From Candidatus Acidiferrales bacterium (GTDB lineage Bacteria; Acidobacteriota; Terriglobia; Acidiferrales; UBA7541): a stretch of 51,640 nt of DNA. The stretch's first letter is position 1, and each line of letters opens with the position of its first letter. The notes under the pieces were generated by a model, which had not been told where the DNA came from, searched no databases, and worked only from the letters and a program-made list of their open reading frames with translations. The translations under genes and the position numbers were made by a program. This document shows, in pieces, positions 1 to 51,640 of this stretch. The stretch is taken from NCBI GenBank assembly GCA_030037525.1, contig JASHRC010000116.1, positions 1 to 51,640 of the forward strand, written 5' to 3'.

Positions 1-84
1 GCCTCCCAGCTCGACTGCCCGGGTGTTCTCGATGAGGACTTGTCGCCAGACTTCGACCAGCGTTTGCTCGAACGAAGATTTCAT
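1..84 (-). CDS. N-terminal fragment of a conserved hypothetical protein
   Basis: An open frame starts with ATG at 84 and runs off the left edge, giving 28 residues beginning MKSSFEQTLVEVWRQ. The stretch resembles the start of a small conserved protein of unknown function that I recall from soil bacteria, but only the N-terminus is visible. No function can be given. It is divergent from the SMP-30-like gene downstream. Confidence 0.45.
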   Translation of the reverse strand, partial: MKSSFEQTLVEVWRQVLIENTRAVELGG

Positions 85-256
85 GGAGGTGAATGTGAAT
101 TATATGCCGGGCGGCCCACCCGCGCTCGGAAGCAACAGAAGTCTCAGAAGTCCGAGGGATGCTGGCTCCCAATGCGGGCATTCCGCGCTATACTCCCGCG
201 CCGGACTTAAGCTCAGGTTCTGCTTCGAATTCGCTTGCCGGGCGACCGGGGGCTCT

Positions 257-1339
257 ATGGAACGAAGAGGAATCGTCGCAACCATTGTCGTTTTGCTTAC
301 TGCCATAACCGTCTTGGGGCAAGATCAAGCTCCGCCACTGCCTCCTGCTACCCCCAATGCCCCTCCCCCATCGCTTCAGGCGAACGCCGATCCCGGATAC
401 GACGCGGCGCTTGCGGCATGCAAGAATCCGCCACGCAAGGTTCCACCCATCCGTTTCCCCGCGACCGGACCTGCGCCGCGAGACTACACCGTCACGGAAA
501 TTTCGGGCGTCATCGCAACAGGACAGAGATGGAAGTTCCTGTGGCAGGAGCGTGGCAACAATGGCGACGGAATCGTGGGAACTAAAGACGGCGGCTTGCT
601 GATTGCGCAGAACGACAAAAGCGATGTCGTCAAGCTGGATCAGCACGGGAAGCCCTCAGTCGTCTACACCGATACCCACACCGGCGGCGCGCTTTCCATC
701 AACTCAAGAGGCGAACTGTTTATCGCGGAACGCGGATTACATCCCGCAATTTGGGAGCTCGCGCCCAAACGCAGGCTCCTCGCCGACAAATACAACGGTG
801 ATTCATGGGATTGCATTCCTAGCGTCCTCAACGATCTTTCGGCCGATGGCAGAGGCGGCGCCTACTTCACAATGGGAGGGCTCTTCTATGCCGGCTCCGA
901 CGGTGTAGTCACAGAGTACGGAGAGAACCTCTTCACCAATGGCATTATCCTCAGTCCCGATGAGAAAAGGCTCTACGTAACCAATAGAAACACGGTGGTG
1001 GTTTTCGATGTACAGCCGGATGGCTCGCTTGTAAACGAGCGAGACCTCGCCAAGCTCAAGCAAGGCACGGCCGGCGACGGCAGCACGATCGACGCCGATG
1101 GACGGATTTACGTGAGCACGAACCCTGGCATCCAGGTGATCGGGCCCGACGGGACGTGGCTCGGATTGATTCCCACGCCGCGCGACGTTATCAGTGTGTC
1201 TTTCGGCGGCCGCGACAGAAAGACTTTGTTGATCCTGGCCCGCGGCGCCGAGGACTCAGACGGCACACAGATCGCCAACGCAGCGCAGGTGTACTCGATC
1301 CGTATGATCGCGCAAGGTTACCAGGGGCGGCCCAAGTAA
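257..1339 (+). CDS. SMP-30/gluconolactonase/LRE-like beta-propeller protein, exported
   Basis: The 360-residue product is read from ATG 257, where a signal peptide begins (MERRGIVATIVVLLTAITVLG, then a proline-rich linker). The frame is open further upstream to 23, but that part has no leader and is unlikely to be coding. The mature part has propeller-like repeats, for example NGIILSPDEKRLYVTNR, DGSTIDADGRIYVST and a Gly/Asp-rich first blade. These are typical of the SMP-30/gluconolactonase/LRE family, which hydrolyses lactones or related esters in a divalent-metal site. Substrate cannot be read from sequence. A -10-like TATACT lies at 189-194 without a clear -35. It stands alone; the next sequence downstream is a pseudogene on the other strand. 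Confidence 0.75.
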   Translation: MERRGIVATIVVLLTAITVLGQDQAPPLPPATPNAPPPSLQANADPGYDAALAACKNPPRKVPPIRFPATGPAPRDYTVTEISGVIATGQRWKFLWQERGNNGDGIVGTKDGGLLIAQNDKSDVVKLDQHGKPSVVYTDTHTGGALSINSRGELFIAERGLHPAIWELAPKRRLLADKYNGDSWDCIPSVLNDLSADGRGGAYFTMGGLFYAGSDGVVTEYGENLFTNGIILSPDEKRLYVTNRNTVVVFDVQPDGSLVNERDLAKLKQGTAGDGSTIDADGRIYVSTNPGIQVIGPDGTWLGLIPTPRDVISVSFGGRDRKTLLILARGAEDSDGTQIANAAQVYSIRMIAQGYQGRPK

Positions 1340-1659
1340 CCAAGAAACGCAAGCTTTCTACGGGCTTCGGAGTGAGCGACTCCAGATGGCCCCAACGCGC
1401 CAAATCCATGATCGGTCGGCTTCGCATACACATCCCGGCTGGCTGAAGTGCAATACAGACCATCTAGAACGGTGTGAGCACCGGCCGCTCTGGGTCAGCT
1501 CAATTTCCGGGCCCGCGGTCCGGCAGGTTACTTCGGAGCGTTTTCGCGATGGCGGATCTCCGCATCGTGCACCGCGGCCAGTGCGTCGGCTGGCGGTGGA
1601 GTCTGACCTGTGAGCAAGACTGTATTGCCGAGCTCTTGGCCGTACTGCGCGATTGTGGA
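1340..1659. other. gene-free stretch with no recognisable feature
   Basis: Between the SMP-30-like gene and the recognisable GH15 fragment there is no ORF with convincing protein similarity on either strand. It is most likely the decayed remainder of the GH15 gene or unrelated debris. No hairpin with a T-run was seen. Confidence 0.4.
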
Positions 1660-1996
1660 TTCCTTGCACGCTGCCGCGGTCACCGCGAATCATGCGAACA
1701 ATCTGCGGGTTCGTCTTCCTGAGAGGCATGAAATCGATCAGCGTGACCGAACCGGTATGGGTCACAAACTCCGTTTCTAGAATCAATCTTCCCTTGCGGT
1801 ATTGTCGCTTGACGCGGGCATCACCGCGCGGCGCCAGCCGCCAGAACCCGTTCTCCGCTTTGCCCAGCAAAGATGCAAAACAGGCGTCTGAATCGAACCG
1901 TGGCAAGCGAAGCCAGTCGATCGATCCGTTGCGGGAGACGAGAGCTGCGGTCTCGCAGTCGCCGACGAGCGCGTAGGCTTCGATCAGGCCAGCCAT
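1660..1996 (-). pseudogene. GH15/trehalase-like glycoside hydrolase, N-terminal remnant
   Basis: Starting at ATG 1996, about 112 residues match the N-terminal signature of GH15 glucoamylase/trehalase-like proteins: the YALVGDCETAALVSRNGSIDWL segment followed by LPRFDSDACFASLLG and ending VTLIDFMPLR...VRMIRG. Intact family members are about 600 residues. Here similarity stops near 1660; the frame stays open to 1358 but with unrelated, arginine-rich sequence. No (alpha/alpha)6 catalytic barrel follows, so the gene is truncated and non-functional. Confidence 0.7.
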
Positions 1997-2199
1997 TTGT
2001 AATTCCGTTCTTTAGAGTGTGGTTGGTCGGCAGCAGGTCGTGTGTCAGCAGGTGCACGCACCGACCGCAGCTTTCATTGGGCGGGTTCGTTCACAAGTGA
2101 AAAGAGCCTGATTCGCGGATTTTTTGGGCTGCGGGACGGGGAAACAACGAATTCCTTTGAAGCACTGCGCAAACGGCGAGCCAAATCCGGCTCTGGGAC

Positions 2200-3594
2200 C
2201 TACGTTGCGGGGATTCGTCCCTGTCTCCCGGGCGGCAATAGATCTGGCCGCCAGCCCAACTCGTTCAGAATCCTGGCGCCCGAGCGCGCCAGTTCTTCTT
2301 TCACGCGTTCCAGGCCGCCGAACAGCAATTTCCCCTCTCTTTTCCGCCACACGCCTGCGACCATCACGGAATCGACATTGGCTAAGCTGGATTGCAGGAC
2401 TACAGTCGCCACTGGATCGTGCACCGGCCAAACATTGAATGCATCGACGCGGATCAGTACTAAGTCTGCTTGCTTGCCTGCAGTGAGGGTGCCGATGCGA
2501 TCCTGCATTCGGAGCATTCGCGCGCCCTCGACCGTTATCCAGCCCAGCGCGTCGCGGACAGGAACGGTGGACGTTGGAGGAATCTCTCCGCTTATGGCAC
2601 GGCACTCCGCATTGTCCAAACAGCGCTGGTGCGCAAGCGCGATTCGAGCCGCCGTCAGCATGTCCCCAGAAATCACACTCTCGAGATCGACGCCGAGCGA
2701 GGGCGCCGCACCCAGTTTGCGCAAGCGCCCGATGATCGGATGGCCGTGGCCTTGCGACATTTCGTTTTCAGGCGCCAGTGAAAATGTCACGCCGCAATCG
2801 ACAAAACGCGCCAATCGGTCGTTGGCGAGATCGTTCCCGTGGACGACGTTCACAAAGTCCCCGATGAGTTCTTCGCGCTCCAACACGTCCCAGCCCTCGG
2901 GAGTTTTCGCGGGTCCGCCGCCCTGATGCATGGAAGCGATCAAGCCCATTTCGCGTGCCATGCGGAAATCGTGTAGGCAAACCTCCAGCGTCGAGTAGTG
3001 AGGCCCCAAAATCGCCAGACCCAAGGTCATGAGTTGATCCCGCGATGCGAACGGGCCACGGAGAAGTCGCTCGACCTCACCGCGCGGGTGCGGAACCTCG
3101 GAGAAGTGCCGTTCTCCGGGTTTGGGGTCCGGCTTCGGCGAACCGTGAAAAAAAGCGGCGCGGATGCCGGATTCTCGGAGACCATCGATTGCCGCATCGG
3201 TGTATTGCGGAGTGGGATTGTTATGGCACCAGTCCACGAGTGTTGTTGTGCCGCAGTTCAACTGATTAAGCGAGCCGGCTAGATTGGCAATGTGGATGTC
3301 TTCCGCGAGAAAGCGGGTTGCCAAACCGGCATGCATCCAGCGGAAATACTCGAGCAGCGTCCAGTTCGAGGAAACTCCCCTTAAACAGGTCTGCCAGGTG
3401 TGCATGTGGGCGTTCACAAGCCCGGGAATGACTATGAACGAGTGGCCGTCGATGATCTCCGCATCCACAGGGCCGATTTGCCTGCCGACCGCTCGAATCA
3501 GGTCATCTTCAATCAGAATGCTCCCGGGACGAAAATCGCCCAGCGCGGGATCCATGGTGATGACCGTTGCGTCGCGAATGAGAGTTCTGCGCAC
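2200..3594 (-). CDS. amidohydrolase of the ATZ/TRZ (chlorohydrolase/deaminase) group
   Basis: This 464-residue metal-dependent hydrolase of the amidohydrolase superfamily starts at GTG 3594. The N-terminal beta sandwich (residues 1-55) is followed by the metal motif NAHMHT (about 61-66). The third metal His is in SMHQGG, a further His is in VHGND, and the Asp is in GVDLES. The usual HxxE after the third strand is HQGG here, so the catalytic Glu is absent or replaced, as in divergent members. The family removes amino, chloro or alkylthio groups from N-heterocycles or cleaves cyclic amides; substrate unknown. It is divergent from the HIBADH-like gene, with fewer than 100 bp between them. Confidence 0.85.
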   Translation of the reverse strand: MRRTLIRDATVITMDPALGDFRPGSILIEDDLIRAVGRQIGPVDAEIIDGHSFIVIPGLVNAHMHTWQTCLRGVSSNWTLLEYFRWMHAGLATRFLAEDIHIANLAGSLNQLNCGTTTLVDWCHNNPTPQYTDAAIDGLRESGIRAAFFHGSPKPDPKPGERHFSEVPHPRGEVERLLRGPFASRDQLMTLGLAILGPHYSTLEVCLHDFRMAREMGLIASMHQGGGPAKTPEGWDVLEREELIGDFVNVVHGNDLANDRLARFVDCGVTFSLAPENEMSQGHGHPIIGRLRKLGAAPSLGVDLESVISGDMLTAARIALAHQRCLDNAECRAISGEIPPTSTVPVRDALGWITVEGARMLRMQDRIGTLTAGKQADLVLIRVDAFNVWPVHDPVATVVLQSSLANVDSVMVAGVWRKREGKLLFGGLERVKEELARSGARILNELGWRPDLLPPGRQGRIPAT

Positions 3595-3652
3595 CCGGCA
3601 CCTCGAAACCGAGCGATTGTCGCATAGGCGAGCGTCTTCGGTTAATCGATCC

Positions 3653-3658
3653 TATAAT
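3653..3658 (+). promoter_or_regulatory. -10 element TATAAT upstream of the HIBADH-like gene
   Basis: A perfect TATAAT lies 30 bp before the chosen ATG 3688. No good -35 is visible 16-18 bp upstream. The predicted transcript start near 3665 leaves a leader of about 23 nt that includes the GAGGAGAG ribosome site. Confidence 0.5.
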
Positions 3659-3687
3659 CCGACCGCGCAATGGCGAGGAGAGAATTC

Positions 3688-4572
3688 ATGGCCAATCTAG
3701 GGTTTGTCGGCTTGGGAGTGATGGGCAGCGAGATGGTGAATCGTCTGCTCGCGAGAGGGCACGCCGTAACGGGATACAACCGCACTCGCGAGAAAGCCGA
3801 GCGGCTTATGGATCAGGGCATGAAATGGGCGAACTCCCCGCGGGCGGTTGCCACGGCCTCCGAGGTCACGTTTTCCATGGTTGCCAATTCTTCCGCACTC
3901 GAGGCGATTGCCGAAGGACCGGATGGGATTCTCGCGGGTCTCGCGTCCGGCAAAGTCTTGATCGACATGAGCACCGTGAGCCCCTCTTTCAGCCGAAATC
4001 TTGCGGCTCGGGCCCGCGAGAGGGGTGCAGACATGCTCGACGCGCCTGTGTCGGGAGGCGTGATCACTCTGAAAGAGGGGAAATTGTCCGTGATGGTCGG
4101 CGGACGGCGCGAAACGTTTGAACGGATGAAATCACTGCTCCACGACATCGGGCATAAAGTGACATATGTCGGCGACAATGGCTTGGCTCTGGTGATGAAG
4201 ATCTCGACAAATCTGAGTCTTGCCGTTCAAATGATGGCGTTTTCCGAGGGTATTTTGATAGCGGAGAAGAGCGGCATTCCCCGTGAAGTGGCCGTCGATG
4301 TTTTCACGCATAGTGCCGCGGCTTCGCCGATGCTTCAGTATCGCGGGCCTTTCGTTCTCAAACTACCGGACCCGGCGTGGTTCAACGTCGATATGATGCA
4401 GAAGGACATGCTGCTTGCATTGGAACTGGGGCGACAGCTCGATATTCCGATGCCGACCAGCGCGATTTCAAACGAATTCCTGACGGCAGCTCGCGCCAGA
4501 GGCATGGCGGATGAGGATTTCGCTGTGGTCTTCGATGTTTTGGCCGAGATGGCCGGGGTTCGTGAGCACTAA
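3688..4572 (+). CDS. NAD(P)-dependent beta-hydroxyacid dehydrogenase (HIBADH/GarR family)
   Basis: The 294-residue oxidoreductase has the N-terminal dinucleotide motif GLGVMG (residues 6-11), the substrate motif DAPVSGG and the catalytic Lys in the region VMKISTNL, as in 3-hydroxyisobutyrate and tartronate semialdehyde reductases. These enzymes interconvert beta-hydroxyacids and semialdehydes. The ATG at 3688 is chosen over the in-frame ATG 3670 because GAGGAGAG lies just upstream of 3688, while 3670 sits almost on the predicted transcript start. The gene stands alone and converges on the HAD gene that ends the next operon. Confidence 0.85.
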   Translation: MANLGFVGLGVMGSEMVNRLLARGHAVTGYNRTREKAERLMDQGMKWANSPRAVATASEVTFSMVANSSALEAIAEGPDGILAGLASGKVLIDMSTVSPSFSRNLAARARERGADMLDAPVSGGVITLKEGKLSVMVGGRRETFERMKSLLHDIGHKVTYVGDNGLALVMKISTNLSLAVQMMAFSEGILIAEKSGIPREVAVDVFTHSAAASPMLQYRGPFVLKLPDPAWFNVDMMQKDMLLALELGRQLDIPMPTSAISNEFLTAARARGMADEDFAVVFDVLAEMAGVREH

Positions 4573-4623
4573 GGATGGGCGCTTCGACCGGCATAGTTGC
4601 GAGGACCACGGGGAAACGACCCC

Positions 4624-5490
4624 CTATTTTCTCGGTGACTCTGCGGTAGTTATGTCAAGGATCTCGCCTAGCTCGCGCACGATGCGATGTGGACGCCGGC
4701 CGCGCGGTTGGGAGGCCCAACCTTCCGCCGTGGTAATGCCGGTTGTTACTCCAAAGCCCATCGCGCCCCCGCGACGCGCCATGATCATCTCGACCAGAGG
4801 ATCGTCGCCAATGACACCGACTCTGCGCATGGGCACTCGGAGTTTCTTGGCGACGAGCTTCAGAGCATGCACAGAAGGCTTGCCGGTGAGGATCATGGGA
4901 GCGCGGGTTATCTTGCGCACGGCAGCGGTAATGGCGTGCGAGTAACCCATGGTCTTGCCGCCAGCGGTGGCGAAAAAGGGCACGTCGGAAGCGACGTAGA
5001 GATCGGCGCCATTCCAGATCGCTTTGCAGGCGGTTTCGATGTCCTTCATTCCACAGTCCGGGTGCCAGCCGATGTACACAGCATCGACCTGATCGGCGCG
5101 CTCTTGTCCGGTGAAGACAATCTCGATTCCCGCCTGAGCCAGCGGTTGACCGACTCCCGGGATGCCGAGCACGAGAGCGCGCTTGACGCCGTGCCTGGTC
5201 ATGAGATCTGCCGCCACGATCGAGGGGGTCAGCAAAATCTCGTCGGAGATCGGCAACCCCAGCATGCGCAGTTTCGGCGCTTGTTCCGCCGCCGGATATG
5301 CAGTGCCGTTTGTCAGGACCACGAACGGTATGCCGCGACCTTGTAGCTCGCGCAGAACCTCGATGGCGCCGGGCAGCACACGGTAGCCGCCAAGCGAGCG
5401 GTCGCTCAGGACCAACGTGCCGTCAAGATCGAACATGAACCCTTCGACCGGGGCCAAGGGCTCATTCCAGCCGTTGCGGGAAGGCTTCAT
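4624..5490 (-). CDS. HAD-superfamily IIA (NagD-like) phosphatase
   Basis: The 288-residue product has HAD motif I DLDGTL (about residues 21-26, first Asp the nucleophile), motif II in VLTNGT and motif IV GDDPLVEMIMA, with a large C2-type cap in between as in NagD and p-nitrophenylphosphatase-like proteins. It dephosphorylates small phosphoesters. The ATG overlaps the stop of the carboxyltransferase gene by 4 nt (ATGA), so it is the last gene of a long operon. Because a PEP-synthase-like kinase is encoded in the same operon, a role in removing or recycling a phosphorylated intermediate is a reasonable inference. Confidence 0.85.
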   Translation of the reverse strand: MKPSRNGWNEPLAPVEGFMFDLDGTLVLSDRSLGGYRVLPGAIEVLRELQGRGIPFVVLTNGTAYPAAEQAPKLRMLGLPISDEILLTPSIVAADLMTRHGVKRALVLGIPGVGQPLAQAGIEIVFTGQERADQVDAVYIGWHPDCGMKDIETACKAIWNGADLYVASDVPFFATAGGKTMGYSHAITAAVRKITRAPMILTGKPSVHALKLVAKKLRVPMRRVGVIGDDPLVEMIMARRGGAMGFGVTTGITTAEGWASQPRGRRPHRIVRELGEILDITTAESPRK

Positions 5491-6974
5491 GCCTCTGCTC
5501 CAACCGAGGCAGTTTGGCCGCGCAGCTCAAGCTTGAATCCTGGCTTTTCAACCGACAGGTAAGCGATGTCGGGCCGCGCAGTCAATTGGCGGATCAGGTT
5601 CATCACCGGAGCCATGTCAGGATCGTATGTCCGCTGCGCGGGGCCAGCGGCTTTCATTGCGTCGACTTGCCCCGAGGGCATGGTGGCTCGCAAAAGAAAC
5701 TCTTCATCGCTTAGTTCCGGACCGATGCGTTGGCGCAATTCCGATAGAGGAGGCATGCCTGGTTCGTCGCGCAGCTCGTGCGTCCGCGGCAGGGATTCAA
5801 TTCGATCCATCACCTCCGGCGCGATGGGGATGTTCGGCCGTCCGAATTTTCCGAGCGCGTACCGGATGATTTCATCGGGGATAATGCTGTAGCGCTCCTC
5901 GCCACTGACATTCAGCACGGCTTGTGTGATCAGCATCTGAGCGAAAGGCGTCATCACGATGGGCCAGCCCAGTTCTTGGCGCACGCGGCCCAATTCCTCA
6001 ATCACCGCGCCCTCCAGATGAGAGACTCTCGTCTCGGCAAGGTGGCGACGCATCGTGCCGATGGTCCCGCCGGGTAATTGGTGATGGAGATAGGCGGCGT
6101 CAAAAGCCTGAGGCCGGCCGGCGGGCAGGCCTTCTGCCTCGGCGAGACGGGTAAAGTAGCGGCTCACCTCCGCCAGGGCCTGATCGTCGATGTCCAACCG
6201 ATGTCCGAGCGCGCGCAGATTGGAAACAACCCGCTCCGACGGCGGATTGGAGTTGCCGTCGGCGGCGGCTCCCGACGCACACTGGACAGCGCTGATGCCC
6301 CACGCCGGCGCCTCCATGTAGGTCAGCTCGCCGACCCCGATCGTGCAGTGCGAGTGAAGTTCCAGCGGTTTGCTGCCGATGGCCGCCGTGACCGCAGGTA
6401 GGAGGGTGCGAGCGCGCAGCGGCGTCAGGAGGCCGCCTGGATCTTTGACGTAGAGCGCGTCGACATGGGGGCTCTCTGCAAGAGTGCGCGCACGGGCGAC
6501 GTAGTGGGCGTCGTCATGAATAGGGCTCAGCGTGAATACGAGCGCGCCGATGACGTATTCGCCGCCCGCGGCCTTGATCATGCGCGCACAGGCGACGTTG
6601 GAATCGGCATCGTTCATGGGATCGGCGAGCGCGAACCGGCGCAGCCCGTTCTGGATGAGAGTCTTAAACGCAAGCGCCATAAATTCGGGGCTGGCGGTCT
6701 CCCAGGAGATAAAACGGAAGCCCGTCGAGAGGAACTGCAGGGGCGTCTTTGGCATGGCTTTGGCCATGAGACGAATGCGTTCCCAAGGATCTTCCTTCTT
6801 GTAACGGACGGCGACGCCCATGTGGGTGGAAGTCGTGAAGTCGATGGCTTTGAACCCGACGCGATCCATCGCCGGCGCGATGGTCAGGGTCTTGGCCGTA
6901 TCGACTCCGAGCGCAGACCACAGACACTGATTTCCATCCCGCAGGGACGTTTCAACCAGTTGGATGCTAGCCAT
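5487..6974 (-). CDS. biotin-dependent carboxyltransferase, OadA/PycB type (no biotin domain)
   Basis: The 495-residue protein of the pyruvate carboxylase B / oxaloacetate decarboxylase alpha family starts at ATG 6974, which overlaps the end of the biotin carboxylase gene by 8 nt; the frame is open further upstream but that part is antisense-like. A TIM-barrel carboxyltransferase domain begins VETSLRDGNQ. The Lys in YVKDPGGLLTP is the likely carbamylated residue, and LHSHCTIG holds the metal His pair. Canonical members read RDAHQ and HTHDT; here these are RDGNQ and HSHCT, so the acceptor may not be pyruvate. The C-terminal biotinyl domain is missing; the carrier is a separate gene in the operon. 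Confidence 0.85.
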   Translation of the reverse strand: MASIQLVETSLRDGNQCLWSALGVDTAKTLTIAPAMDRVGFKAIDFTTSTHMGVAVRYKKEDPWERIRLMAKAMPKTPLQFLSTGFRFISWETASPEFMALAFKTLIQNGLRRFALADPMNDADSNVACARMIKAAGGEYVIGALVFTLSPIHDDAHYVARARTLAESPHVDALYVKDPGGLLTPLRARTLLPAVTAAIGSKPLELHSHCTIGVGELTYMEAPAWGISAVQCASGAAADGNSNPPSERVVSNLRALGHRLDIDDQALAEVSRYFTRLAEAEGLPAGRPQAFDAAYLHHQLPGGTIGTMRRHLAETRVSHLEGAVIEELGRVRQELGWPIVMTPFAQMLITQAVLNVSGEERYSIIPDEIIRYALGKFGRPNIPIAPEVMDRIESLPRTHELRDEPGMPPLSELRQRIGPELSDEEFLLRATMPSGQVDAMKAAGPAQRTYDPDMAPVMNLIRQLTARPDIAYLSVEKPGFKLELRGQTASVGAEA

Positions 6975-8337
6975 GGGCGCGGGCCTCCTCAAGGCGCCGT
7001 TCAAGAAAACGCGGCACAAAGCCCGTGTCGACGCCTCCTCGCCCAAACTCGGGATCCGCCAGCACTTCCGCATGAAACCCGAGATTGGTGGCGACGCCCT
7101 CGATGTGAGTTGAAGCGAGCGCCTGACGCATGCGTTCCAGGGTCGCAGCACGATCCGAAGCGTGAACAATGATCTTGGCCATCAGCGAATCGTAAAAGGG
7201 GGGAATCTGAGCGCCGGAAAAAATATGCGTATCGACCCGCACGCCCTCCCCTGAGGGCCACACGGCGGTCCGAACCCTGCCAGGGCTAGGACAGAAGTCC
7301 CGCTCGGAATCCTCAGCATTAATTCGGCACTCGATCGCGCAGCCCTCCGTGCTGATCTCTTCCTGTTTGGAACCTAGCCCGCGACCGTCGGCGATGGCGA
7401 TCTGCTCGGCTACCAAATCGATGCCCGTGACCGCCTCGGTGATGGGATGCTCGACCTGAATTCGGGCGTTCATTTCGAGAAAGTAGAAAGCGTCACGCTC
7501 CAAATCAACCAGGAATTCGACCGTGCCCGCGCTACGGTAGGAGAGTTGCGCGGCAAACCGCACGGCCGCAGCATGGATGCGCGCGCGGAAGTCCCGAGAA
7601 AGCTCCGGGGCCGGTGTCTCTTCGATCAGCTTTTGATAGCGGCGCTGAACCGAGCAGTCGCGCTCTCCCAGATGCACCACGCCTCCTCGGCCATCGCCGA
7701 GAATCTGGACCTCCACATGACGGCCTCGCGCAACGAATCGTTCGAGATATAAGCGGGAGTCACCGAATGCGGCGCCTGCCTCTCCGGCCGCGAGGTTCAT
7801 GCCAGCGGCCAAATCCTCCAGCCGATCGACACGTTTCATGCCCCGGCCGCCGCCGCCACCGACCGCCTTAATCAACAGCGGAGGGCCGATCTCTCGGCCC
7901 AGCGCCAGAGCCTCACCCACAGTCTCCACCGGTCCGCCCGGTGCAATCGGCACACCGGCGGCCTCGGCTTGAGCGCGAGCACACAATTTGTCGCCCACGG
8001 CATCGATCTGCGCCGACGTGGGGCCGATGAAGGTTACGCCTTCCTCCTCGCAGAGCCTGGCGAGAGCCGTACGTTCGGAAAGAAAGCCGTAACCGGGATG
8101 AATGGCGTCGGCTTGGACGCCTCGTGCTGCTTGCACAATTGTATCGACGCGCAAGTAGCTTTCCGAAGCGCGGCCTGGGCCAATGCACAGAGCACGATCG
8201 GCCAGACGGGCGGGCAACGAGTCCATATCGACTTCGGAGGCTCCGAGTACAGTCTCGATTCCAAGCCGCTTGCACGTTCGAATCACGCGCGCGGCGATTT
8301 CTCCGCGGTTTGCAATCAGGATGCGGCGAATTGCGAT
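6967..8337 (-). CDS. accC: biotin carboxylase subunit with apparent ATC start codon
   Basis: The ATP-grasp biotin carboxylase is 456 residues if read from 8337. Visible motifs are the N-terminal ILIANRGEIAARVIRTC, the ATP-binding loop KAVGGGGGRGMK and EMNARIQVEHPITE. It charges the biotin of the carrier protein encoded next to it. The start is unusual: the only standard start codon near the N-terminus (GTG 8286) would remove the conserved IANRGEIA strand. A GGAGG lies 7 nt before ATC 8337, two nt after the stop of the carrier gene, and there is no in-frame ATG, GTG or TTG before the upstream in-frame stop at 8373. ATC (or ATT 8331) is either a rare start or a single-base error. Confidence 0.88.
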   Translation of the reverse strand: MAIRRILIANRGEIAARVIRTCKRLGIETVLGASEVDMDSLPARLADRALCIGPGRASESYLRVDTIVQAARGVQADAIHPGYGFLSERTALARLCEEEGVTFIGPTSAQIDAVGDKLCARAQAEAAGVPIAPGGPVETVGEALALGREIGPPLLIKAVGGGGGRGMKRVDRLEDLAAGMNLAAGEAGAAFGDSRLYLERFVARGRHVEVQILGDGRGGVVHLGERDCSVQRRYQKLIEETPAPELSRDFRARIHAAAVRFAAQLSYRSAGTVEFLVDLERDAFYFLEMNARIQVEHPITEAVTGIDLVAEQIAIADGRGLGSKQEEISTEGCAIECRINAEDSERDFCPSPGRVRTAVWPSGEGVRVDTHIFSGAQIPPFYDSLMAKIIVHASDRAATLERMRQALASTHIEGVATNLGFHAEVLADPEFGRGGVDTGFVPRFLERRLEEARAHG

Positions 8338-8339
8338 GG

Positions 8340-8801
8340 CTAGGCCTCCGGACGCACGCGCAGCAGAACCTCACCGTACTCGACCAGTGTTGCATTCGCG
8401 GCTAATATCTCAACCACCTGGCCCTTCACACCCGCATGCACTGAGTTCATTAATTTCATAACCTCAATAATGCCGACGACCGTGTCCTGGCTGACCCATG
8501 ATCCCACTTCCACGAAAGGCGGCTCGCCCGGTTTGGGCGCCCGATAGAAAATTCCCAGCAGAGGAGAGGCAACTTCCGCCAGGCCCGGGTCGGATGGCGG
8601 TTTTATGCGCGCAGCAGATTCAGGCTGAGACTCGCGGGCGGGTTCGGGCGCCAGGCCGGCGACTGCGGTTGGTCTTGCCGGTGCAGGCCGACCGCGTTGG
8701 AGGTTCAGCTTCACTCCATTCATTTCCAGTGACAGACTGTCGAAAGTGGAAGAATCGAGCAGCCGCAGGATCTCGGCCACGTCCTTGGCCGTCAAGGTCA
8801 T
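8340..8801 (-). CDS. accB: biotin carboxyl carrier protein (BCCP-like)
   Basis: The 153-residue carrier has an N-terminal segment like AccB (ILRLLDSSTFDSLSLEMNGVKLNLQR), an Ala/Pro-rich linker (about residues 45-75) and a C-terminal biotinyl domain with the biotinylation motif EVMKLMN, Lys being the modified residue. ATG 8801 overlaps the stop of the upstream kinase gene by 4 nt (ATGA). It probably serves both the biotin carboxylase and the carboxyltransferase encoded downstream in this operon, carrying carboxybiotin between them. Confidence 0.92.
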   Translation of the reverse strand: MTLTAKDVAEILRLLDSSTFDSLSLEMNGVKLNLQRGRPAPARPTAVAGLAPEPARESQPESAARIKPPSDPGLAEVASPLLGIFYRAPKPGEPPFVEVGSWVSQDTVVGIIEVMKLMNSVHAGVKGQVVEILAANATLVEYGEVLLRVRPEA

Positions 8802-9847
8802 CGGCGGCCTCCGAAGATTTTCATGACGTGCTGAAGCGGGTCGTCGGCCGGCTTCGCAACTGGTTTGCGGTTCTTGGAGGACCAAACCGTTTCCGGGCGG
8901 CTCTGTAACAGGTGGATTTGGCCCCCCTGGTCGATGGCCCACTCGATGTCCTGAGGCTGCCCGTAGTGGCGCTCAACTTTGCGGGCCAAATCTCTCAAAG
9001 CTGAAATTTCCACGTCTGTCAGGCAGGCCGCTTCTCTGAGGTGCTCGGGCGTCTCCACTGCTCGGATGCCGCCGCCCGGCGCGGGCACGTGTTGGACGTG
9101 CTTATGGGAAATCTCGCGCACCGAGATTTCCCCGGTGATTTTTGCAATCACGAACCGGTCGGGCGTGACCTGGCCGCTCACGACGGCGGAACCGAGACCC
9201 CAAGCCCCCTCGATGGTGACCACCGAGCGGTCGCCGGTCAGCGGACTGCGGGTGAACATCACGCCCGCTTTTTGGGCATAGACCATGCCTTGAACGACCA
9301 CGGCCATGGCTACGCCGCTTTCCGGGAAGCCATGCTTGCGGCGATAAGCGATGGAAGGAGCCGAATAGAGGCTGGCCCAGCAGGAACGCACGCATTTCAG
9401 CGTCTCCTCGACGCCGATGGTCCAAAGATAGGTGTCCTGCAGGCCTGCAAAACTGGCGTCTGCTCGATCTTCGGTTGTGGCCGACGAGCGCACCGCCAGA
9501 GGCGGATTCCTGTCCAGTCCGCACAGTTCGGTATGGGCAGCTACGATCTCCGAATTCATGTCGTCTGGTAGTGGCGCGCCTTCTATCCGTGCGCGCAGGT
9601 GCTCGGAGAGAGCGGTGATCTTCTCAAGTTCCTGGCCAGAGAGAGCTTCCACCTGCGAGCGGATCGGCTCGTCGGATTCGAGCTCACAAATGAAACGCTC
9701 GAATGCGGCCGTGCGCACAACGAAGCCAGCAGGCACGGGAATGCTCGCACGCGTCAATTCACCGAGAGAACCGCCCTTGCCTCCGACCGTGGGGCGATCG
9801 GACAAGCCGATGTCTTTGAACCAGGCGATGATTTCTGAAGAGGACAC
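8798..9847 (-). CDS. PEP-synthase N-terminal-like ATP-binding protein (phenylphosphate synthase PpsB-like)
   Basis: The 349-residue protein corresponds only to the ATP-binding (PPDK_N) domain of PEP synthase. It shows GGKGGSLGEL near the N-terminus, AVRSSATTEDRADASFAGLQDTYL in the middle, MFTRSPLTGD, GLGSAVVSG and a final IEWAIDQ...LLQSRPE. It starts at GTG 9847. The mobile His domain is encoded separately by the adjacent upstream gene. A split kinase of about 40 and 70 kDa is the known layout of phenylphosphate synthase in Thauera aromatica. No PEP/pyruvate-binding C-terminal barrel is present, so the phosphate acceptor is probably not pyruvate. Confidence 0.82.
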   Translation of the reverse strand: MSSSEIIAWFKDIGLSDRPTVGGKGGSLGELTRASIPVPAGFVVRTAAFERFICELESDEPIRSQVEALSGQELEKITALSEHLRARIEGAPLPDDMNSEIVAAHTELCGLDRNPPLAVRSSATTEDRADASFAGLQDTYLWTIGVEETLKCVRSCWASLYSAPSIAYRRKHGFPESGVAMAVVVQGMVYAQKAGVMFTRSPLTGDRSVVTIEGAWGLGSAVVSGQVTPDRFVIAKITGEISVREISHKHVQHVPAPGGGIRAVETPEHLREAACLTDVEISALRDLARKVERHYGQPQDIEWAIDQGGQIHLLQSRPETVWSSKNRKPVAKPADDPLQHVMKIFGGRR

Positions 9848-9859
9848 GCCTAAGTAGTC

Positions 9860-11698
9860 CTAGTCGAGAAGAGTTACGACGCCCCGCCCCCCGTCGACAC
9901 GGATGCGCTGGCCATCCTTGATCTTTTGCGTCGCGGTGCCAGTGCCAACAACGGCGGGGAGTCCGTATTCGCGCGCGACAATCGCCGCGTGGCTCATGGA
10001 GCCACCGATGTCTGACACGGCTGCAGCGATCTTCTGGAAAACCGGAGCCCAGGTCGGGTTGGTTACTTGGCAAACGAGTATGTCGCCGTGGCGCAAGCGA
10101 TCGATTTCCTCCGCGGACTTGACCACGCGCGCCATTCCCTCAACCACGCCACTCGAAGCGGCGACTCCCCGGATCTCATTGGAATTCGGCTGCTCGCCCG
10201 CCTTCAGCCAGGTGTCCAGATTCTCCCGGGTTATGCCCCACAGCATCACGATGGCAGGATCGTCGATGATGTCGGGAACCGGGCCAAGAGCAGGCGGAGT
10301 GTCGTGCTTCGCCCACTCGGCGATGGCTGCCTGACGCTCTCGCACGATGGCCGGCCAGTATGCTGGGCCTCGCGGGAGCGAACCGTTCGACCAAGAAATC
10401 ATGAGGTCGATGAGGGAGGCCTCCAGCTCGTAGTGGCTCAGATGGAATACGTCCTCGGCGTCGGGGAAAAAACCGTGCTGTGCCAGCAGAGCGCCAAACT
10501 CCCTGATCTTGTTGAAGAAGAGATTCGTGTACCAATGCTCACAATAAAACTTATGCCCCTCGACGTAGGGAAACACGCGGTGTGCCAGCTCGATCATCTG
10601 GTCGTAGGCGGCACGTTCTTCTTCGGTTTCCAGGAGCTCGCGATAATCGGCGATGAGCTGCTTGCGTTCGGCCATGAGCCTGTCAGTTTGCCGTTCCAGG
10701 CGCTGGCCTTTTAGCGCATTCTCGATATAGCCGGGCAGGGCGGCGAAGGGCATGGAAAGATCGTCGTTCCAAGAACGATGGTAGTGGTAGAAGCCATCGC
10801 CCACATTGATGTTGAACCAGGGATCGCGCGAACGAGCGAGCTCGTTGAGCCACGCGAGGCCGGGTGCTCCTGATTGTTTGAGCGACTTGATGATTTGCTC
10901 CGGCGACCGGCCTGGGCCGAACTGCTGATCGACGCCGAGTTCGATCGCGCATTTGGCTAGACGCCTGAGCTCGTCATCGGGGCGAAAGATTTCCGCCTCG
11001 AATCCGGCCACCATCCGCGCTACGGTCTGCTCGCTGATTTCCGGAAAGGCCTTCCTGCAAAAATCGAAGAAGGTCAAGTAGGCGCCATATCCGAGCAGCA
11101 GAAACTCGAAATGGTAGTGCCACATCTGAAAATAGCCCTCGATGGTTTTCTGATACGTTTCGAGGATGTAGTGGTTTGAGGCGACGCCGCGGCCGGCGTG
11201 CACGTGTTCGAGGGGCTCGAATTCCGGAAGGTCAAGCTTGGGAAGGGCCTCGGCGCTGCGGATAAGACTCATCATCTTGTCTTTCCAGTGAGCGAAAAGC
11301 CGCTCCCAGTTCGCATAGTAATAAAAAGCGCGACGCTTAAACTCTTCCGTGCGTCTTTGAATCTCGACCGGATCGGTCACCGCGTTGCCGCCGATGTAAA
11401 CGCGGCCATTGATGATCCGACAATCGATACCAAGCGTGGTCGGCAAGCAGTGGATTCGGGTATTGGCCGACCCCAGCGCAGCATACGCCGCTTCCGCGGT
11501 GATCATGTCGAAGAGACACATCGGCTCAGGAAAATGCATGGAGTTGTAAAACCAGAAGCGTTCGTCGTCTTCCTTCGTGAACTGGATGTAGTAAGGGTAG
11601 GCGGCCTGCGCCTGCTCGGTGCCCGGGACCACCTTCAGCGAACTAGGAAGCGGGAAACCCTTAGCCTTCGCCGTTGTGTTGATATTGGTTGTGCTCAT
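9860..11698 (-). CDS. PEP-utilising mobile-domain protein (phenylphosphate synthase PpsA-like)
   Basis: The 612-residue product starts at ATG 11698 with a GAGG site 6 nt upstream; a TTG at 11710 is also in frame. About 500 residues without a motif I recognise lead to a C-terminal swivelling phosphohistidine domain: CQVTNPTWAPVF, then GGSMSHAAIVAREYGLPAVVG, the His in SHAA being the phosphoryl carrier. It ends after this domain. Together with the ATP-binding protein encoded 12 nt downstream it makes a complete two-component kinase that would phosphorylate a small organic substrate, by analogy with phenylphosphate synthase. The substrate is unknown. Confidence 0.78.
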   Translation of the reverse strand: MSTTNINTTAKAKGFPLPSSLKVVPGTEQAQAAYPYYIQFTKEDDERFWFYNSMHFPEPMCLFDMITAEAAYAALGSANTRIHCLPTTLGIDCRIINGRVYIGGNAVTDPVEIQRRTEEFKRRAFYYYANWERLFAHWKDKMMSLIRSAEALPKLDLPEFEPLEHVHAGRGVASNHYILETYQKTIEGYFQMWHYHFEFLLLGYGAYLTFFDFCRKAFPEISEQTVARMVAGFEAEIFRPDDELRRLAKCAIELGVDQQFGPGRSPEQIIKSLKQSGAPGLAWLNELARSRDPWFNINVGDGFYHYHRSWNDDLSMPFAALPGYIENALKGQRLERQTDRLMAERKQLIADYRELLETEEERAAYDQMIELAHRVFPYVEGHKFYCEHWYTNLFFNKIREFGALLAQHGFFPDAEDVFHLSHYELEASLIDLMISWSNGSLPRGPAYWPAIVRERQAAIAEWAKHDTPPALGPVPDIIDDPAIVMLWGITRENLDTWLKAGEQPNSNEIRGVAASSGVVEGMARVVKSAEEIDRLRHGDILVCQVTNPTWAPVFQKIAAAVSDIGGSMSHAAIVAREYGLPAVVGTGTATQKIKDGQRIRVDGGRGVVTLLD

Positions 11699-11801
11699 AA
11701 CCCGCCTCAATGCCTTCTTAGCTCAATTTTACAGACTTGAGACTGGCTGCGCGACTTCGACGCTGTCTTCTGGGGCCCGCAAAGGCACTCCCGCGGGATT
11801 C

Positions 11802-13574
11802 TCAGTTGCGCCCGGCGACGGTCAAGGTAGCTCCGGAAACTCGCTTTGTCTGATTCGCCCAGTTCGTTCCCGGGTAACTGAAGAGCAGATCATACCCTGG
11901 CGAGCCGCCCGCCACCACAATGTGAAAATCACGGGGGCTTTGCACGACCGGGATGCGCCCGCCGGGCTTGAGCGCGTCTAGGAAGACCTGCGCGCGGTCG
12001 GGCCGAATTCGGCCATCGGCGATCGACGCCCGGATAAAATCAATCTCATTGTCGTGCCCGAAGAAGACAGGCCCGGCGATCTTCTCATAGGGCAGGCGGG
12101 TTTGCTCATAGAGGTACTCTTGAAGACTTCTTCGACTGTAGCCATGCTTGGCGAGCTCAATCGCGCAATCCGGGTGTAGCACCAGGATATACGTCTGAGA
12201 GTGAGGCCAAACGACTCCACCGCTTTTCACTCGGGCGACAATCGAATCGATCACGCTCTGCCCCGTCCACGGGGCCACGGCACCACCGCCGAAAACCACC
12301 GGGGAGGTTACCGAGGTGGCTACCGTGACGGTACTGTCCTCGGGTTGGTAGCCGAGACTGACGTGGTACGGCTCCCACGGGCTCCTCGCCGTGTCCTCGG
12401 CAAAAGTGAAGAACGTGTACGCTTCGAGCCTTCCCGTAAGCGCCATGTCGTTCACTTGAGGCCAGGTCTGGCCGAGGTTCAACAATGATAGCCGAAGCGC
12501 ACGGCCCACGGTGCTATTCGCTCTCCACCCATGGCCCAACATCCCGATGCCGGAGTTAAACCCCAACTCCTGGGCGATCGGGCCATCCACGATGACGACC
12601 GGCGTGAACGAGCCGGTGGAAGCTTGCAGGTGGGTTAGATCGTAGTGCTTGTCGGTGAACCCCTCCATCGCCGCGAGAATCACCGGGAAATACTCGGGCT
12701 TCGCGCCGGCCATTACCGCATTGATCGCGATCTTTTCAACCGTAGCCGTGCCGTTCTTGGGCGCCACCTGCCCGATGATTTCTTGAGGCGAACGCGTGGT
12801 TGCCGCGAGCATCCTTCCGACCAATTCGCGCGTGGGCGGAACGATGGGCAAGCCGTCGGCCCAGTGATTGGCCAGGAACAACTCATTGAGTTTCTCCAAG
12901 GCGCTCGGGAAATCCGCGGCGCTCACACGAATGGTTCCATCTTCGCGCTGCCTTTCGATCGGGGAGGGCCTGGCTTCTTCGGGCGCGAGCGGCCGGGTTA
13001 GCGCGTCGATCGTCGAATCGAAACACCGGGCAGCCAGAGGTTCGGCTTCCTCCTTGCTCGAACGCGCCCGATAGTATTGGCCGGCCGGGAGTGCGACGAT
13101 GCGGATCCCCGGCATGCCGACGTCTTTGGCTGCAGATTTTGCGTCGGAAAGAAATTCGCTGGTTATGAAGTAAACGCCCGGCATTCCTGATTTTTCAATT
13201 TCGACCGTGTCGTGGGAACCCCACCACGTGCAGCTCCCTCAATCACCGACGCCGAAAACGAACAGATCGCCTTGCTGCTTGACGGTGGGATACCACTTCG
13301 GGGTGTTCGTGATCGTTTGCGCCGGGGGCTTCGGATACATGGCCACCGCCACCGTGGGATATTTTTCTCGCAGCATGTCCGCGAGGGCGTCCAGGAAATT
13401 GTTCGCGCCGAATTTGCCGTTATCGATCAGGACGATTTTCTTGCCCTCAAGAGCCGGGAAGCGCGGAGTGATACCACGCGTTGGCGGCGGAGGAATTTCG
13501 CCGCGCGGGTTCATGACTTCCAACTGAGCCATCGCTTTATCTTCTGCGGAAAATCCTCTTGCGGCGTCTGCCAT
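11802..13574 (-). CDS. UGSC-type selenoprotein A (in-frame TGA at 13239-13241)
   Basis: The 590-residue product is read through one TGA codon as Sec112. The motif is FGVGD-U-GSC-TWWGSHD, matching the name of the UGSC family of (seleno)proteins. The upstream half (APPTR...FPALEGKKIVLID) and the downstream half (EIEKSGMPGVYFITSEF..., then NHWADGLPIVPPTRE, EKIAINAVMAGAKPEYFPVILA, INGPIAQELG-like and WEPYHVSLGYQPEDS) both align with the five paralogues in the window. Both halves share one frame with no other stop. The ATG has GGAGG 7 nt upstream. No signal peptide is seen. It is the first gene of the kinase/biotin operon. Function is unknown; a redox or C-X cleavage role through the selenol/thiol pair is inferred. 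Confidence 0.85.
13212..13224 (-). promoter_or_regulatory. SECIS-like hairpin of selenoprotein A
   Basis: Stem GTGGG/CCCAC (5 bp) with loop GTT, starting 14 nt after the TGA, so the loop lies 19 nt from it. It can also be drawn as a 4-bp stem with loop GGTTC. Position and G/U-containing apical loop agree with bacterial SECIS elements. Confidence 0.6.
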
Positions 13575-13651
13575 TGATGTGCCTCCGCTGGTGGAGATGC
13601 GGGGCTAAAAAGCAGCGTTACAAAATACCATTTTAGCGTTCAGCCGTTGTC

Positions 13652-13665
13652 GTTGTCAAAACAAC
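13652..13665 (-). promoter_or_regulatory. operator 1 and promoter of the selenoprotein A/kinase/biotin operon
   Basis: On the minus strand the site reads GTTGT-TTTG-ACAAC. The embedded -35 TTGACA (13659-13654) is followed 18 nt later by -10 TAAAAT (13635-13630). A protein bound to the palindrome would cover the -35, so repression is the simplest reading. Confidence 0.75.
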
Positions 13666-13891
13666 TTCTTTTACAGGTTTTACAGGGGCGGGCGATGTGC
13701 GAGGCGCCGCTCTTTAATGTAGAATCCTTTTTTGGGTGGACCGCAAAATCCGAACATTGGCCATCTGGAGCACCACGTCGCGCGAGGGGTTCGTGCGGGA
13801 GGCTCGTAGCGATGCACCCGAAAGGCGCACGGGCGAGCCGTTCCCGAGTGTAGCGGTTACACGCTCTGGCCGCGTGCGTCCTTGTCCTGAT

Positions 13892-13905
13892 GATGTCTTG
13901 ACAAC
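13892..13905 (+). promoter_or_regulatory. operator 2 and promoter of the Apc-like operon
   Basis: The site reads GATGT-CTTG-ACAAC. -35 TTGACA is at 13898-13903, the spacer is 17 nt and -10 TAGCAT is at 13921-13926. The leader before GTG 14043 would be about 110 nt. Confidence 0.75.
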
Positions 13906-14042
13906 ATTTGCTCGACTCGGTAGCATGCCACGAAATGGCAGGCACTGGCGCGCGGCGAGTGCTCTCCGTTTCGATCCAACCGCAGTGGATCAAAGTCACT
14001 CAGGAGTTTCCTGGATGTCTCAAGTAAACCCGGGGGCAACGC

Positions 14043-16040
14043 GTGTGGATTGTTGACATCGACGTAGGCGGAACACTCACCGACGGCCTGTTTACGAGCG
14101 GCGATAGGGTTCTTTCGGTGAAGGTCGATACGACACCGCACGACCTGACCGTGTGCCTATTTGATTGCCTGGGGCAGGCAGCCGAGCGGCTCGATTTCCC
14201 GGACGCAGCGAGGCTTCTAGAAAACGTGGAGCTCATTCGCTGGTCCACGACGATCACCTCGAACGTGCTCGCGGAGTTGCGCGGGCCGCGCATCGGGCTG
14301 CTTGTTTCCGAGGGCCACGAGCGGGATCTTTACGGACGGGACGCCGAAAACACCATCCTGGGCAAGCTCCTGGCGCCGCGCGACGTGATCGGCGTCGGCG
14401 AGGCGGCGAGGGAAGCGGCGATCATGAACGCCGCGCGCGTTTTGCTCGAAAGTGGCGTGCGCCGCATCTGCGTGAGTCTCCGCGGCGCGCACCGCGCTCC
14501 CGAGCGGGAATTCGAACTGAAGCGCATCATCGGGCAGCAGTACCCGGACCACTTTCTGGGCTCCGTGCCGGTGCTCGCGGGCAGCGACATTTCGAAGGTG
14601 GCCGATGACCGCACGCGCACCTATTGCGCGGTGGTAAACGCGTACACGCACGGCGCGCTGGCCGCCACACTGTTCAAAGCCGAGGACGATCTGCGCGAAA
14701 CGTCGCACTATGCCGGGTCGTTCTTGGTGAGCCACGTGAATGGCGGCGTAGCCGGAGTGGCCAAGACGCGCGCCATCGACACGATCGAATCCGGCCCCGT
14801 GCTCGGGATTCTCGCAAGCGCCTACGTGGCCAAGGCGCAGGGGTTAGAGGATGTGATCGCCATGGATATCGGCGGGACGACGGCGAAGATGAGCGTGCTC
14901 GGGCACGGCGAGCCCATCTATCGGAAGCCCTCCGGCCTGTTTGGCATCCCCCTGGAGCTATCGCTGCCATACCTGCGCTCGATCGCGCTGGGCGGCGGCA
15001 GCGTCGTGAAACCGCGTCCCGGCGAGAAGCCGCCGGTCGAGCTGGGCCCGGAAAGCATGGGTTCGTATCCCGGCCCCGCCTGCTACGCGCTGGGCGGCGA
15101 TAAGCCCACGCTTACCGATGCGTTCGTCACCGCGGGACTAATCAACCCGGACTATTTTCTTGGCGGAACGAAGCCCATTGACCGCGAGCTCGCGCGGAAG
15201 GCGATCGAGGAGTGCGTCGCCGGGCCTTTGCGAATTTCGACCGAGGAGGCCTCGGGCGCGATTATGGGCCGGGCGTTCGATTTGGTCGCCGGGATGATCG
15301 GTCATGCGCGGTCCGAACTGGGGCGGGATTTTTCGAAGCACACGCTTTTCGCCTATGGTGGCAATGGCGGGTTGTTCGCCTGCGGCGTGGCCGAGCGCTC
15401 GGGACTCACCTCCGTCGAGGTTTTCGCTCTGGGTCCGGTGTTTAGCGCCTTTGGGTCGTCTGTTTCGGATATTTCGCACGTATACGAGCGAGCGATTGCG
15501 GACGAGGAGATTTCCGATGCCGGCGTCAAGCGCATCGGCGCGATGCTCCAGGAGATGAAGAAGGAAGGCGCCCAGGACTTGCTCGGCGAGGGGATCCGGC
15601 CGGAAAAGCTCATCTACGGAATCGAATTCGAGGTGAGGGGAAAAGGGCCGCATTCGGCGCCGGTGGCCTGGCCGGAATCGGCGCTCGGTTCCGCGCGGGA
15701 GCTCGAGGCGGCGCTGAGAGCAGCGATGGGCACGCCCAATGGCCCGATCGGACTCGAGTTGCTCCGGTTGCGCGTACGAAAGCCCATGCCGAAGCTGCCG
15801 CTCACCGAGCGGCCGCTAGAAGGTCGAGACTCCTCTCACGCGCGGCTGGGCAAGAGGCGCGTGCTATGGGGAAGCTGGTCCGGCGAAGCGCAAATCTACC
15901 GCTGGGAATCGCTTCGGCCTGGAAATCGCGTGGAGGGCCCGGCCATCCTCGAGGGCGCAAACACCACCTATTTCGTGCCGGATAGCTGGGCGATCGTGCT
16001 CGACCGCTACGGGAACGGAAGGTTCGAGCGCGTCTCCTGA
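14043..16040 (+). CDS. Apc-type carboxylase alpha subunit, HyuA-like ASKHA ATPase (first)
   Basis: The 665-residue protein of the hydantoinase A / acetone carboxylase family starts at GTG 14043. The ASKHA phosphate-1 motif DVGGTLTD is at residues 6-13 and a second ATP-binding element MDIGGTTAKMSV is near residue 275. The family uses ATP to activate a ketone or bicarbonate (Apc) or to open a cyclic amide (hydantoinase). As first of five genes of about 665, 127, 706, 685 and 338 codons, its position and size match the 70-kDa subunit of acetophenone carboxylase. I infer an ATP-dependent carboxylase with unknown acceptor; a hydantoinase-like amidase is the alternative. Confidence 0.85.
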   Translation: MWIVDIDVGGTLTDGLFTSGDRVLSVKVDTTPHDLTVCLFDCLGQAAERLDFPDAARLLENVELIRWSTTITSNVLAELRGPRIGLLVSEGHERDLYGRDAENTILGKLLAPRDVIGVGEAAREAAIMNAARVLLESGVRRICVSLRGAHRAPEREFELKRIIGQQYPDHFLGSVPVLAGSDISKVADDRTRTYCAVVNAYTHGALAATLFKAEDDLRETSHYAGSFLVSHVNGGVAGVAKTRAIDTIESGPVLGILASAYVAKAQGLEDVIAMDIGGTTAKMSVLGHGEPIYRKPSGLFGIPLELSLPYLRSIALGGGSVVKPRPGEKPPVELGPESMGSYPGPACYALGGDKPTLTDAFVTAGLINPDYFLGGTKPIDRELARKAIEECVAGPLRISTEEASGAIMGRAFDLVAGMIGHARSELGRDFSKHTLFAYGGNGGLFACGVAERSGLTSVEVFALGPVFSAFGSSVSDISHVYERAIADEEISDAGVKRIGAMLQEMKKEGAQDLLGEGIRPEKLIYGIEFEVRGKGPHSAPVAWPESALGSARELEAALRAAMGTPNGPIGLELLRLRVRKPMPKLPLTERPLEGRDSSHARLGKRRVLWGSWSGEAQIYRWESLRPGNRVEGPAILEGANTTYFVPDSWAIVLDRYGNGRFERVS

Positions 16041-16084
16041 AGCGAAAGGCGGGCTCGAGCGGCGAGGAAGCGAAGGGGGAATCG

Positions 16085-16468
16085 ATGTCAGCTGAAACCG
16101 AACGGATTCGCATCACTGAGTATCTGGATCTCGATCTTCGAAAGGAGACGTGGATCTGCAACCGGTGCGAGCGCGTGCTGGGACCGGCGCGGGAGAATTA
16201 CAAGAAAGGGTGCCTCGTGTACGACCGCGATCCTCGCGAAATCCACCAGCCGCTGGTTTCCGCCGCGTTCAATTTCTCTCCCGACCCCGTGTGGGTGCGC
16301 ATCGTCGAATGCTATTGTCCCGGCTGCGGAACACAGATCGAAACGGAATATCTTCCTCCGGGGCATCCGTTCACGCATGACATCGAGCTCGACCTGGACG
16401 GTCTCAAGGAGCGGCTGCGCAAGGGCGAGTACGTGATCCGCAACCGGCGGCTCGAGGCGGCCGAGTGA
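16085..16468 (+). CDS. Apc-type carboxylase small zinc-site subunit
   Basis: The 127-residue protein has a CNRC pair near residue 23, a single Cys in KKGC and a CYCPGC cluster near residue 79, a likely zinc site. It ends with a charged amphipathic segment. The acetone and acetophenone carboxylases each contain a small subunit of about 15-20 kDa, and this gene sits exactly where the 15-kDa Apc subunit gene lies. It overlaps the next gene by 4 nt (GTGA), so the two are translationally coupled. Confidence 0.8.
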   Translation: MSAETERIRITEYLDLDLRKETWICNRCERVLGPARENYKKGCLVYDRDPREIHQPLVSAAFNFSPDPVWVRIVECYCPGCGTQIETEYLPPGHPFTHDIELDLDGLKERLRKGEYVIRNRRLEAAE

Positions 16469-18585
16469 ACTCGATCGATATCGATGTCGGCGGCACCTTC
16501 ACCGATCTGGTCCTCCATTACGATGGCCAGACGCTGATCAAGAAAGTCCCCACCACGCCGTATGACCTCTCGGTCTGCTTCTCCCGCGTGATCGAGGAAG
16601 GCGCGGCCGCGCTGGACAAGAAGCTCGACGAGTTGCTGCCGTCGGTCGACATGATCCGCTACTCCACCACGATCGCCATGAACCGGCTGATCGAGAGAAA
16701 GGGCCCGCGCCTCGGCCTGATTACCACGGAAGGTCACGAGGACGTGGTGCTGATTGGCCGCGGCGCGCAATGGATCGACGGCACGCGCGTACAGGAGCGG
16801 CGCAACCTCGCCACCCAGCACAAGCCCGACCCTCTGGTTCCGCGCGACATGATCGTGGGAGTAAAAGAACGGGTCGACTCTCGCGGCGTGGTCATCCGGC
16901 CATTGGATGAAAACGACGTGCGCGAAAAGGTGCGTTGTCTAGTGAGCCGCGGCGCGCGCGGATTTGTAGTTTCGCTTTTGTGGGGTTTCTTGAATCCAGT
17001 CCACGAGCGGCGCGTGAAGGAGATCATTCGCGACGAGTACAAGGAGTTTCACATCGGCTACATGCCCGTCGTCCTCGCCGGCCAGGTGGTCGGAAAGCTC
17101 GGCGAGTACGAGCGCACGCTCGCGGCGATCCTCGATGCCTACCTGCAGCGCTCCATGCAGATCGAACTTTCCGCGATGTGGGACCGCCTGCGGGAACGCG
17201 GCTACAAGAAGCCTCTCTTGATGATCCAAAGCTCGGGGGGCATCGCCGAGGTCTTCCGCACCTCGGCGAGCCGCACCTTCAATAGCGGCCCGGTCTCTGG
17301 CCTCATGGGAGCGCACCACGTGGCGAAATCGCTCGGCTACCACAACGTGGTGATGACGGATATGGGCGGGACGAGCTTCGATGTGGGAATGGTGGTGAAG
17401 GACAGCGTGCGCAGTTACGACTTCCGCCCGATCATCGACCGCTGGATGGTCGGCATCACCATGATCAAGACGCTTTCGATCGGCGCGGGCGGCGGTTCGA
17501 TCGCCTCGGTCAACCGCCTACTCGAAAACCGCTTGCAGGTGGGGCCGCGCAGCGCCGGCTCCATGCCCGGCCCGGCGTGCTTCAACCTGGGCGGAAGCGA
17601 ACCGACTGTCACCGACGCGGATGTCGTGCTCGGGTACCTCAATCCGGAGTATTACTACGGCGGGCGGATGCGTCTAGATAAGAACCGCTCGATTCAAGCC
17701 ATCCGCGAGAAAATTTCCAAGCCTCTCGGGATGAGCGTCGAAGAAGCGGCGCTCATCATCCGGAAGGTCGTCAATGGCAACATGTCCAGTGCGATCATGA
17801 AGGAAGTCCACCTGCGCGGGTATAGCCCGGAGGATTTCATTCTGTTCGTCGCGGGTGGCGCCGGGCCCACGCACGCCGAAGGATTCAAGGGCGACATCCC
17901 CAAGGCCGTGATGTTTTCCTTTTCGCCGGTCTTTTGCGCCTACGGCTCTTCGACCATGGACATCATGCACGTCTATGAAGCGTCGAAAAAACTGACGCTC
18001 ATGACCCCCGGGAACCAGCAGCTCACCGAGGAGTATTCCGCGTTTAACACCACGGTCGAGGGCCTCCTCGAGCAGGCGCGAAGGGATCTCGCGGCCGACG
18101 GACTTGATCCCGCAAAGGCCGCCTTCGTGCTCGAACTCGACATGCTCTATGGTGGGCAATTCCACGTCAAGCGCGCCCTTTCGCCGCAGCTTGCGATTCA
18201 CTCGGCGGCAGATGTGCGCGCCGTTTGCGACGCGTTCAACAAGGAATTCGCCGAGGCTTTCAGCCCGTTCGTGGTGAATCCCGAAGGCGGCATTTTCGTA
18301 GAGAGCTTCATTTTGAAGGCCATCGTCACCACGCCAAAAGTCGAGCTGCCGAAGCTGCCGCTCGGGCCAAGCGATCCTCGGCCGGCGCGTAAGGGCCAGC
18401 GCCCGGTTTTGTGGGCGGGCGAAAAGGATTTTCGCGAGACACCCATTTTCGCCTACGAGTCGCTCGCTCCCGGCAACGTCGTGCCTGGGCCTGCGGTCAT
18501 CGAGGGCGAATATACGACGATGGTGGTGCCGCCCGACATGCGCGTCTCGCTCGATGAGCGCCGGCTGGGCATCCTGGAAAAGTAG
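16465..18585 (+). CDS. Apc-type carboxylase alpha-prime subunit, HyuA-like ASKHA ATPase (second)
   Basis: The 706-residue paralogue of the first HyuA-like subunit has DVGGTFTD at residues 6-13 and TDMGGTSFDVGMV near residue 300. In acetophenone carboxylase the two different alpha-type subunits are proposed to phosphorylate the ketone and bicarbonate separately; a pair of non-identical HyuA subunits is what distinguishes the Apc layout from simple two-subunit hydantoinases. It starts with GTG overlapping the stop of the zinc-site gene. The product is cytoplasmic, with no signal or membrane segments. Confidence 0.85.
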   Translation: MNSIDIDVGGTFTDLVLHYDGQTLIKKVPTTPYDLSVCFSRVIEEGAAALDKKLDELLPSVDMIRYSTTIAMNRLIERKGPRLGLITTEGHEDVVLIGRGAQWIDGTRVQERRNLATQHKPDPLVPRDMIVGVKERVDSRGVVIRPLDENDVREKVRCLVSRGARGFVVSLLWGFLNPVHERRVKEIIRDEYKEFHIGYMPVVLAGQVVGKLGEYERTLAAILDAYLQRSMQIELSAMWDRLRERGYKKPLLMIQSSGGIAEVFRTSASRTFNSGPVSGLMGAHHVAKSLGYHNVVMTDMGGTSFDVGMVVKDSVRSYDFRPIIDRWMVGITMIKTLSIGAGGGSIASVNRLLENRLQVGPRSAGSMPGPACFNLGGSEPTVTDADVVLGYLNPEYYYGGRMRLDKNRSIQAIREKISKPLGMSVEEAALIIRKVVNGNMSSAIMKEVHLRGYSPEDFILFVAGGAGPTHAEGFKGDIPKAVMFSFSPVFCAYGSSTMDIMHVYEASKKLTLMTPGNQQLTEEYSAFNTTVEGLLEQARRDLAADGLDPAKAAFVLELDMLYGGQFHVKRALSPQLAIHSAADVRAVCDAFNKEFAEAFSPFVVNPEGGIFVESFILKAIVTTPKVELPKLPLGPSDPRPARKGQRPVLWAGEKDFRETPIFAYESLAPGNVVPGPAVIEGEYTTMVVPPDMRVSLDERRLGILEK

Positions 18586-18611
18586 ACGAGGGAAAGAATC
18601 GAGGAACCGCA

Positions 18612-20669
18612 ATGCCGATCCCCACACTGGCCGAAAAACTCGAATGGCTCAAGCCCGCGCCCCCCACGGAGTATGAACAGCAATGCGCCGCCAAAATTCC
18701 GCAGGGCGATTATGAAATCGGCGTGCAGATCACCAACGACATTCTCGACGAGTCCATGGAGGTATTCGTCCGCGCCTCGCGGAGCTACTTCGGCGTATCG
18801 GGCGATTCGATGGTGGCCATCTTCACGGCCAACGGCGACCTGATCAACGGCGCCTGCGGCACCTACCTGCACGCGATCATCCAGCCTATCATCATCAAGT
18901 TCATCAAGAAATACTACGCGGAAAATCCGGGCATTCGCGACGGCGACATCTGGTACACGAACGATGCGCTATACGGAGGCATCCACAACCCCGATCAGGT
19001 AGCCATCATGCCCGTGTTTTACAAAGGTCAGCTGCTGGCCTGGACCACCGCAGCGCTGCACACCACCGAGACGGGCGCGACCGAGCCGGGCGGCATGCCG
19101 GTCAGTGCCAAATCGCGTTTCGAAGAGGGGCTCAATCTGCCGCCCATCAAGATCGGCGAGAACTTCGAGATCAAGAACGATTTCCTGGAGATGTATTGCG
19201 CCTACGGGATGCGTGCTCCGGCGATGTTCGTTTCCGACCTGCGCGCGCGCTGCACCACCGCGGACCGCGCCCGCGTGAGGGTACTCGAGCTGGCGGAAAA
19301 GCGAGGTCCGGAGTTCGTGGTCGGGCTGCTGCGCAAAATGTCGGACACGGCGGAAGCAGGCGCGCGCAAAAAAATTCGCGCGCTGCCGGACGGAGTGTTC
19401 CGCGCCATCACCTTCAACGACGCGATGGGCTGGACCCCGGCCTTGGTCCGCTCCTGCTTCTTGACGGTGACCAAACGGGGCGAACGCCTGGTTTTCGATT
19501 TCCACGGAACCTCGCCGGAAACGCCGTCTTCTTATAACGTGCACCCGCAGGCGGTGGTGGGGCACGTCGCCAATTTCATGTATGAGTACATGTTCCACGA
19601 TTTGCCGATCAGCAGCTCCACGTTCGCGCCGATTGATTTCATCTTTCCCGAGGGCAGCCTCGTCTATCCCGGCAAGACGGCGGCAACCAGTTGCTGCGTC
19701 TATATCGGCATGCAGGCGCGCAACGCGACTCAGAGCGCCTTCGCCAAGATGGTTTTCTCGAACGGTGCGCTGTGGCATCAGGTGGCCGCTCCTCCGGGAA
19801 GCCAGCACACTTCGCAGATCTGCGCCGGCGTCTCCCAGTGGAACCTTTCGGTTTCCGACGTCCTGTCCTTTATGCTGAACACCATGGGTCAGGGAGGGCG
19901 CGCGGGCGACGATGGCATGGACTCGTACGGATTCGCCTGGTGCGCCTTCGGGCGGGCGCCCGATTCCGAGCAGGTCGAAAGCGAACTCCCGATCACCATT
20001 ACGCTCTCGCAGCACTGGAAGGATTCCTCTGGCCCCGGGCTGCACCGAGGAGGCTCGGGCGCCACGCAACACTGGGTGGTTCATAAAGTGCCCGGATGCG
20101 TGTCCATGTGCATGGGCAACGGAAGCAAGGTTCCCCTGGGCCAGCCTCTGTTCGGAGGTTATGCGTCCTCCCCCATTCCCGGGATCAGCATTCGCCAGGC
20201 GGATTTGCTCAAGGAGATGGCCGAGGGCGATCCGAACCTGACACTCGACTTTCGCTCCATCGTGGAGAAGGGCTCGATCCACGGGCAGTGGAGCTACGAA
20301 CTGATTGCCCGCGGACCCAAACCCTACGCCGAGGGCGATGTGCTGTTTGGGTTCTCGGGCGGCGGGCCGGGTTACGGCGATCCGCTCGAGCGCGATCCGG
20401 CGCTCGTGCTCGAGGACCTGCGGAAGCAAATCATCTCCGACTGGACGGCGCAGAACATCTACCGCATCGCCTACGATCCCGAGCGTCGCAAGCTGGACGC
20501 GGAGAAAACCAAGGAGCAGCGCGACCAGGAGCGACGCGCCCGGCTGGCTCGCGGGAAACCCTACGCGGAGTTCGAAAAGGCGTGGAGCGCGCAAAAACCC
20601 CCCGAGGAAATTCTCCAGTGGTACGGCTCCTGGCCGGACGCCAGGCCGCTCGGACCGGTCGTCCGGTAG
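18612..20669 (+). CDS. Apc-type carboxylase beta subunit, HyuB-like
   Basis: The 685-residue hydantoinase B / acetone carboxylase alpha family protein shows typical segments: ITNDILDESMEVFVRASRS, NGDLINGACGTYLH, DGDIWYTNDALYGGIHNPDQVAIMPVF and, near the C-terminus, GGGPGYGDPLERDP. In acetophenone carboxylase this subunit carries the presumed carboxylation site between the ATPase subunits. It follows the second HyuA gene by 26 nt and precedes the fifth gene by 6 nt, so all are one operon. Confidence 0.88.
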   Translation: MPIPTLAEKLEWLKPAPPTEYEQQCAAKIPQGDYEIGVQITNDILDESMEVFVRASRSYFGVSGDSMVAIFTANGDLINGACGTYLHAIIQPIIIKFIKKYYAENPGIRDGDIWYTNDALYGGIHNPDQVAIMPVFYKGQLLAWTTAALHTTETGATEPGGMPVSAKSRFEEGLNLPPIKIGENFEIKNDFLEMYCAYGMRAPAMFVSDLRARCTTADRARVRVLELAEKRGPEFVVGLLRKMSDTAEAGARKKIRALPDGVFRAITFNDAMGWTPALVRSCFLTVTKRGERLVFDFHGTSPETPSSYNVHPQAVVGHVANFMYEYMFHDLPISSSTFAPIDFIFPEGSLVYPGKTAATSCCVYIGMQARNATQSAFAKMVFSNGALWHQVAAPPGSQHTSQICAGVSQWNLSVSDVLSFMLNTMGQGGRAGDDGMDSYGFAWCAFGRAPDSEQVESELPITITLSQHWKDSSGPGLHRGGSGATQHWVVHKVPGCVSMCMGNGSKVPLGQPLFGGYASSPIPGISIRQADLLKEMAEGDPNLTLDFRSIVEKGSIHGQWSYELIARGPKPYAEGDVLFGFSGGGPGYGDPLERDPALVLEDLRKQIISDWTAQNIYRIAYDPERRKLDAEKTKEQRDQERRARLARGKPYAEFEKAWSAQKPPEEILQWYGSWPDARPLGPVVR

Positions 20670-20675
20670 CGAGCC

Positions 20676-21692
20676 ATGGCAGTGGGCGCCACTCCCCGCG
20701 GGATCGCGCGGGGACTCGTACAGGGAGTCGAGCCGCCGCGGCCGCTTTTCCTGCCGATCGTTTTTTCGCACGGCGCGCGAATCGAAAACCTGACGCTCCG
20801 CCAATTTCTGAACAATCCAACGAAAATTTCGAGCTCGCTGCGTCAGATTCGGGGTCATCTCGGCGCGGATGGAATTACCTGCTACTTCGACCCGTTTCTC
20901 GAATTAGAGGCGCTGGGCGGGAGGGTGGAGTGGAACGCGGATGGCTCGAAGCGCTCGCTCGCTTGGCCACAGCATCCCGCGGCAAGGGAATCCCTCTCCG
21001 GGACCGCTGCGCCAGAGCGGAGCGACCGTGTTGCGGTCGGGGTCGAAGTGATTCGCAGAATGAAACCGATGGTTCGTGACGACTGTCTTCTCTGCGCGAG
21101 CGTCAGCGGGCCGCTTACGCTCGGTGCGCACCTCTCCGAGCTCGGCTCCCGTGCCTCTTTGCGCTACGAGGATCTGGATTCGACTGCGGTCGATCGCGCG
21201 GCGGCGGTGATGACCGGCATCGCCAAGGCATTCGTGGAGGCGGGTGCGCAGGTGATCTTCCTGCGCGAGGAGACTCTTCCTCCGCTTTCGGAAAGCGATC
21301 TCGCGGACTGGATGTCACGCCTTGCTACGGCGATCAACATTGTGCGGTTTTATGAGGCGCTCCCCGTTCTCCTGCTCACCGATCCTCGCTCGGCGGAGGA
21401 AAATTCGGCCTTGATCGCACGTGAACGGTGGGATGCGGTGGTTTCGCCCGCGTTCGACGAACTCGCTCCCGAAAGGCTCGAGAAGTTCCGAGGCCTCATG
21501 CCCTCGAGATTCGGGGTTGCGCTTCCTCCCAAACAGTTCGAGCCAGGGGATACCAGCGGGGTCGGAATCGGCGAACGGGTGCGCGGCGTGGTCTCGAGGT
21601 CGCATCCGGCAATTGTCACGACGGGGGGTGATGTGCCGGTCACAGCCGATATGGAGCGCTTGAAAAAAGTGTGGGAAAATATTCGATGGTGA
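20676..21692 (+). CDS. URO-D-superfamily-like protein in the position of Apc epsilon
   Basis: The 338-residue product resembles uroporphyrinogen decarboxylase-fold proteins: LFLPIVFSHGARI near the N-terminus, HLGADGITCYFDPFLELEALGG, CASVSGPLTLG, and a barrel-like repeat pattern. It has no haem-biosynthesis context. In acetophenone carboxylase the fifth subunit (about 34 kDa) separates from the core during purification and has an unknown detailed role; order and size fit that subunit. I cannot show direct homology to it. It may bind or deliver a substrate. Last gene of the operon. Confidence 0.65.
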   Translation: MAVGATPRGIARGLVQGVEPPRPLFLPIVFSHGARIENLTLRQFLNNPTKISSSLRQIRGHLGADGITCYFDPFLELEALGGRVEWNADGSKRSLAWPQHPAARESLSGTAAPERSDRVAVGVEVIRRMKPMVRDDCLLCASVSGPLTLGAHLSELGSRASLRYEDLDSTAVDRAAAVMTGIAKAFVEAGAQVIFLREETLPPLSESDLADWMSRLATAINIVRFYEALPVLLLTDPRSAEENSALIARERWDAVVSPAFDELAPERLEKFRGLMPSRFGVALPPKQFEPGDTSGVGIGERVRGVVSRSHPAIVTTGGDVPVTADMERLKKVWENIRW

Positions 21693-21778
21693 GCGAACCT
21701 CGAGCTTCAATCGTGCCGCGTCTCGGCGCGAATCCCCCAAAATTGCCGCAAAAAGGTGATCGTCTTCAGATCGAATCC

Positions 21779-21831
21779 CTGATCGGCATCACCTCGGACT
21801 GCTGATCGGGATGGCTTCGGACTCCTGATCG
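21779..21831. repeat. imperfect 23-bp tandem repeat, possible IS21-type terminus
   Basis: Two 23-bp units beginning CTGATCGG and ending TCGGACT(G/C) at 21779-21801 and 21802-21824 are followed by a third start CTGATCG at 21825. Multiple short direct repeats of this kind occur at the ends of IS21-family elements. No transposase is left here, so this would be a terminal remnant. Confidence 0.4.
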
Positions 21832-22094
21832 TCTCCCACAATATGCATCTTGGATTTCCTGCGCGGTGAACTCGCGCCCGGACAGAATCTTTGGCAGTCG
21901 GTTTCGGATCATGATGCGGTAGCCCCCAAGCGGCCGCCGTATCATTTCAAACCGTTTTTCCGTATCCAGTACTTTTTCACGATAAAAAACTTGCGGGTGG
22001 GCTAAGTCGTTCGAATTTCTCTGGTACGAGGATTGTTCGTCAGCACTGCTCTTACACTCGCGCCGTCCCGGCATTTCCGGCGCCGGTTCTGGTC

Positions 22095-22108
22095 GTTGTG
22101 CTGACAAC
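22095..22108 (+). promoter_or_regulatory. operator 3 and promoter of selenoprotein B
   Basis: The site reads GTTGT-GCTG-ACAAC. Here the best promoter lies just downstream: -35 TTGACA at 22118-22123, 17-nt spacer, -10 TAGGCT at 22141-22146, 26 nt before the ATG. The operator is therefore about 10 bp upstream of the -35 rather than on it, unlike the other four. Confidence 0.6.
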
Positions 22109-22172
22109 AAACTATTATTGACAGCGAGGCGGCGCGGGGCTAGGCTGCGGCCAAGGTAGGGAGGGCCAATCC

Positions 22173-23834
22173 ATGAAGCTACGATTCGCCGCTTTATCGG
22201 CCGCACTGGTCTGCCTGAGCCTGGGTAATCCGGCTCTGGCCAAAGAGAGAAGGAAATCAGAACCCGCGACCACCGTTGGGCCAAGGTTTACGGTACTGAG
22301 TCCCCTGGGTACTCCGCCCGAGATCAAGTTGTTGGCTATGGCACCGAGACTCAACACTCTGGACGGCAAGACGATCTACATCGTCGATGACGGCTTTGTC
22401 GGAGGGGATGTCCTTTTAAAGGAGATGGCTGCTTGGTTCAACCAGAACATGCCTAAAGTGAATGTCGTTTACCGCCGGAAAGCCGGAGGCTTTCCCGACG
22501 AGGACCCACCCCTTTGGGCGGAAATCAAAGCAAAGGGCGATGCTGTGATCATGGGGCTCGGGCATTGAAGCTACTGCTCGCCGGCGGTCGTTGGCCACTG
22601 CATCAACATCGAATCTTCCCTTGACAAACCCACCGTCTCCATCATCACAGAATATTTCAAGAGTCTCGTCGAAGAAAATGCCGCCAAGAAAGGAATGCCC
22701 CACCTCCGATTCACATTTGTCAAATCACCTGTATGGGGCAAGACCCCGGAACAGCTTCAAAAGGATGTCATCGAAGGAAAGGACCCGATCAGCGGCAAGC
22801 CGGTCATGCGGGAAATCGTCGAGGAACTCACTGCCCCGCTCGCTGATGAAGACAAAGCCACGCGGACCATCCCGCAGTCCGCCGGCCCGGACCATTTCGG
22901 ACCCGATACCGCCGACAATCTCCAGCGGCTCTTCGAAGAAAAGGGGATGACCGATCATCTCCCCATCGTCTTGCCGACCGAAGAGAAAGTGGAGGCAATG
23001 CTCAAGGCGACGAGCCACAAGGCCGATGAGATTGTCGGCAAGATCTCGCCCACGCCGGGGGTTTTCGAATATTGGTCCTATACCGTGAAGCAAGTTGCGG
23101 TGAACGCAGTCATGGCGGGAGCCGATCCCAAATACTTTCCCGTGATCCTGGCGATCGCCGCTGCAGGCAAGGAGTCCATGTCCAGCTCGGACAATTCTTT
23201 TGCTGAAGCGGTGGTAATCAATGGGCCGATTCGGGATGAGATCGGTCTCAATTATGGGATTGGCGCGCTCGGGCCGTTCAGCCATGCCAACGCCACAATT
23301 GGCCGCGCCTACACCCTGCTTTCGATCAACGCGGGAAACTGCGGCAAGGTCGGCGAGACCTACATGGGCGTCATCGGGAACCCGGCGAATTACACCAACA
23401 TTGTCATTGCCGAGAACGAAAAGGAGTCCCCTTGGAAACCTTTCAGCGTCCGGCACGGATTCAAGCCGGAGGAAAGCGTTGTGAGCATCTTCGAAGGATG
23501 GGGCGTCATTTCGGCAAAGAACTCGAAGTACGCCGTCTGGCAAAAAGAGATGAATTTTGCCCAGGAGCTCAAGAACATCTTCGATGACCAGGATCAGCTT
23601 TTCGGGGGTATCGCAGTCCTCAGCCCGGCTGTGGCCAACTACATCAAGGACGAAGGTTACGATACGGTAGACAAACTGACGGATTGGCTCTACCAGGGCC
23701 CGGACGGCGCGAAGCCTCATTTCTGGAGTAAGGCGCAAATCAACATCCTCGTCACTGGATCGTCGAACAACCTGTATTGGGACTACGGCGGGATGAGATA
23801 CGTCAAAAGCGTCTCGGTCGATACATGGCGCTGA
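22173..23834 (+). CDS. UGSC-type selenoprotein B, exported (in-frame TGA at 22566-22568)
   Basis: The 553-residue product is read through TGA as Sec132 in the motif MGLGH-U-SYC. It begins with a Sec-type signal peptide (MKLRFAALSAALVCLSLGNPALA), so the protein is probably periplasmic. The N-terminal domain has MAPRLNTLDGKTIYIVDDGF and PLWAEIKAKGDAVIMGLGH. The C-terminal domain has RLFEEKGMTDHLPIVLPTEE, VKQVAVNAVMAGADPKYFPVILA, VINGPIRDEIG and ENEKESPWKPFSV. It ends at KSVSVDTWR. GGGAGG lies 8 nt before the ATG. No other stop interrupts the frame. The gene has its own promoter and operator. Confidence 0.85.
22580..22595 (+). promoter_or_regulatory. SECIS-like hairpin of selenoprotein B
   Basis: Stem GCCGGC/GTTGGC (6 bp, two G-U pairs) closes the tetraloop GGTC. 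The loop begins 17 nt after the TGA. The E. coli fdhF SECIS has the same GGUC apical loop at nearly the same distance. Confidence 0.75.
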
Positions 23835-23845
23835 AGGAAATTGAT

Positions 23846-23859
23846 GTTGTCTTGACAAC
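23846..23859 (+). promoter_or_regulatory. operator 4 and promoter of the selenoprotein C-D operon
   Basis: The site reads GTTGT-CTTG-ACAAC, a perfect palindrome over its outer 12 positions. -35 TTGACA is at 23852-23857, the spacer is 17 nt and -10 TGTACT is at 23875-23880. It begins 12 bp after the selenoprotein B stop, so C-D is transcribed separately as well. Confidence 0.75.
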
Positions 23860-23963
23860 TACACGGCAGTTTGTTGTACTTGTTGCAGTCCCCTTAAGGC
23901 GCGGCTGAGCGCTGGAAATAGACTCTCAGGGTAGCGCTTGCCGACCCTGACCGGAGTCATGCC

Positions 23964-25718
23964 ATGGCCACCCTGCTGCATTCGGCGGTTCTGAACCCGG
24001 AAGCATACCGAACCGTCAGAGCTGCTGATGAGGGCGCACCAGGCAAGACCCAGTCGTTTCGTTCGCTGGCGCCACGTCTTGAGAGCCTGCATGGCAAGAC
24101 GATCTATCTGGTCGACACCGGGTTCGGTGGGAGCGGCAGATTCCTCGATCAGGTGCAGGCGTGGTTTGCCGAGCACATGCCCTCGGTCACCACTGTGCGG
24201 CGGCGAAAAACCGGCAATATCTTTCGCGATGATGCCAGGGAGCTCTGGAACGAAATCAAGGAGAGGGGCCAGGCCGCGATCTTAGGCGTGGCGGGTTGAC
24301 CTGGCTGCGCCGTGGCGGTCGCCACTTGCTCCCGCACTCTCGAGCAGGAATACGGAATCCCAACCGCGCCGATCTCGACCTTCGAATTCGCCGGTTTTCT
24401 GACTGACGATCTGCGCTTTCACGGCGTTCCGCTGCGGGTGATTTACACTCCGCACCCGGTGGTCGGCATGCCGCACTCCGTGTTGCGCGGCTACATCGAA
24501 GGAAAGGACCCGGCAACAGAGCGGACCGTTATCGAAGAGGTCGTCGAGGCGCTCACGAAACCTGTGGGCGAAGACGAGTTCACCGGGGATTTCGCACCGG
24601 TGTCGCGGACGGGCGTGAGACAGGCCCTGCTTGAGCCGGATACGGAAGACAATCTGCAGCGCCTATTCTATGAAAGAGGCTGGACCGATGGGCTGCCCAT
24701 CATCCTGCCCACGGAAGAACGCGTTGTGGAAATGCTGGCCGGCACAAACCGTGCGCCGGATGAGGTGGTCACCGAAATTTTTCTGCACGACACCCAGGAA
24801 TATCTGAAATTCACGGTCGAGATGGTGGCCATCATGGGCGTGATGGCCGGAGCGAGGCCCGAGCATCTGCCCGTTCTCCTCGCTGTTGCATCGACGGGAC
24901 ATCCCTCGATTCCCGGCTCGACGACCCCGTTCGCGTGCATGCTTCTCGTGAACGGTCCGATTCGCAATGAGATCGAAATGAATTCCGGAATTGGAGCCTT
25001 CAGTCCTCGTACTCTCGCGAATTCCGTCATCGGGCGCGCCTGGACGCTTCTCACGATCAACTGGGGCTATTTTCGGCTGAAGAAGCAGTTCTGGAGTTCG
25101 CAGGGCAATCCCGTTGGTTACAACAATATGTGCGTCGCCGAGAACGAGGAAAGGAGTGCGTGGGAACCTTTTCACGTCCAGAAAAAATTCCGCTCCGAGG
25201 AAAGTGTTGTCAGCCTGTTCCGTGGCTGGAGCTTTGTGAACAACGTGGTCGGCTCCTCGCAACGATCCGTCGGCGAAGACACGTGCGTGCTGCTCGGGGC
25301 GCTGCCGGGGCTGTTTTCGTCGGCGACATTGATACTGGATCCGCTCGTGGCGCGGCACCTCAAGCGAAACGAAGGCTTCCAAACCAAGCTTGATTTCTGC
25401 CGCTGGATCTCGGAGAACTTCAAAATGCCTGCCGGGCAGTTTTGGGGAACGGATTTGATCCACATGATGATGGCTCCGATTGCCGAGCAGGGTGTTGAGC
25501 CGTACGCGACCTGGAAAAAACTTCCCGCGGACAGGCTCATCGCGCCTTACCACAACCCGGAGAACATTAACATCATCGTGGTGGGCGGCGAGACGAGCCC
25601 GATGTGGAAGGTGTCGGATTTCGCCTACGCAACCAGCGCGTCGGTCGACAAGTGGCGCGCGAAGCCCGTAACGGACGGCTGCGCCGATGGAACCTGCGGG
25701 CTGCCAGACAAGTCCTAG
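23964..25718 (+). CDS. UGSC-type selenoprotein C, cytoplasmic (in-frame TGA at 24297-24299)
   Basis: The 584-residue product has Sec112 in GVAG-U-PGC-AVAVATC. The N-terminal half carries LAPRLESLHGKTIYLVDTGFGGSG and the downstream half begins RTLEQEYGIPTAPIS, followed by the shared C-terminal domain (RGWTDGLPIILPTEERVVEMLAGT, VEMVAIMGVMAGARPEHLPVLLA, VNGPIRNEIEMNSG, ENEERSAWEPFHVQ). No signal peptide. It ends with an extra tail C-ADGT-CGLP after the DKWR terminus; selenoprotein E has a similar tail. GGAG precedes the ATG. D follows 33 bp downstream. Confidence 0.86.
24312..24325 (+). promoter_or_regulatory. SECIS-like hairpin of selenoprotein C
   Basis: Perfect stem GTGGC/GCCAC (5 bp) with tetraloop GGTC. 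The loop begins 17 nt after the TGA. Same loop sequence as in selenoprotein B and as in the E. coli fdhF element. Confidence 0.78.
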
Positions 25719-25751
25719 TGTATGCGAGGCAATTCGAGGAGGTAAACAGCG

Positions 25752-27527
25752 ATGGATCGGAGAAAGATGTTGGCGTTGTTGGGCGTCAGCCCGGTGCTCG
25801 TTGCCGACGCGCCGTCGTACGCGCGAACCGCTTCAAGAAATGCGCCAAAGGCCGGAGCAGCGGTGACCAGCGGGCTCGTCACCGCCCTGAATCCTGCCGT
25901 GACCCCGCAATTGGCGCAACGCGTGCCGCTTGCGCCCCGCCTCAGCACCCTGGAAGGCAAAACGATCTATCTCGTTGATACCGACTGGGGAGGCATGGGC
26001 CAGAACGACGGTATCTTGCAGGAAATGCAAGCGTGGTTTGCCCAGCACATGCCCAGCGTCAAGACGATCCTTAAGGTGAAGAAAGGGAATTTCGTAACCG
26101 ACGATCCCGCCCTGTGGAAGGAAATCGCCGACAAAAAGGGCGACGGCGTCATCCTCGGCGTCGCGGGTTGACACGGCTGCGTCGGGGCCGTGAGCCACGA
26201 ATCCGGAGAAATCGAGCAAAAGTACGGTATACCCACGGTCTCTCTTGCCGGTTCGAACGTCGTGTCATTCGGGATCGGCCCAAACCTCACATACAACACC
26301 GGCATGCCGCTTCGCTATGTGGGCGTTCCTTTCCCTTTCTCGGGCCAGCCACGATCCGTGCTCAGGAGCTACATCGAAGGGAAAGATACAGTCAGTGGCA
26401 AACCGATGATGGCGGCGATCGTCGACGGCCTCACGAAGCCCTTGACCGCGGAAGAAAGGATGTCCGGCAATCCTCCCGAGTCGACGCCGGAGCCGCGGCT
26501 GCTTCCGCCGGACACGGAAGATCACCTGCAACTCCTTTTCAAGGAGCGTTGCTGGACCGATTATAACCCGGTCATCATTCCGACAGAGGAACGAGTGGCT
26601 GCGATGCTGAAAGGCACCGGCCACAAGCCGGATGAGATCGTCAAGTCAGCTGCAGGAACATTTGGGACGCGCCGGCCATTTACAGTGGAAAAGGTCGCCA
26701 CCATTGCGGTTATGGCGGGCGCAAAGCCTGCATATCTGCCGGTCATCCTTGCGCTGGCGAACGAGGTGCCGTATCAGGACTCCACGACTTCGATCGCGGA
26801 GATGGTTGTGGTGAACGGGCCGATTCGCAAAGAGATTGACATGAACAGCGGCCTCGGCGCACTAGGCCCGAACAACGATGCAAACTCTGTCATCGGGCGA
26901 TCCATGACGCTCATCCACAAAATCATCCAGGGCTACGACGAGGGCGTGACGGGTTTCGCTTCTCTCAGTAACCCTCTGCGATACGACAATCTGTGCTTCG
27001 CCGAAAATGAGGAAGCTCTTCCGGAGGGATGGCAGCCGTTCCACGTCCAAATGGGCCACAAGCCGACCGACAGCGTGCTCACGATCTTCACCGGGTGGAA
27101 CTTCATCAACAGCACCGGCTGGGTCGAGCAGCATTACGCGCCTCAGAACTTGATGCGCGACTACATGTCTTCACTCTCCGGAATGGGCGCCACGCTGCTC
27201 ATGGACCCATCCGTTGCGGAGCTGCTCAACAACGTGCAGGGCTTTACCACCAAAGAAAAACTGGCCGAGTGGCTTTCGCAGAATGTTGAGAAGATCGCGC
27301 AGTCATATTGGGGAAATGCCATTGTATCGAGCATGCTGGGTCCGCTGGGCGAGCAGGGTCTTGAGCCATACGCAAGCTGGAAAAAGCTTCCCGGCGACGC
27401 GGTGATCAAGCCGTTCACGAACCCAAAGGGCATCCACGCGGTTGTTGTCGGCGGCAAGACGGCGAGCGTTTGGTTCGCCACCGACTTCATGCCGGGGAGG
27501 GGCGTTTCCATCGACGCGTGGAGATGA
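25752..27527 (+). CDS. UGSC-type selenoprotein D, Tat-like leader (in-frame TGA at 26169-26171)
   Basis: The 591-residue product has Sec140 in GVAG-U-HGC-VGAVS. The N-terminus MDRRKMLALLGVSPVLVADAPSYA has a twin-arginine-type RRKML followed by a hydrophobic stretch, so export of the folded protein is likely. Shared segments are LAPRLSTLEGKTIYLVDTDWGG, MPSVKTILKVKKGNF, EIEQKYGIPTVSLAG, VEKVATIAVMAGAKPAYLPVILA, VNGPIRKEIDMNSG and GWQPFHVQMGHKP. It ends VSIDAWR without the Cys tail. GAGGAGG precedes the ATG. Second gene of the C-D operon; closest in plan to selenoprotein F. Confidence 0.86.
26184..26198 (+). promoter_or_regulatory. SECIS-like hairpin of selenoprotein D
   Basis: GGGGC and GCCAC pair around loop CGTGA with one G/A mismatch, 12 nt after the TGA, in the same register as the hairpins of C and F. 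An alternative hairpin CACGGC/GCCGTG (26172-26177 with 26187-26192) is more stable but starts directly after the TGA. Confidence 0.5.
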
Positions 27528-27583
27528 AGGCCTCTTGATTCCGGGCGCCGGCTTGCCCGTGCCCGCTGATAGACGCTGTGGCG

Positions 27584-29422
27584 TCAATCCGTAGCGGTGG
27601 CGGGTAAGGTCGGGAGCGCGGCCTCGGGAATGCCGCAGGCGCCATCTTTGCACGTTACGGGCTCGGGCATGCGCAGCGGCTTCGCGTCGCGGCGGATTCC
27701 GCACTTCGGCCGCCACTTGTCGACCGAGACGCTTCGTGTGTAGGCGAAGTCCGTGGTGATCCACATCGGGTTCGTCTCGCCGCCGACGACGAGAATGTTG
27801 AGGTCATCGGCCGAACGCCGCGGAGCGATGAGCGCGTCGTTCGGCAGCTTGGCCCACGTCGCAAATGGTTCGATTCCCTGCTGCGCGAGCCCTCTCGCAA
27901 AGCCTGACTGCATCTGGCCTTCCCAATAATGCCCCGCGGGGACGTGTGAGTTTTCTACGATCCATTTGCAGGCGTCCTGCTTCGTCTTGAACCCTTCGAC
28001 TCGTAGATTCTTAGCAACCAAAGGATCGACGACGAAGGTGATGCTTGTCCCCATCGAGCCAAACGTAGAGATAACGTGCGCCATTTCTTTCGCCGGACCG
28101 AGGCCGAAGTTGAGCATGTTCCATCCACGGAACAAGCTCACGACGCTTTCGTCCGGACGGAAGCCTTTCTGCACGTGAAACGGCTCGAAGACGCTCAGCT
28201 CCTCATTTTCGCCGCAGCACATGTTGTTGTAGTTCAGATTGTGGCCGAAGGAGGCCATGAAGTTCTCGCCTGCGCGCGCATCGCCGAAATTAATGCTCAT
28301 CAGCGTCCATGCCCGGCCGATGACCGAATTTGCGAGATTGAACGGACTGAGCGCGGCCGTGCCGTAATTCATTCCGATCTCGTTGCGAATGGGCCCGTTC
28401 ACCACCATCATGCGGCCCCAGGACGTGGTCGAGCTCGGCATGGACGGCTCCTGCGACTCGGCAAGCGCGAGGATTACCGGAAAATGCTCGGGCCGCGCTC
28501 CCGCCATTACCGCGATCACCGCCACTTTTTCGACCGTGTACTCTAACCTTTCCTGATGCGTGGTGACACACATGCGGCCCACGATCTCATCGGGAACATG
28601 ATCGGTTCCCGTGAGCATCTCGGCCACGCGCTCTTCGGTGGGAAGCACGATGGGCAATCCGTCGGTCCATCCGTTTTCGACGAACTGCCGATAGAGATCC
28701 TCCGCCGTGGCCGCGGGGAGCAAGCGCGGGCGGCGCGGCTTGCGGGGCGCAGCGGTAGGGTGTTTTTCTTTTTCTGTGAGCGGTAAGGTGAGCGCCTCCA
28801 CGACTTCCTGTATGAATGGCCTTGCGGTGATCGGATTGTTTCCCTCAATGTACTGGCGCAGCACGGTCCGCGACATGCCCATGACCGGATAGGGAGGAAA
28901 AGCAAAGCGCAACGGCGTGCCGCGAACGCGTGCGTCACGTTCGACAAAATCCGCAAATCGGGCCGTGACCAAAGGGGCGGTCGGGATCCCGTATTCGTCT
29001 TCCAGAGTTCTCGAGTAATCGGCGACACTCGCCGAACAGGCCTCTCAACCACCGACGCCGAGAATGGCGGCATGGGCGCCGCGGGACTTCATTTCCATCC
29101 ACAGCTCGGGGTCATCGGTGAACATGGTGCCACGCTTGTGCCGCACAACGGTCTTCACGCTCGGCATCTGCTCGGAAAACCAGTCCTGAAGTTCCTGCAT
29201 GAATTCGAGACTGCCCGCAAATCCCGTCTCCACCAAGTAGACCGTCTTGCCGTCCAGCGAGCCGGTGCGGGGCGCCATGGAAAGTGGTTTCAGGTCGCCG
29301 CTGGGCTGCGCGACCGGATCCAGTATGTCACCGGGCTTCGACTGGGCATCCAGACGACGCCCGAAAATGCCGGAGGGCTGCCCGTGGGGATCTAGGACCG
29401 TCAGTTTCCCGTGTTGCTCCAT
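27584..29422 (-). CDS. UGSC-type selenoprotein E, cytoplasmic (in-frame TGA at 29045-29047)
   Basis: The 612-residue product has Sec126 in GVGG-U-EAC-SASVADYS. ATG 29422 is chosen because GGAGG lies 8 nt upstream; a TTG at 29458 is also in frame. Shared segments are SMAPRTGSLDGKTVYLVETGFAGS, MPSVKTVVRHKRGTMF, LEDEYGIPTAPLV, NGWTDGLPIVLPTEERVAEMLTGT, VEKVAVIAVMAGARPEHFPVILA, VNGPIRNEIGMNYG and ENEELSVFEPFHVQ. After the DKWR end a tail has C-KDGA-CGIP, like selenoprotein C. No signal peptide. It follows the SDR gene by 68 bp, in an operon with the MarR regulator. Confidence 0.86.
29020..29034 (-). promoter_or_regulatory. SECIS-like hairpin of selenoprotein E
   Basis: Perfect stem CGGCG/CGCCG, extendable to six pairs by an outer T-A, with loop AGTGT. 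The loop begins 15 nt after the TGA and contains GU. Confidence 0.65.
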
Positions 29423-29490
29423 GTCCGTAGCCTCCTCTATCAGCGCGATTCTGCCCAAAACCCCAACAGGGCCTCTCCCGCCGGATCACC

Positions 29491-30408
29491 CTATCTCCCC
29501 ATCGCCGCTCGGATGGTTTCTTTGAAGATCGGATTGGAAGTCAGATACGGGATTTCCTTAGCGCGCCTTTCGTTGATGGGCTCATCTGGGAACGACGCCA
29601 GCATGGCCTCCATGCGCTCCGCGACGCCTTCCTTGAATTCACGATGCGTGAAGATGTAGAGATCGTTGCGCTGGACGCCGCGCAAAACCCGCTCTCCGCA
29701 TTCTTCAATACTCATCCAGGGTGGAGACTGAACGGCGGCCATCCGTTGCCGTCGCTGTTCCTCATAGGCCAGCAAGCCGCTGTCCTTCTTATATTTTTCT
29801 GGGCGAAGCCGGCTACTGTCGCCGATGGCTGTCAGAACCGGTCCGGGGCAGAAGGCGGAGACGCCGATATTGTCTGGCGCGAGTTCGCTCCGCAGCGTCT
29901 CCGATAGAGCGATGACAGCAGCCTTGGCCGTGTTGTAAATGGAACAATTCGGAACCACGATCACACCAGCCATGGATGCGGTGTTGACAATATGTCCACC
30001 TTCACCGTGCTTCAAGATTCGCGGCAGCCAGGTGAGGATGCCGTTAACAACGCCGTTCAACAGCACCCCCAATCCCCAGTCCCAGTCGGCGTAGGCACAC
30101 TGCTTGAACGGGCCGGCGATGTCTATGCCGGCGTTGTTGCAGAGTAGGTGAATCTTACCGAAGGCACCCTCAGTTTCGCTCGCAGCGTTCTGGTACGCCC
30201 CACGGTCGGTAACGTCCAACCTGATCGCGTGGACCCTCTGCCCCTGGCCTTGCGTCTGGAAGTGCGAAAGCGCTCCGTCGAGGTGCTCCTGCTGGACATC
30301 GGCGAGCACGACGTTCATCCCGCGGTTCACGCAGGCCATGGCAATGCCCAGGCCGATGCCGCTTCCTCCCCCAGTGACAAATGCAACCCTGCCATTTAGC
30401 TCGTTCAT
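29491..30408 (-). CDS. short-chain dehydrogenase/reductase (classical SDR)
   Basis: The 305-residue protein has the cofactor motif GGGSGIGLG (residues 13-21), NNAGID, and the catalytic Ser/Tyr/Lys region NTASMAGVIVV...YNTAKAA. It oxidises or reduces a hydroxyl/carbonyl with NAD(P). It lies between the MarR regulator gene (62 bp upstream) and the selenoprotein E gene in a minus-strand operon, which suggests it acts on the same substrate class. Substrate cannot be read. Confidence 0.88.
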   Translation of the reverse strand: MNELNGRVAFVTGGGSGIGLGIAMACVNRGMNVVLADVQQEHLDGALSHFQTQGQGQRVHAIRLDVTDRGAYQNAASETEGAFGKIHLLCNNAGIDIAGPFKQCAYADWDWGLGVLLNGVVNGILTWLPRILKHGEGGHIVNTASMAGVIVVPNCSIYNTAKAAVIALSETLRSELAPDNIGVSAFCPGPVLTAIGDSSRLRPEKYKKDSGLLAYEEQRRQRMAAVQSPPWMSIEECGERVLRGVQRNDLYIFTHREFKEGVAERMEAMLASFPDEPINERRAKEIPYLTSNPIFKETIRAAMGR

Positions 30409-30470
30409 TGGCTTCGGCTCTCTTCCATTCGCCGGCGAACAAACATCAGCGCGGCGGATACATGCGCGCC

Positions 30471-31052
30471 CTAACGCCGACGGGGGGTACGGCCTCTCTG
30501 TTGTAGTTCCCGCTGAAAGATCTCCTCGGCTCGAGCTAAGAGCAAATCGAGTACGCGTTCCACATCCCGAGTTCGCTGTCCTTGCAGCAATTGGCGCTGA
30601 TACGCTTGCGCGACTGGCGCGATCTCCCGCAAGAGCGATTCACCCTTTGTTGTCAACGAGAGCAACGAAGCGCGGCTGTCAGACGGATGTGCCGTCCTGG
30701 TGATCAATTTGCGGCGCACCAGAGCCGCCAACGAGCGACTGATCCAGGCCTTGTCAACGTGCGTTCTGCGGCTGACCTCATTCACAGAGATCGGCTGATA
30801 GGCACCGAGCATCACCAAGATCCGCAGATCGGTGGGCTTCACGCCGAAGCGTTGCTTAAAGGTGAGCGTGCCAATACGAAGAATCAATTCGGCGATCCGG
30901 ACGATACGCACAGAAACCAGCCGGATCAGAGCGTCGACATGGGGCGCAGGCTCATGGCGACGCTTGGCTCCGGCGAGGCGAATACCTCGAGATCGTTCTT
31001 CGAAGGACTTGCTGCTCTCGAGCACCGGCACGCCGTCAGGACTAGTGGTCAT
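30471..31052 (-). CDS. MarR-family transcriptional regulator
   Basis: The 193-residue protein starts at ATG 31052, preceded by GAGGAAGAGGA; the frame is open upstream without conserved sequence. The winged-helix core is LRILVMLGAYQPISVNEVSRRTHVDKAWISRSLAALVRRKLI followed by the wing with HPSDSRASLLSLT. MarR proteins bind palindromes as dimers and release DNA on binding small, often aromatic, ligands. It is encoded upstream of the SDR and selenoprotein E and near operator 5, so it is the best candidate to bind the shared 14-bp palindrome. The link is inferred. Confidence 0.85.
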   Translation of the reverse strand: MTTSPDGVPVLESSKSFEERSRGIRLAGAKRRHEPAPHVDALIRLVSVRIVRIAELILRIGTLTFKQRFGVKPTDLRILVMLGAYQPISVNEVSRRTHVDKAWISRSLAALVRRKLITRTAHPSDSRASLLSLTTKGESLLREIAPVAQAYQRQLLQGQRTRDVERVLDLLLARAEEIFQRELQQRGRTPRRR

Positions 31053-31545
31053 TCCTCTTCCTCGTGTGGTAGGCGAGACCGTCCTTGCCGACGATAGAGG
31101 AATCCGGCGCAGGGATGCGATCGAATCCCCTCTTGAGAACCGGGCATTCTTCCACGGATTCTGGGACCGGACCTCGCACTGGCTCCTCGTCGGATTCTGC
31201 GCGGCCGAAGTCACACCGACATGGGCTGGCAGGGTCAATCATACCGAGTGGCCGATGCGCGCGCAATGATGTGTTGACAACAATTAACGCGCGCGATTAT
31301 ATAACAGCATCGGCATGGTGCGGTGCCCCGTGGGGACCACCATGGCGAGATTTCCCAGGCTTCTAGGTCAAAGAAGAGCGCGGCGCGGTTATGGCTGACC
31401 ATGTTCGAGGGCATCAACTTTTACGTGACGGCAAGATCCCGCCGATTTCCGTTGCGCGTGCCGGCGAAATGTCTCGCTTCCGTCGCTGGAAAACGATATA
31501 CGGATGCAATCATGGGGAGTCGCGGCATAATCGGAAGATTGAATC
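31053..31545. promoter_or_regulatory. divergent regulatory region between MarR and E1 operons
   Basis: No convincing gene is found in this 493-bp stretch. It holds operator 5 and its promoter, then a leader of about 240 nt before the E1-alpha start. I see no riboswitch I can name in the leader and no recognisable promoter for the MarR operon. Confidence 0.5.
31268..31281 (+). promoter_or_regulatory. operator 5 and promoter of the E1/lipoyl/selenoprotein F operon
   Basis: The site reads GATGT-GTTG-ACAAC and contains the 11-bp palindrome TGTTGACAACA (31272-31282). -35 TTGACA is at 31274-31279. The -10 is TATATA at 31296-31301 (16 nt) or TATAAC at 31298-31303 (18 nt). This is the strongest promoter seen in the window. 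Confidence 0.78.
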
Positions 31546-32544
31546 GTGGCTGAGAGACGAATGAATCCGACCAACGAGCAATTGGTTTCGCTGTTTGAGA
31601 GGATGACCCTCATACGACTCATGGAAGAGCGCTTGAGGGCCGATGCAGGAGCTGGGAGGCTCCCCGGCGCCGTACACCTCTACATCGGTCAGGAAGCCGT
31701 GGCGGCCGGTGTTTGCGCAAATCTGGATGAGACGGATTGGATCACCAGCACGCACCGGGGTCACGGCCACTTTCTCGCAAAGGGTGGCGACCCGAAGGCG
31801 ATGATGGCCGAGATTTGGGGCAAACGCACGGGCATCTGCAAGGGCATGGGTGGGTCGATGCACGTGGCCGATCTTTCCAAGGGAATCCTCGGTGCGAACG
31901 GAATCGTGGGCGGCGGTTTCGCAATCGCGACCGGTGCTGCGCTAAGCGCGAAACTCAGCGGCAATCGACGCGTGGCGGTGGCGTTCTTTGGTGATGGCGC
32001 CGCCAACCAGGGCGTCTTCATGGAATGCCTCAACGTGAGCACGCTGTGGCAACTCCCTCTGGTTTTCGTCTGCGAGTACAATCACTTCTGCGAATTTACG
32101 CCGACCGTTACGGTCACGGCCGGGGAAATCGCCGATCGCGCGAGAGCCTTCAAAATCCCCTGCGAAGTTGTGGACGGCAACGACGTCGTAGCGGTGTGGA
32201 AGGCAGCCGCCCAGGCCATTGAATGGGCCCGCAGCGGCAAAGGCCCGGCTTTTATCGAGGCGCAGACATATCGCATTCAGGGGCACCTTGAGTCGGAAGA
32301 TCTATTTCTCGCGGGGGGGAAGTATCGCGAGAAACAGGAAATCGAGGAATGGCGCAAGGCCGATCCCATTTCCCGTCTCGCGAAACTTCTGGTGTCGATG
32401 GGCGTGCGCACGGCCGTCCAATTGGACGACATTTCCACGAAGATCGCCGGGATTGTGGAAGACGCCGTCAGGTTCGCAGAAGCGAGCGAGCCAGCTGATC
32501 CAGAACTGACTTTTGAGGTTATGTTCGCCGGGCAGAAACCGTGA
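31546..32544 (+). CDS. 2-oxoacid/acetoin dehydrogenase-type E1 component, alpha subunit
   Basis: The 332-residue ThDP-dependent dehydrogenase alpha subunit begins at GTG 31546; ATG 31561 is an alternative. The ThDP/Mg motif is GDGAANQGVFMECLNVSTLWQLPLVFVCEYN (GDG...NQ...E..N), ending in EYN rather than the usual NN. Other family segments are STHRGHGHFLAKGG and GICKGMGGSMH. It decarboxylates a 2-oxoacid or cleaves an acyloin and passes the acyl group to a lipoyl arm. First gene of an operon with the E1-beta, lipoyl and selenoprotein F genes. Confidence 0.86.
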   Translation: MAERRMNPTNEQLVSLFERMTLIRLMEERLRADAGAGRLPGAVHLYIGQEAVAAGVCANLDETDWITSTHRGHGHFLAKGGDPKAMMAEIWGKRTGICKGMGGSMHVADLSKGILGANGIVGGGFAIATGAALSAKLSGNRRVAVAFFGDGAANQGVFMECLNVSTLWQLPLVFVCEYNHFCEFTPTVTVTAGEIADRARAFKIPCEVVDGNDVVAVWKAAAQAIEWARSGKGPAFIEAQTYRIQGHLESEDLFLAGGKYREKQEIEEWRKADPISRLAKLLVSMGVRTAVQLDDISTKIAGIVEDAVRFAEASEPADPELTFEVMFAGQKP

Positions 32545-32553
32545 GGGCTCAGC

Positions 32554-33537
32554 ATGCCGCGTAAACGCTACATCCAGGCGATCAACGAGGCTCTGTTTGA
32601 GGAAATGGAGCGGGATCCAAAGGTCATTGTGTTCGGCGAAGACGTGGAACTCGCGATTTTCGGTGATACCAGAGGATTGCTGGAGCGCTTTGGACACGAT
32701 CGCATTCGCAACACCCCGATCTGCGAGGCCACCCTCGCGGGGATGGCCGTCGGGGCGGCGGTTACCGGCTATCACGTCGTGCTGCACATGATGTTCTCCA
32801 ACTTCATCTACACAGGCTTTGATGCGATCGCCAATCAGATGGCCAAACTCCGGCTCATGACCGGGGGGCAGATCGAATTGCCCCTTACCGTCATTGCCGG
32901 CTACGGCGGCGGCCGCTCCACGGCCGCTCAGCACTCCGACACACCTCACCCGCTTTTGATGAACCTCGGCGGCGTCAACGTGCTCGTACCGGCTACTCCG
33001 GCGGATGCCAAGGGACTGCTGAAACAGGCGATTCGCACCAAAAATCCAAGTTTCTTTTTGGAGGCCAGCGGTCGCGGCGGCGATAGCGGCGAGGTGCCCG
33101 ACGGAGATTACACGGTGCCCTTCGGTAGAGCAGCGATTGCGCGCGCGGGCGCCGACATCACCATGGTGGCCATTGGCTCCATGCTGAAGCCGGCGCTGAG
33201 CGCTGCAGAGAAGCTCAATTTGGCGGGAATCGATGCAGAAGTTGTTGACCCGCGTACTTTGGTGCCGCTCGATGAGCAAACCATCGTCGGTTCGATTGAG
33301 AAGACGGGGCGGGCGATTCTGGTAGACGAGGCGCGCGACCGCTGCAGCGCTGCAAGCCACATTGCCGCCATCATCGCGGACAAGGCATTCTCAAGCCTCA
33401 AGGCTCCCATCAAGCGAGTGACCGTTCCGAACGTTTCCATGCCGTACGCGCCCAACGCTGAGAGCCGCGTCCTGCCCAGTGAGGACCGCATCGTACAAAT
33501 CGCAACAGATTTGGTTCGCAGCAAACAATTGGCATGA
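32554..33537 (+). CDS. 2-oxoacid/acetoin dehydrogenase-type E1 component, beta subunit
   Basis: The 327-residue partner of the alpha subunit shows INEALFEEMERDPKVIVFGEDVE near the N-terminus, TPICEATLAGMAVGAA, the central AAQHSDTPHPLLMNLGGVNVLVPATP and the C-terminal transketolase segment VVDPRTLVPLDEQTI. With the alpha subunit it forms the ThDP site. It follows the alpha gene by 9 nt and overlaps the lipoyl gene by 4 nt (ATGA). No E2 acyltransferase or E3 gene follows. Confidence 0.87.
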   Translation: MPRKRYIQAINEALFEEMERDPKVIVFGEDVELAIFGDTRGLLERFGHDRIRNTPICEATLAGMAVGAAVTGYHVVLHMMFSNFIYTGFDAIANQMAKLRLMTGGQIELPLTVIAGYGGGRSTAAQHSDTPHPLLMNLGGVNVLVPATPADAKGLLKQAIRTKNPSFFLEASGRGGDSGEVPDGDYTVPFGRAAIARAGADITMVAIGSMLKPALSAAEKLNLAGIDAEVVDPRTLVPLDEQTIVGSIEKTGRAILVDEARDRCSAASHIAAIIADKAFSSLKAPIKRVTVPNVSMPYAPNAESRVLPSEDRIVQIATDLVRSKQLA

Positions 33538-33770
33538 GAACGACGCTGCAGCTCTCGCGAGTCGGCATGAACATGGAGGAAGCCACAATCGTCAAGTGGT
33601 ACAAGCAGCCGGGAGAGTCATTCAAGGCCGGCGAGCCCTTGTATGAGATTGAAACGGAAAAGGTGAATCAGGAAATTGCCGCGACATCGGACGGAAGGAT
33701 AATCCAGGTATATGCCCGGGAAGGGGAGATTGTGAAGGTAGGCGGTCAAGTTTGCGTCGTCGACGTGTGA
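33534..33770 (+). CDS. free-standing lipoyl-domain protein
   Basis: The 78-residue product is a complete biotinyl/lipoyl-type domain and nothing else. The modified Lys is in EIETEKVNQEI, a lipoyl-type ETEK site rather than the biotin MKM type. It lacks the E3-binding and catalytic acyltransferase domains of E2 enzymes. It is coupled to the E1-beta gene by a 4-nt overlap and followed 48 nt later by selenoprotein F. It resembles a stand-alone carrier such as the H-protein in role, though not in sequence. The acyl or reducing equivalents it carries must be received by another protein. Confidence 0.85.
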   Translation: MRTTLQLSRVGMNMEEATIVKWYKQPGESFKAGEPLYEIETEKVNQEIAATSDGRIIQVYAREGEIVKVGGQVCVVDV

Positions 33771-33818
33771 GGTCATTGGCGGGATGCGCTTTCCGTTCAG
33801 CGAAATCAAGGAGGAATC

Positions 33819-35585
33819 ATGAACAGACGAAAGATGTTGGCAATGCTGGGCGCAAGTCCGGCGCTAGTCGCAGGTTCTCCGATCCATGCACGAACAGCTT
33901 CGAACGATTCCTCAGCCCTTGGCGAGAGCCTGACAACAGTTCTCAACCCAGGCATAGCAAACAAGCTGGTTACGCGGTACCCTTTGGCGCCTCCGCTCGA
34001 CAATCTCAATAACAAAACGCTCTACATGATCAACCTTTCCTGGGAGGGCCCGGATGCGGCTAATTACTTTTATGGAGCCATGACCGAGTGGCTCGAGAAG
34101 CACTACACGGGCGTGAAGACCGTAGTGAAAATCACCCCGGAAGGCATGTTTGGCCTGGATCCCGCGATCCTGAAGGAAATGGTCGCCAATAAAGCCGACG
34201 GAGCCATCGTGGGCGTCGCCGGTTGAAACGGCTGCTGCGCGGCCGTGAGCCGCTGGGCCAAGCAGATTCAGACACAACTCAAGATTCCCGCGATAGGCAT
34301 CGCTTCAGCAAACGTGGTGCACTACGCCATCGACTACGATTTCAAATACAGCAACGGTATGCCGGTCCGCTATGTCAGCGTTCCGTTTCCTTTCACGGGG
34401 CAGCCACGCGCCGTGGATGTCGGATATGTGGCCGGTAAAGACATGCTGACTGGCCAGCCGTTGATGGCCGCAGTGGTCAAAGCGCTCACGGATCCTCTGA
34501 CCACGGAAGAAAAAATCTCGGGCAAGCCGCCGGATCAGCCCGAAGAGTCGCGACTTCTGAAGCCTGACACGGAAGAAAATCTGCGGCACCTGTTTGAAGA
34601 CAAGGGCTGGACCGACTACAACTGGATTCAGCTTCCCACCGAAAAACTCGTCGTGGAAATGCTGAAGGGCACCAGTCATAAGCCTGAGGAAGTGATCAAG
34701 ACGGTCGACATCACGGGCGGTTCGCGTCAGCTCACCGTGGAGAAAGTCGCGATCGCCGCCGTGATGGCCGGAGCTTCACCCGAGCATTTTCCGGTGATTT
34801 TGGCGCTGGCGACGCAGGCGCCTTTCGGAAACTCCACAAGCTCCATGGCGAACATGGTCGTGATCAATGGTCCGATCTGCAAACGGCTCAACTTTAACTG
34901 CGGGACGAATGCCCTGGGTCCGTACAATCGATCGAACGCGGTCGTCGGCCGCGCCTTCACCATCGTCTCGAAAACCGTCGGCGATCTTCGAAACAACGTA
35001 AATGCCTGGGAAAGCTTGGGCAGCAACTTCCAATACAACAACTTGTGCTTTGCCGAAAACGAAGAAGGACTGCCGGAGGGTTGGGACCCTCTGCACGTTC
35101 AAATGGGCTTCCGGTCTACCGACAATGTCGTGACGGTCGGAATCGGGTGGACGGCCATATCGAGCGTCGGAGGGAGTCAGAACCTCTACCCCACGCATCA
35201 TCTGATGCGAGACTACATGCGCTCGCTTTCGGCATCCGGTTCGGCCGCCACGATTTTGGTGGATCCGACCGTTGCGGGACTGCTCAAGGATGCTTATGGT
35301 TTCAAGACGAAGGCGGAGTTAAGCGCATGGTTCTCCCAAAACGTCGAAAAGACGGCAGGGTGCTTCTGGGGGAACGGGGTGATTCAAAGCACCGATGTTT
35401 CGCTGGCTCTGCAGGGTCTTGAGCCTTATGCAAGCTGGAGGAAGCTGCCGGAGGACGCGCTGATCAAGCCATTCACCAACGCCAACGCGATCCGCGTGGT
35501 GGTTACGGGTGGGAAAATCCAGACGACTTGGTTCGTCACGGATTTCGGTCTGCGTCGCGGAGTGAAGGTGGACGACTGGGCGTAA
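33819..35585 (+). CDS. UGSC-type selenoprotein F, Tat-like leader (in-frame TGA at 34224-34226)
   Basis: The 588-residue product has Sec136 in GVAG-U-NGC-CAAVS. The leader MNRRKMLAMLGASPALVAG is nearly the same as in selenoprotein D (twin-arginine-like RRKML). Shared segments are LAPPLDNLNNKTLYMINLSWEG, DKGWTDYNWIQLPTEKLVVEMLKGT, VEKVAIAAVMAGASPEHFPVILA, VINGPICKRLNFN, ENEEGLPEGWDPLHVQMGF and a C-terminus VKVDDWA without a Cys tail. GGAGGA precedes the ATG. Last gene of the E1/lipoyl operon. The putative export leader is odd for a protein encoded with cytoplasmic E1 subunits. Confidence 0.86.
34239..34253 (+). promoter_or_regulatory. SECIS-like hairpin of selenoprotein F
   Basis: Perfect stem GCGGC/GCCGC (5 bp) with loop CGTGA, 12 nt after the TGA, so the loop starts 17 nt from it. 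Same register and same loop as selenoprotein D. A competing hairpin ACGGC/GCCGT overlaps it. Confidence 0.65.
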
Positions 35586-35785
35586 GCCGAAACGCCACGA
35601 CCAACCAGTGATTAGGACGCCTCTTGGCGGACGCGGAGGCGCGTCGACCTGCCAAATGCACTGTTCGTGTGTCAGATCGCACCCTAGAGAGGGGAACCCT
35701 CAGAAGCTGTGATAGTCGTCACTGATGTTTCCCGCGCGACTGCCTAGACTGAGACCGTTTCAAAACCCGGAAGCGGTTGAGAACA
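35586..35785. other. intergenic stretch downstream of selenoprotein F
   Basis: A 6-bp inverted repeat CGCCTC/GAGGCG (35618-35623 with 35636-35641) follows the stop but has no T-run, so a terminator is not established. Nothing else is visible before the dehydrogenase remnant. Confidence 0.35.
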
Positions 35786-36003
35786 ATGGCGGTCACCTCC
35801 GGTGTGATTCCACTAGAGAGCCTCGTCGCTGTAATCGGCAGCGGAACGATGGGAGCCGGTATCGCACAGGTACCAGGGCGCCTGTGATTCTCTATGATGC
35901 ACGGTCCGGTGCTGCATCGACTGCGATTCAAGGGACCCGCCAAAGCTTCCAGAAGCTGGCTTCCAAAGGCAGAATTTCCGGCGATTCGGCCCAGAGCGCG
36001 GGG
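35786..36003 (+). pseudogene. 3-hydroxyacyl-CoA dehydrogenase, frameshifted N-terminal remnant
   Basis: From ATG 35786 the frame reads an N-terminal dinucleotide motif VAVIGSGTMGAGIAQ typical of 3-hydroxyacyl-CoA dehydrogenases, then hits a stop near 35887. The continuation (APVILYDARSGAASTAIQGTRQSFQKLASKGRIS) is in another frame, the one that runs into the PQQ gene. At least one indel and a loss of most of the roughly 280-500 residues of such enzymes have occurred. It lies just before the PQQ gene. Confidence 0.7.
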
Positions 36004-36093
36004 GGTTCGCGCTGCATCCACGTGGGGAGACCTTCGCGGAGCACCCATCGTCATCGAGTGCGAGAAAGGAACGCCGGGGCAGAGAGGAATCAT

Positions 36094-38145
36094 ATGAAAA
36101 GAATCGTGGCAGTCGCATTTGTGGTCATGCTGGTGGCGGTCCCAGTGGTTGCCGCAACCCAATGGTCCACGGTTGGCGGCGATACGGGCAACACGCGTTA
36201 TTCTTCGCTCGCGCAGATCAACACGCAGAACGTCACGAAATTGGGCGCGGCGTGGGTGTCGGAGAAGGTCGGGCCGTCTCCCACGTACCGCGTGATGCCG
36301 GTAATCGATAACGGGCTGATGTTCCTGACGGCGCCGCCGCTCGTCTGTGCTGTCGACATCGCGACCGGGCGAATCGTGTGGCGTTATCGCACGGCCACTG
36401 GAGAAGGGGGCCAATTTGGTCCTCCGGGTTCACCGGCGCGAGAAGGTGTGGCAGTAGGCGAGGGCCTGGTGTTCGTGGGGCTGTCAGATACGAATCTCAT
36501 CGCGCTCCGCGAGAATACCGGAGAGCTTGTTTGGAAAGTATACCTCGGCGCTCCGTCGGGCGAAACGACTGGCGGCTTTTCTGGGGCGCCTCTCTATTCC
36601 GATGGACTGGTCTCCATAGGCACCAATGCGGATTTTGGATATCGCGGACAGATTGTCGCGGTTGATGCGAAGACCGGGCGCGAGGTTTGGCGGTGGTTCG
36701 CCATACCGGCGCCGGGAGAACCGGGATCCGAGACTTGGCCCAAGAACAACCATGCCTGGAAACACGGTGGCGGCGCCGTGTGGTTAGTTGGAACTTACGA
36801 TGCGGAACTCGGCCTGGACTTTTACGTGACCGGAAATGCTGTCCCGCAATACGGCGGTGAAAACCGGCCCGGCGACAACCTGTATACCGATTGCGTGGTC
36901 GCGCTGGACAGCAAGACGGGCAAGCTTCACTGGTACTATCAGCTGGTTCGGCACGACATCTGGGAGGCCGATATCGCTGAAGCGCCGGCGCTGTTCGATG
37001 CCCAGATCAATGGGCGATCCCGGAAGGCGATTGCAGCCATGCGCACCGATGGCTATCTCTTCATGCTCGATCGCGTCACCGGGAAGCCGCTGGGACGCAT
37101 TGAGGAGCGGCGCGTACCTGAAGATACCTTCCAGAAGACTGCGACCACACAACCCTATCCCGTGGGCGCCGATCACGTCTTGCCGGACTGCGATTACTGG
37201 AAAACGCAGTCGCTACCTGAGGGCTTCGAACTGGGCTGCTTTTTCACGGCCGCTTCGACAGAGAAGCCAAATGTTGTGGCTCCAGTCTACGGCATGCGCG
37301 GCACACCGATGGCGTTTGATCCACAGACACAGTTTTTCTATGTCACCGGCCAAGCGGGGCTGCAGTGGCTCCGAAGGGTCGAGGATCCGGACTTCTACAG
37401 CCTCAGCTTCAGCGAGCGTGTGCCTGGATTGAACAAATTGAGCTGGGGCGTCCTGGCGGCACTGGATAGTCGCACTGACAAGATCGTCTGGAAAAAGGAG
37501 ATCCCCGGCGGCTCCCTCGGGCGTCCGAGCGGCGCTCTCGCCACGGCGGGTGGCCTCGTGTTCCAGATGTTCGGCGACGGCAGCTTGCAAGCATATGACG
37601 CCAGCAACGGATCGCTCCTCTGGCAGTTTCAGACTGGCACTATCGGCGGCAGCGCACCGTTCAGCTTTGAAAGCGGAGGCGAGCAGTACATCGCCACCGT
37701 TGTCGGCGGCAACGTATGGGCGTTCAAATTGGGCGGAACGCTTCCGGCGCGTCCGGCTCCGCCAGTTCCGCCTGAGGTAGACTTTGTCGGACCGATCACG
37801 GATACGGCGAACATCGAGACCACAACGCTGATGCGAGACATGGGCCTCACAGGCTCGCACTACCTCAGCGACGAATACCAGTTCAATCCGTACCGCGCGC
37901 GAGTCAAAGCAGGCACGCGAGTCAGCTGGAGAAACAACGGCACACTGACTCACACGATTGTGGCTGTCGACGGCTCATGGACGACCGGCCCGCTCGAACC
38001 TCTCGACATTGGCACGGTCACCTTTGACAAACCAGGTACCTTCACCTACAGGTGCAAGGAGTACCCTTGGGTTTACGGCCAAATCATCGTCGAACCCGCC
38101 CCTGAGAAAGAAGGGCAGAACCAGTTGTCCAAGACCGGACCATAG
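36094..38145 (+). CDS. PQQ-dependent dehydrogenase with C-terminal cupredoxin-like domain
   Basis: The 683-residue exported quinoprotein starts at ATG 36094 with AGAGAGGA upstream and a clear signal peptide (MKRIVAVAFVVMLVAVPVVA). The frame is open back to 35725, but that part is the dehydrogenase remnant. Eight-bladed propeller repeats with Trp-docking motifs follow (AVDIATGRIVWRYR, ALDSKTGKLHWYYQ, AYDASNGSLLWQF). From about residue 575 a cupredoxin-like domain follows (TRVSWRNNGTLTHTIVAVDG ... FTYRCKEYPWVYGQI). The expected copper ligand after the Cys is Tyr, not His, so a type I copper site may be absent. It probably oxidises an alcohol or aldehyde in the periplasm. Confidence 0.87.
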   Translation: MKRIVAVAFVVMLVAVPVVAATQWSTVGGDTGNTRYSSLAQINTQNVTKLGAAWVSEKVGPSPTYRVMPVIDNGLMFLTAPPLVCAVDIATGRIVWRYRTATGEGGQFGPPGSPAREGVAVGEGLVFVGLSDTNLIALRENTGELVWKVYLGAPSGETTGGFSGAPLYSDGLVSIGTNADFGYRGQIVAVDAKTGREVWRWFAIPAPGEPGSETWPKNNHAWKHGGGAVWLVGTYDAELGLDFYVTGNAVPQYGGENRPGDNLYTDCVVALDSKTGKLHWYYQLVRHDIWEADIAEAPALFDAQINGRSRKAIAAMRTDGYLFMLDRVTGKPLGRIEERRVPEDTFQKTATTQPYPVGADHVLPDCDYWKTQSLPEGFELGCFFTAASTEKPNVVAPVYGMRGTPMAFDPQTQFFYVTGQAGLQWLRRVEDPDFYSLSFSERVPGLNKLSWGVLAALDSRTDKIVWKKEIPGGSLGRPSGALATAGGLVFQMFGDGSLQAYDASNGSLLWQFQTGTIGGSAPFSFESGGEQYIATVVGGNVWAFKLGGTLPARPAPPVPPEVDFVGPITDTANIETTTLMRDMGLTGSHYLSDEYQFNPYRARVKAGTRVSWRNNGTLTHTIVAVDGSWTTGPLEPLDIGTVTFDKPGTFTYRCKEYPWVYGQIIVEPAPEKEGQNQLSKTGP

Positions 38146-38897
38146 CTCAATTGAGGCTCGATCGCGTTCGTGCCTCTCGCGTGATGCATGTGAACCCAAT
38201 TTACAAAAAGGGGGGGCACACTCAATTTTTTTGATTGATTGGTCTGCCTCCTAATGCTTCCGGGAAGCAGATCCCTTTTGATTGTGTACTTCTCGTTCGG
38301 ACGCAAGTTGATGTCCGCCACAAAATCCTTGTATCCGGGGAGCGCGATCTTGACCTGATGTTTTCCCGGAGCCACCAACATGGCTCTTCCCAATCCTCCA
38401 AACTCGTGAACGTATCCGACGAATGCGTTGTCCAGAAATACCGCCGCTCGCTCGGGAGTCACCTTCAGCTTCACTTCTGCATTCACTGATGAGAATTGGG
38501 CGGCTGGATCTCGCTCCATCTTGATTGCCAGTGTGACTTCCTTGCCCGGTTCGACCACAATCTTCTGTATGAAATCCTTATAGCCAGTTTGGCGCACGGT
38601 AATTTCGTGCTCCCCTGGTAAAAGCACAACCTTCTTGTCTCCCTGGAGCTCGTTCACGAAACCTACGTATTCGCCGTCGATCCAGGCTCCGGCATTCTTC
38701 TCGGCCTTCGTTGCTGGAGCGAACGTGACTTGATCCATGATTGTGTTCTGATCTTGCGCCTCAGGCATCCCACATAAGGTTAGAGAAAAAAGAACAGCGA
38801 GAACAAACGTGAATGCGAGCTGTCGGCGTCGGTTCGCACATAGATGTTGCCCTCCTGGCCTGCTTTTGTTTTGCCTTGCTTTCTCCTTTTCTTTCAT
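38073..38897 (-). CDS. exported protein with two PEGA domains
   Basis: The product is up to 274 residues from ATG 38897 (an upstream start at 38912 is possible). A long n-region and hydrophobic core (LAFTFVLAVLFSLTLCG) form a signal peptide. Two PEGA-type repeats follow: GAWIDGEYVGFVNELQGDKKVVLLPGEHEITVRQTGYKDF, and later AVFLDNAFVGYVHEFGG...LVAPGKHQVKIALPGYKDF. PEGA domains occur on surface or periplasmic proteins. The last 50 residues look non-native and overlap the PQQ gene antisense by 73 bp; homopolymer runs (GGGGGGG and TTTTTTT near 38207-38232) suggest an indel before the true stop. Confidence 0.75.
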   Translation of the reverse strand: MKEKEKARQNKSRPGGQHLCANRRRQLAFTFVLAVLFSLTLCGMPEAQDQNTIMDQVTFAPATKAEKNAGAWIDGEYVGFVNELQGDKKVVLLPGEHEITVRQTGYKDFIQKIVVEPGKEVTLAIKMERDPAAQFSSVNAEVKLKVTPERAAVFLDNAFVGYVHEFGGLGRAMLVAPGKHQVKIALPGYKDFVADINLRPNEKYTIKRDLLPGSIRRQTNQSKKLSVPPLFVNWVHMHHARGTNAIEPQLSYGPVLDNWFCPSFSGAGSTMIWP

Positions 38898-39089
38898 CGC
38901 CTCCGTCGGCACTAGGCGATCGGTTTTCTCCAGAACGGGATTGTGTTCCTCATGGATTTCTTTCTCCCGTTTTAGCCCTTACAGCCGAAAACGCTCTTAT
39001 GTAGCTCATGTGTGGTAGGCGTGCCTTTTTTTCTCTGGCTCGCTTTCTTCTCCTTTCAGATCGCTGAGGAAACTTCTAGACCAGGTTTT

Positions 39090-40121
39090 TCACCGTGCGC
39101 TCGGATTCGCCTCGGTTGACAGGCACACTCGCGCCTGTTGACGATCAAAAGAGGAACCGCTAAACACGAGTACCTGTTTGGTTCGGATCTCTTTCTCTGC
39201 AACCTTTGTGTAAGCCTCGACAGCTTTCTCAAATGGATTGGTTTCGGGTTGCGAAGCGTGCAGAAAGCCGTCCTGGAAACCTTCCCGCAAACGGTTCATG
39301 ATGTCAGCGATTTCAGGGCCAGTGAGCTTCTGTGTGTCGACTCCAATCAGATGCAGTTGGCTATGGTAGAAATCAGTCAAATTAACAGCAACGTTTGCAT
39401 CGGGGCCGGCCGTGTTGGCAATGGCAATCTGTCTTCCTCCGACCCGTAGCGAACGAAGGCAGGAGCTAAACAAGTTTGCGCCAACCGTGTCGAGCACAAT
39501 ATCGACCCCCTTGCCAGCTGTCGCTTTCTGCACGGCGCTCACAAGGTCTGTTTCTTTAAGATTTACGAAGAGATCTGCATCCTGCGCGCTTTCTGTCATG
39601 TCGGCTGCCAGCACAGAGGCGCCCTTCCAGTGAGCAATTTGGGTCGCGGCGCTACCCACTGCCCCACCGGCGCCCGTGATGAGAATTCGCTCGCCCTTCT
39701 GCAGGCGTCCTGCTTCCACAAGGGACTGCCAAGCAGCCAGATAAGGCACGCCTACCACCGCTGCCTGCTCCATGCTCAAACTTTCTGGCTTCTCCGCCAG
39801 CCACGAGGAAGGCATGGCAACAAACTCAGCATGGGCGCCAGGGCGCATAACCCCAAAGCCGGCACCTGTACCCCATACGTGTTTCCCGGTCCATGCTCCA
39901 CCGTCGACCACGACTCCCGCGAAGTCACGTCCTGGGGTCATCGGGAGTTTAGAGTGGAAACGTCCAGCAACTGTGCCAACATCTGATGGATTGATGCTCG
40001 ATGCCTTGATCTGTACCAACACATCACCTTTTTCCAATGCAGGGAGCGGCAAGTCCTGAATGCTTAGGACAGAGGGCGAACCGTACGTTTCAAACCGAAG
40101 CGCTTTCATATTCTTATTCAT
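39090..40121 (-). CDS. zinc-independent MDR-family NADPH:quinone oxidoreductase-like protein
   Basis: The 343-residue medium-chain reductase starts at ATG 40121 (ATG 40109 is also possible). The GroES-like half has IKASSINPSDVGTVAGRF and PGRDFAGVV; the Rossmann half has ILITGAGGAVGSAATQIAHWKGASVLAAD. Zinc ligands of alcohol dehydrogenases are absent. The family reduces quinones or activated double bonds with NADPH. It stands alone between the PEGA gene and the secretion cluster. Confidence 0.87.
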   Translation of the reverse strand: MNKNMKALRFETYGSPSVLSIQDLPLPALEKGDVLVQIKASSINPSDVGTVAGRFHSKLPMTPGRDFAGVVVDGGAWTGKHVWGTGAGFGVMRPGAHAEFVAMPSSWLAEKPESLSMEQAAVVGVPYLAAWQSLVEAGRLQKGERILITGAGGAVGSAATQIAHWKGASVLAADMTESAQDADLFVNLKETDLVSAVQKATAGKGVDIVLDTVGANLFSSCLRSLRVGGRQIAIANTAGPDANVAVNLTDFYHSQLHLIGVDTQKLTGPEIADIMNRLREGFQDGFLHASQPETNPFEKAVEAYTKVAEKEIRTKQVLVFSGSSFDRQQARVCLSTEANPSAR

Positions 40122-40334
40122 TTTCAGTGATCTTTCTAAAACGGTCCCGTCCTAGACCGTCATCGGAGCTTGCCCCATCTTTCGGTCAGCGTGCTTGCGG
40201 CGCTGATAGCCTCGCGGCCTTGAATTCGAGAGCTGGGCCCTTATGCAGCATTCGTCGCGCAGCAGTGCCCTATCAGTGTGAACTTTACGATTCCCTGAGC
40301 AATTGGGGATTTACTTGAGATTGAGATCCGGCTC

Positions 40335-40916
40335 TCAGACTTCCACGCGCTCAAGCTCAAGCCGCGCAATCCATGGCCAATTCACAAATGGCCTCAGCTC
40401 GAACCTGCCAAAGTCTGTCCGCAGCCAACTTTTCGCGCGCATCAATAGCATCGCTTCCTGCTGATTATAGTACTGGCTGAACGAAATTAGGAGCGTACCT
40501 TCCGACCGCCACCTGGACGAGCCCGCGTCGAGGTGGCCGATCTCGGCAGCCCGCACCACTACCAAGAACCAGTCGGGTTGTTGTGGATCTCGCAGGATGC
40601 GCTTGAATCGTACTTTGTTCTGCCCGTTCCACACGGATGGCTCAGCACATTCAAACACGGTATTGATCATTGCGAACGGCCGGAGTGGATCGAAGTCTTC
40701 AACTCCGCTGAATCGCACGTGACCGGCGATCTTGGGTCGCGTCCTCATTGTTCCATTCACGGGGACACCTGTCGTGTTGAAGTACGCCGGCCGCACTCTC
40801 TGATCGTTCTCGTCCTTCCCAAAGCGACGCTGCCAAACACTTCCAAATCCGGTGACTGTAACCAGCATTATCGCCATGTACCCTTCACGGGAGCTGCGGC
40901 GTTTTTGTGAGACCAA
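40335..40916 (-). CDS. hypothetical protein at the end of the secretion cluster
   Basis: The 193-residue frame starts with TTG 40916; ATG 40877 gives 180 residues beginning at a short hydrophobic stretch (MAIMLVTVTGFGSVW). I do not recognise the family. It has many Arg/Trp residues, no Walker motif and one possible membrane anchor. It follows the VirB9-like gene by 14 nt on the same strand, so it belongs to that operon and may be an accessory of the channel. Confidence 0.6.
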   Translation of the reverse strand: MVSQKRRSSREGYMAIMLVTVTGFGSVWQRRFGKDENDQRVRPAYFNTTGVPVNGTMRTRPKIAGHVRFSGVEDFDPLRPFAMINTVFECAEPSVWNGQNKVRFKRILRDPQQPDWFLVVVRAAEIGHLDAGSSRWRSEGTLLISFSQYYNQQEAMLLMRAKSWLRTDFGRFELRPFVNWPWIARLELERVEV

Positions 40917-40930
40917 TAGGTTGCGACATC

Positions 40931-41779
40931 TTACAGCACCAGTGTTGCGGTAACCGGCCCCTCCGGGCTTGCGAGGAAGCTCAGCTGCAGCACTTTCGGT
41001 CCTAACTGCATCGCCGGCAGCTTGACGGTAACGATGCCTGTCGTTTCTTGGCCTGGCTCAATTCGCGACGTGCGCATCTCGCTTTTTGCGATCTCAAGCG
41101 GGATTTCACCCATGGATCTCAGCCGCTCTGCCTCCTTAGGAGTCAGCTGGGAGTTCGCAAGTTCGTAAAGCGACTCGCGATAACGGGGAGCTCTGAGGGC
41201 TACTGCCTGTGGCGAGCCGGGCACGTATGTGTTGTTAGTTTCATTCCGAATCGTATACAGAATAAGGACCTCTCCGTTGCGCTCCAGTGAATCCGTCAGA
41301 TAAATTGCGACTTCGTTTGTCTCTGGAACAGGTCCGCGCATGCGAACTGGCCTAGCCTGGAGCAACAGTTTCGCCGAGATTGGATCGGGTGCAGCACTTG
41401 CCTGCCTGTTTGCTGCGACGACGTCCGGGGGATCGGGAGCGGGTTGATCGATCGCAAAGACCATCGCGGGCACCGCGCCCGCAGGATCGAGCTCGTAGTT
41501 GAAACGCCCTGATGGAGTCCACACGAACAGATTGGTTGCACTGTTTGGTTCCGTGGGTTCGATGAAGACTTTGTTTTCGCGCCATTCCACCTTGAAGGCC
41601 GAACTGCCCACGGCGACGGTGCTTACCTGCTCGCTCATTTCGAGAACCGTCAGATGGTTAAGAGAAGTCTGAACATGGATGATTTCTTGCTGGTTCGGCT
41701 TCTCAACTAGCACTTTTTGGCTCCACGTTGGCCAGCTGAGTGCTGCAACAGCAATGCTGGAAATCCAAAACCTCCTCAC
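40931..41779 (-). CDS. trbG: VirB9/TrbG/CagX-family type IV secretion protein
   Basis: The 282-residue product has an N-terminal signal peptide (MRRFWISSIAVAALSWPTWS). The N-terminal half includes HLTVLEMSEQVSTVAVGSSAFKVEW and FVWTPSGRFNYEL, the layout of VirB9/TrbG outer-membrane-complex proteins; a Pro-rich linker and a C-terminal beta domain follow. It would form the outer ring with the VirB10-like protein encoded at the right edge. A gap of 154 bp separates it from the VirB8 gene. Confidence 0.75.
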   Translation of the reverse strand: MRRFWISSIAVAALSWPTWSQKVLVEKPNQQEIIHVQTSLNHLTVLEMSEQVSTVAVGSSAFKVEWRENKVFIEPTEPNSATNLFVWTPSGRFNYELDPAGAVPAMVFAIDQPAPDPPDVVAANRQASAAPDPISAKLLLQARPVRMRGPVPETNEVAIYLTDSLERNGEVLILYTIRNETNNTYVPGSPQAVALRAPRYRESLYELANSQLTPKEAERLRSMGEIPLEIAKSEMRTSRIEPGQETTGIVTVKLPAMQLGPKVLQLSFLASPEGPVTATLVL

Positions 41780-41933
41780 GTCTCCTCCTTCTTTAAAGGA
41801 CCGCTAGCCAGAGCTTGTTACCCAGTCTTCGGAAGTGCCCATTCGCCGCGAGCTGCGGTTCCCTACAGACCACTCCGACACTATCGCTCCTGCCGTTGCC
41901 TCGTTTGCCGTGCGATAATGAACGCACAGCCGT

Positions 41934-42689
41934 TCAGTGTCTGTCCCGGTCGAGATCACTCCTTTGAAGTAGGCCAGTTTCCCGGTCACCTACCATCTGC
42001 TGTTCGCCATACTCGGCGACTAACAGTCCACTCGGGTTCACCTCCGAACGAGTTGTTTCCACCAAGCGAACGTTAAATCGACTGACGATTTGATCTATCG
42101 CTTCCGTCCCGTTTCTTACGCGATGAACTTCCTTGACTCCAAAAACCGTGTATGTCCATGGCGTCCCCTTCACGTGTTCCATCGACCGAATCTCAAAGTC
42201 AGAAATGATGCACTCGTTCTTGATCTTTCCAACGGTGTTCTCCTCGCGAAGGTTGTTCATCGAAAAGGCCCGAAGGTTTGCGGTCATCATGTTCAGAGCC
42301 TCGGCTATATTCCTATCCGCTGAGTCCGGAGTATAGACGAGATAACGAAGCAGAAAGTGGCGCACGATGGCTCTGCCTTCCAAATCGGTCGGCGCGGCAG
42401 CTCGGGACGCACTAGTGGAAGCATTCGCCGCGAGACGAAACACGCCTATGCTCAGTGGATGTGGACCGCTGACAACGGAAGCGTTTCCATCCTTGTCCAC
42501 CCGAATCACTGTTGGTGCTTGAAGGCGGACGCAGATGGCGAACACCAAAGATATTAGAGCAAGGATGCCAAAGATCGTGGCTAGCCACATGGCACGATTC
42601 GCGTAGGCGCGGAGGAGGCCGTCGTGTTCGTAATATTTCGTGTAGCTCGCCAGCTCAGGAGGATCTCGGAGTGTGTTGGCCTTTGCCAA
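41934..42689 (-). CDS. trbF: VirB8/TrbF-family inner membrane protein
   Basis: The 251-residue product has a short cytoplasmic N-terminus, one membrane segment (MWLATIFGILALISLVFAICVRL, about residues 34-56) and a periplasmic NTF2-like domain containing VIRVDKDG and RHFLLRYLVYTPDS. This is the VirB8/TrbF plan. It starts 3 nt after the TrbL stop, so it is translated as part of the same operon. Confidence 0.82.
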   Translation of the reverse strand: MAKANTLRDPPELASYTKYYEHDGLLRAYANRAMWLATIFGILALISLVFAICVRLQAPTVIRVDKDGNASVVSGPHPLSIGVFRLAANASTSASRAAAPTDLEGRAIVRHFLLRYLVYTPDSADRNIAEALNMMTANLRAFSMNNLREENTVGKIKNECIISDFEIRSMEHVKGTPWTYTVFGVKEVHRVRNGTEAIDQIVSRFNVRLVETTRSEVNPSGLLVAEYGEQQMVGDRETGLLQRSDLDRDRH

Positions 42690-42692
42690 GTG

Positions 42693-43907
42693 CTATTCCT
42701 TTCCGCTCATGCCTCGATAGGCAGACTCGACGGAATATCTGCCTCGAATCCACTTTTTTGGGCTCAAACTGCTTGACGAATGCCGCACTGATGCTGACGA
42801 AGGCTGTGATGTCGTGAAAGGAGGGGAATTTTCTTTTTCGCCGCTAGGCTCTCTATCACTCGTCCCACTAAGGGTAGCTGCGAGCATTGGCGTTGGTGGC
42901 ATGGACTCAAACCCGACTGTAACCGGCTCTGACACATCTGATACGCCCGTTGGTGCTGGGCCGGACGACGCGTCGGGGCGTTGGGGAGGAGGGGGTGGTG
43001 GTGGTCCGTCACCAGCGGATCGAGCAACCAGCGCGCCTTCACCAACTCCGGCAAATGATGCAGTAGCCAGACTGGCGAGGGCACCAGCTGCGGCGCTCGC
43101 CGTGCTAACGAGCGTCAGCATTGTGCTACCTACGTCACCACGAACAATCCTGCTTGCAATGAACGGGATCAGTGCAATTGAAAATGAGAAAATGCTCGCC
43201 GTCAGTGCCAGAAGGATCATTTGACTTGAGCCAACGAAACTGTTCAGGATACCGTTTGCGCCGAGCACCGCGTCAATGCTGGACAGGTTCACAGCGGACA
43301 TGAGGACCTGGATGATCGCGTAAATTAGTCCCCAAGTGTGGAAGGTCATAAGGTTGATAAGGTAGGTCCGCGATAGCTGGCCGAGCCCGCGGGTCGGCAG
43401 CAAGGCAAGAACAAGAGGCCCAGTTACGTACAGCACCGAGCCGTACATGGCGTAAAAGACAGTGAAGATCAGATAGCACACAGGAAAGATGACGAACGCG
43501 CCCAGGATTAGCCACAGACTGATCACCCCCGAAGCGAGACCAGTTACGAGATTCCAAAGGGACGTGTTTCCGTTCGATTGCCAATATTGCGACAGCTGGT
43601 TCATCCAGTTTGCGAATACATCCCCAACGCCCGTTGAGTTGTGAATGAAATCGGCGGCAGAATTGAACATGCCATTGACATCGCGAAATACGGCTCCGTA
43701 ATTTGCGAAGACAAGCCCCAGCATCAGATACTTGATTCCCGAAATGGCCAGCATTCGCACATCGCCGCCGGCCGCGAACGCTTGGTACGCGCTGTAAAGA
43801 AAACTAAGGAGAAGGACGGTTCCCGCGAGCCCCAGAACCGCGCCGGTGACGTTCGCTGCGTCGATCCCGCTGAGAGCTGTCTGGAGGAGTTGCTCGAAGT
43901 AAAACAC
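42693..43907 (-). CDS. trbL: TrbL/VirB6-family polytopic membrane protein
   Basis: The 404-residue product starts at GTG 43907 with a GAGG site upstream. At least six hydrophobic segments lie between residues 20 and 285 (for example VTGAVLGLAGTVLLLSFLYS, MLGLVFANYGAVF, VISLWLILGAFVIFPVCYLIF), followed by an Ala-rich stretch and a Pro/Ser-rich cytoplasmic or periplasmic tail (six consecutive prolines). This fits TrbL/VirB6. It starts 3 nt after the TrbJ-like gene stop. Confidence 0.82.
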   Translation of the reverse strand: MFYFEQLLQTALSGIDAANVTGAVLGLAGTVLLLSFLYSAYQAFAAGGDVRMLAISGIKYLMLGLVFANYGAVFRDVNGMFNSAADFIHNSTGVGDVFANWMNQLSQYWQSNGNTSLWNLVTGLASGVISLWLILGAFVIFPVCYLIFTVFYAMYGSVLYVTGPLVLALLPTRGLGQLSRTYLINLMTFHTWGLIYAIIQVLMSAVNLSSIDAVLGANGILNSFVGSSQMILLALTASIFSFSIALIPFIASRIVRGDVGSTMLTLVSTASAAAGALASLATASFAGVGEGALVARSAGDGPPPPPPPQRPDASSGPAPTGVSDVSEPVTVGFESMPPTPMLAATLSGTSDREPSGEKENSPPFTTSQPSSASVRHSSSSLSPKKWIRGRYSVESAYRGMSGKE

Positions 43908-43910
43908 CGC

Positions 43911-44729
43911 CTACTGCCTCTTCAGAAGGTTATAAATCTGCTGCTGTACTGCCGCCGTATTCGCCGCACCGCTCTTGATGTTTGCGCTGGCATCGGCCAG
44001 ATCAACAGCGCGTACCCGCATTAAATCTGCCGTGGCTGCCTGGGTATAGGCGTTGGCACGCACAAGCCACGCATCGGCCTGCGCTTCGATGATCGGAGCA
44101 CTGCCCGGTGCCGCAGCCTGAATATTCCGGTTGATCTGGTCTGCTGCCTGGAGTTCGAGCTCGGAGAGAGCGTCGATTTCAATTGCTCGTTTCATTGTAG
44201 CTTCGGCCGCGGCGTCTGTCATATCGACCATGTCTCGCGTTTGAGGCGAAGCTCCTGTGGCGTCTGGAACCGTCCCGTAGACCGCTGCATAGTCACCACT
44301 CGTTTGGGCGATCTGATTCGGATCGCGGGATAGCAAGTTCTGCTCGAATTGCCGTGTTGCCGGCAGGGTGGCGCTGTTCACCGGTATCCGCATCACGCCT
44401 TCAATCTGCGTGAATATTCCCTGCAAGCTCCCTACCAGAGCGCGGGCCTGATTGATGAAACTCTCGGGCCAAACAACCGTCCGCTCAAAATTCGAGATTC
44501 CTTGCTCGATCAACACGATTCGGTTCAGGCCTCCACCAATCACGCCGCTTAACGTGCTGCTAATCGTGCTCAGGCCAGCGGTCATGATTGCGCAGCAAGG
44601 ATCGAGGAACTGACTTCTCACTGGCTCTGGTGCGGCCAGAGCGAGCACTACCAATAGAACCAACGTGCGGCTTTTGTGCCCGCAAACCCATCGCGAGCCG
44701 CGCTTCAAACTCTCGCCAACTTTTAGCAT
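43911..44729 (-). CDS. TrbJ/VirB5-like protein, first copy
   Basis: The 272-residue product has a signal peptide (LVLLVVLALAAPEPVRS) and a long helical, Ala-rich body with SFINQARALVGSLQGIFTQIEG, ending QQIYNLLKRQ. This resembles TrbJ/VirB5 pilus-tip or assembly proteins. It is a tandem paralogue of the next gene upstream, sharing the alignment FINQARAL / LINQAKAL and the C-terminal NLLKR. Confidence 0.7.
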   Translation of the reverse strand: MLKVGESLKRGSRWVCGHKSRTLVLLVVLALAAPEPVRSQFLDPCCAIMTAGLSTISSTLSGVIGGGLNRIVLIEQGISNFERTVVWPESFINQARALVGSLQGIFTQIEGVMRIPVNSATLPATRQFEQNLLSRDPNQIAQTSGDYAAVYGTVPDATGASPQTRDMVDMTDAAAEATMKRAIEIDALSELELQAADQINRNIQAAAPGSAPIIEAQADAWLVRANAYTQAATADLMRVRAVDLADASANIKSGAANTAAVQQQIYNLLKRQ

Positions 44730-44743
44730 GGCCGTTCTCCGTT

Positions 44744-45580
44744 CTAGTTCCGCTTCAAGAGATTCAGAATTTGCGTATTCACATCACCCGTCATGGTTGC
44801 TCCGCGCTTCCGAAGTGCATTCTCGTGCGCCATACGAGCTGCTTCTTGGCGCAATTCTGCAGCGAGCATTTCTTGGGAAAGTGCCTGACTCTGAATGCTT
44901 GCCACTACTGCGGTCGCCGTCACAAATGGTGCGGACCCCGGAGCGGCTTGGCTTGCAGCGTCCTCTATGTTATTGGCGACTTGGAGCGTCAGGTCATCCG
45001 CAGCATCGCTTTCCTTCAGCGTCTTCATATTGTCAGCTGCCAGTGCGTCGTCCATATCCATCATCGCGCGGTCGGCCGGACTAGCTCCCGCAACAGGTGG
45101 AAGAGTTCCGAACGTGTTCGCGTACGCGGATGTAAGGCTGTCGAAATCTGCGATCTGGTGATTCCGCATAATGTTCTCGAGCGCAGCCGGATGTGCGAGC
45201 GTGGCGCTTTTGAGGTTGATACCAAAAATGTTCTGCATGAGGGCTCTGTACTGGCCAATCGTTTGAGTCACAAGAGCCTTGGCTTGATTGATCAAGGCGA
45301 TAGGCCAAGCGACTTGCTGGTAGAAGTTGCTGACGGCTGTTCGGATGGAATTGATTGAGTTCAATGCCGTCTTGATCAACCCATTGATCACGTTGAGGAC
45401 AGATTGAATCGCGGCTATAAGGCTCGCCTGTGCATGAGTGGTCGGCGGATTCATGAGCGCTATGGCAAGGGCGGCCGACAACGTGAGCGCCAAAACCTGT
45501 CGGCGGGTCCGAACAGCCACCATGAAATAGGAAAAGAGAATGAACAGAAGGCCGAACAAAAAGTTCGTTAGAAAAAGCAT
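44744..45580 (-). CDS. TrbJ/VirB5-like protein, second copy
   Basis: The 278-residue product starts at ATG 45580, chosen for AGGAGT 5 nt upstream; the frame is open further but overlaps the VirB4 gene. Two hydrophobic segments at the N-terminus (FLTNFLFGLLFILFSYFMVAV and LALTLSAALAIALM) precede a helical domain with PIALINQAKALVTQTIGQY, ending QILNLLKRN. It is a paralogue of the downstream gene, 14 nt away. Confidence 0.7.
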   Translation of the reverse strand: MLFLTNFLFGLLFILFSYFMVAVRTRRQVLALTLSAALAIALMNPPTTHAQASLIAAIQSVLNVINGLIKTALNSINSIRTAVSNFYQQVAWPIALINQAKALVTQTIGQYRALMQNIFGINLKSATLAHPAALENIMRNHQIADFDSLTSAYANTFGTLPPVAGASPADRAMMDMDDALAADNMKTLKESDAADDLTLQVANNIEDAASQAAPGSAPFVTATAVVASIQSQALSQEMLAAELRQEAARMAHENALRKRGATMTGDVNTQILNLLKRN

Positions 45581-45614
45581 AGTGACTCCTTCCAGGGCAC
45601 AAGGATCAGGCCGC

Positions 45615-48257
45615 TCATGGCTGTGCTCCTGAAACCGCGCCAGAGATTTCTTCTGGCAACGGCGGCACTTCTGCCAACCCATGAGGAAACTTTCGAGCGA
45701 GGTCCTGGTATGTTTCAATCTGTGGCCGATTCTGAAACTGCCTCAAAATCCAAGCTCTGTACCTTCTCTCTCTTGGAAAAGTGGTGCAGATCCAGTAGTC
45801 AATCGCCGTCGGCGCGATACGAATCGTTTGCGTCGTCTCGGCCTTTTCTCCGAGCACCAGAAGCGCATCCGCGCTGTCTCCTTTGCGGGGCGAGCTGAAC
45901 CGCTTGATCTCGTTCAGAGCTACAGGATTTAGAAACAAATGGTTCACGAGGGGGCTCACGTCTCCCGGTTGCTGCCCGATGATCTTCGTGCTGGCATTCT
46001 TTAGAATTCCTGGGCCCTGCTCACGCGGCTGGAATTCGGTCCCGACAAAGTCCTCGACGGTTTGGCTGATTCCCCAGACGCTCGCATTCCTCTTGCGCGC
46101 GGTACGGAACAGCTGAACGACTTCAGGCGCCAGCGTCGGTGAATCCAAAAGAAACCAGCATTCATCGAGGACAGTAATACTCGGCTGCCCGGTCTTCCCT
46201 CCGGCGCGGGACGCCACAGTATTCGCAATCAGCATGCTCATGGCCGTTTCGAGTTTTGGATCAGCGCTGAGTCCCTCGACATTGAAAAAAAGCCAATTGC
46301 CGTCGAGCTGCATCGTGGTGTGTGCATCGAACAGCTTCGCGTAGATCCCGCGTTCTCCTGTCCAGGCACGCAACTTGATGGCCGCCAGACGGGCCTCGTC
46401 AATGGTGCGTTGCATCTTCTCCTCATCGCGCCAGTGCGCAAGCTCTTCACGCAGATCATTGAATGTGGGAATCGGGTTCGAGTAGCGAATGGCGCACCGC
46501 TTATAGGTCCGCGCAATCGCGTCGCTCAGGAGGTTGTCGAGCAGCGAGCTGTCCGAGCCGGGACTATCGCCAATCATGTGCCGGGTGAGGTTCTTGAGAA
46601 ATGCCACCTTCTCTTTGGTCGGGGTCGTTTCTCCAGCAGCGAGGTCCCAGGGATTCAAGGTCTCCGAGCCGTCGAGCCTTACATCGATGACGCGACCACC
46701 CATGAGTTCTACCAGCGCCTGATAGGAATCGCCGCGTTCGATGACCGAGATTGTCGGGTTCGCCCGCGCCATCATGAGCAGGAACAGCTGAGCCATGAAT
46801 GTCTTGCCGCCGCCCGTCTTGGCCATGATCAGCATGTTGGCGTCGCCGAGGCTTGCATCAAACGGCGAGAACGGCACCAGTTGCCTGTAGGGTGTTTCGT
46901 ACAGCATGAGCGACGAATGCTGAGTCCCTCGCCATGGCGTCTCGACGGGCAACAGATCGGCGGCATTGAGCGTAAGGAGGTCGAGCTCGCGCCGATTCTC
47001 GCCTGCCATCGCCGGAAGGCTGGAAAAAAACAGCCTCTTCTGCGCCAGTGTTTCGGGGATTCCGCGGCTGCCGTTCATCCGAGCAATGGCGTGTAGCAAA
47101 CGCTGGCGCCGGTCAGCAAGGATGCGCTCGGCTTCTTCCCTCTCCATGCGGTTCCGACAGGGGCGCGACGTTCTGACTGTCACGATCAAGCTCATCTGAC
47201 ACGCTTTCAGTGAGGTCGAAATCAGGTCCTGCAGAACCTTGACGAGTTGATGCTCCGCCACCTGTGCATCCACGTTGATCCGAAAGCCTCCATGGAAGTC
47301 CTTCTGCGCGGCGAGCATCTTTCGCAGTCGGCTTTTGTACTGCTTAATCGATTTGCTCTGATCGGGAAGCGTGATTTCAACATTGACGACCAGGGGGAAA
47401 TCCATGATTACGAGCTCGCGCAAAATGCCTGGGAAAGTGGCGTCGGGCACATCCTTTAAGCTGATCCAGGAATAGAGCAGGCCGCCGATCTTGAGGTAGT
47501 CATCCTGTTCGTCCTCGATATTTACGTTCGCCATTTGGTTGCGCGCGCTCTCATACCTGAGTGACTCATACGGCGAGCGATATGGCAGCGCATCATTGCC
47601 CAGCGGATGCAGTGCACGTTTGATCTCAAGGAAAATGTCCTGATGGGTCATCCTGCGGCTCGTCATGCCCGTCGCCTGAAGCGTGGCTTCGACGCCCGCC
47701 AGCAGGCTGCTAAATTCGACGAGGAGTTCTTCGTGCTCCTGTCGCGATCGTTCAATGCATTTCGTGGCCGAGCCGCTGAAGGGTCCTCCGGATTTCATCT
47801 TTCGCTTCCACTCCAAGTCGGGTGATTGGTGGTGAATTCTCGGATTCCAAACGAAATAAAGATGGAGGAAATGCTGCAAATAGAATCCGGCATTTTCCCG
47901 GCTCCGCCAGAGCCCCAGGCGCTGACCATCCAGCTCGCGGAGCACGGAGCCTTCGTTCTGCCGCTCACGGCTGTAGCGCGCCAAGAGATCGCCGGTGCCT
48001 TCGGATATCTCAAATCGCGCTTGCATCCGCATGGAACGTTCCGGCAGCGATCTCACCAAAGCTTCGAGCAGGCCCTTGACCCGGTTGCGCCTTTCGTCGC
48101 TCGCGTAATACGATTGAATGCCTCCCAGCTCGAAGCCAGCCACCATGGACCCGTTGATTTGTACGGCTACGTTGTCGAGGAGATCACGAATCCGAAGTTG
48201 CTCGCACAACGGCGGCATGCCCATCGACTGCTCATATTGCTCAACTGTTAGTGGCAT
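45615..48257 (-). CDS. trbE: VirB4/TrbE-family secretion ATPase
   Basis: The 880-residue ATPase has Walker A MAKTGGGKTFMAQLF (about residue 470), Walker B SITVLDECWFLLD and the long N-terminal domain of VirB4/TrbE/CagE proteins. It powers pilus assembly and substrate transfer at the inner membrane. It follows the VirB3-like gene by 3 nt. Confidence 0.92.
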   Translation of the reverse strand: MPLTVEQYEQSMGMPPLCEQLRIRDLLDNVAVQINGSMVAGFELGGIQSYYASDERRNRVKGLLEALVRSLPERSMRMQARFEISEGTGDLLARYSRERQNEGSVLRELDGQRLGLWRSRENAGFYLQHFLHLYFVWNPRIHHQSPDLEWKRKMKSGGPFSGSATKCIERSRQEHEELLVEFSSLLAGVEATLQATGMTSRRMTHQDIFLEIKRALHPLGNDALPYRSPYESLRYESARNQMANVNIEDEQDDYLKIGGLLYSWISLKDVPDATFPGILRELVIMDFPLVVNVEITLPDQSKSIKQYKSRLRKMLAAQKDFHGGFRINVDAQVAEHQLVKVLQDLISTSLKACQMSLIVTVRTSRPCRNRMEREEAERILADRRQRLLHAIARMNGSRGIPETLAQKRLFFSSLPAMAGENRRELDLLTLNAADLLPVETPWRGTQHSSLMLYETPYRQLVPFSPFDASLGDANMLIMAKTGGGKTFMAQLFLLMMARANPTISVIERGDSYQALVELMGGRVIDVRLDGSETLNPWDLAAGETTPTKEKVAFLKNLTRHMIGDSPGSDSSLLDNLLSDAIARTYKRCAIRYSNPIPTFNDLREELAHWRDEEKMQRTIDEARLAAIKLRAWTGERGIYAKLFDAHTTMQLDGNWLFFNVEGLSADPKLETAMSMLIANTVASRAGGKTGQPSITVLDECWFLLDSPTLAPEVVQLFRTARKRNASVWGISQTVEDFVGTEFQPREQGPGILKNASTKIIGQQPGDVSPLVNHLFLNPVALNEIKRFSSPRKGDSADALLVLGEKAETTQTIRIAPTAIDYWICTTFPRERRYRAWILRQFQNRPQIETYQDLARKFPHGLAEVPPLPEEISGAVSGAQP

Positions 48258-48260
48258 CGC

Positions 48261-48596
48261 TTAATCTCCCTGTCGCAGGTATTCCCGAACGAGTTCACGA
48301 TCCCGCTCGAGTGCTGAGTACAAGTGCGGTTTGGCATGGAACATCACCCAGTCTTGGAGATAACCGCGCTGCTTGCCGTACTTGAACAGCATGAGCGCCG
48401 GGATGCTCAGCACAGGCACGACGTATTCAAGGACCATATTCATGGGCAGTCCAAACATCTCGCGATGTAGAAACCTTCCGAGAGTGTTCGCCACTACCGC
48501 CAGGGCCAGGATCGCAAACAGGTCTTCGGCTTCTAGCCCAAAGAAAGTGACTCTCGTGCGTAAATTCCGGTAAACGGGTGTCACTTCGAGCGGCAT
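48261..48596 (-). CDS. VirB3/TrbD-like small membrane protein
   Basis: The 111-residue product starts at ATG 48596 with AGGAG upstream; the longer open frame to 49253 is antisense-type sequence over the neighbouring gene. Two hydrophobic segments (LFAILALAVVANTLGRFL and MVLEYVVPVLSIPALMLF) and a position directly before the VirB4 gene match VirB3/TrbD, which are small membrane partners of VirB4. Confidence 0.7.
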   Translation of the reverse strand: MPLEVTPVYRNLRTRVTFFGLEAEDLFAILALAVVANTLGRFLHREMFGLPMNMVLEYVVPVLSIPALMLFKYGKQRGYLQDWVMFHAKPHLYSALERDRELVREYLRQGD

Positions 48597-48607
48597 CTGT
48601 CGTTCTC

Positions 48608-49060
48608 CTATGGAACCCCGGCAGTTCCGCGTGCGATAATAAATTCGGCAAGACGCACAAGCCCAGACAACATCAGGCACAGGGCGGCTACTACGAAATG
48701 CTTCATCCATCCTTCCGTGGGATGAATTCGTGTGACGAGTCCCATGCGCAGTGCTCCGGCCGCTACCTGCAATGCTGCATACACTGGCATGAGCACGTTG
48801 CAAATCCAATCGACCAGAGTCACCAAGGAAATCCAGTAAACGTCGGGGTCGTTCCAGGCCCGCTGTGAAGCGAATGTCTCCATCGCGCGTAGGAGGCCGG
48901 AAGCCATCAAACAGAGAAATCCTCCGTACATGGGTGAGGTATATGACTCCGAGTGCGCAAACTTCAGAACAGCGACGGCAAAAAACAGGCCGGCCAGCGT
49001 GGGCAGGATCACGTTTCCAGCCCAGTTTGTTAGGTTCAAGATCCCGTTCGTGAATGACAT
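48608..49060 (-). CDS. polytopic membrane protein of the secretion cluster, VirB2-like plan
   Basis: The 150-residue product starts at ATG 49060, just after the previous stop. It has about four hydrophobic segments and ends RLAEFIIARGTAGVP. Its start (ILNLTNWAGNVILPTLAGLF) and end match the pilin-like gene at 49812 (NFINWIGNVIAPVGAG; RLLEFWIANGAAGVP), so the two are related. Function is unknown beyond membership of the operon. Confidence 0.65.
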   Translation of the reverse strand: MSFTNGILNLTNWAGNVILPTLAGLFFAVAVLKFAHSESYTSPMYGGFLCLMASGLLRAMETFASQRAWNDPDVYWISLVTLVDWICNVLMPVYAALQVAAGALRMGLVTRIHPTEGWMKHFVVAALCLMLSGLVRLAEFIIARGTAGVP

Positions 49061-49068
49061 GGCCGTCT

Positions 49069-49731
49069 CTATGCCTCCATTGAAAGGACCAATTTCCAGA
49101 TTCCCGAAACGCACAGCATCGCGAGTGCCACAACCACGAGACGCATAGCTGGTCGGTGAGTAGCGAGATTGATGATTGCCCCCACCATGGCGAGTCCCGC
49201 CGCAATCGGCATGATGGTTCCGGCCAGATAGTTCCAGAGGCTGTCGAGGGCATCGGCAGTGGCGAACTGGGTACCCGTGTTGTAGCTCTCGATTAGGGAA
49301 TATGTGGGTTGCACGCCGAGTAAGAACATCCCCGCGAGAATTGAAGGCAGAGGATGTTCCCCTGAGGCCGCATCAAGGATTGCCCGCAGCACGAAAAACG
49401 CGGCCAGCGTCGTGATAATCCGGCCCGCAATGAAATTTGTAACAAAGCTCGAGACGGCCGATTCAAATGAGGCTAGCCACGAGCTACCAATTCCTCCTTC
49501 CGGCACCGGGGCAGAAACCCCGAATGAGGTAAACCATCCGAGGAGCGGGACAAGCGTGACAAACACAACGGCCCAAAACATCCATTTCGTGAAGCTGCCG
49601 CCTACCAGGAACGTTGTTCCGCCCTCGCGTCGAAGGCTGATTCCCGCCAGAACTAGCGAAACTAGCGAGGCCGCTGGTGCGAGCTGCAAAAGAACCTGGA
49701 TAACGTCGTTCAAAAGCTGTGGGACGGCCAT
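49069..49731 (-). CDS. polytopic membrane protein of the secretion cluster
   Basis: The 220-residue product starts at ATG 49731; the open frame beyond it is the shadow of the pilin-like gene. Four to five hydrophobic segments, for example LLQLAPAASLVSLVLAGISL, WMFWAVVFVTLVPLLGWF and MRLVVVALAMLCVSGIWKLVL. No motif I can name. It probably belongs to the inner-membrane part of the secretion machine. Confidence 0.6.
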   Translation of the reverse strand: MAVPQLLNDVIQVLLQLAPAASLVSLVLAGISLRREGGTTFLVGGSFTKWMFWAVVFVTLVPLLGWFTSFGVSAPVPEGGIGSSWLASFESAVSSFVTNFIAGRIITTLAAFFVLRAILDAASGEHPLPSILAGMFLLGVQPTYSLIESYNTGTQFATADALDSLWNYLAGTIMPIAAGLAMVGAIINLATHRPAMRLVVVALAMLCVSGIWKLVLSMEA

Positions 49732-49811
49732 CGCCTTTTTTCTCTTTCTTATCGGGATCAAGCGGCGGCTGGCAGGCTGCCTGCCAGCTCCGCCGAGCGC
49801 TTTTGCCTTGA

Positions 49812-50171
49812 TTACGGCACGCCGGCGGCCCCATTGGCGATCCAGAATTCGAGCAACCGGGTCACTCCTGAAACCGCCAGCAAACCCGCCGCTGCGGCGA
49901 GCCACCGGCCCACACCTCTGCCATGCAGCCACGAAACAACCGCGCCGACCACAGCACCACCGGCTCCCACGGGCGCGATGACGTTGCCAATCCAGTTGAT
50001 GAAATTCAGGAAGGCCCCCTCTGGCTGAGCGGCAGTCTGACCTTGAACAGCTACGTTGACCTGAGGCTGTTGACCTAGGTTCTGCGCCCAGACGTACTGA
50101 CCCGCCAGAATGAAGCAGATAGCGGACACGACCAGTGCTCGCCTCCATGCCTCGTTTACTTTGACCTTCAT
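49812..50171 (-). CDS. VirB2/TrbC-like pilin candidate
   Basis: The 119-residue product starts at ATG 50171. A long signal peptide (RRALVVSAICFILAGQYVWA) is followed by a Gln-rich segment and two hydrophobic helices (FINWIGNVIAPVGAGGAVVGAVVSW; WLAAAAGLLAVSGVTRLLEFWI). Small size, cleavable leader and two helices are the VirB2/TrbC plan. It is the first gene downstream of a predicted promoter. Confidence 0.65.
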   Translation of the reverse strand: MKVKVNEAWRRALVVSAICFILAGQYVWAQNLGQQPQVNVAVQGQTAAQPEGAFLNFINWIGNVIAPVGAGGAVVGAVVSWLHGRGVGRWLAAAAGLLAVSGVTRLLEFWIANGAAGVP

Positions 50172-50246
50172 GGAATCGTACCCCTTTCTGCTTCGCCCCT
50201 CCCGTGGATCGACAACTCGGGCGGAGAAGCAATTCAAGCGTGGGGA

Positions 50247-50275
50247 AACCTAGGCGTAGTTTCCTCGCTTGTCAA
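50247..50275 (-). promoter_or_regulatory. candidate promoter of the secretion gene cluster
   Basis: On the minus strand -35 TTGACA (50275-50270) is followed after 17 nt by TAGGTT (50252-50247), about 75 nt before the pilin-like gene. The -35 is perfect, the -10 weak. The rest of the 276-bp gap to the VirB10 gene shows nothing else. Confidence 0.4.
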
Positions 50276-50447
50276 AAAAGTGAGGGGTAGAGCAGTCGAG
50301 CGAGATGGAGCAGACTGGCGGCTAACCACGAATACGACTGATAGCGCCCACAAGATCGGCACGGTTCAACGGAGGGAGAGGTCGATTCTTGCCTGCTGCC
50401 TCTCCTCGAGAGGCTTCCAATTCGGCTCCATCGAGTTTCCATCTCCT

Positions 50448-51640
50448 TCATTGCTGCGGAGCTTGTTGTGGAGTGTTCTGCAGATTCGGCTGCTGATAGA
50501 GCGCGCTCAGTTCCTGCCTCAGTTGCATTAACTGGCGGAGTTCGTCTGCGGTTGGGAGCGGAGTACTAGTCATCTGCTGTGTCGCCGCTGGTCGTACTTG
50601 GTCCGGCACATTCGTACCCTTCTCAATAACGACGTAAAACCTGGTGTTTCCTGGAACGGAGACTATAATGTTTTGATTGAATGCGAGACTGTTCAATTGC
50701 TGATTCCCAGCGATTCCGATGTTTGTGGCAATCTGGTCTCGGAGCAAGGCGCCTTCGGATAAGGGAGCGTTAAGGCCATTCGATCCCACCACATAGGAAG
50801 CTGCTTGACCAATGCCTGTGAAGGCTCGGATAAGAAAGTTTGTTCCGGTTCTCTTGCCGCTCACAACCCCCTTCATTGGCCCAAAGCTCAAGCTCATTGC
50901 GGTCGCATCAATCGTCTCAGTGGATCCGTCCGGCATTTGGATCGTGTCGAAGCGGATTCCCACATAGCCGGATCGGTCCGCTTGCTGAAGCGTGCCCACC
51001 ACCTGCGCTCCTGCCGGAACAACAATTTCGCCCTCTCGTTCGTAGTTGTATTCAATCGCCGCTAGGACCGGCGCTTTCACCGCGCTGCTCACGACTGACT
51101 GCAACCGGGCGACTAGACGTGTTCCCACAGGCAAATTCACAGTAATCGGACTTTCGCCCAATGCTGCGGGAACCGGCTTAGCACGGAGGCTTCCGGCATT
51201 GCCGTCGCTCTGAAGATTCCGGACGAAGACCAATGAAGGCTTGCGCAGATCGTCCGATGCTGCCCGGTTGGGCGAGGGTGCTGCCGCAGGAGTTTGCTGG
51301 ATCGGTGCGGTATCGGAGAAGTTGATTCTCCCCAGAGCATAGGGGCCCTGATTGGCGGAGTTCGTGGTCGTGACATTTTGCGATGCGGGGACCGGCTGAG
51401 TGGGCCGAGCTGTTCGACCGACCTCTTCAGGAGTCACGTTTTCCTCCGCGCCGGTGTCCGGTTGACTATTTTGCACGTTCAAAAGAGGCGTCACCGATCC
51501 CGTTTTGCCAGTGCGCTGCTGTCCTGGAGTCATTCTGCGCCCTAAATCCGGGGTTCCTGCCGGTCTTCCATTGGCTATCTTCTTGGGATTCGAGGACGAA
51601 AACACGCCAAGGAACAGCAAGAGCACAGCAATTGCTGCGC
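50448..51640 (-). CDS. trbI: VirB10/TrbI-family protein, N-terminus beyond the window
   Basis: The frame is open to the right edge; about 397 residues are visible. A membrane segment near the start (AAIAVLLLFLGVFSSS) is followed by a long Pro/Thr-rich periplasmic linker and the beta-barrel domain: VNLPVGTRLVARLQSVVSS, EIVVPAGAQVVGTLQQAD, DATAMSLSFGPMKGVVSG, NQNIIVSVPGNTRFYVV. This is the TrbI/VirB10 pattern, spanning inner and outer membranes with the VirB9-like protein. Confidence 0.85.
   Translation of the reverse strand, partial: AAIAVLLLFLGVFSSSNPKKIANGRPAGTPDLGRRMTPGQQRTGKTGSVTPLLNVQNSQPDTGAEENVTPEEVGRTARPTQPVPASQNVTTTNSANQGPYALGRINFSDTAPIQQTPAAAPSPNRAASDDLRKPSLVFVRNLQSDGNAGSLRAKPVPAALGESPITVNLPVGTRLVARLQSVVSSAVKAPVLAAIEYNYEREGEIVVPAGAQVVGTLQQADRSGYVGIRFDTIQMPDGSTETIDATAMSLSFGPMKGVVSGKRTGTNFLIRAFTGIGQAASYVVGSNGLNAPLSEGALLRDQIATNIGIAGNQQLNSLAFNQNIIVSVPGNTRFYVVIEKGTNVPDQVRPAATQQMTSTPLPTADELRQLMQLRQELSALYQQPNLQNTPQQAPQQ

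Follow-up and report, generated by a model that had tools for sequence, protein, structure and literature searches.

Six genes in the window, the whole 51,640-nucleotide stretch of a Candidatus Acidiferrales genome analysed here, each carry an internal in-frame TGA, which raises the question of whether these codons are read as selenocysteine (Sec) and what the products might do.

Reading of the in-frame TGA codons

Translation of P0001-P0006 with TGA as U gives six unbroken proteins of 553-612 residues, with the TGA at residues 112, 132, 112, 140, 126 and 136, respectively. This bears out the single TGA per gene in six genes that the preliminary description had reported, and the six motifs it listed stand as written (Table 1). 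The proteins can be aligned over their full length, at pairwise identities of 28-54%; 56 columns are invariant besides the TGA and the Cys at +3. As a chance check, the window was scanned for stop codons flanked, in frame, by 100 or more open codons on the 5' side and 300 or more on the 3' side. Fifteen stops qualify, and six of the eight TGAs among them are the P0001-P0006 sites; the other two are an ordinary boundary of two genes (32542) and a codon antisense to P0003/P0004 (25833).

Table 1. Positions of the UGSC genes, their SECIS-like hairpins and neighbouring genes in the window
Feature	Position	Strand	Remarks
P0001, UGSC selenoprotein gene	11802..13574	-	TGA 13239-13241, UGSC; no detectable signal peptide; PF24696 111.8 bits
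P0002, UGSC selenoprotein gene	22173..23834	+	TGA 22566-22568, USYC; N-terminus Sec-type signal-like; PF24696 84.2 bits
P0003, UGSC selenoprotein gene	23964..25718	+	TGA 24297-24299, UPGC; no signal; CxDGxCG close to C-terminus; PF24696 52.2 bits
P0004, UGSC selenoprotein gene	25752..27527	+	TGA 26169-26171, UHGC; N-terminus twin-arginine-type; PF24696 39.7 bits
P0005, UGSC selenoprotein gene	27584..29422	-	TGA 29045-29047, UEAC; no signal; CxDGxCG close to C-terminus; PF24696 61.6 bits
P0006, UGSC selenoprotein gene	33819..35585	+	TGA 34224-34226, UNGC; N-terminus twin-arginine-type; most divergent; PF24696 23.3 bits (cut-off 25)
SECIS-like hairpin of P0001	13196..13235	-	
SECIS-like hairpin of P0002	22572..22611	+	
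SECIS-like hairpin of P0003	24303..24342	+	relatives show compensatory pairs
SECIS-like hairpin of P0004	26175..26214	+	
SECIS-like hairpin of P0005	29002..29041	-	
SECIS-like hairpin of P0006	34230..34269	+	
HAD, HMGL/PYC carboxylase domain, biotin carboxylase, biotin carrier, PPDK_N, PEP-utiliser run	4624..11710	-	Pfam; run repeated in locus L163 of genome G005
Hydantoinase A, A, B genes	14043..20669	+	second resembles acetophenone carboxylase gamma, 1059 bits (below cut-off 1500)
URO-D family gene	20676..21692	+	
SDR, MarR regulator, E1 alpha and beta (thiamine dehydrogenase)	29491..33537	.	MarR and E1 recur beside relatives' UGSC genes
PQQ-dehydrogenase-type gene	35725..38145	+	332 bits 'acido-empty-quinoprotein', 315 PQQ_enz_alc_DH, both below cut-off; gene family recurs near genus UGSC genes

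The genome carries selA (561 bits), selB (365) and selD (367), and a tRNA-Sec with the anticodon tca (UCA; 70 bits). The preliminary description had found no sel gene in the window, which is correct, and those found sit on other contigs of the metagenome-assembled genome (MAG). As checks it had proposed a genome search for this machinery, which is complete, and a look for Cys in place of the UGA in homologues, which some of them have. In other homologues the Sec position is taken by Ser, Ala, Asn or Leu, so reductive chemistry does not hold for all members of the family.

The TGA is retained in all 23 comparisons that cover it, and pN/pS values of 0.18-0.53 before and 0.12-0.48 after it point to purifying selection on both sides. 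The UGSC genes read in the genus are fused, with both domains in one gene. Where an organism has two genes, the split falls between the domains, and in those examples that were checked the UGSC gene retains a TGA of its own; the consistently separate halves that had been named as evidence against the Sec reading are thus not what is found.

Each gene also has a SECIS-like hairpin just 3' of the TGA. Such hairpins were present in 12/12 of the genome's own UGSC genes, versus 166/300 control codons. In the genus comparison no fourfold sites of the gene are under tighter constraint than those right 3' of the TGA, the pattern expected of a SECIS element, and synonymous constraint just after the TGA is also seen in the Chloroflexi MAG G071. 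Taken with the compensatory pairs, these features indicate a putative SECIS element immediately downstream of the UGA.

That the genes are pseudogenes, products of sequencing error or of fission at the TGA, or cases of general UGA reassignment is highly improbable. Such a reading would fit the whole-stretch hairpin energies, which are no better than those of shuffles (not significant), but not the complete Sec machinery, the Cys homologues or the synonymous constraint. The TGA is conserved and selection acts on both of its flanks, which rules out frameshift, fission or error, in agreement with the earlier view that six such events are implausible. General reassignment is ruled out in G071, where 0/60 partner domains contain a TGA; no tRNA-Sec was found in that MAG among 150 scored of 734 candidates, the best being a tRNA-Ser. 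P0001-P0006 are, as judged from sequence, almost certainly genuine UGA-encoded selenoproteins, read by the host's own Sec machinery.

Family, copy number and neighbourhood

All six proteins match the UGSC family PF24696; the preliminary description had pointed out that one of the motifs is identical to the name of this family. Five score above the cut-off of 25 bits; P0006 lies below it, and the alignment makes it paralogous to the other five along its whole length. None of the six reaches the curated cut-off (125) of the equivalog model NF041046, the best score being 91.2. The family is already known and, in the available portions of the literature, is described as one of the selenoprotein families that abound in aquatic metagenomes. 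The six copies noted earlier hold for the locus but undercount the whole genome, which has 12 UGSC genes (11 search matches with one TGA each, and P0006, which that search missed). The family is amplified in 11 of 19 genus relatives (5-18 matches each), and G071 has at least 115 matches; both observations seem to be new. Loss of Sec machinery does not account for the patchy distribution of UGSC, since selA is above cut-off in 53 of 61 genomes and UGSC present in 15.

The C-terminal partner domain (about 370 residues) is a regular companion of the UGSC domain, either fused to it or encoded next door. No Pfam or NCBIfam model matched it, an observation that seems to be new. Comparison with GrdB by hhalign gave no similarity, and the best Foldseek match, to fumarate hydratase (E 3.1e-4, TM 0.23/0.28), is too weak for an assignment. 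A match to the domain also lies at the edge of locus L162.

A twin-arginine signal is predicted for two of the six proteins, P0004 and P0006. Tat-type motifs occur in 41/62 genes of the genus loci read, or about two thirds, with start codons picked by script and the signal called by a motif rule. Most UGSC proteins of the genus are predicted to be exported, chiefly via Tat.

Parts of the locus recur in four further genomes of the genus, accompanied by carboxylation and dehydrogenase genes. The 'dedicated selenium-dependent pathway' suggested earlier is thus supported only in part. PQQ-type genes lie near UGSC genes in 19/34 genus loci versus 1/20 background loci. Outside the genus they occur at 0/80 UGSC loci (E 1e-12, 40% of query), which rules them out as a general partner. 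Many UGSC genes of the genus have PQQ-dehydrogenase-type and cytochrome c genes beside them, an observed association that may extend to function. TlpA-like thioredoxins are found at 5/34 loci versus 0/20 in the background, and TrxB-like proteins, scoring below the thioredoxin reductase cut-off, at 14/80 loci, a count without a background set. The neighbours also include catabolic and transport genes; none of the neighbour families identified is for metal transport or resistance. The Tat-type motifs and PQQ-type neighbours in the genus, and thioredoxin-type reductants as recurrent neighbours, seem to be new.

Possible function

The UGSC domain aligns with the Sec domain of GrdB/PrdB (hhalign 96.8%, E 2.2e-10, 95 columns, Sec on Sec), with 20 shuffled controls giving 0.06-0.29%. 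On sequence evidence it appears to be a distant homologue of that domain, a link that seems new. None of the six proteins matches PF07355 at E<=1, and TIGR01917 is matched by P0001 only (E 0.18). The Sec lies after a strand, at the start of a helix. The model of the domain is flavodoxin-like, with alternating alpha/beta structure, and the best 50 of 1690 Foldseek rows are headed by flavodoxin-type proteins and lumazine synthase at low TM, with no thioredoxin among them. A sequence search of solved structures gave a single match, to a ribosomal protein (E 0.5), which is noise.

The best overall explanation, and a probable one, is that these are two-domain selenoenzymes with a GrdB/PrdB-like Sec domain. 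The N-terminal UGSC domain would serve as the Sec domain, and the partner domain, by its position, may replace the substrate-holding subunits of glycine and proline reductases. As in those enzymes, the selenolate would attack a small substrate and reductively cleave a bond. The Sec-Cys bond formed in cleavage would then be reset by thiols, possibly from a TrxB-type reductase where the protein is cytosolic and from a TlpA-like thioredoxin in some exported forms. The set of paralogs may have diversified by substrate and serve islands of catabolic genes. Thiol-fuelled cleavage by a selenolate, as a mechanism, is put forward tentatively, at somewhat less than an even chance.

The UxxC motif and the thioredoxin-type neighbours would also suit general thiol-disulfide or peroxide oxidoreductases acting on protein disulfides or oxidants, and a Trx-like fold, which implies such a role, is suggested for UGSC in the available published text. 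This is unlikely given the flavodoxin-like model, the 50 best Foldseek rows with no thioredoxin among them, the GrdB/PrdB homology, the large regular partner domain with catabolic neighbours, and the high copy number. Less likely still is that the Sec is a metal or metalloid ligand, for transport, detoxification or cofactor binding, and not a redox nucleophile. The CxDGxCG tails of the cytosolic forms (P0003, P0005) and the export of others could be so explained, and the accessible part of PMC13188914 proposes organometal chemistry for other selenoprotein operons, but the GrdB/PrdB homology and the lack of metal genes among the neighbour families identified argue against it.

If the cleavage reading is right, it is possible, though rather doubtful as a whole, that UGSC/partner-domain proteins form a GrdB/PrdB-like superfamily, so far unrecognised, of catabolic enzymes that depend on selenium and radiate by duplication much like P450s, with a Tat-exported branch in the periplasm beside PQQ-type dehydrogenases. 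Such a branch, if real, would make selenium-dependent reductive cleavage a broad tool of uncultured bacteria. The scale behind this reading is 12 genes here, as many as 18 matches in one relative from the genus, and 115 or more in G071, a number roughly three times that of the largest prokaryotic selenoproteome found in publications (39). A bacterium with more than 100 selenoproteins, if confirmed, would move the ceiling now accepted for the use of selenium, and the amplification suggests that selenium can sustain a large enzyme radiation. The GrdB/PrdB and thioredoxin-type reductant links give the family a testable chemistry. Ordinary gene calling likely splits each UGSC gene in two, so the metabolism of its members may be misread.

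Relation to known systems

Tat-exported selenium formate dehydrogenases likewise combine a Sec enzyme with a twin-arginine signal, but are unrelated molybdoenzymes. The Sao and Tso operons, as described in the available part of PMC13188914, also have several adjacent selenoprotein genes; these encode different selenoproteins, whereas the six here are paralogs of a single family. With the known UGSC family (PF24696; NF041046, 'UGSC family (seleno)protein') the proteins share the N-terminal domain and a UxxC with Sec, although the motif here varies beyond UGSC. A 2008 paper (PMC2398784, in the part available) already noted that UGSC is fused to another domain, 'Unknown_1'; six paralogs in one locus, export signals and the neighbourhood are absent from the accessible portions of the published UGSC descriptions. 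With GrdB/PrdB of the glycine, betaine, sarcosine and proline reductases (PF07355), the Sec, the +3 Cys, the following helix and an IPxP-type segment align; the six proteins differ in lacking a PF07355 match, in having another partner domain and in often being predicted to be exported.

Genes read through UGA and their domain architecture

P0001-P0006, the six window genes described earlier from sequence, are each interrupted by a single TGA, and read-through yields a full-length protein in 6/6. The TGA, a Cys at +3 and 56 further columns are invariant in their alignment. P0001-P0005 are old paralogs rather than fresh tandem copies, since the six share 28-54% pairwise identity, against 63-87% between these five and their best relatives among the genus loci read. 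P0006 has no relative above 51% identity among those loci. In the window, 15 stop codons are preceded by 100 or more open codons and followed by 300 or more; eight are TGA, and six of these eight belong to P0001-P0006. The preliminary description counted six copies, which holds for the locus and is too low for the genome: PF24696 has 11 matches in the source MAG (4.2 Mb, 286 contigs, 93% complete), and every match contains a single TGA; P0006, absent from that list, makes 12 genes.

Coordinates of the features discussed
Feature	Source	Position (strand)	Motif or content
P0001	window	11802-13574 (-)	UGSC
P0002	window	22173-23834 (+)	USYC
P0003	window	23964-25718 (+)	UPGC; CxDGxCG-ended, no signal
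P0004	window	25752-27527 (+)	UHGC
P0005	window	27584-29422 (-)	UEAC; CxDGxCG-ended, no signal
P0006	window	33819-35585 (+)	UNGC
PPDK_N and PEP-utiliser	window	8798-11710 (-)	separate genes, beside a biotin carboxylase set
Right-side genes	window	40335-51626 (-)	type IV secretion/conjugation (CagX-like, VirB8, TraG P-loop)
Tandem trio	L153 (G010:C71)	1-5979	CSTC, CAGC, USTC
SelB cluster example	L080	195-2153	adjoins UGSC genes

The same MAG encodes tRNA-Sec (70 bits, anticodon tca), SelB (365 bits), SelD (367) and SelA (561), all four of the components that had been proposed as a check. Among 24 rows comparing window genes with relatives, 23 span the site (22 distinct, L143 and L031 being one gene), and in every one of the 23 the window gene and its relative both carry TGA. 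Paralogs at 49-54% identity make up the rows for P0006, two for P0005 and one for P0002. The uncorrected pN/pS, with pS near saturation, is 0.18-0.53 upstream of the TGA and 0.12-0.48 downstream. Cys at the UGA position, also named as a check, is present in some homologues, and Cys and Sec versions stand side by side in the tandem trio of genome G010. By sequence comparison, the six are almost certainly selenoprotein genes.

The N-terminal domain is UGSC (PF24696; NF041046), with 5/6 proteins above the Pfam cut-off and P0006 at 23.3 against 25; none of the six reaches the NCBIfam cut-off of 125. The C-terminal 370 residues, the partner domain, match no Pfam or NCBIfam model at E<=1. Had the pieces on either side of the TGA been separate proteins, relatives should consistently divide there. 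UGSC and partner domains are indeed separate adjoining genes in several organisms (L087, L088, L130 and L134, for example), and the small UGSC gene keeps its TGA, so the natural split is between the domains and not at the TGA.

Fusion of UGSC to a domain "Unknown_1" is already in print (PMC2398784, in excerpt). UGSC is given without function in the accessible portions of PMC13188914 and PMC9312934, and mentioned with no function stated in those of PMC7539508, PMC5330540 and PMC9402790; the term was not found in the searchable portions of PMC12013277 and PMC8318568. A table row "UGSC-containing protein" in an extract of PMC5029168 gives 26 and 33, taken here as organisms and sequences.

A contig scan of genomes found relatives in at least 570 stretches (570/588), of which the best 80 were used. 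In these and the genus loci, U..C occurs in 132 of 168 domain matches, window genes being counted twice and a few matches being partial. In the remainder the site holds Cys, Ser, Ala, Asn, Leu, Met or another residue, or the match is a fragment or an alignment slip. The Sec position is taken by Ser, Asn, Leu, Met, Ala or Thr in L056, L058, L059, L060, L064, L069, L110, L116 and L123. The domain may also function without a redox residue. L121 (CAMBFS010000002.1), a MAG contig with UGSC and partner-domain genes, is titled Klebsiella pneumoniae, and the title may be wrong.

Constraint downstream of the UGA

Hairpin limits were those of the bacterial SECIS model as quoted in the available part of PMC13188914, stem length lying outside the criteria applied. 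A hairpin of -7.5 kcal/mol or lower follows the TGA in 12/12 genes of the MAG, against 166/300 control codons (Mann-Whitney p 0.0009). The energy of the 40-nt stretch in the six window genes is no better than that of shuffles (z -0.85 to +0.65). Fourfold-site constraint, which is independent of folding, is the stronger SECIS test. Across the genus (203 non-independent pairs among 59 genes), the fourfold-site difference is 0.27 at codons +4-6, 0.12 at +7-9 and 0.29 at +10-12 after the TGA, with 0.42-0.63 in the remaining bins; the two lowest of 460 twelve-codon windows begin at +6 and +5. The Chloroflexi MAG G071 (97 pairs, 59 genes) gives 0.35 at +4-6, 0.13 at +7-9 and 0.53-0.71 in the remaining bins. 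In five UPGC genes a six-pair stem is paired in 30/30 cells, with both sides changed in two pairs; its covariation score is reached by 12/500 shuffles and its count of two-sided changes by 99/500. Its innermost pair encloses two bases, which the model permits for N1/N2.

Distribution, export and gene neighbourhood

UGSC is present in 15 of 61 genomes (the source MAG and 60 relatives), and selA is above cut-off in 53/61. Of 19 genus relatives, seven lack a match, one has just one and 11 have 5-18, some of these matches being fragments of the same gene.

G071 (NC_groundwater_644, JACPQD01, 5.0 Mb) has at least 115 UGSC matches (115/208 candidates scored, 115/115 matched; loci L066, L071, L072, L083, L085, L097, L108 and L197-L216), and those listed mostly contain one TGA, a few having two or none. 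Twenty stretches picked for density (394 kb) hold 60 UGSC domains, of which 59 show UxxC and a single TGA. Since no best paralog identity exceeds 78%, duplication of strains is not the explanation for the set. G071 has SelA (568 bits); tRNA-Sec was not found among the 150 of 734 candidates scored. Three further MAGs have 22-28 matches. The available text of PMC9312934 puts the largest prokaryotic selenoproteome at 39. In view of a groundwater study (Deng 2026, cited in the portion seen of PMC13188914), no priority is claimed for the G071 set.

Export motifs were sought in the residues preceding the domain, and the counts are approximate. The 34 loci read, 33 from the genus (window included) and one, L155, from G052, a genome of the same class, hold 62 domains (59 U, 2 C, 1 unread); a twin-arginine motif precedes 41 of them, a Sec-type secretion stretch six and neither 15. 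Most USTC, UGGC, UHGC, UNGC and USSC genes are Tat-type, and the UPGC, UEAC and UDGC genes lack a signal in 10/10. In five of these 10, CxDGxCG is seen close to the C-terminus and may be a redox or metal-binding tail; such signal-less proteins occur in the window, L139, L152 and L163. Elsewhere the Tat motif is found in 7/120, and in G071 in 2/60.

Part of the window locus is conserved in genus relative G005 (L163), with USYC, UPGC and UHGC genes, MarR and E1 alpha and beta, as well as a run of PEP-utiliser, PPDK_N, biotin carrier, biotin carboxylase, HMGL and HAD; parts are kept in L154, L165 and L169. The window's separate PPDK_N and PEP-utiliser genes adjoin the biotin carboxylase set, and the arrangement is similar to a route of substrate phosphorylation and carboxylation of the phenylphosphate synthase kind. 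The right-side genes are possibly an integrated element adjoining the locus.

PQQ-dehydrogenase-type genes occur in 19/34 UGSC loci against 1/20 background loci (Fisher p 1.2e-4, nominal, one-genus loci not being independent) and in 0/80 outside the genus. Scores for two examples lie above the PQQ alcohol dehydrogenase cut-off; since the window gene misses it and matches an "empty" quinoprotein model slightly better, PQQ use by its product is not certain. None of the papers searched mentioned selenocysteine, PQQ-dependent and selenoproteins jointly. A cytochrome c cluster (7/34 against 0/20) and a TlpA-like thioredoxin (5/34 against 0/20) also recur. TrxB-like reductases are found in 14/80 loci outside the genus (a raw count, without background set), with CxxC in 11/11 listed; three have thioredoxin reductase scores of 282-315 bits, short of the 343 set as cut-off. 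Also outside the genus, a SelB cluster adjoins UGSC genes in 7/80 loci, and TctC, CoA-transferase III, ABC transport and MmgE/PrpD clusters recur, each named from one representative.

Relation to glycine and proline reductases

In the structure model (pLDDT 91.6, pTM 0.92), which has an alternating alpha/beta fold, Sec112 follows strand 104-110 and precedes helix 113-128. The top Foldseek matches are flavodiiron and lumazine synthase domains (E 4.5e-4 and weaker, low TM); none of the 50 matches listed covers the whole protein, and the partner domain searched alone gave no convincing match. A direct model search with P0001 gave a weak GrdB line (E 0.18). By hhalign, a UGSC profile of 90 sequences aligns with one GrdB (L192) and three PrdB-like proteins over 95 columns, Sec on Sec (probability 96.8, E 2.2e-10 for a single comparison), and with GrdB alone at 96.6, against 0.06-0.29 for 20 column-shuffled controls. 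The partner domain scores 0.3 against GrdB/PrdB. By profile comparison the Sec domain is judged homologous to that of GrdB/PrdB, and the regular partner domain, the export motifs and the thioredoxin-type neighbours are likewise shown. In glycine and proline reductase, a selenolate cleaves a carbon-nitrogen bond, a partner subunit holds the substrate and electrons come from thioredoxin. The UGSC enzymes may carry out related chemistry on other substrates.
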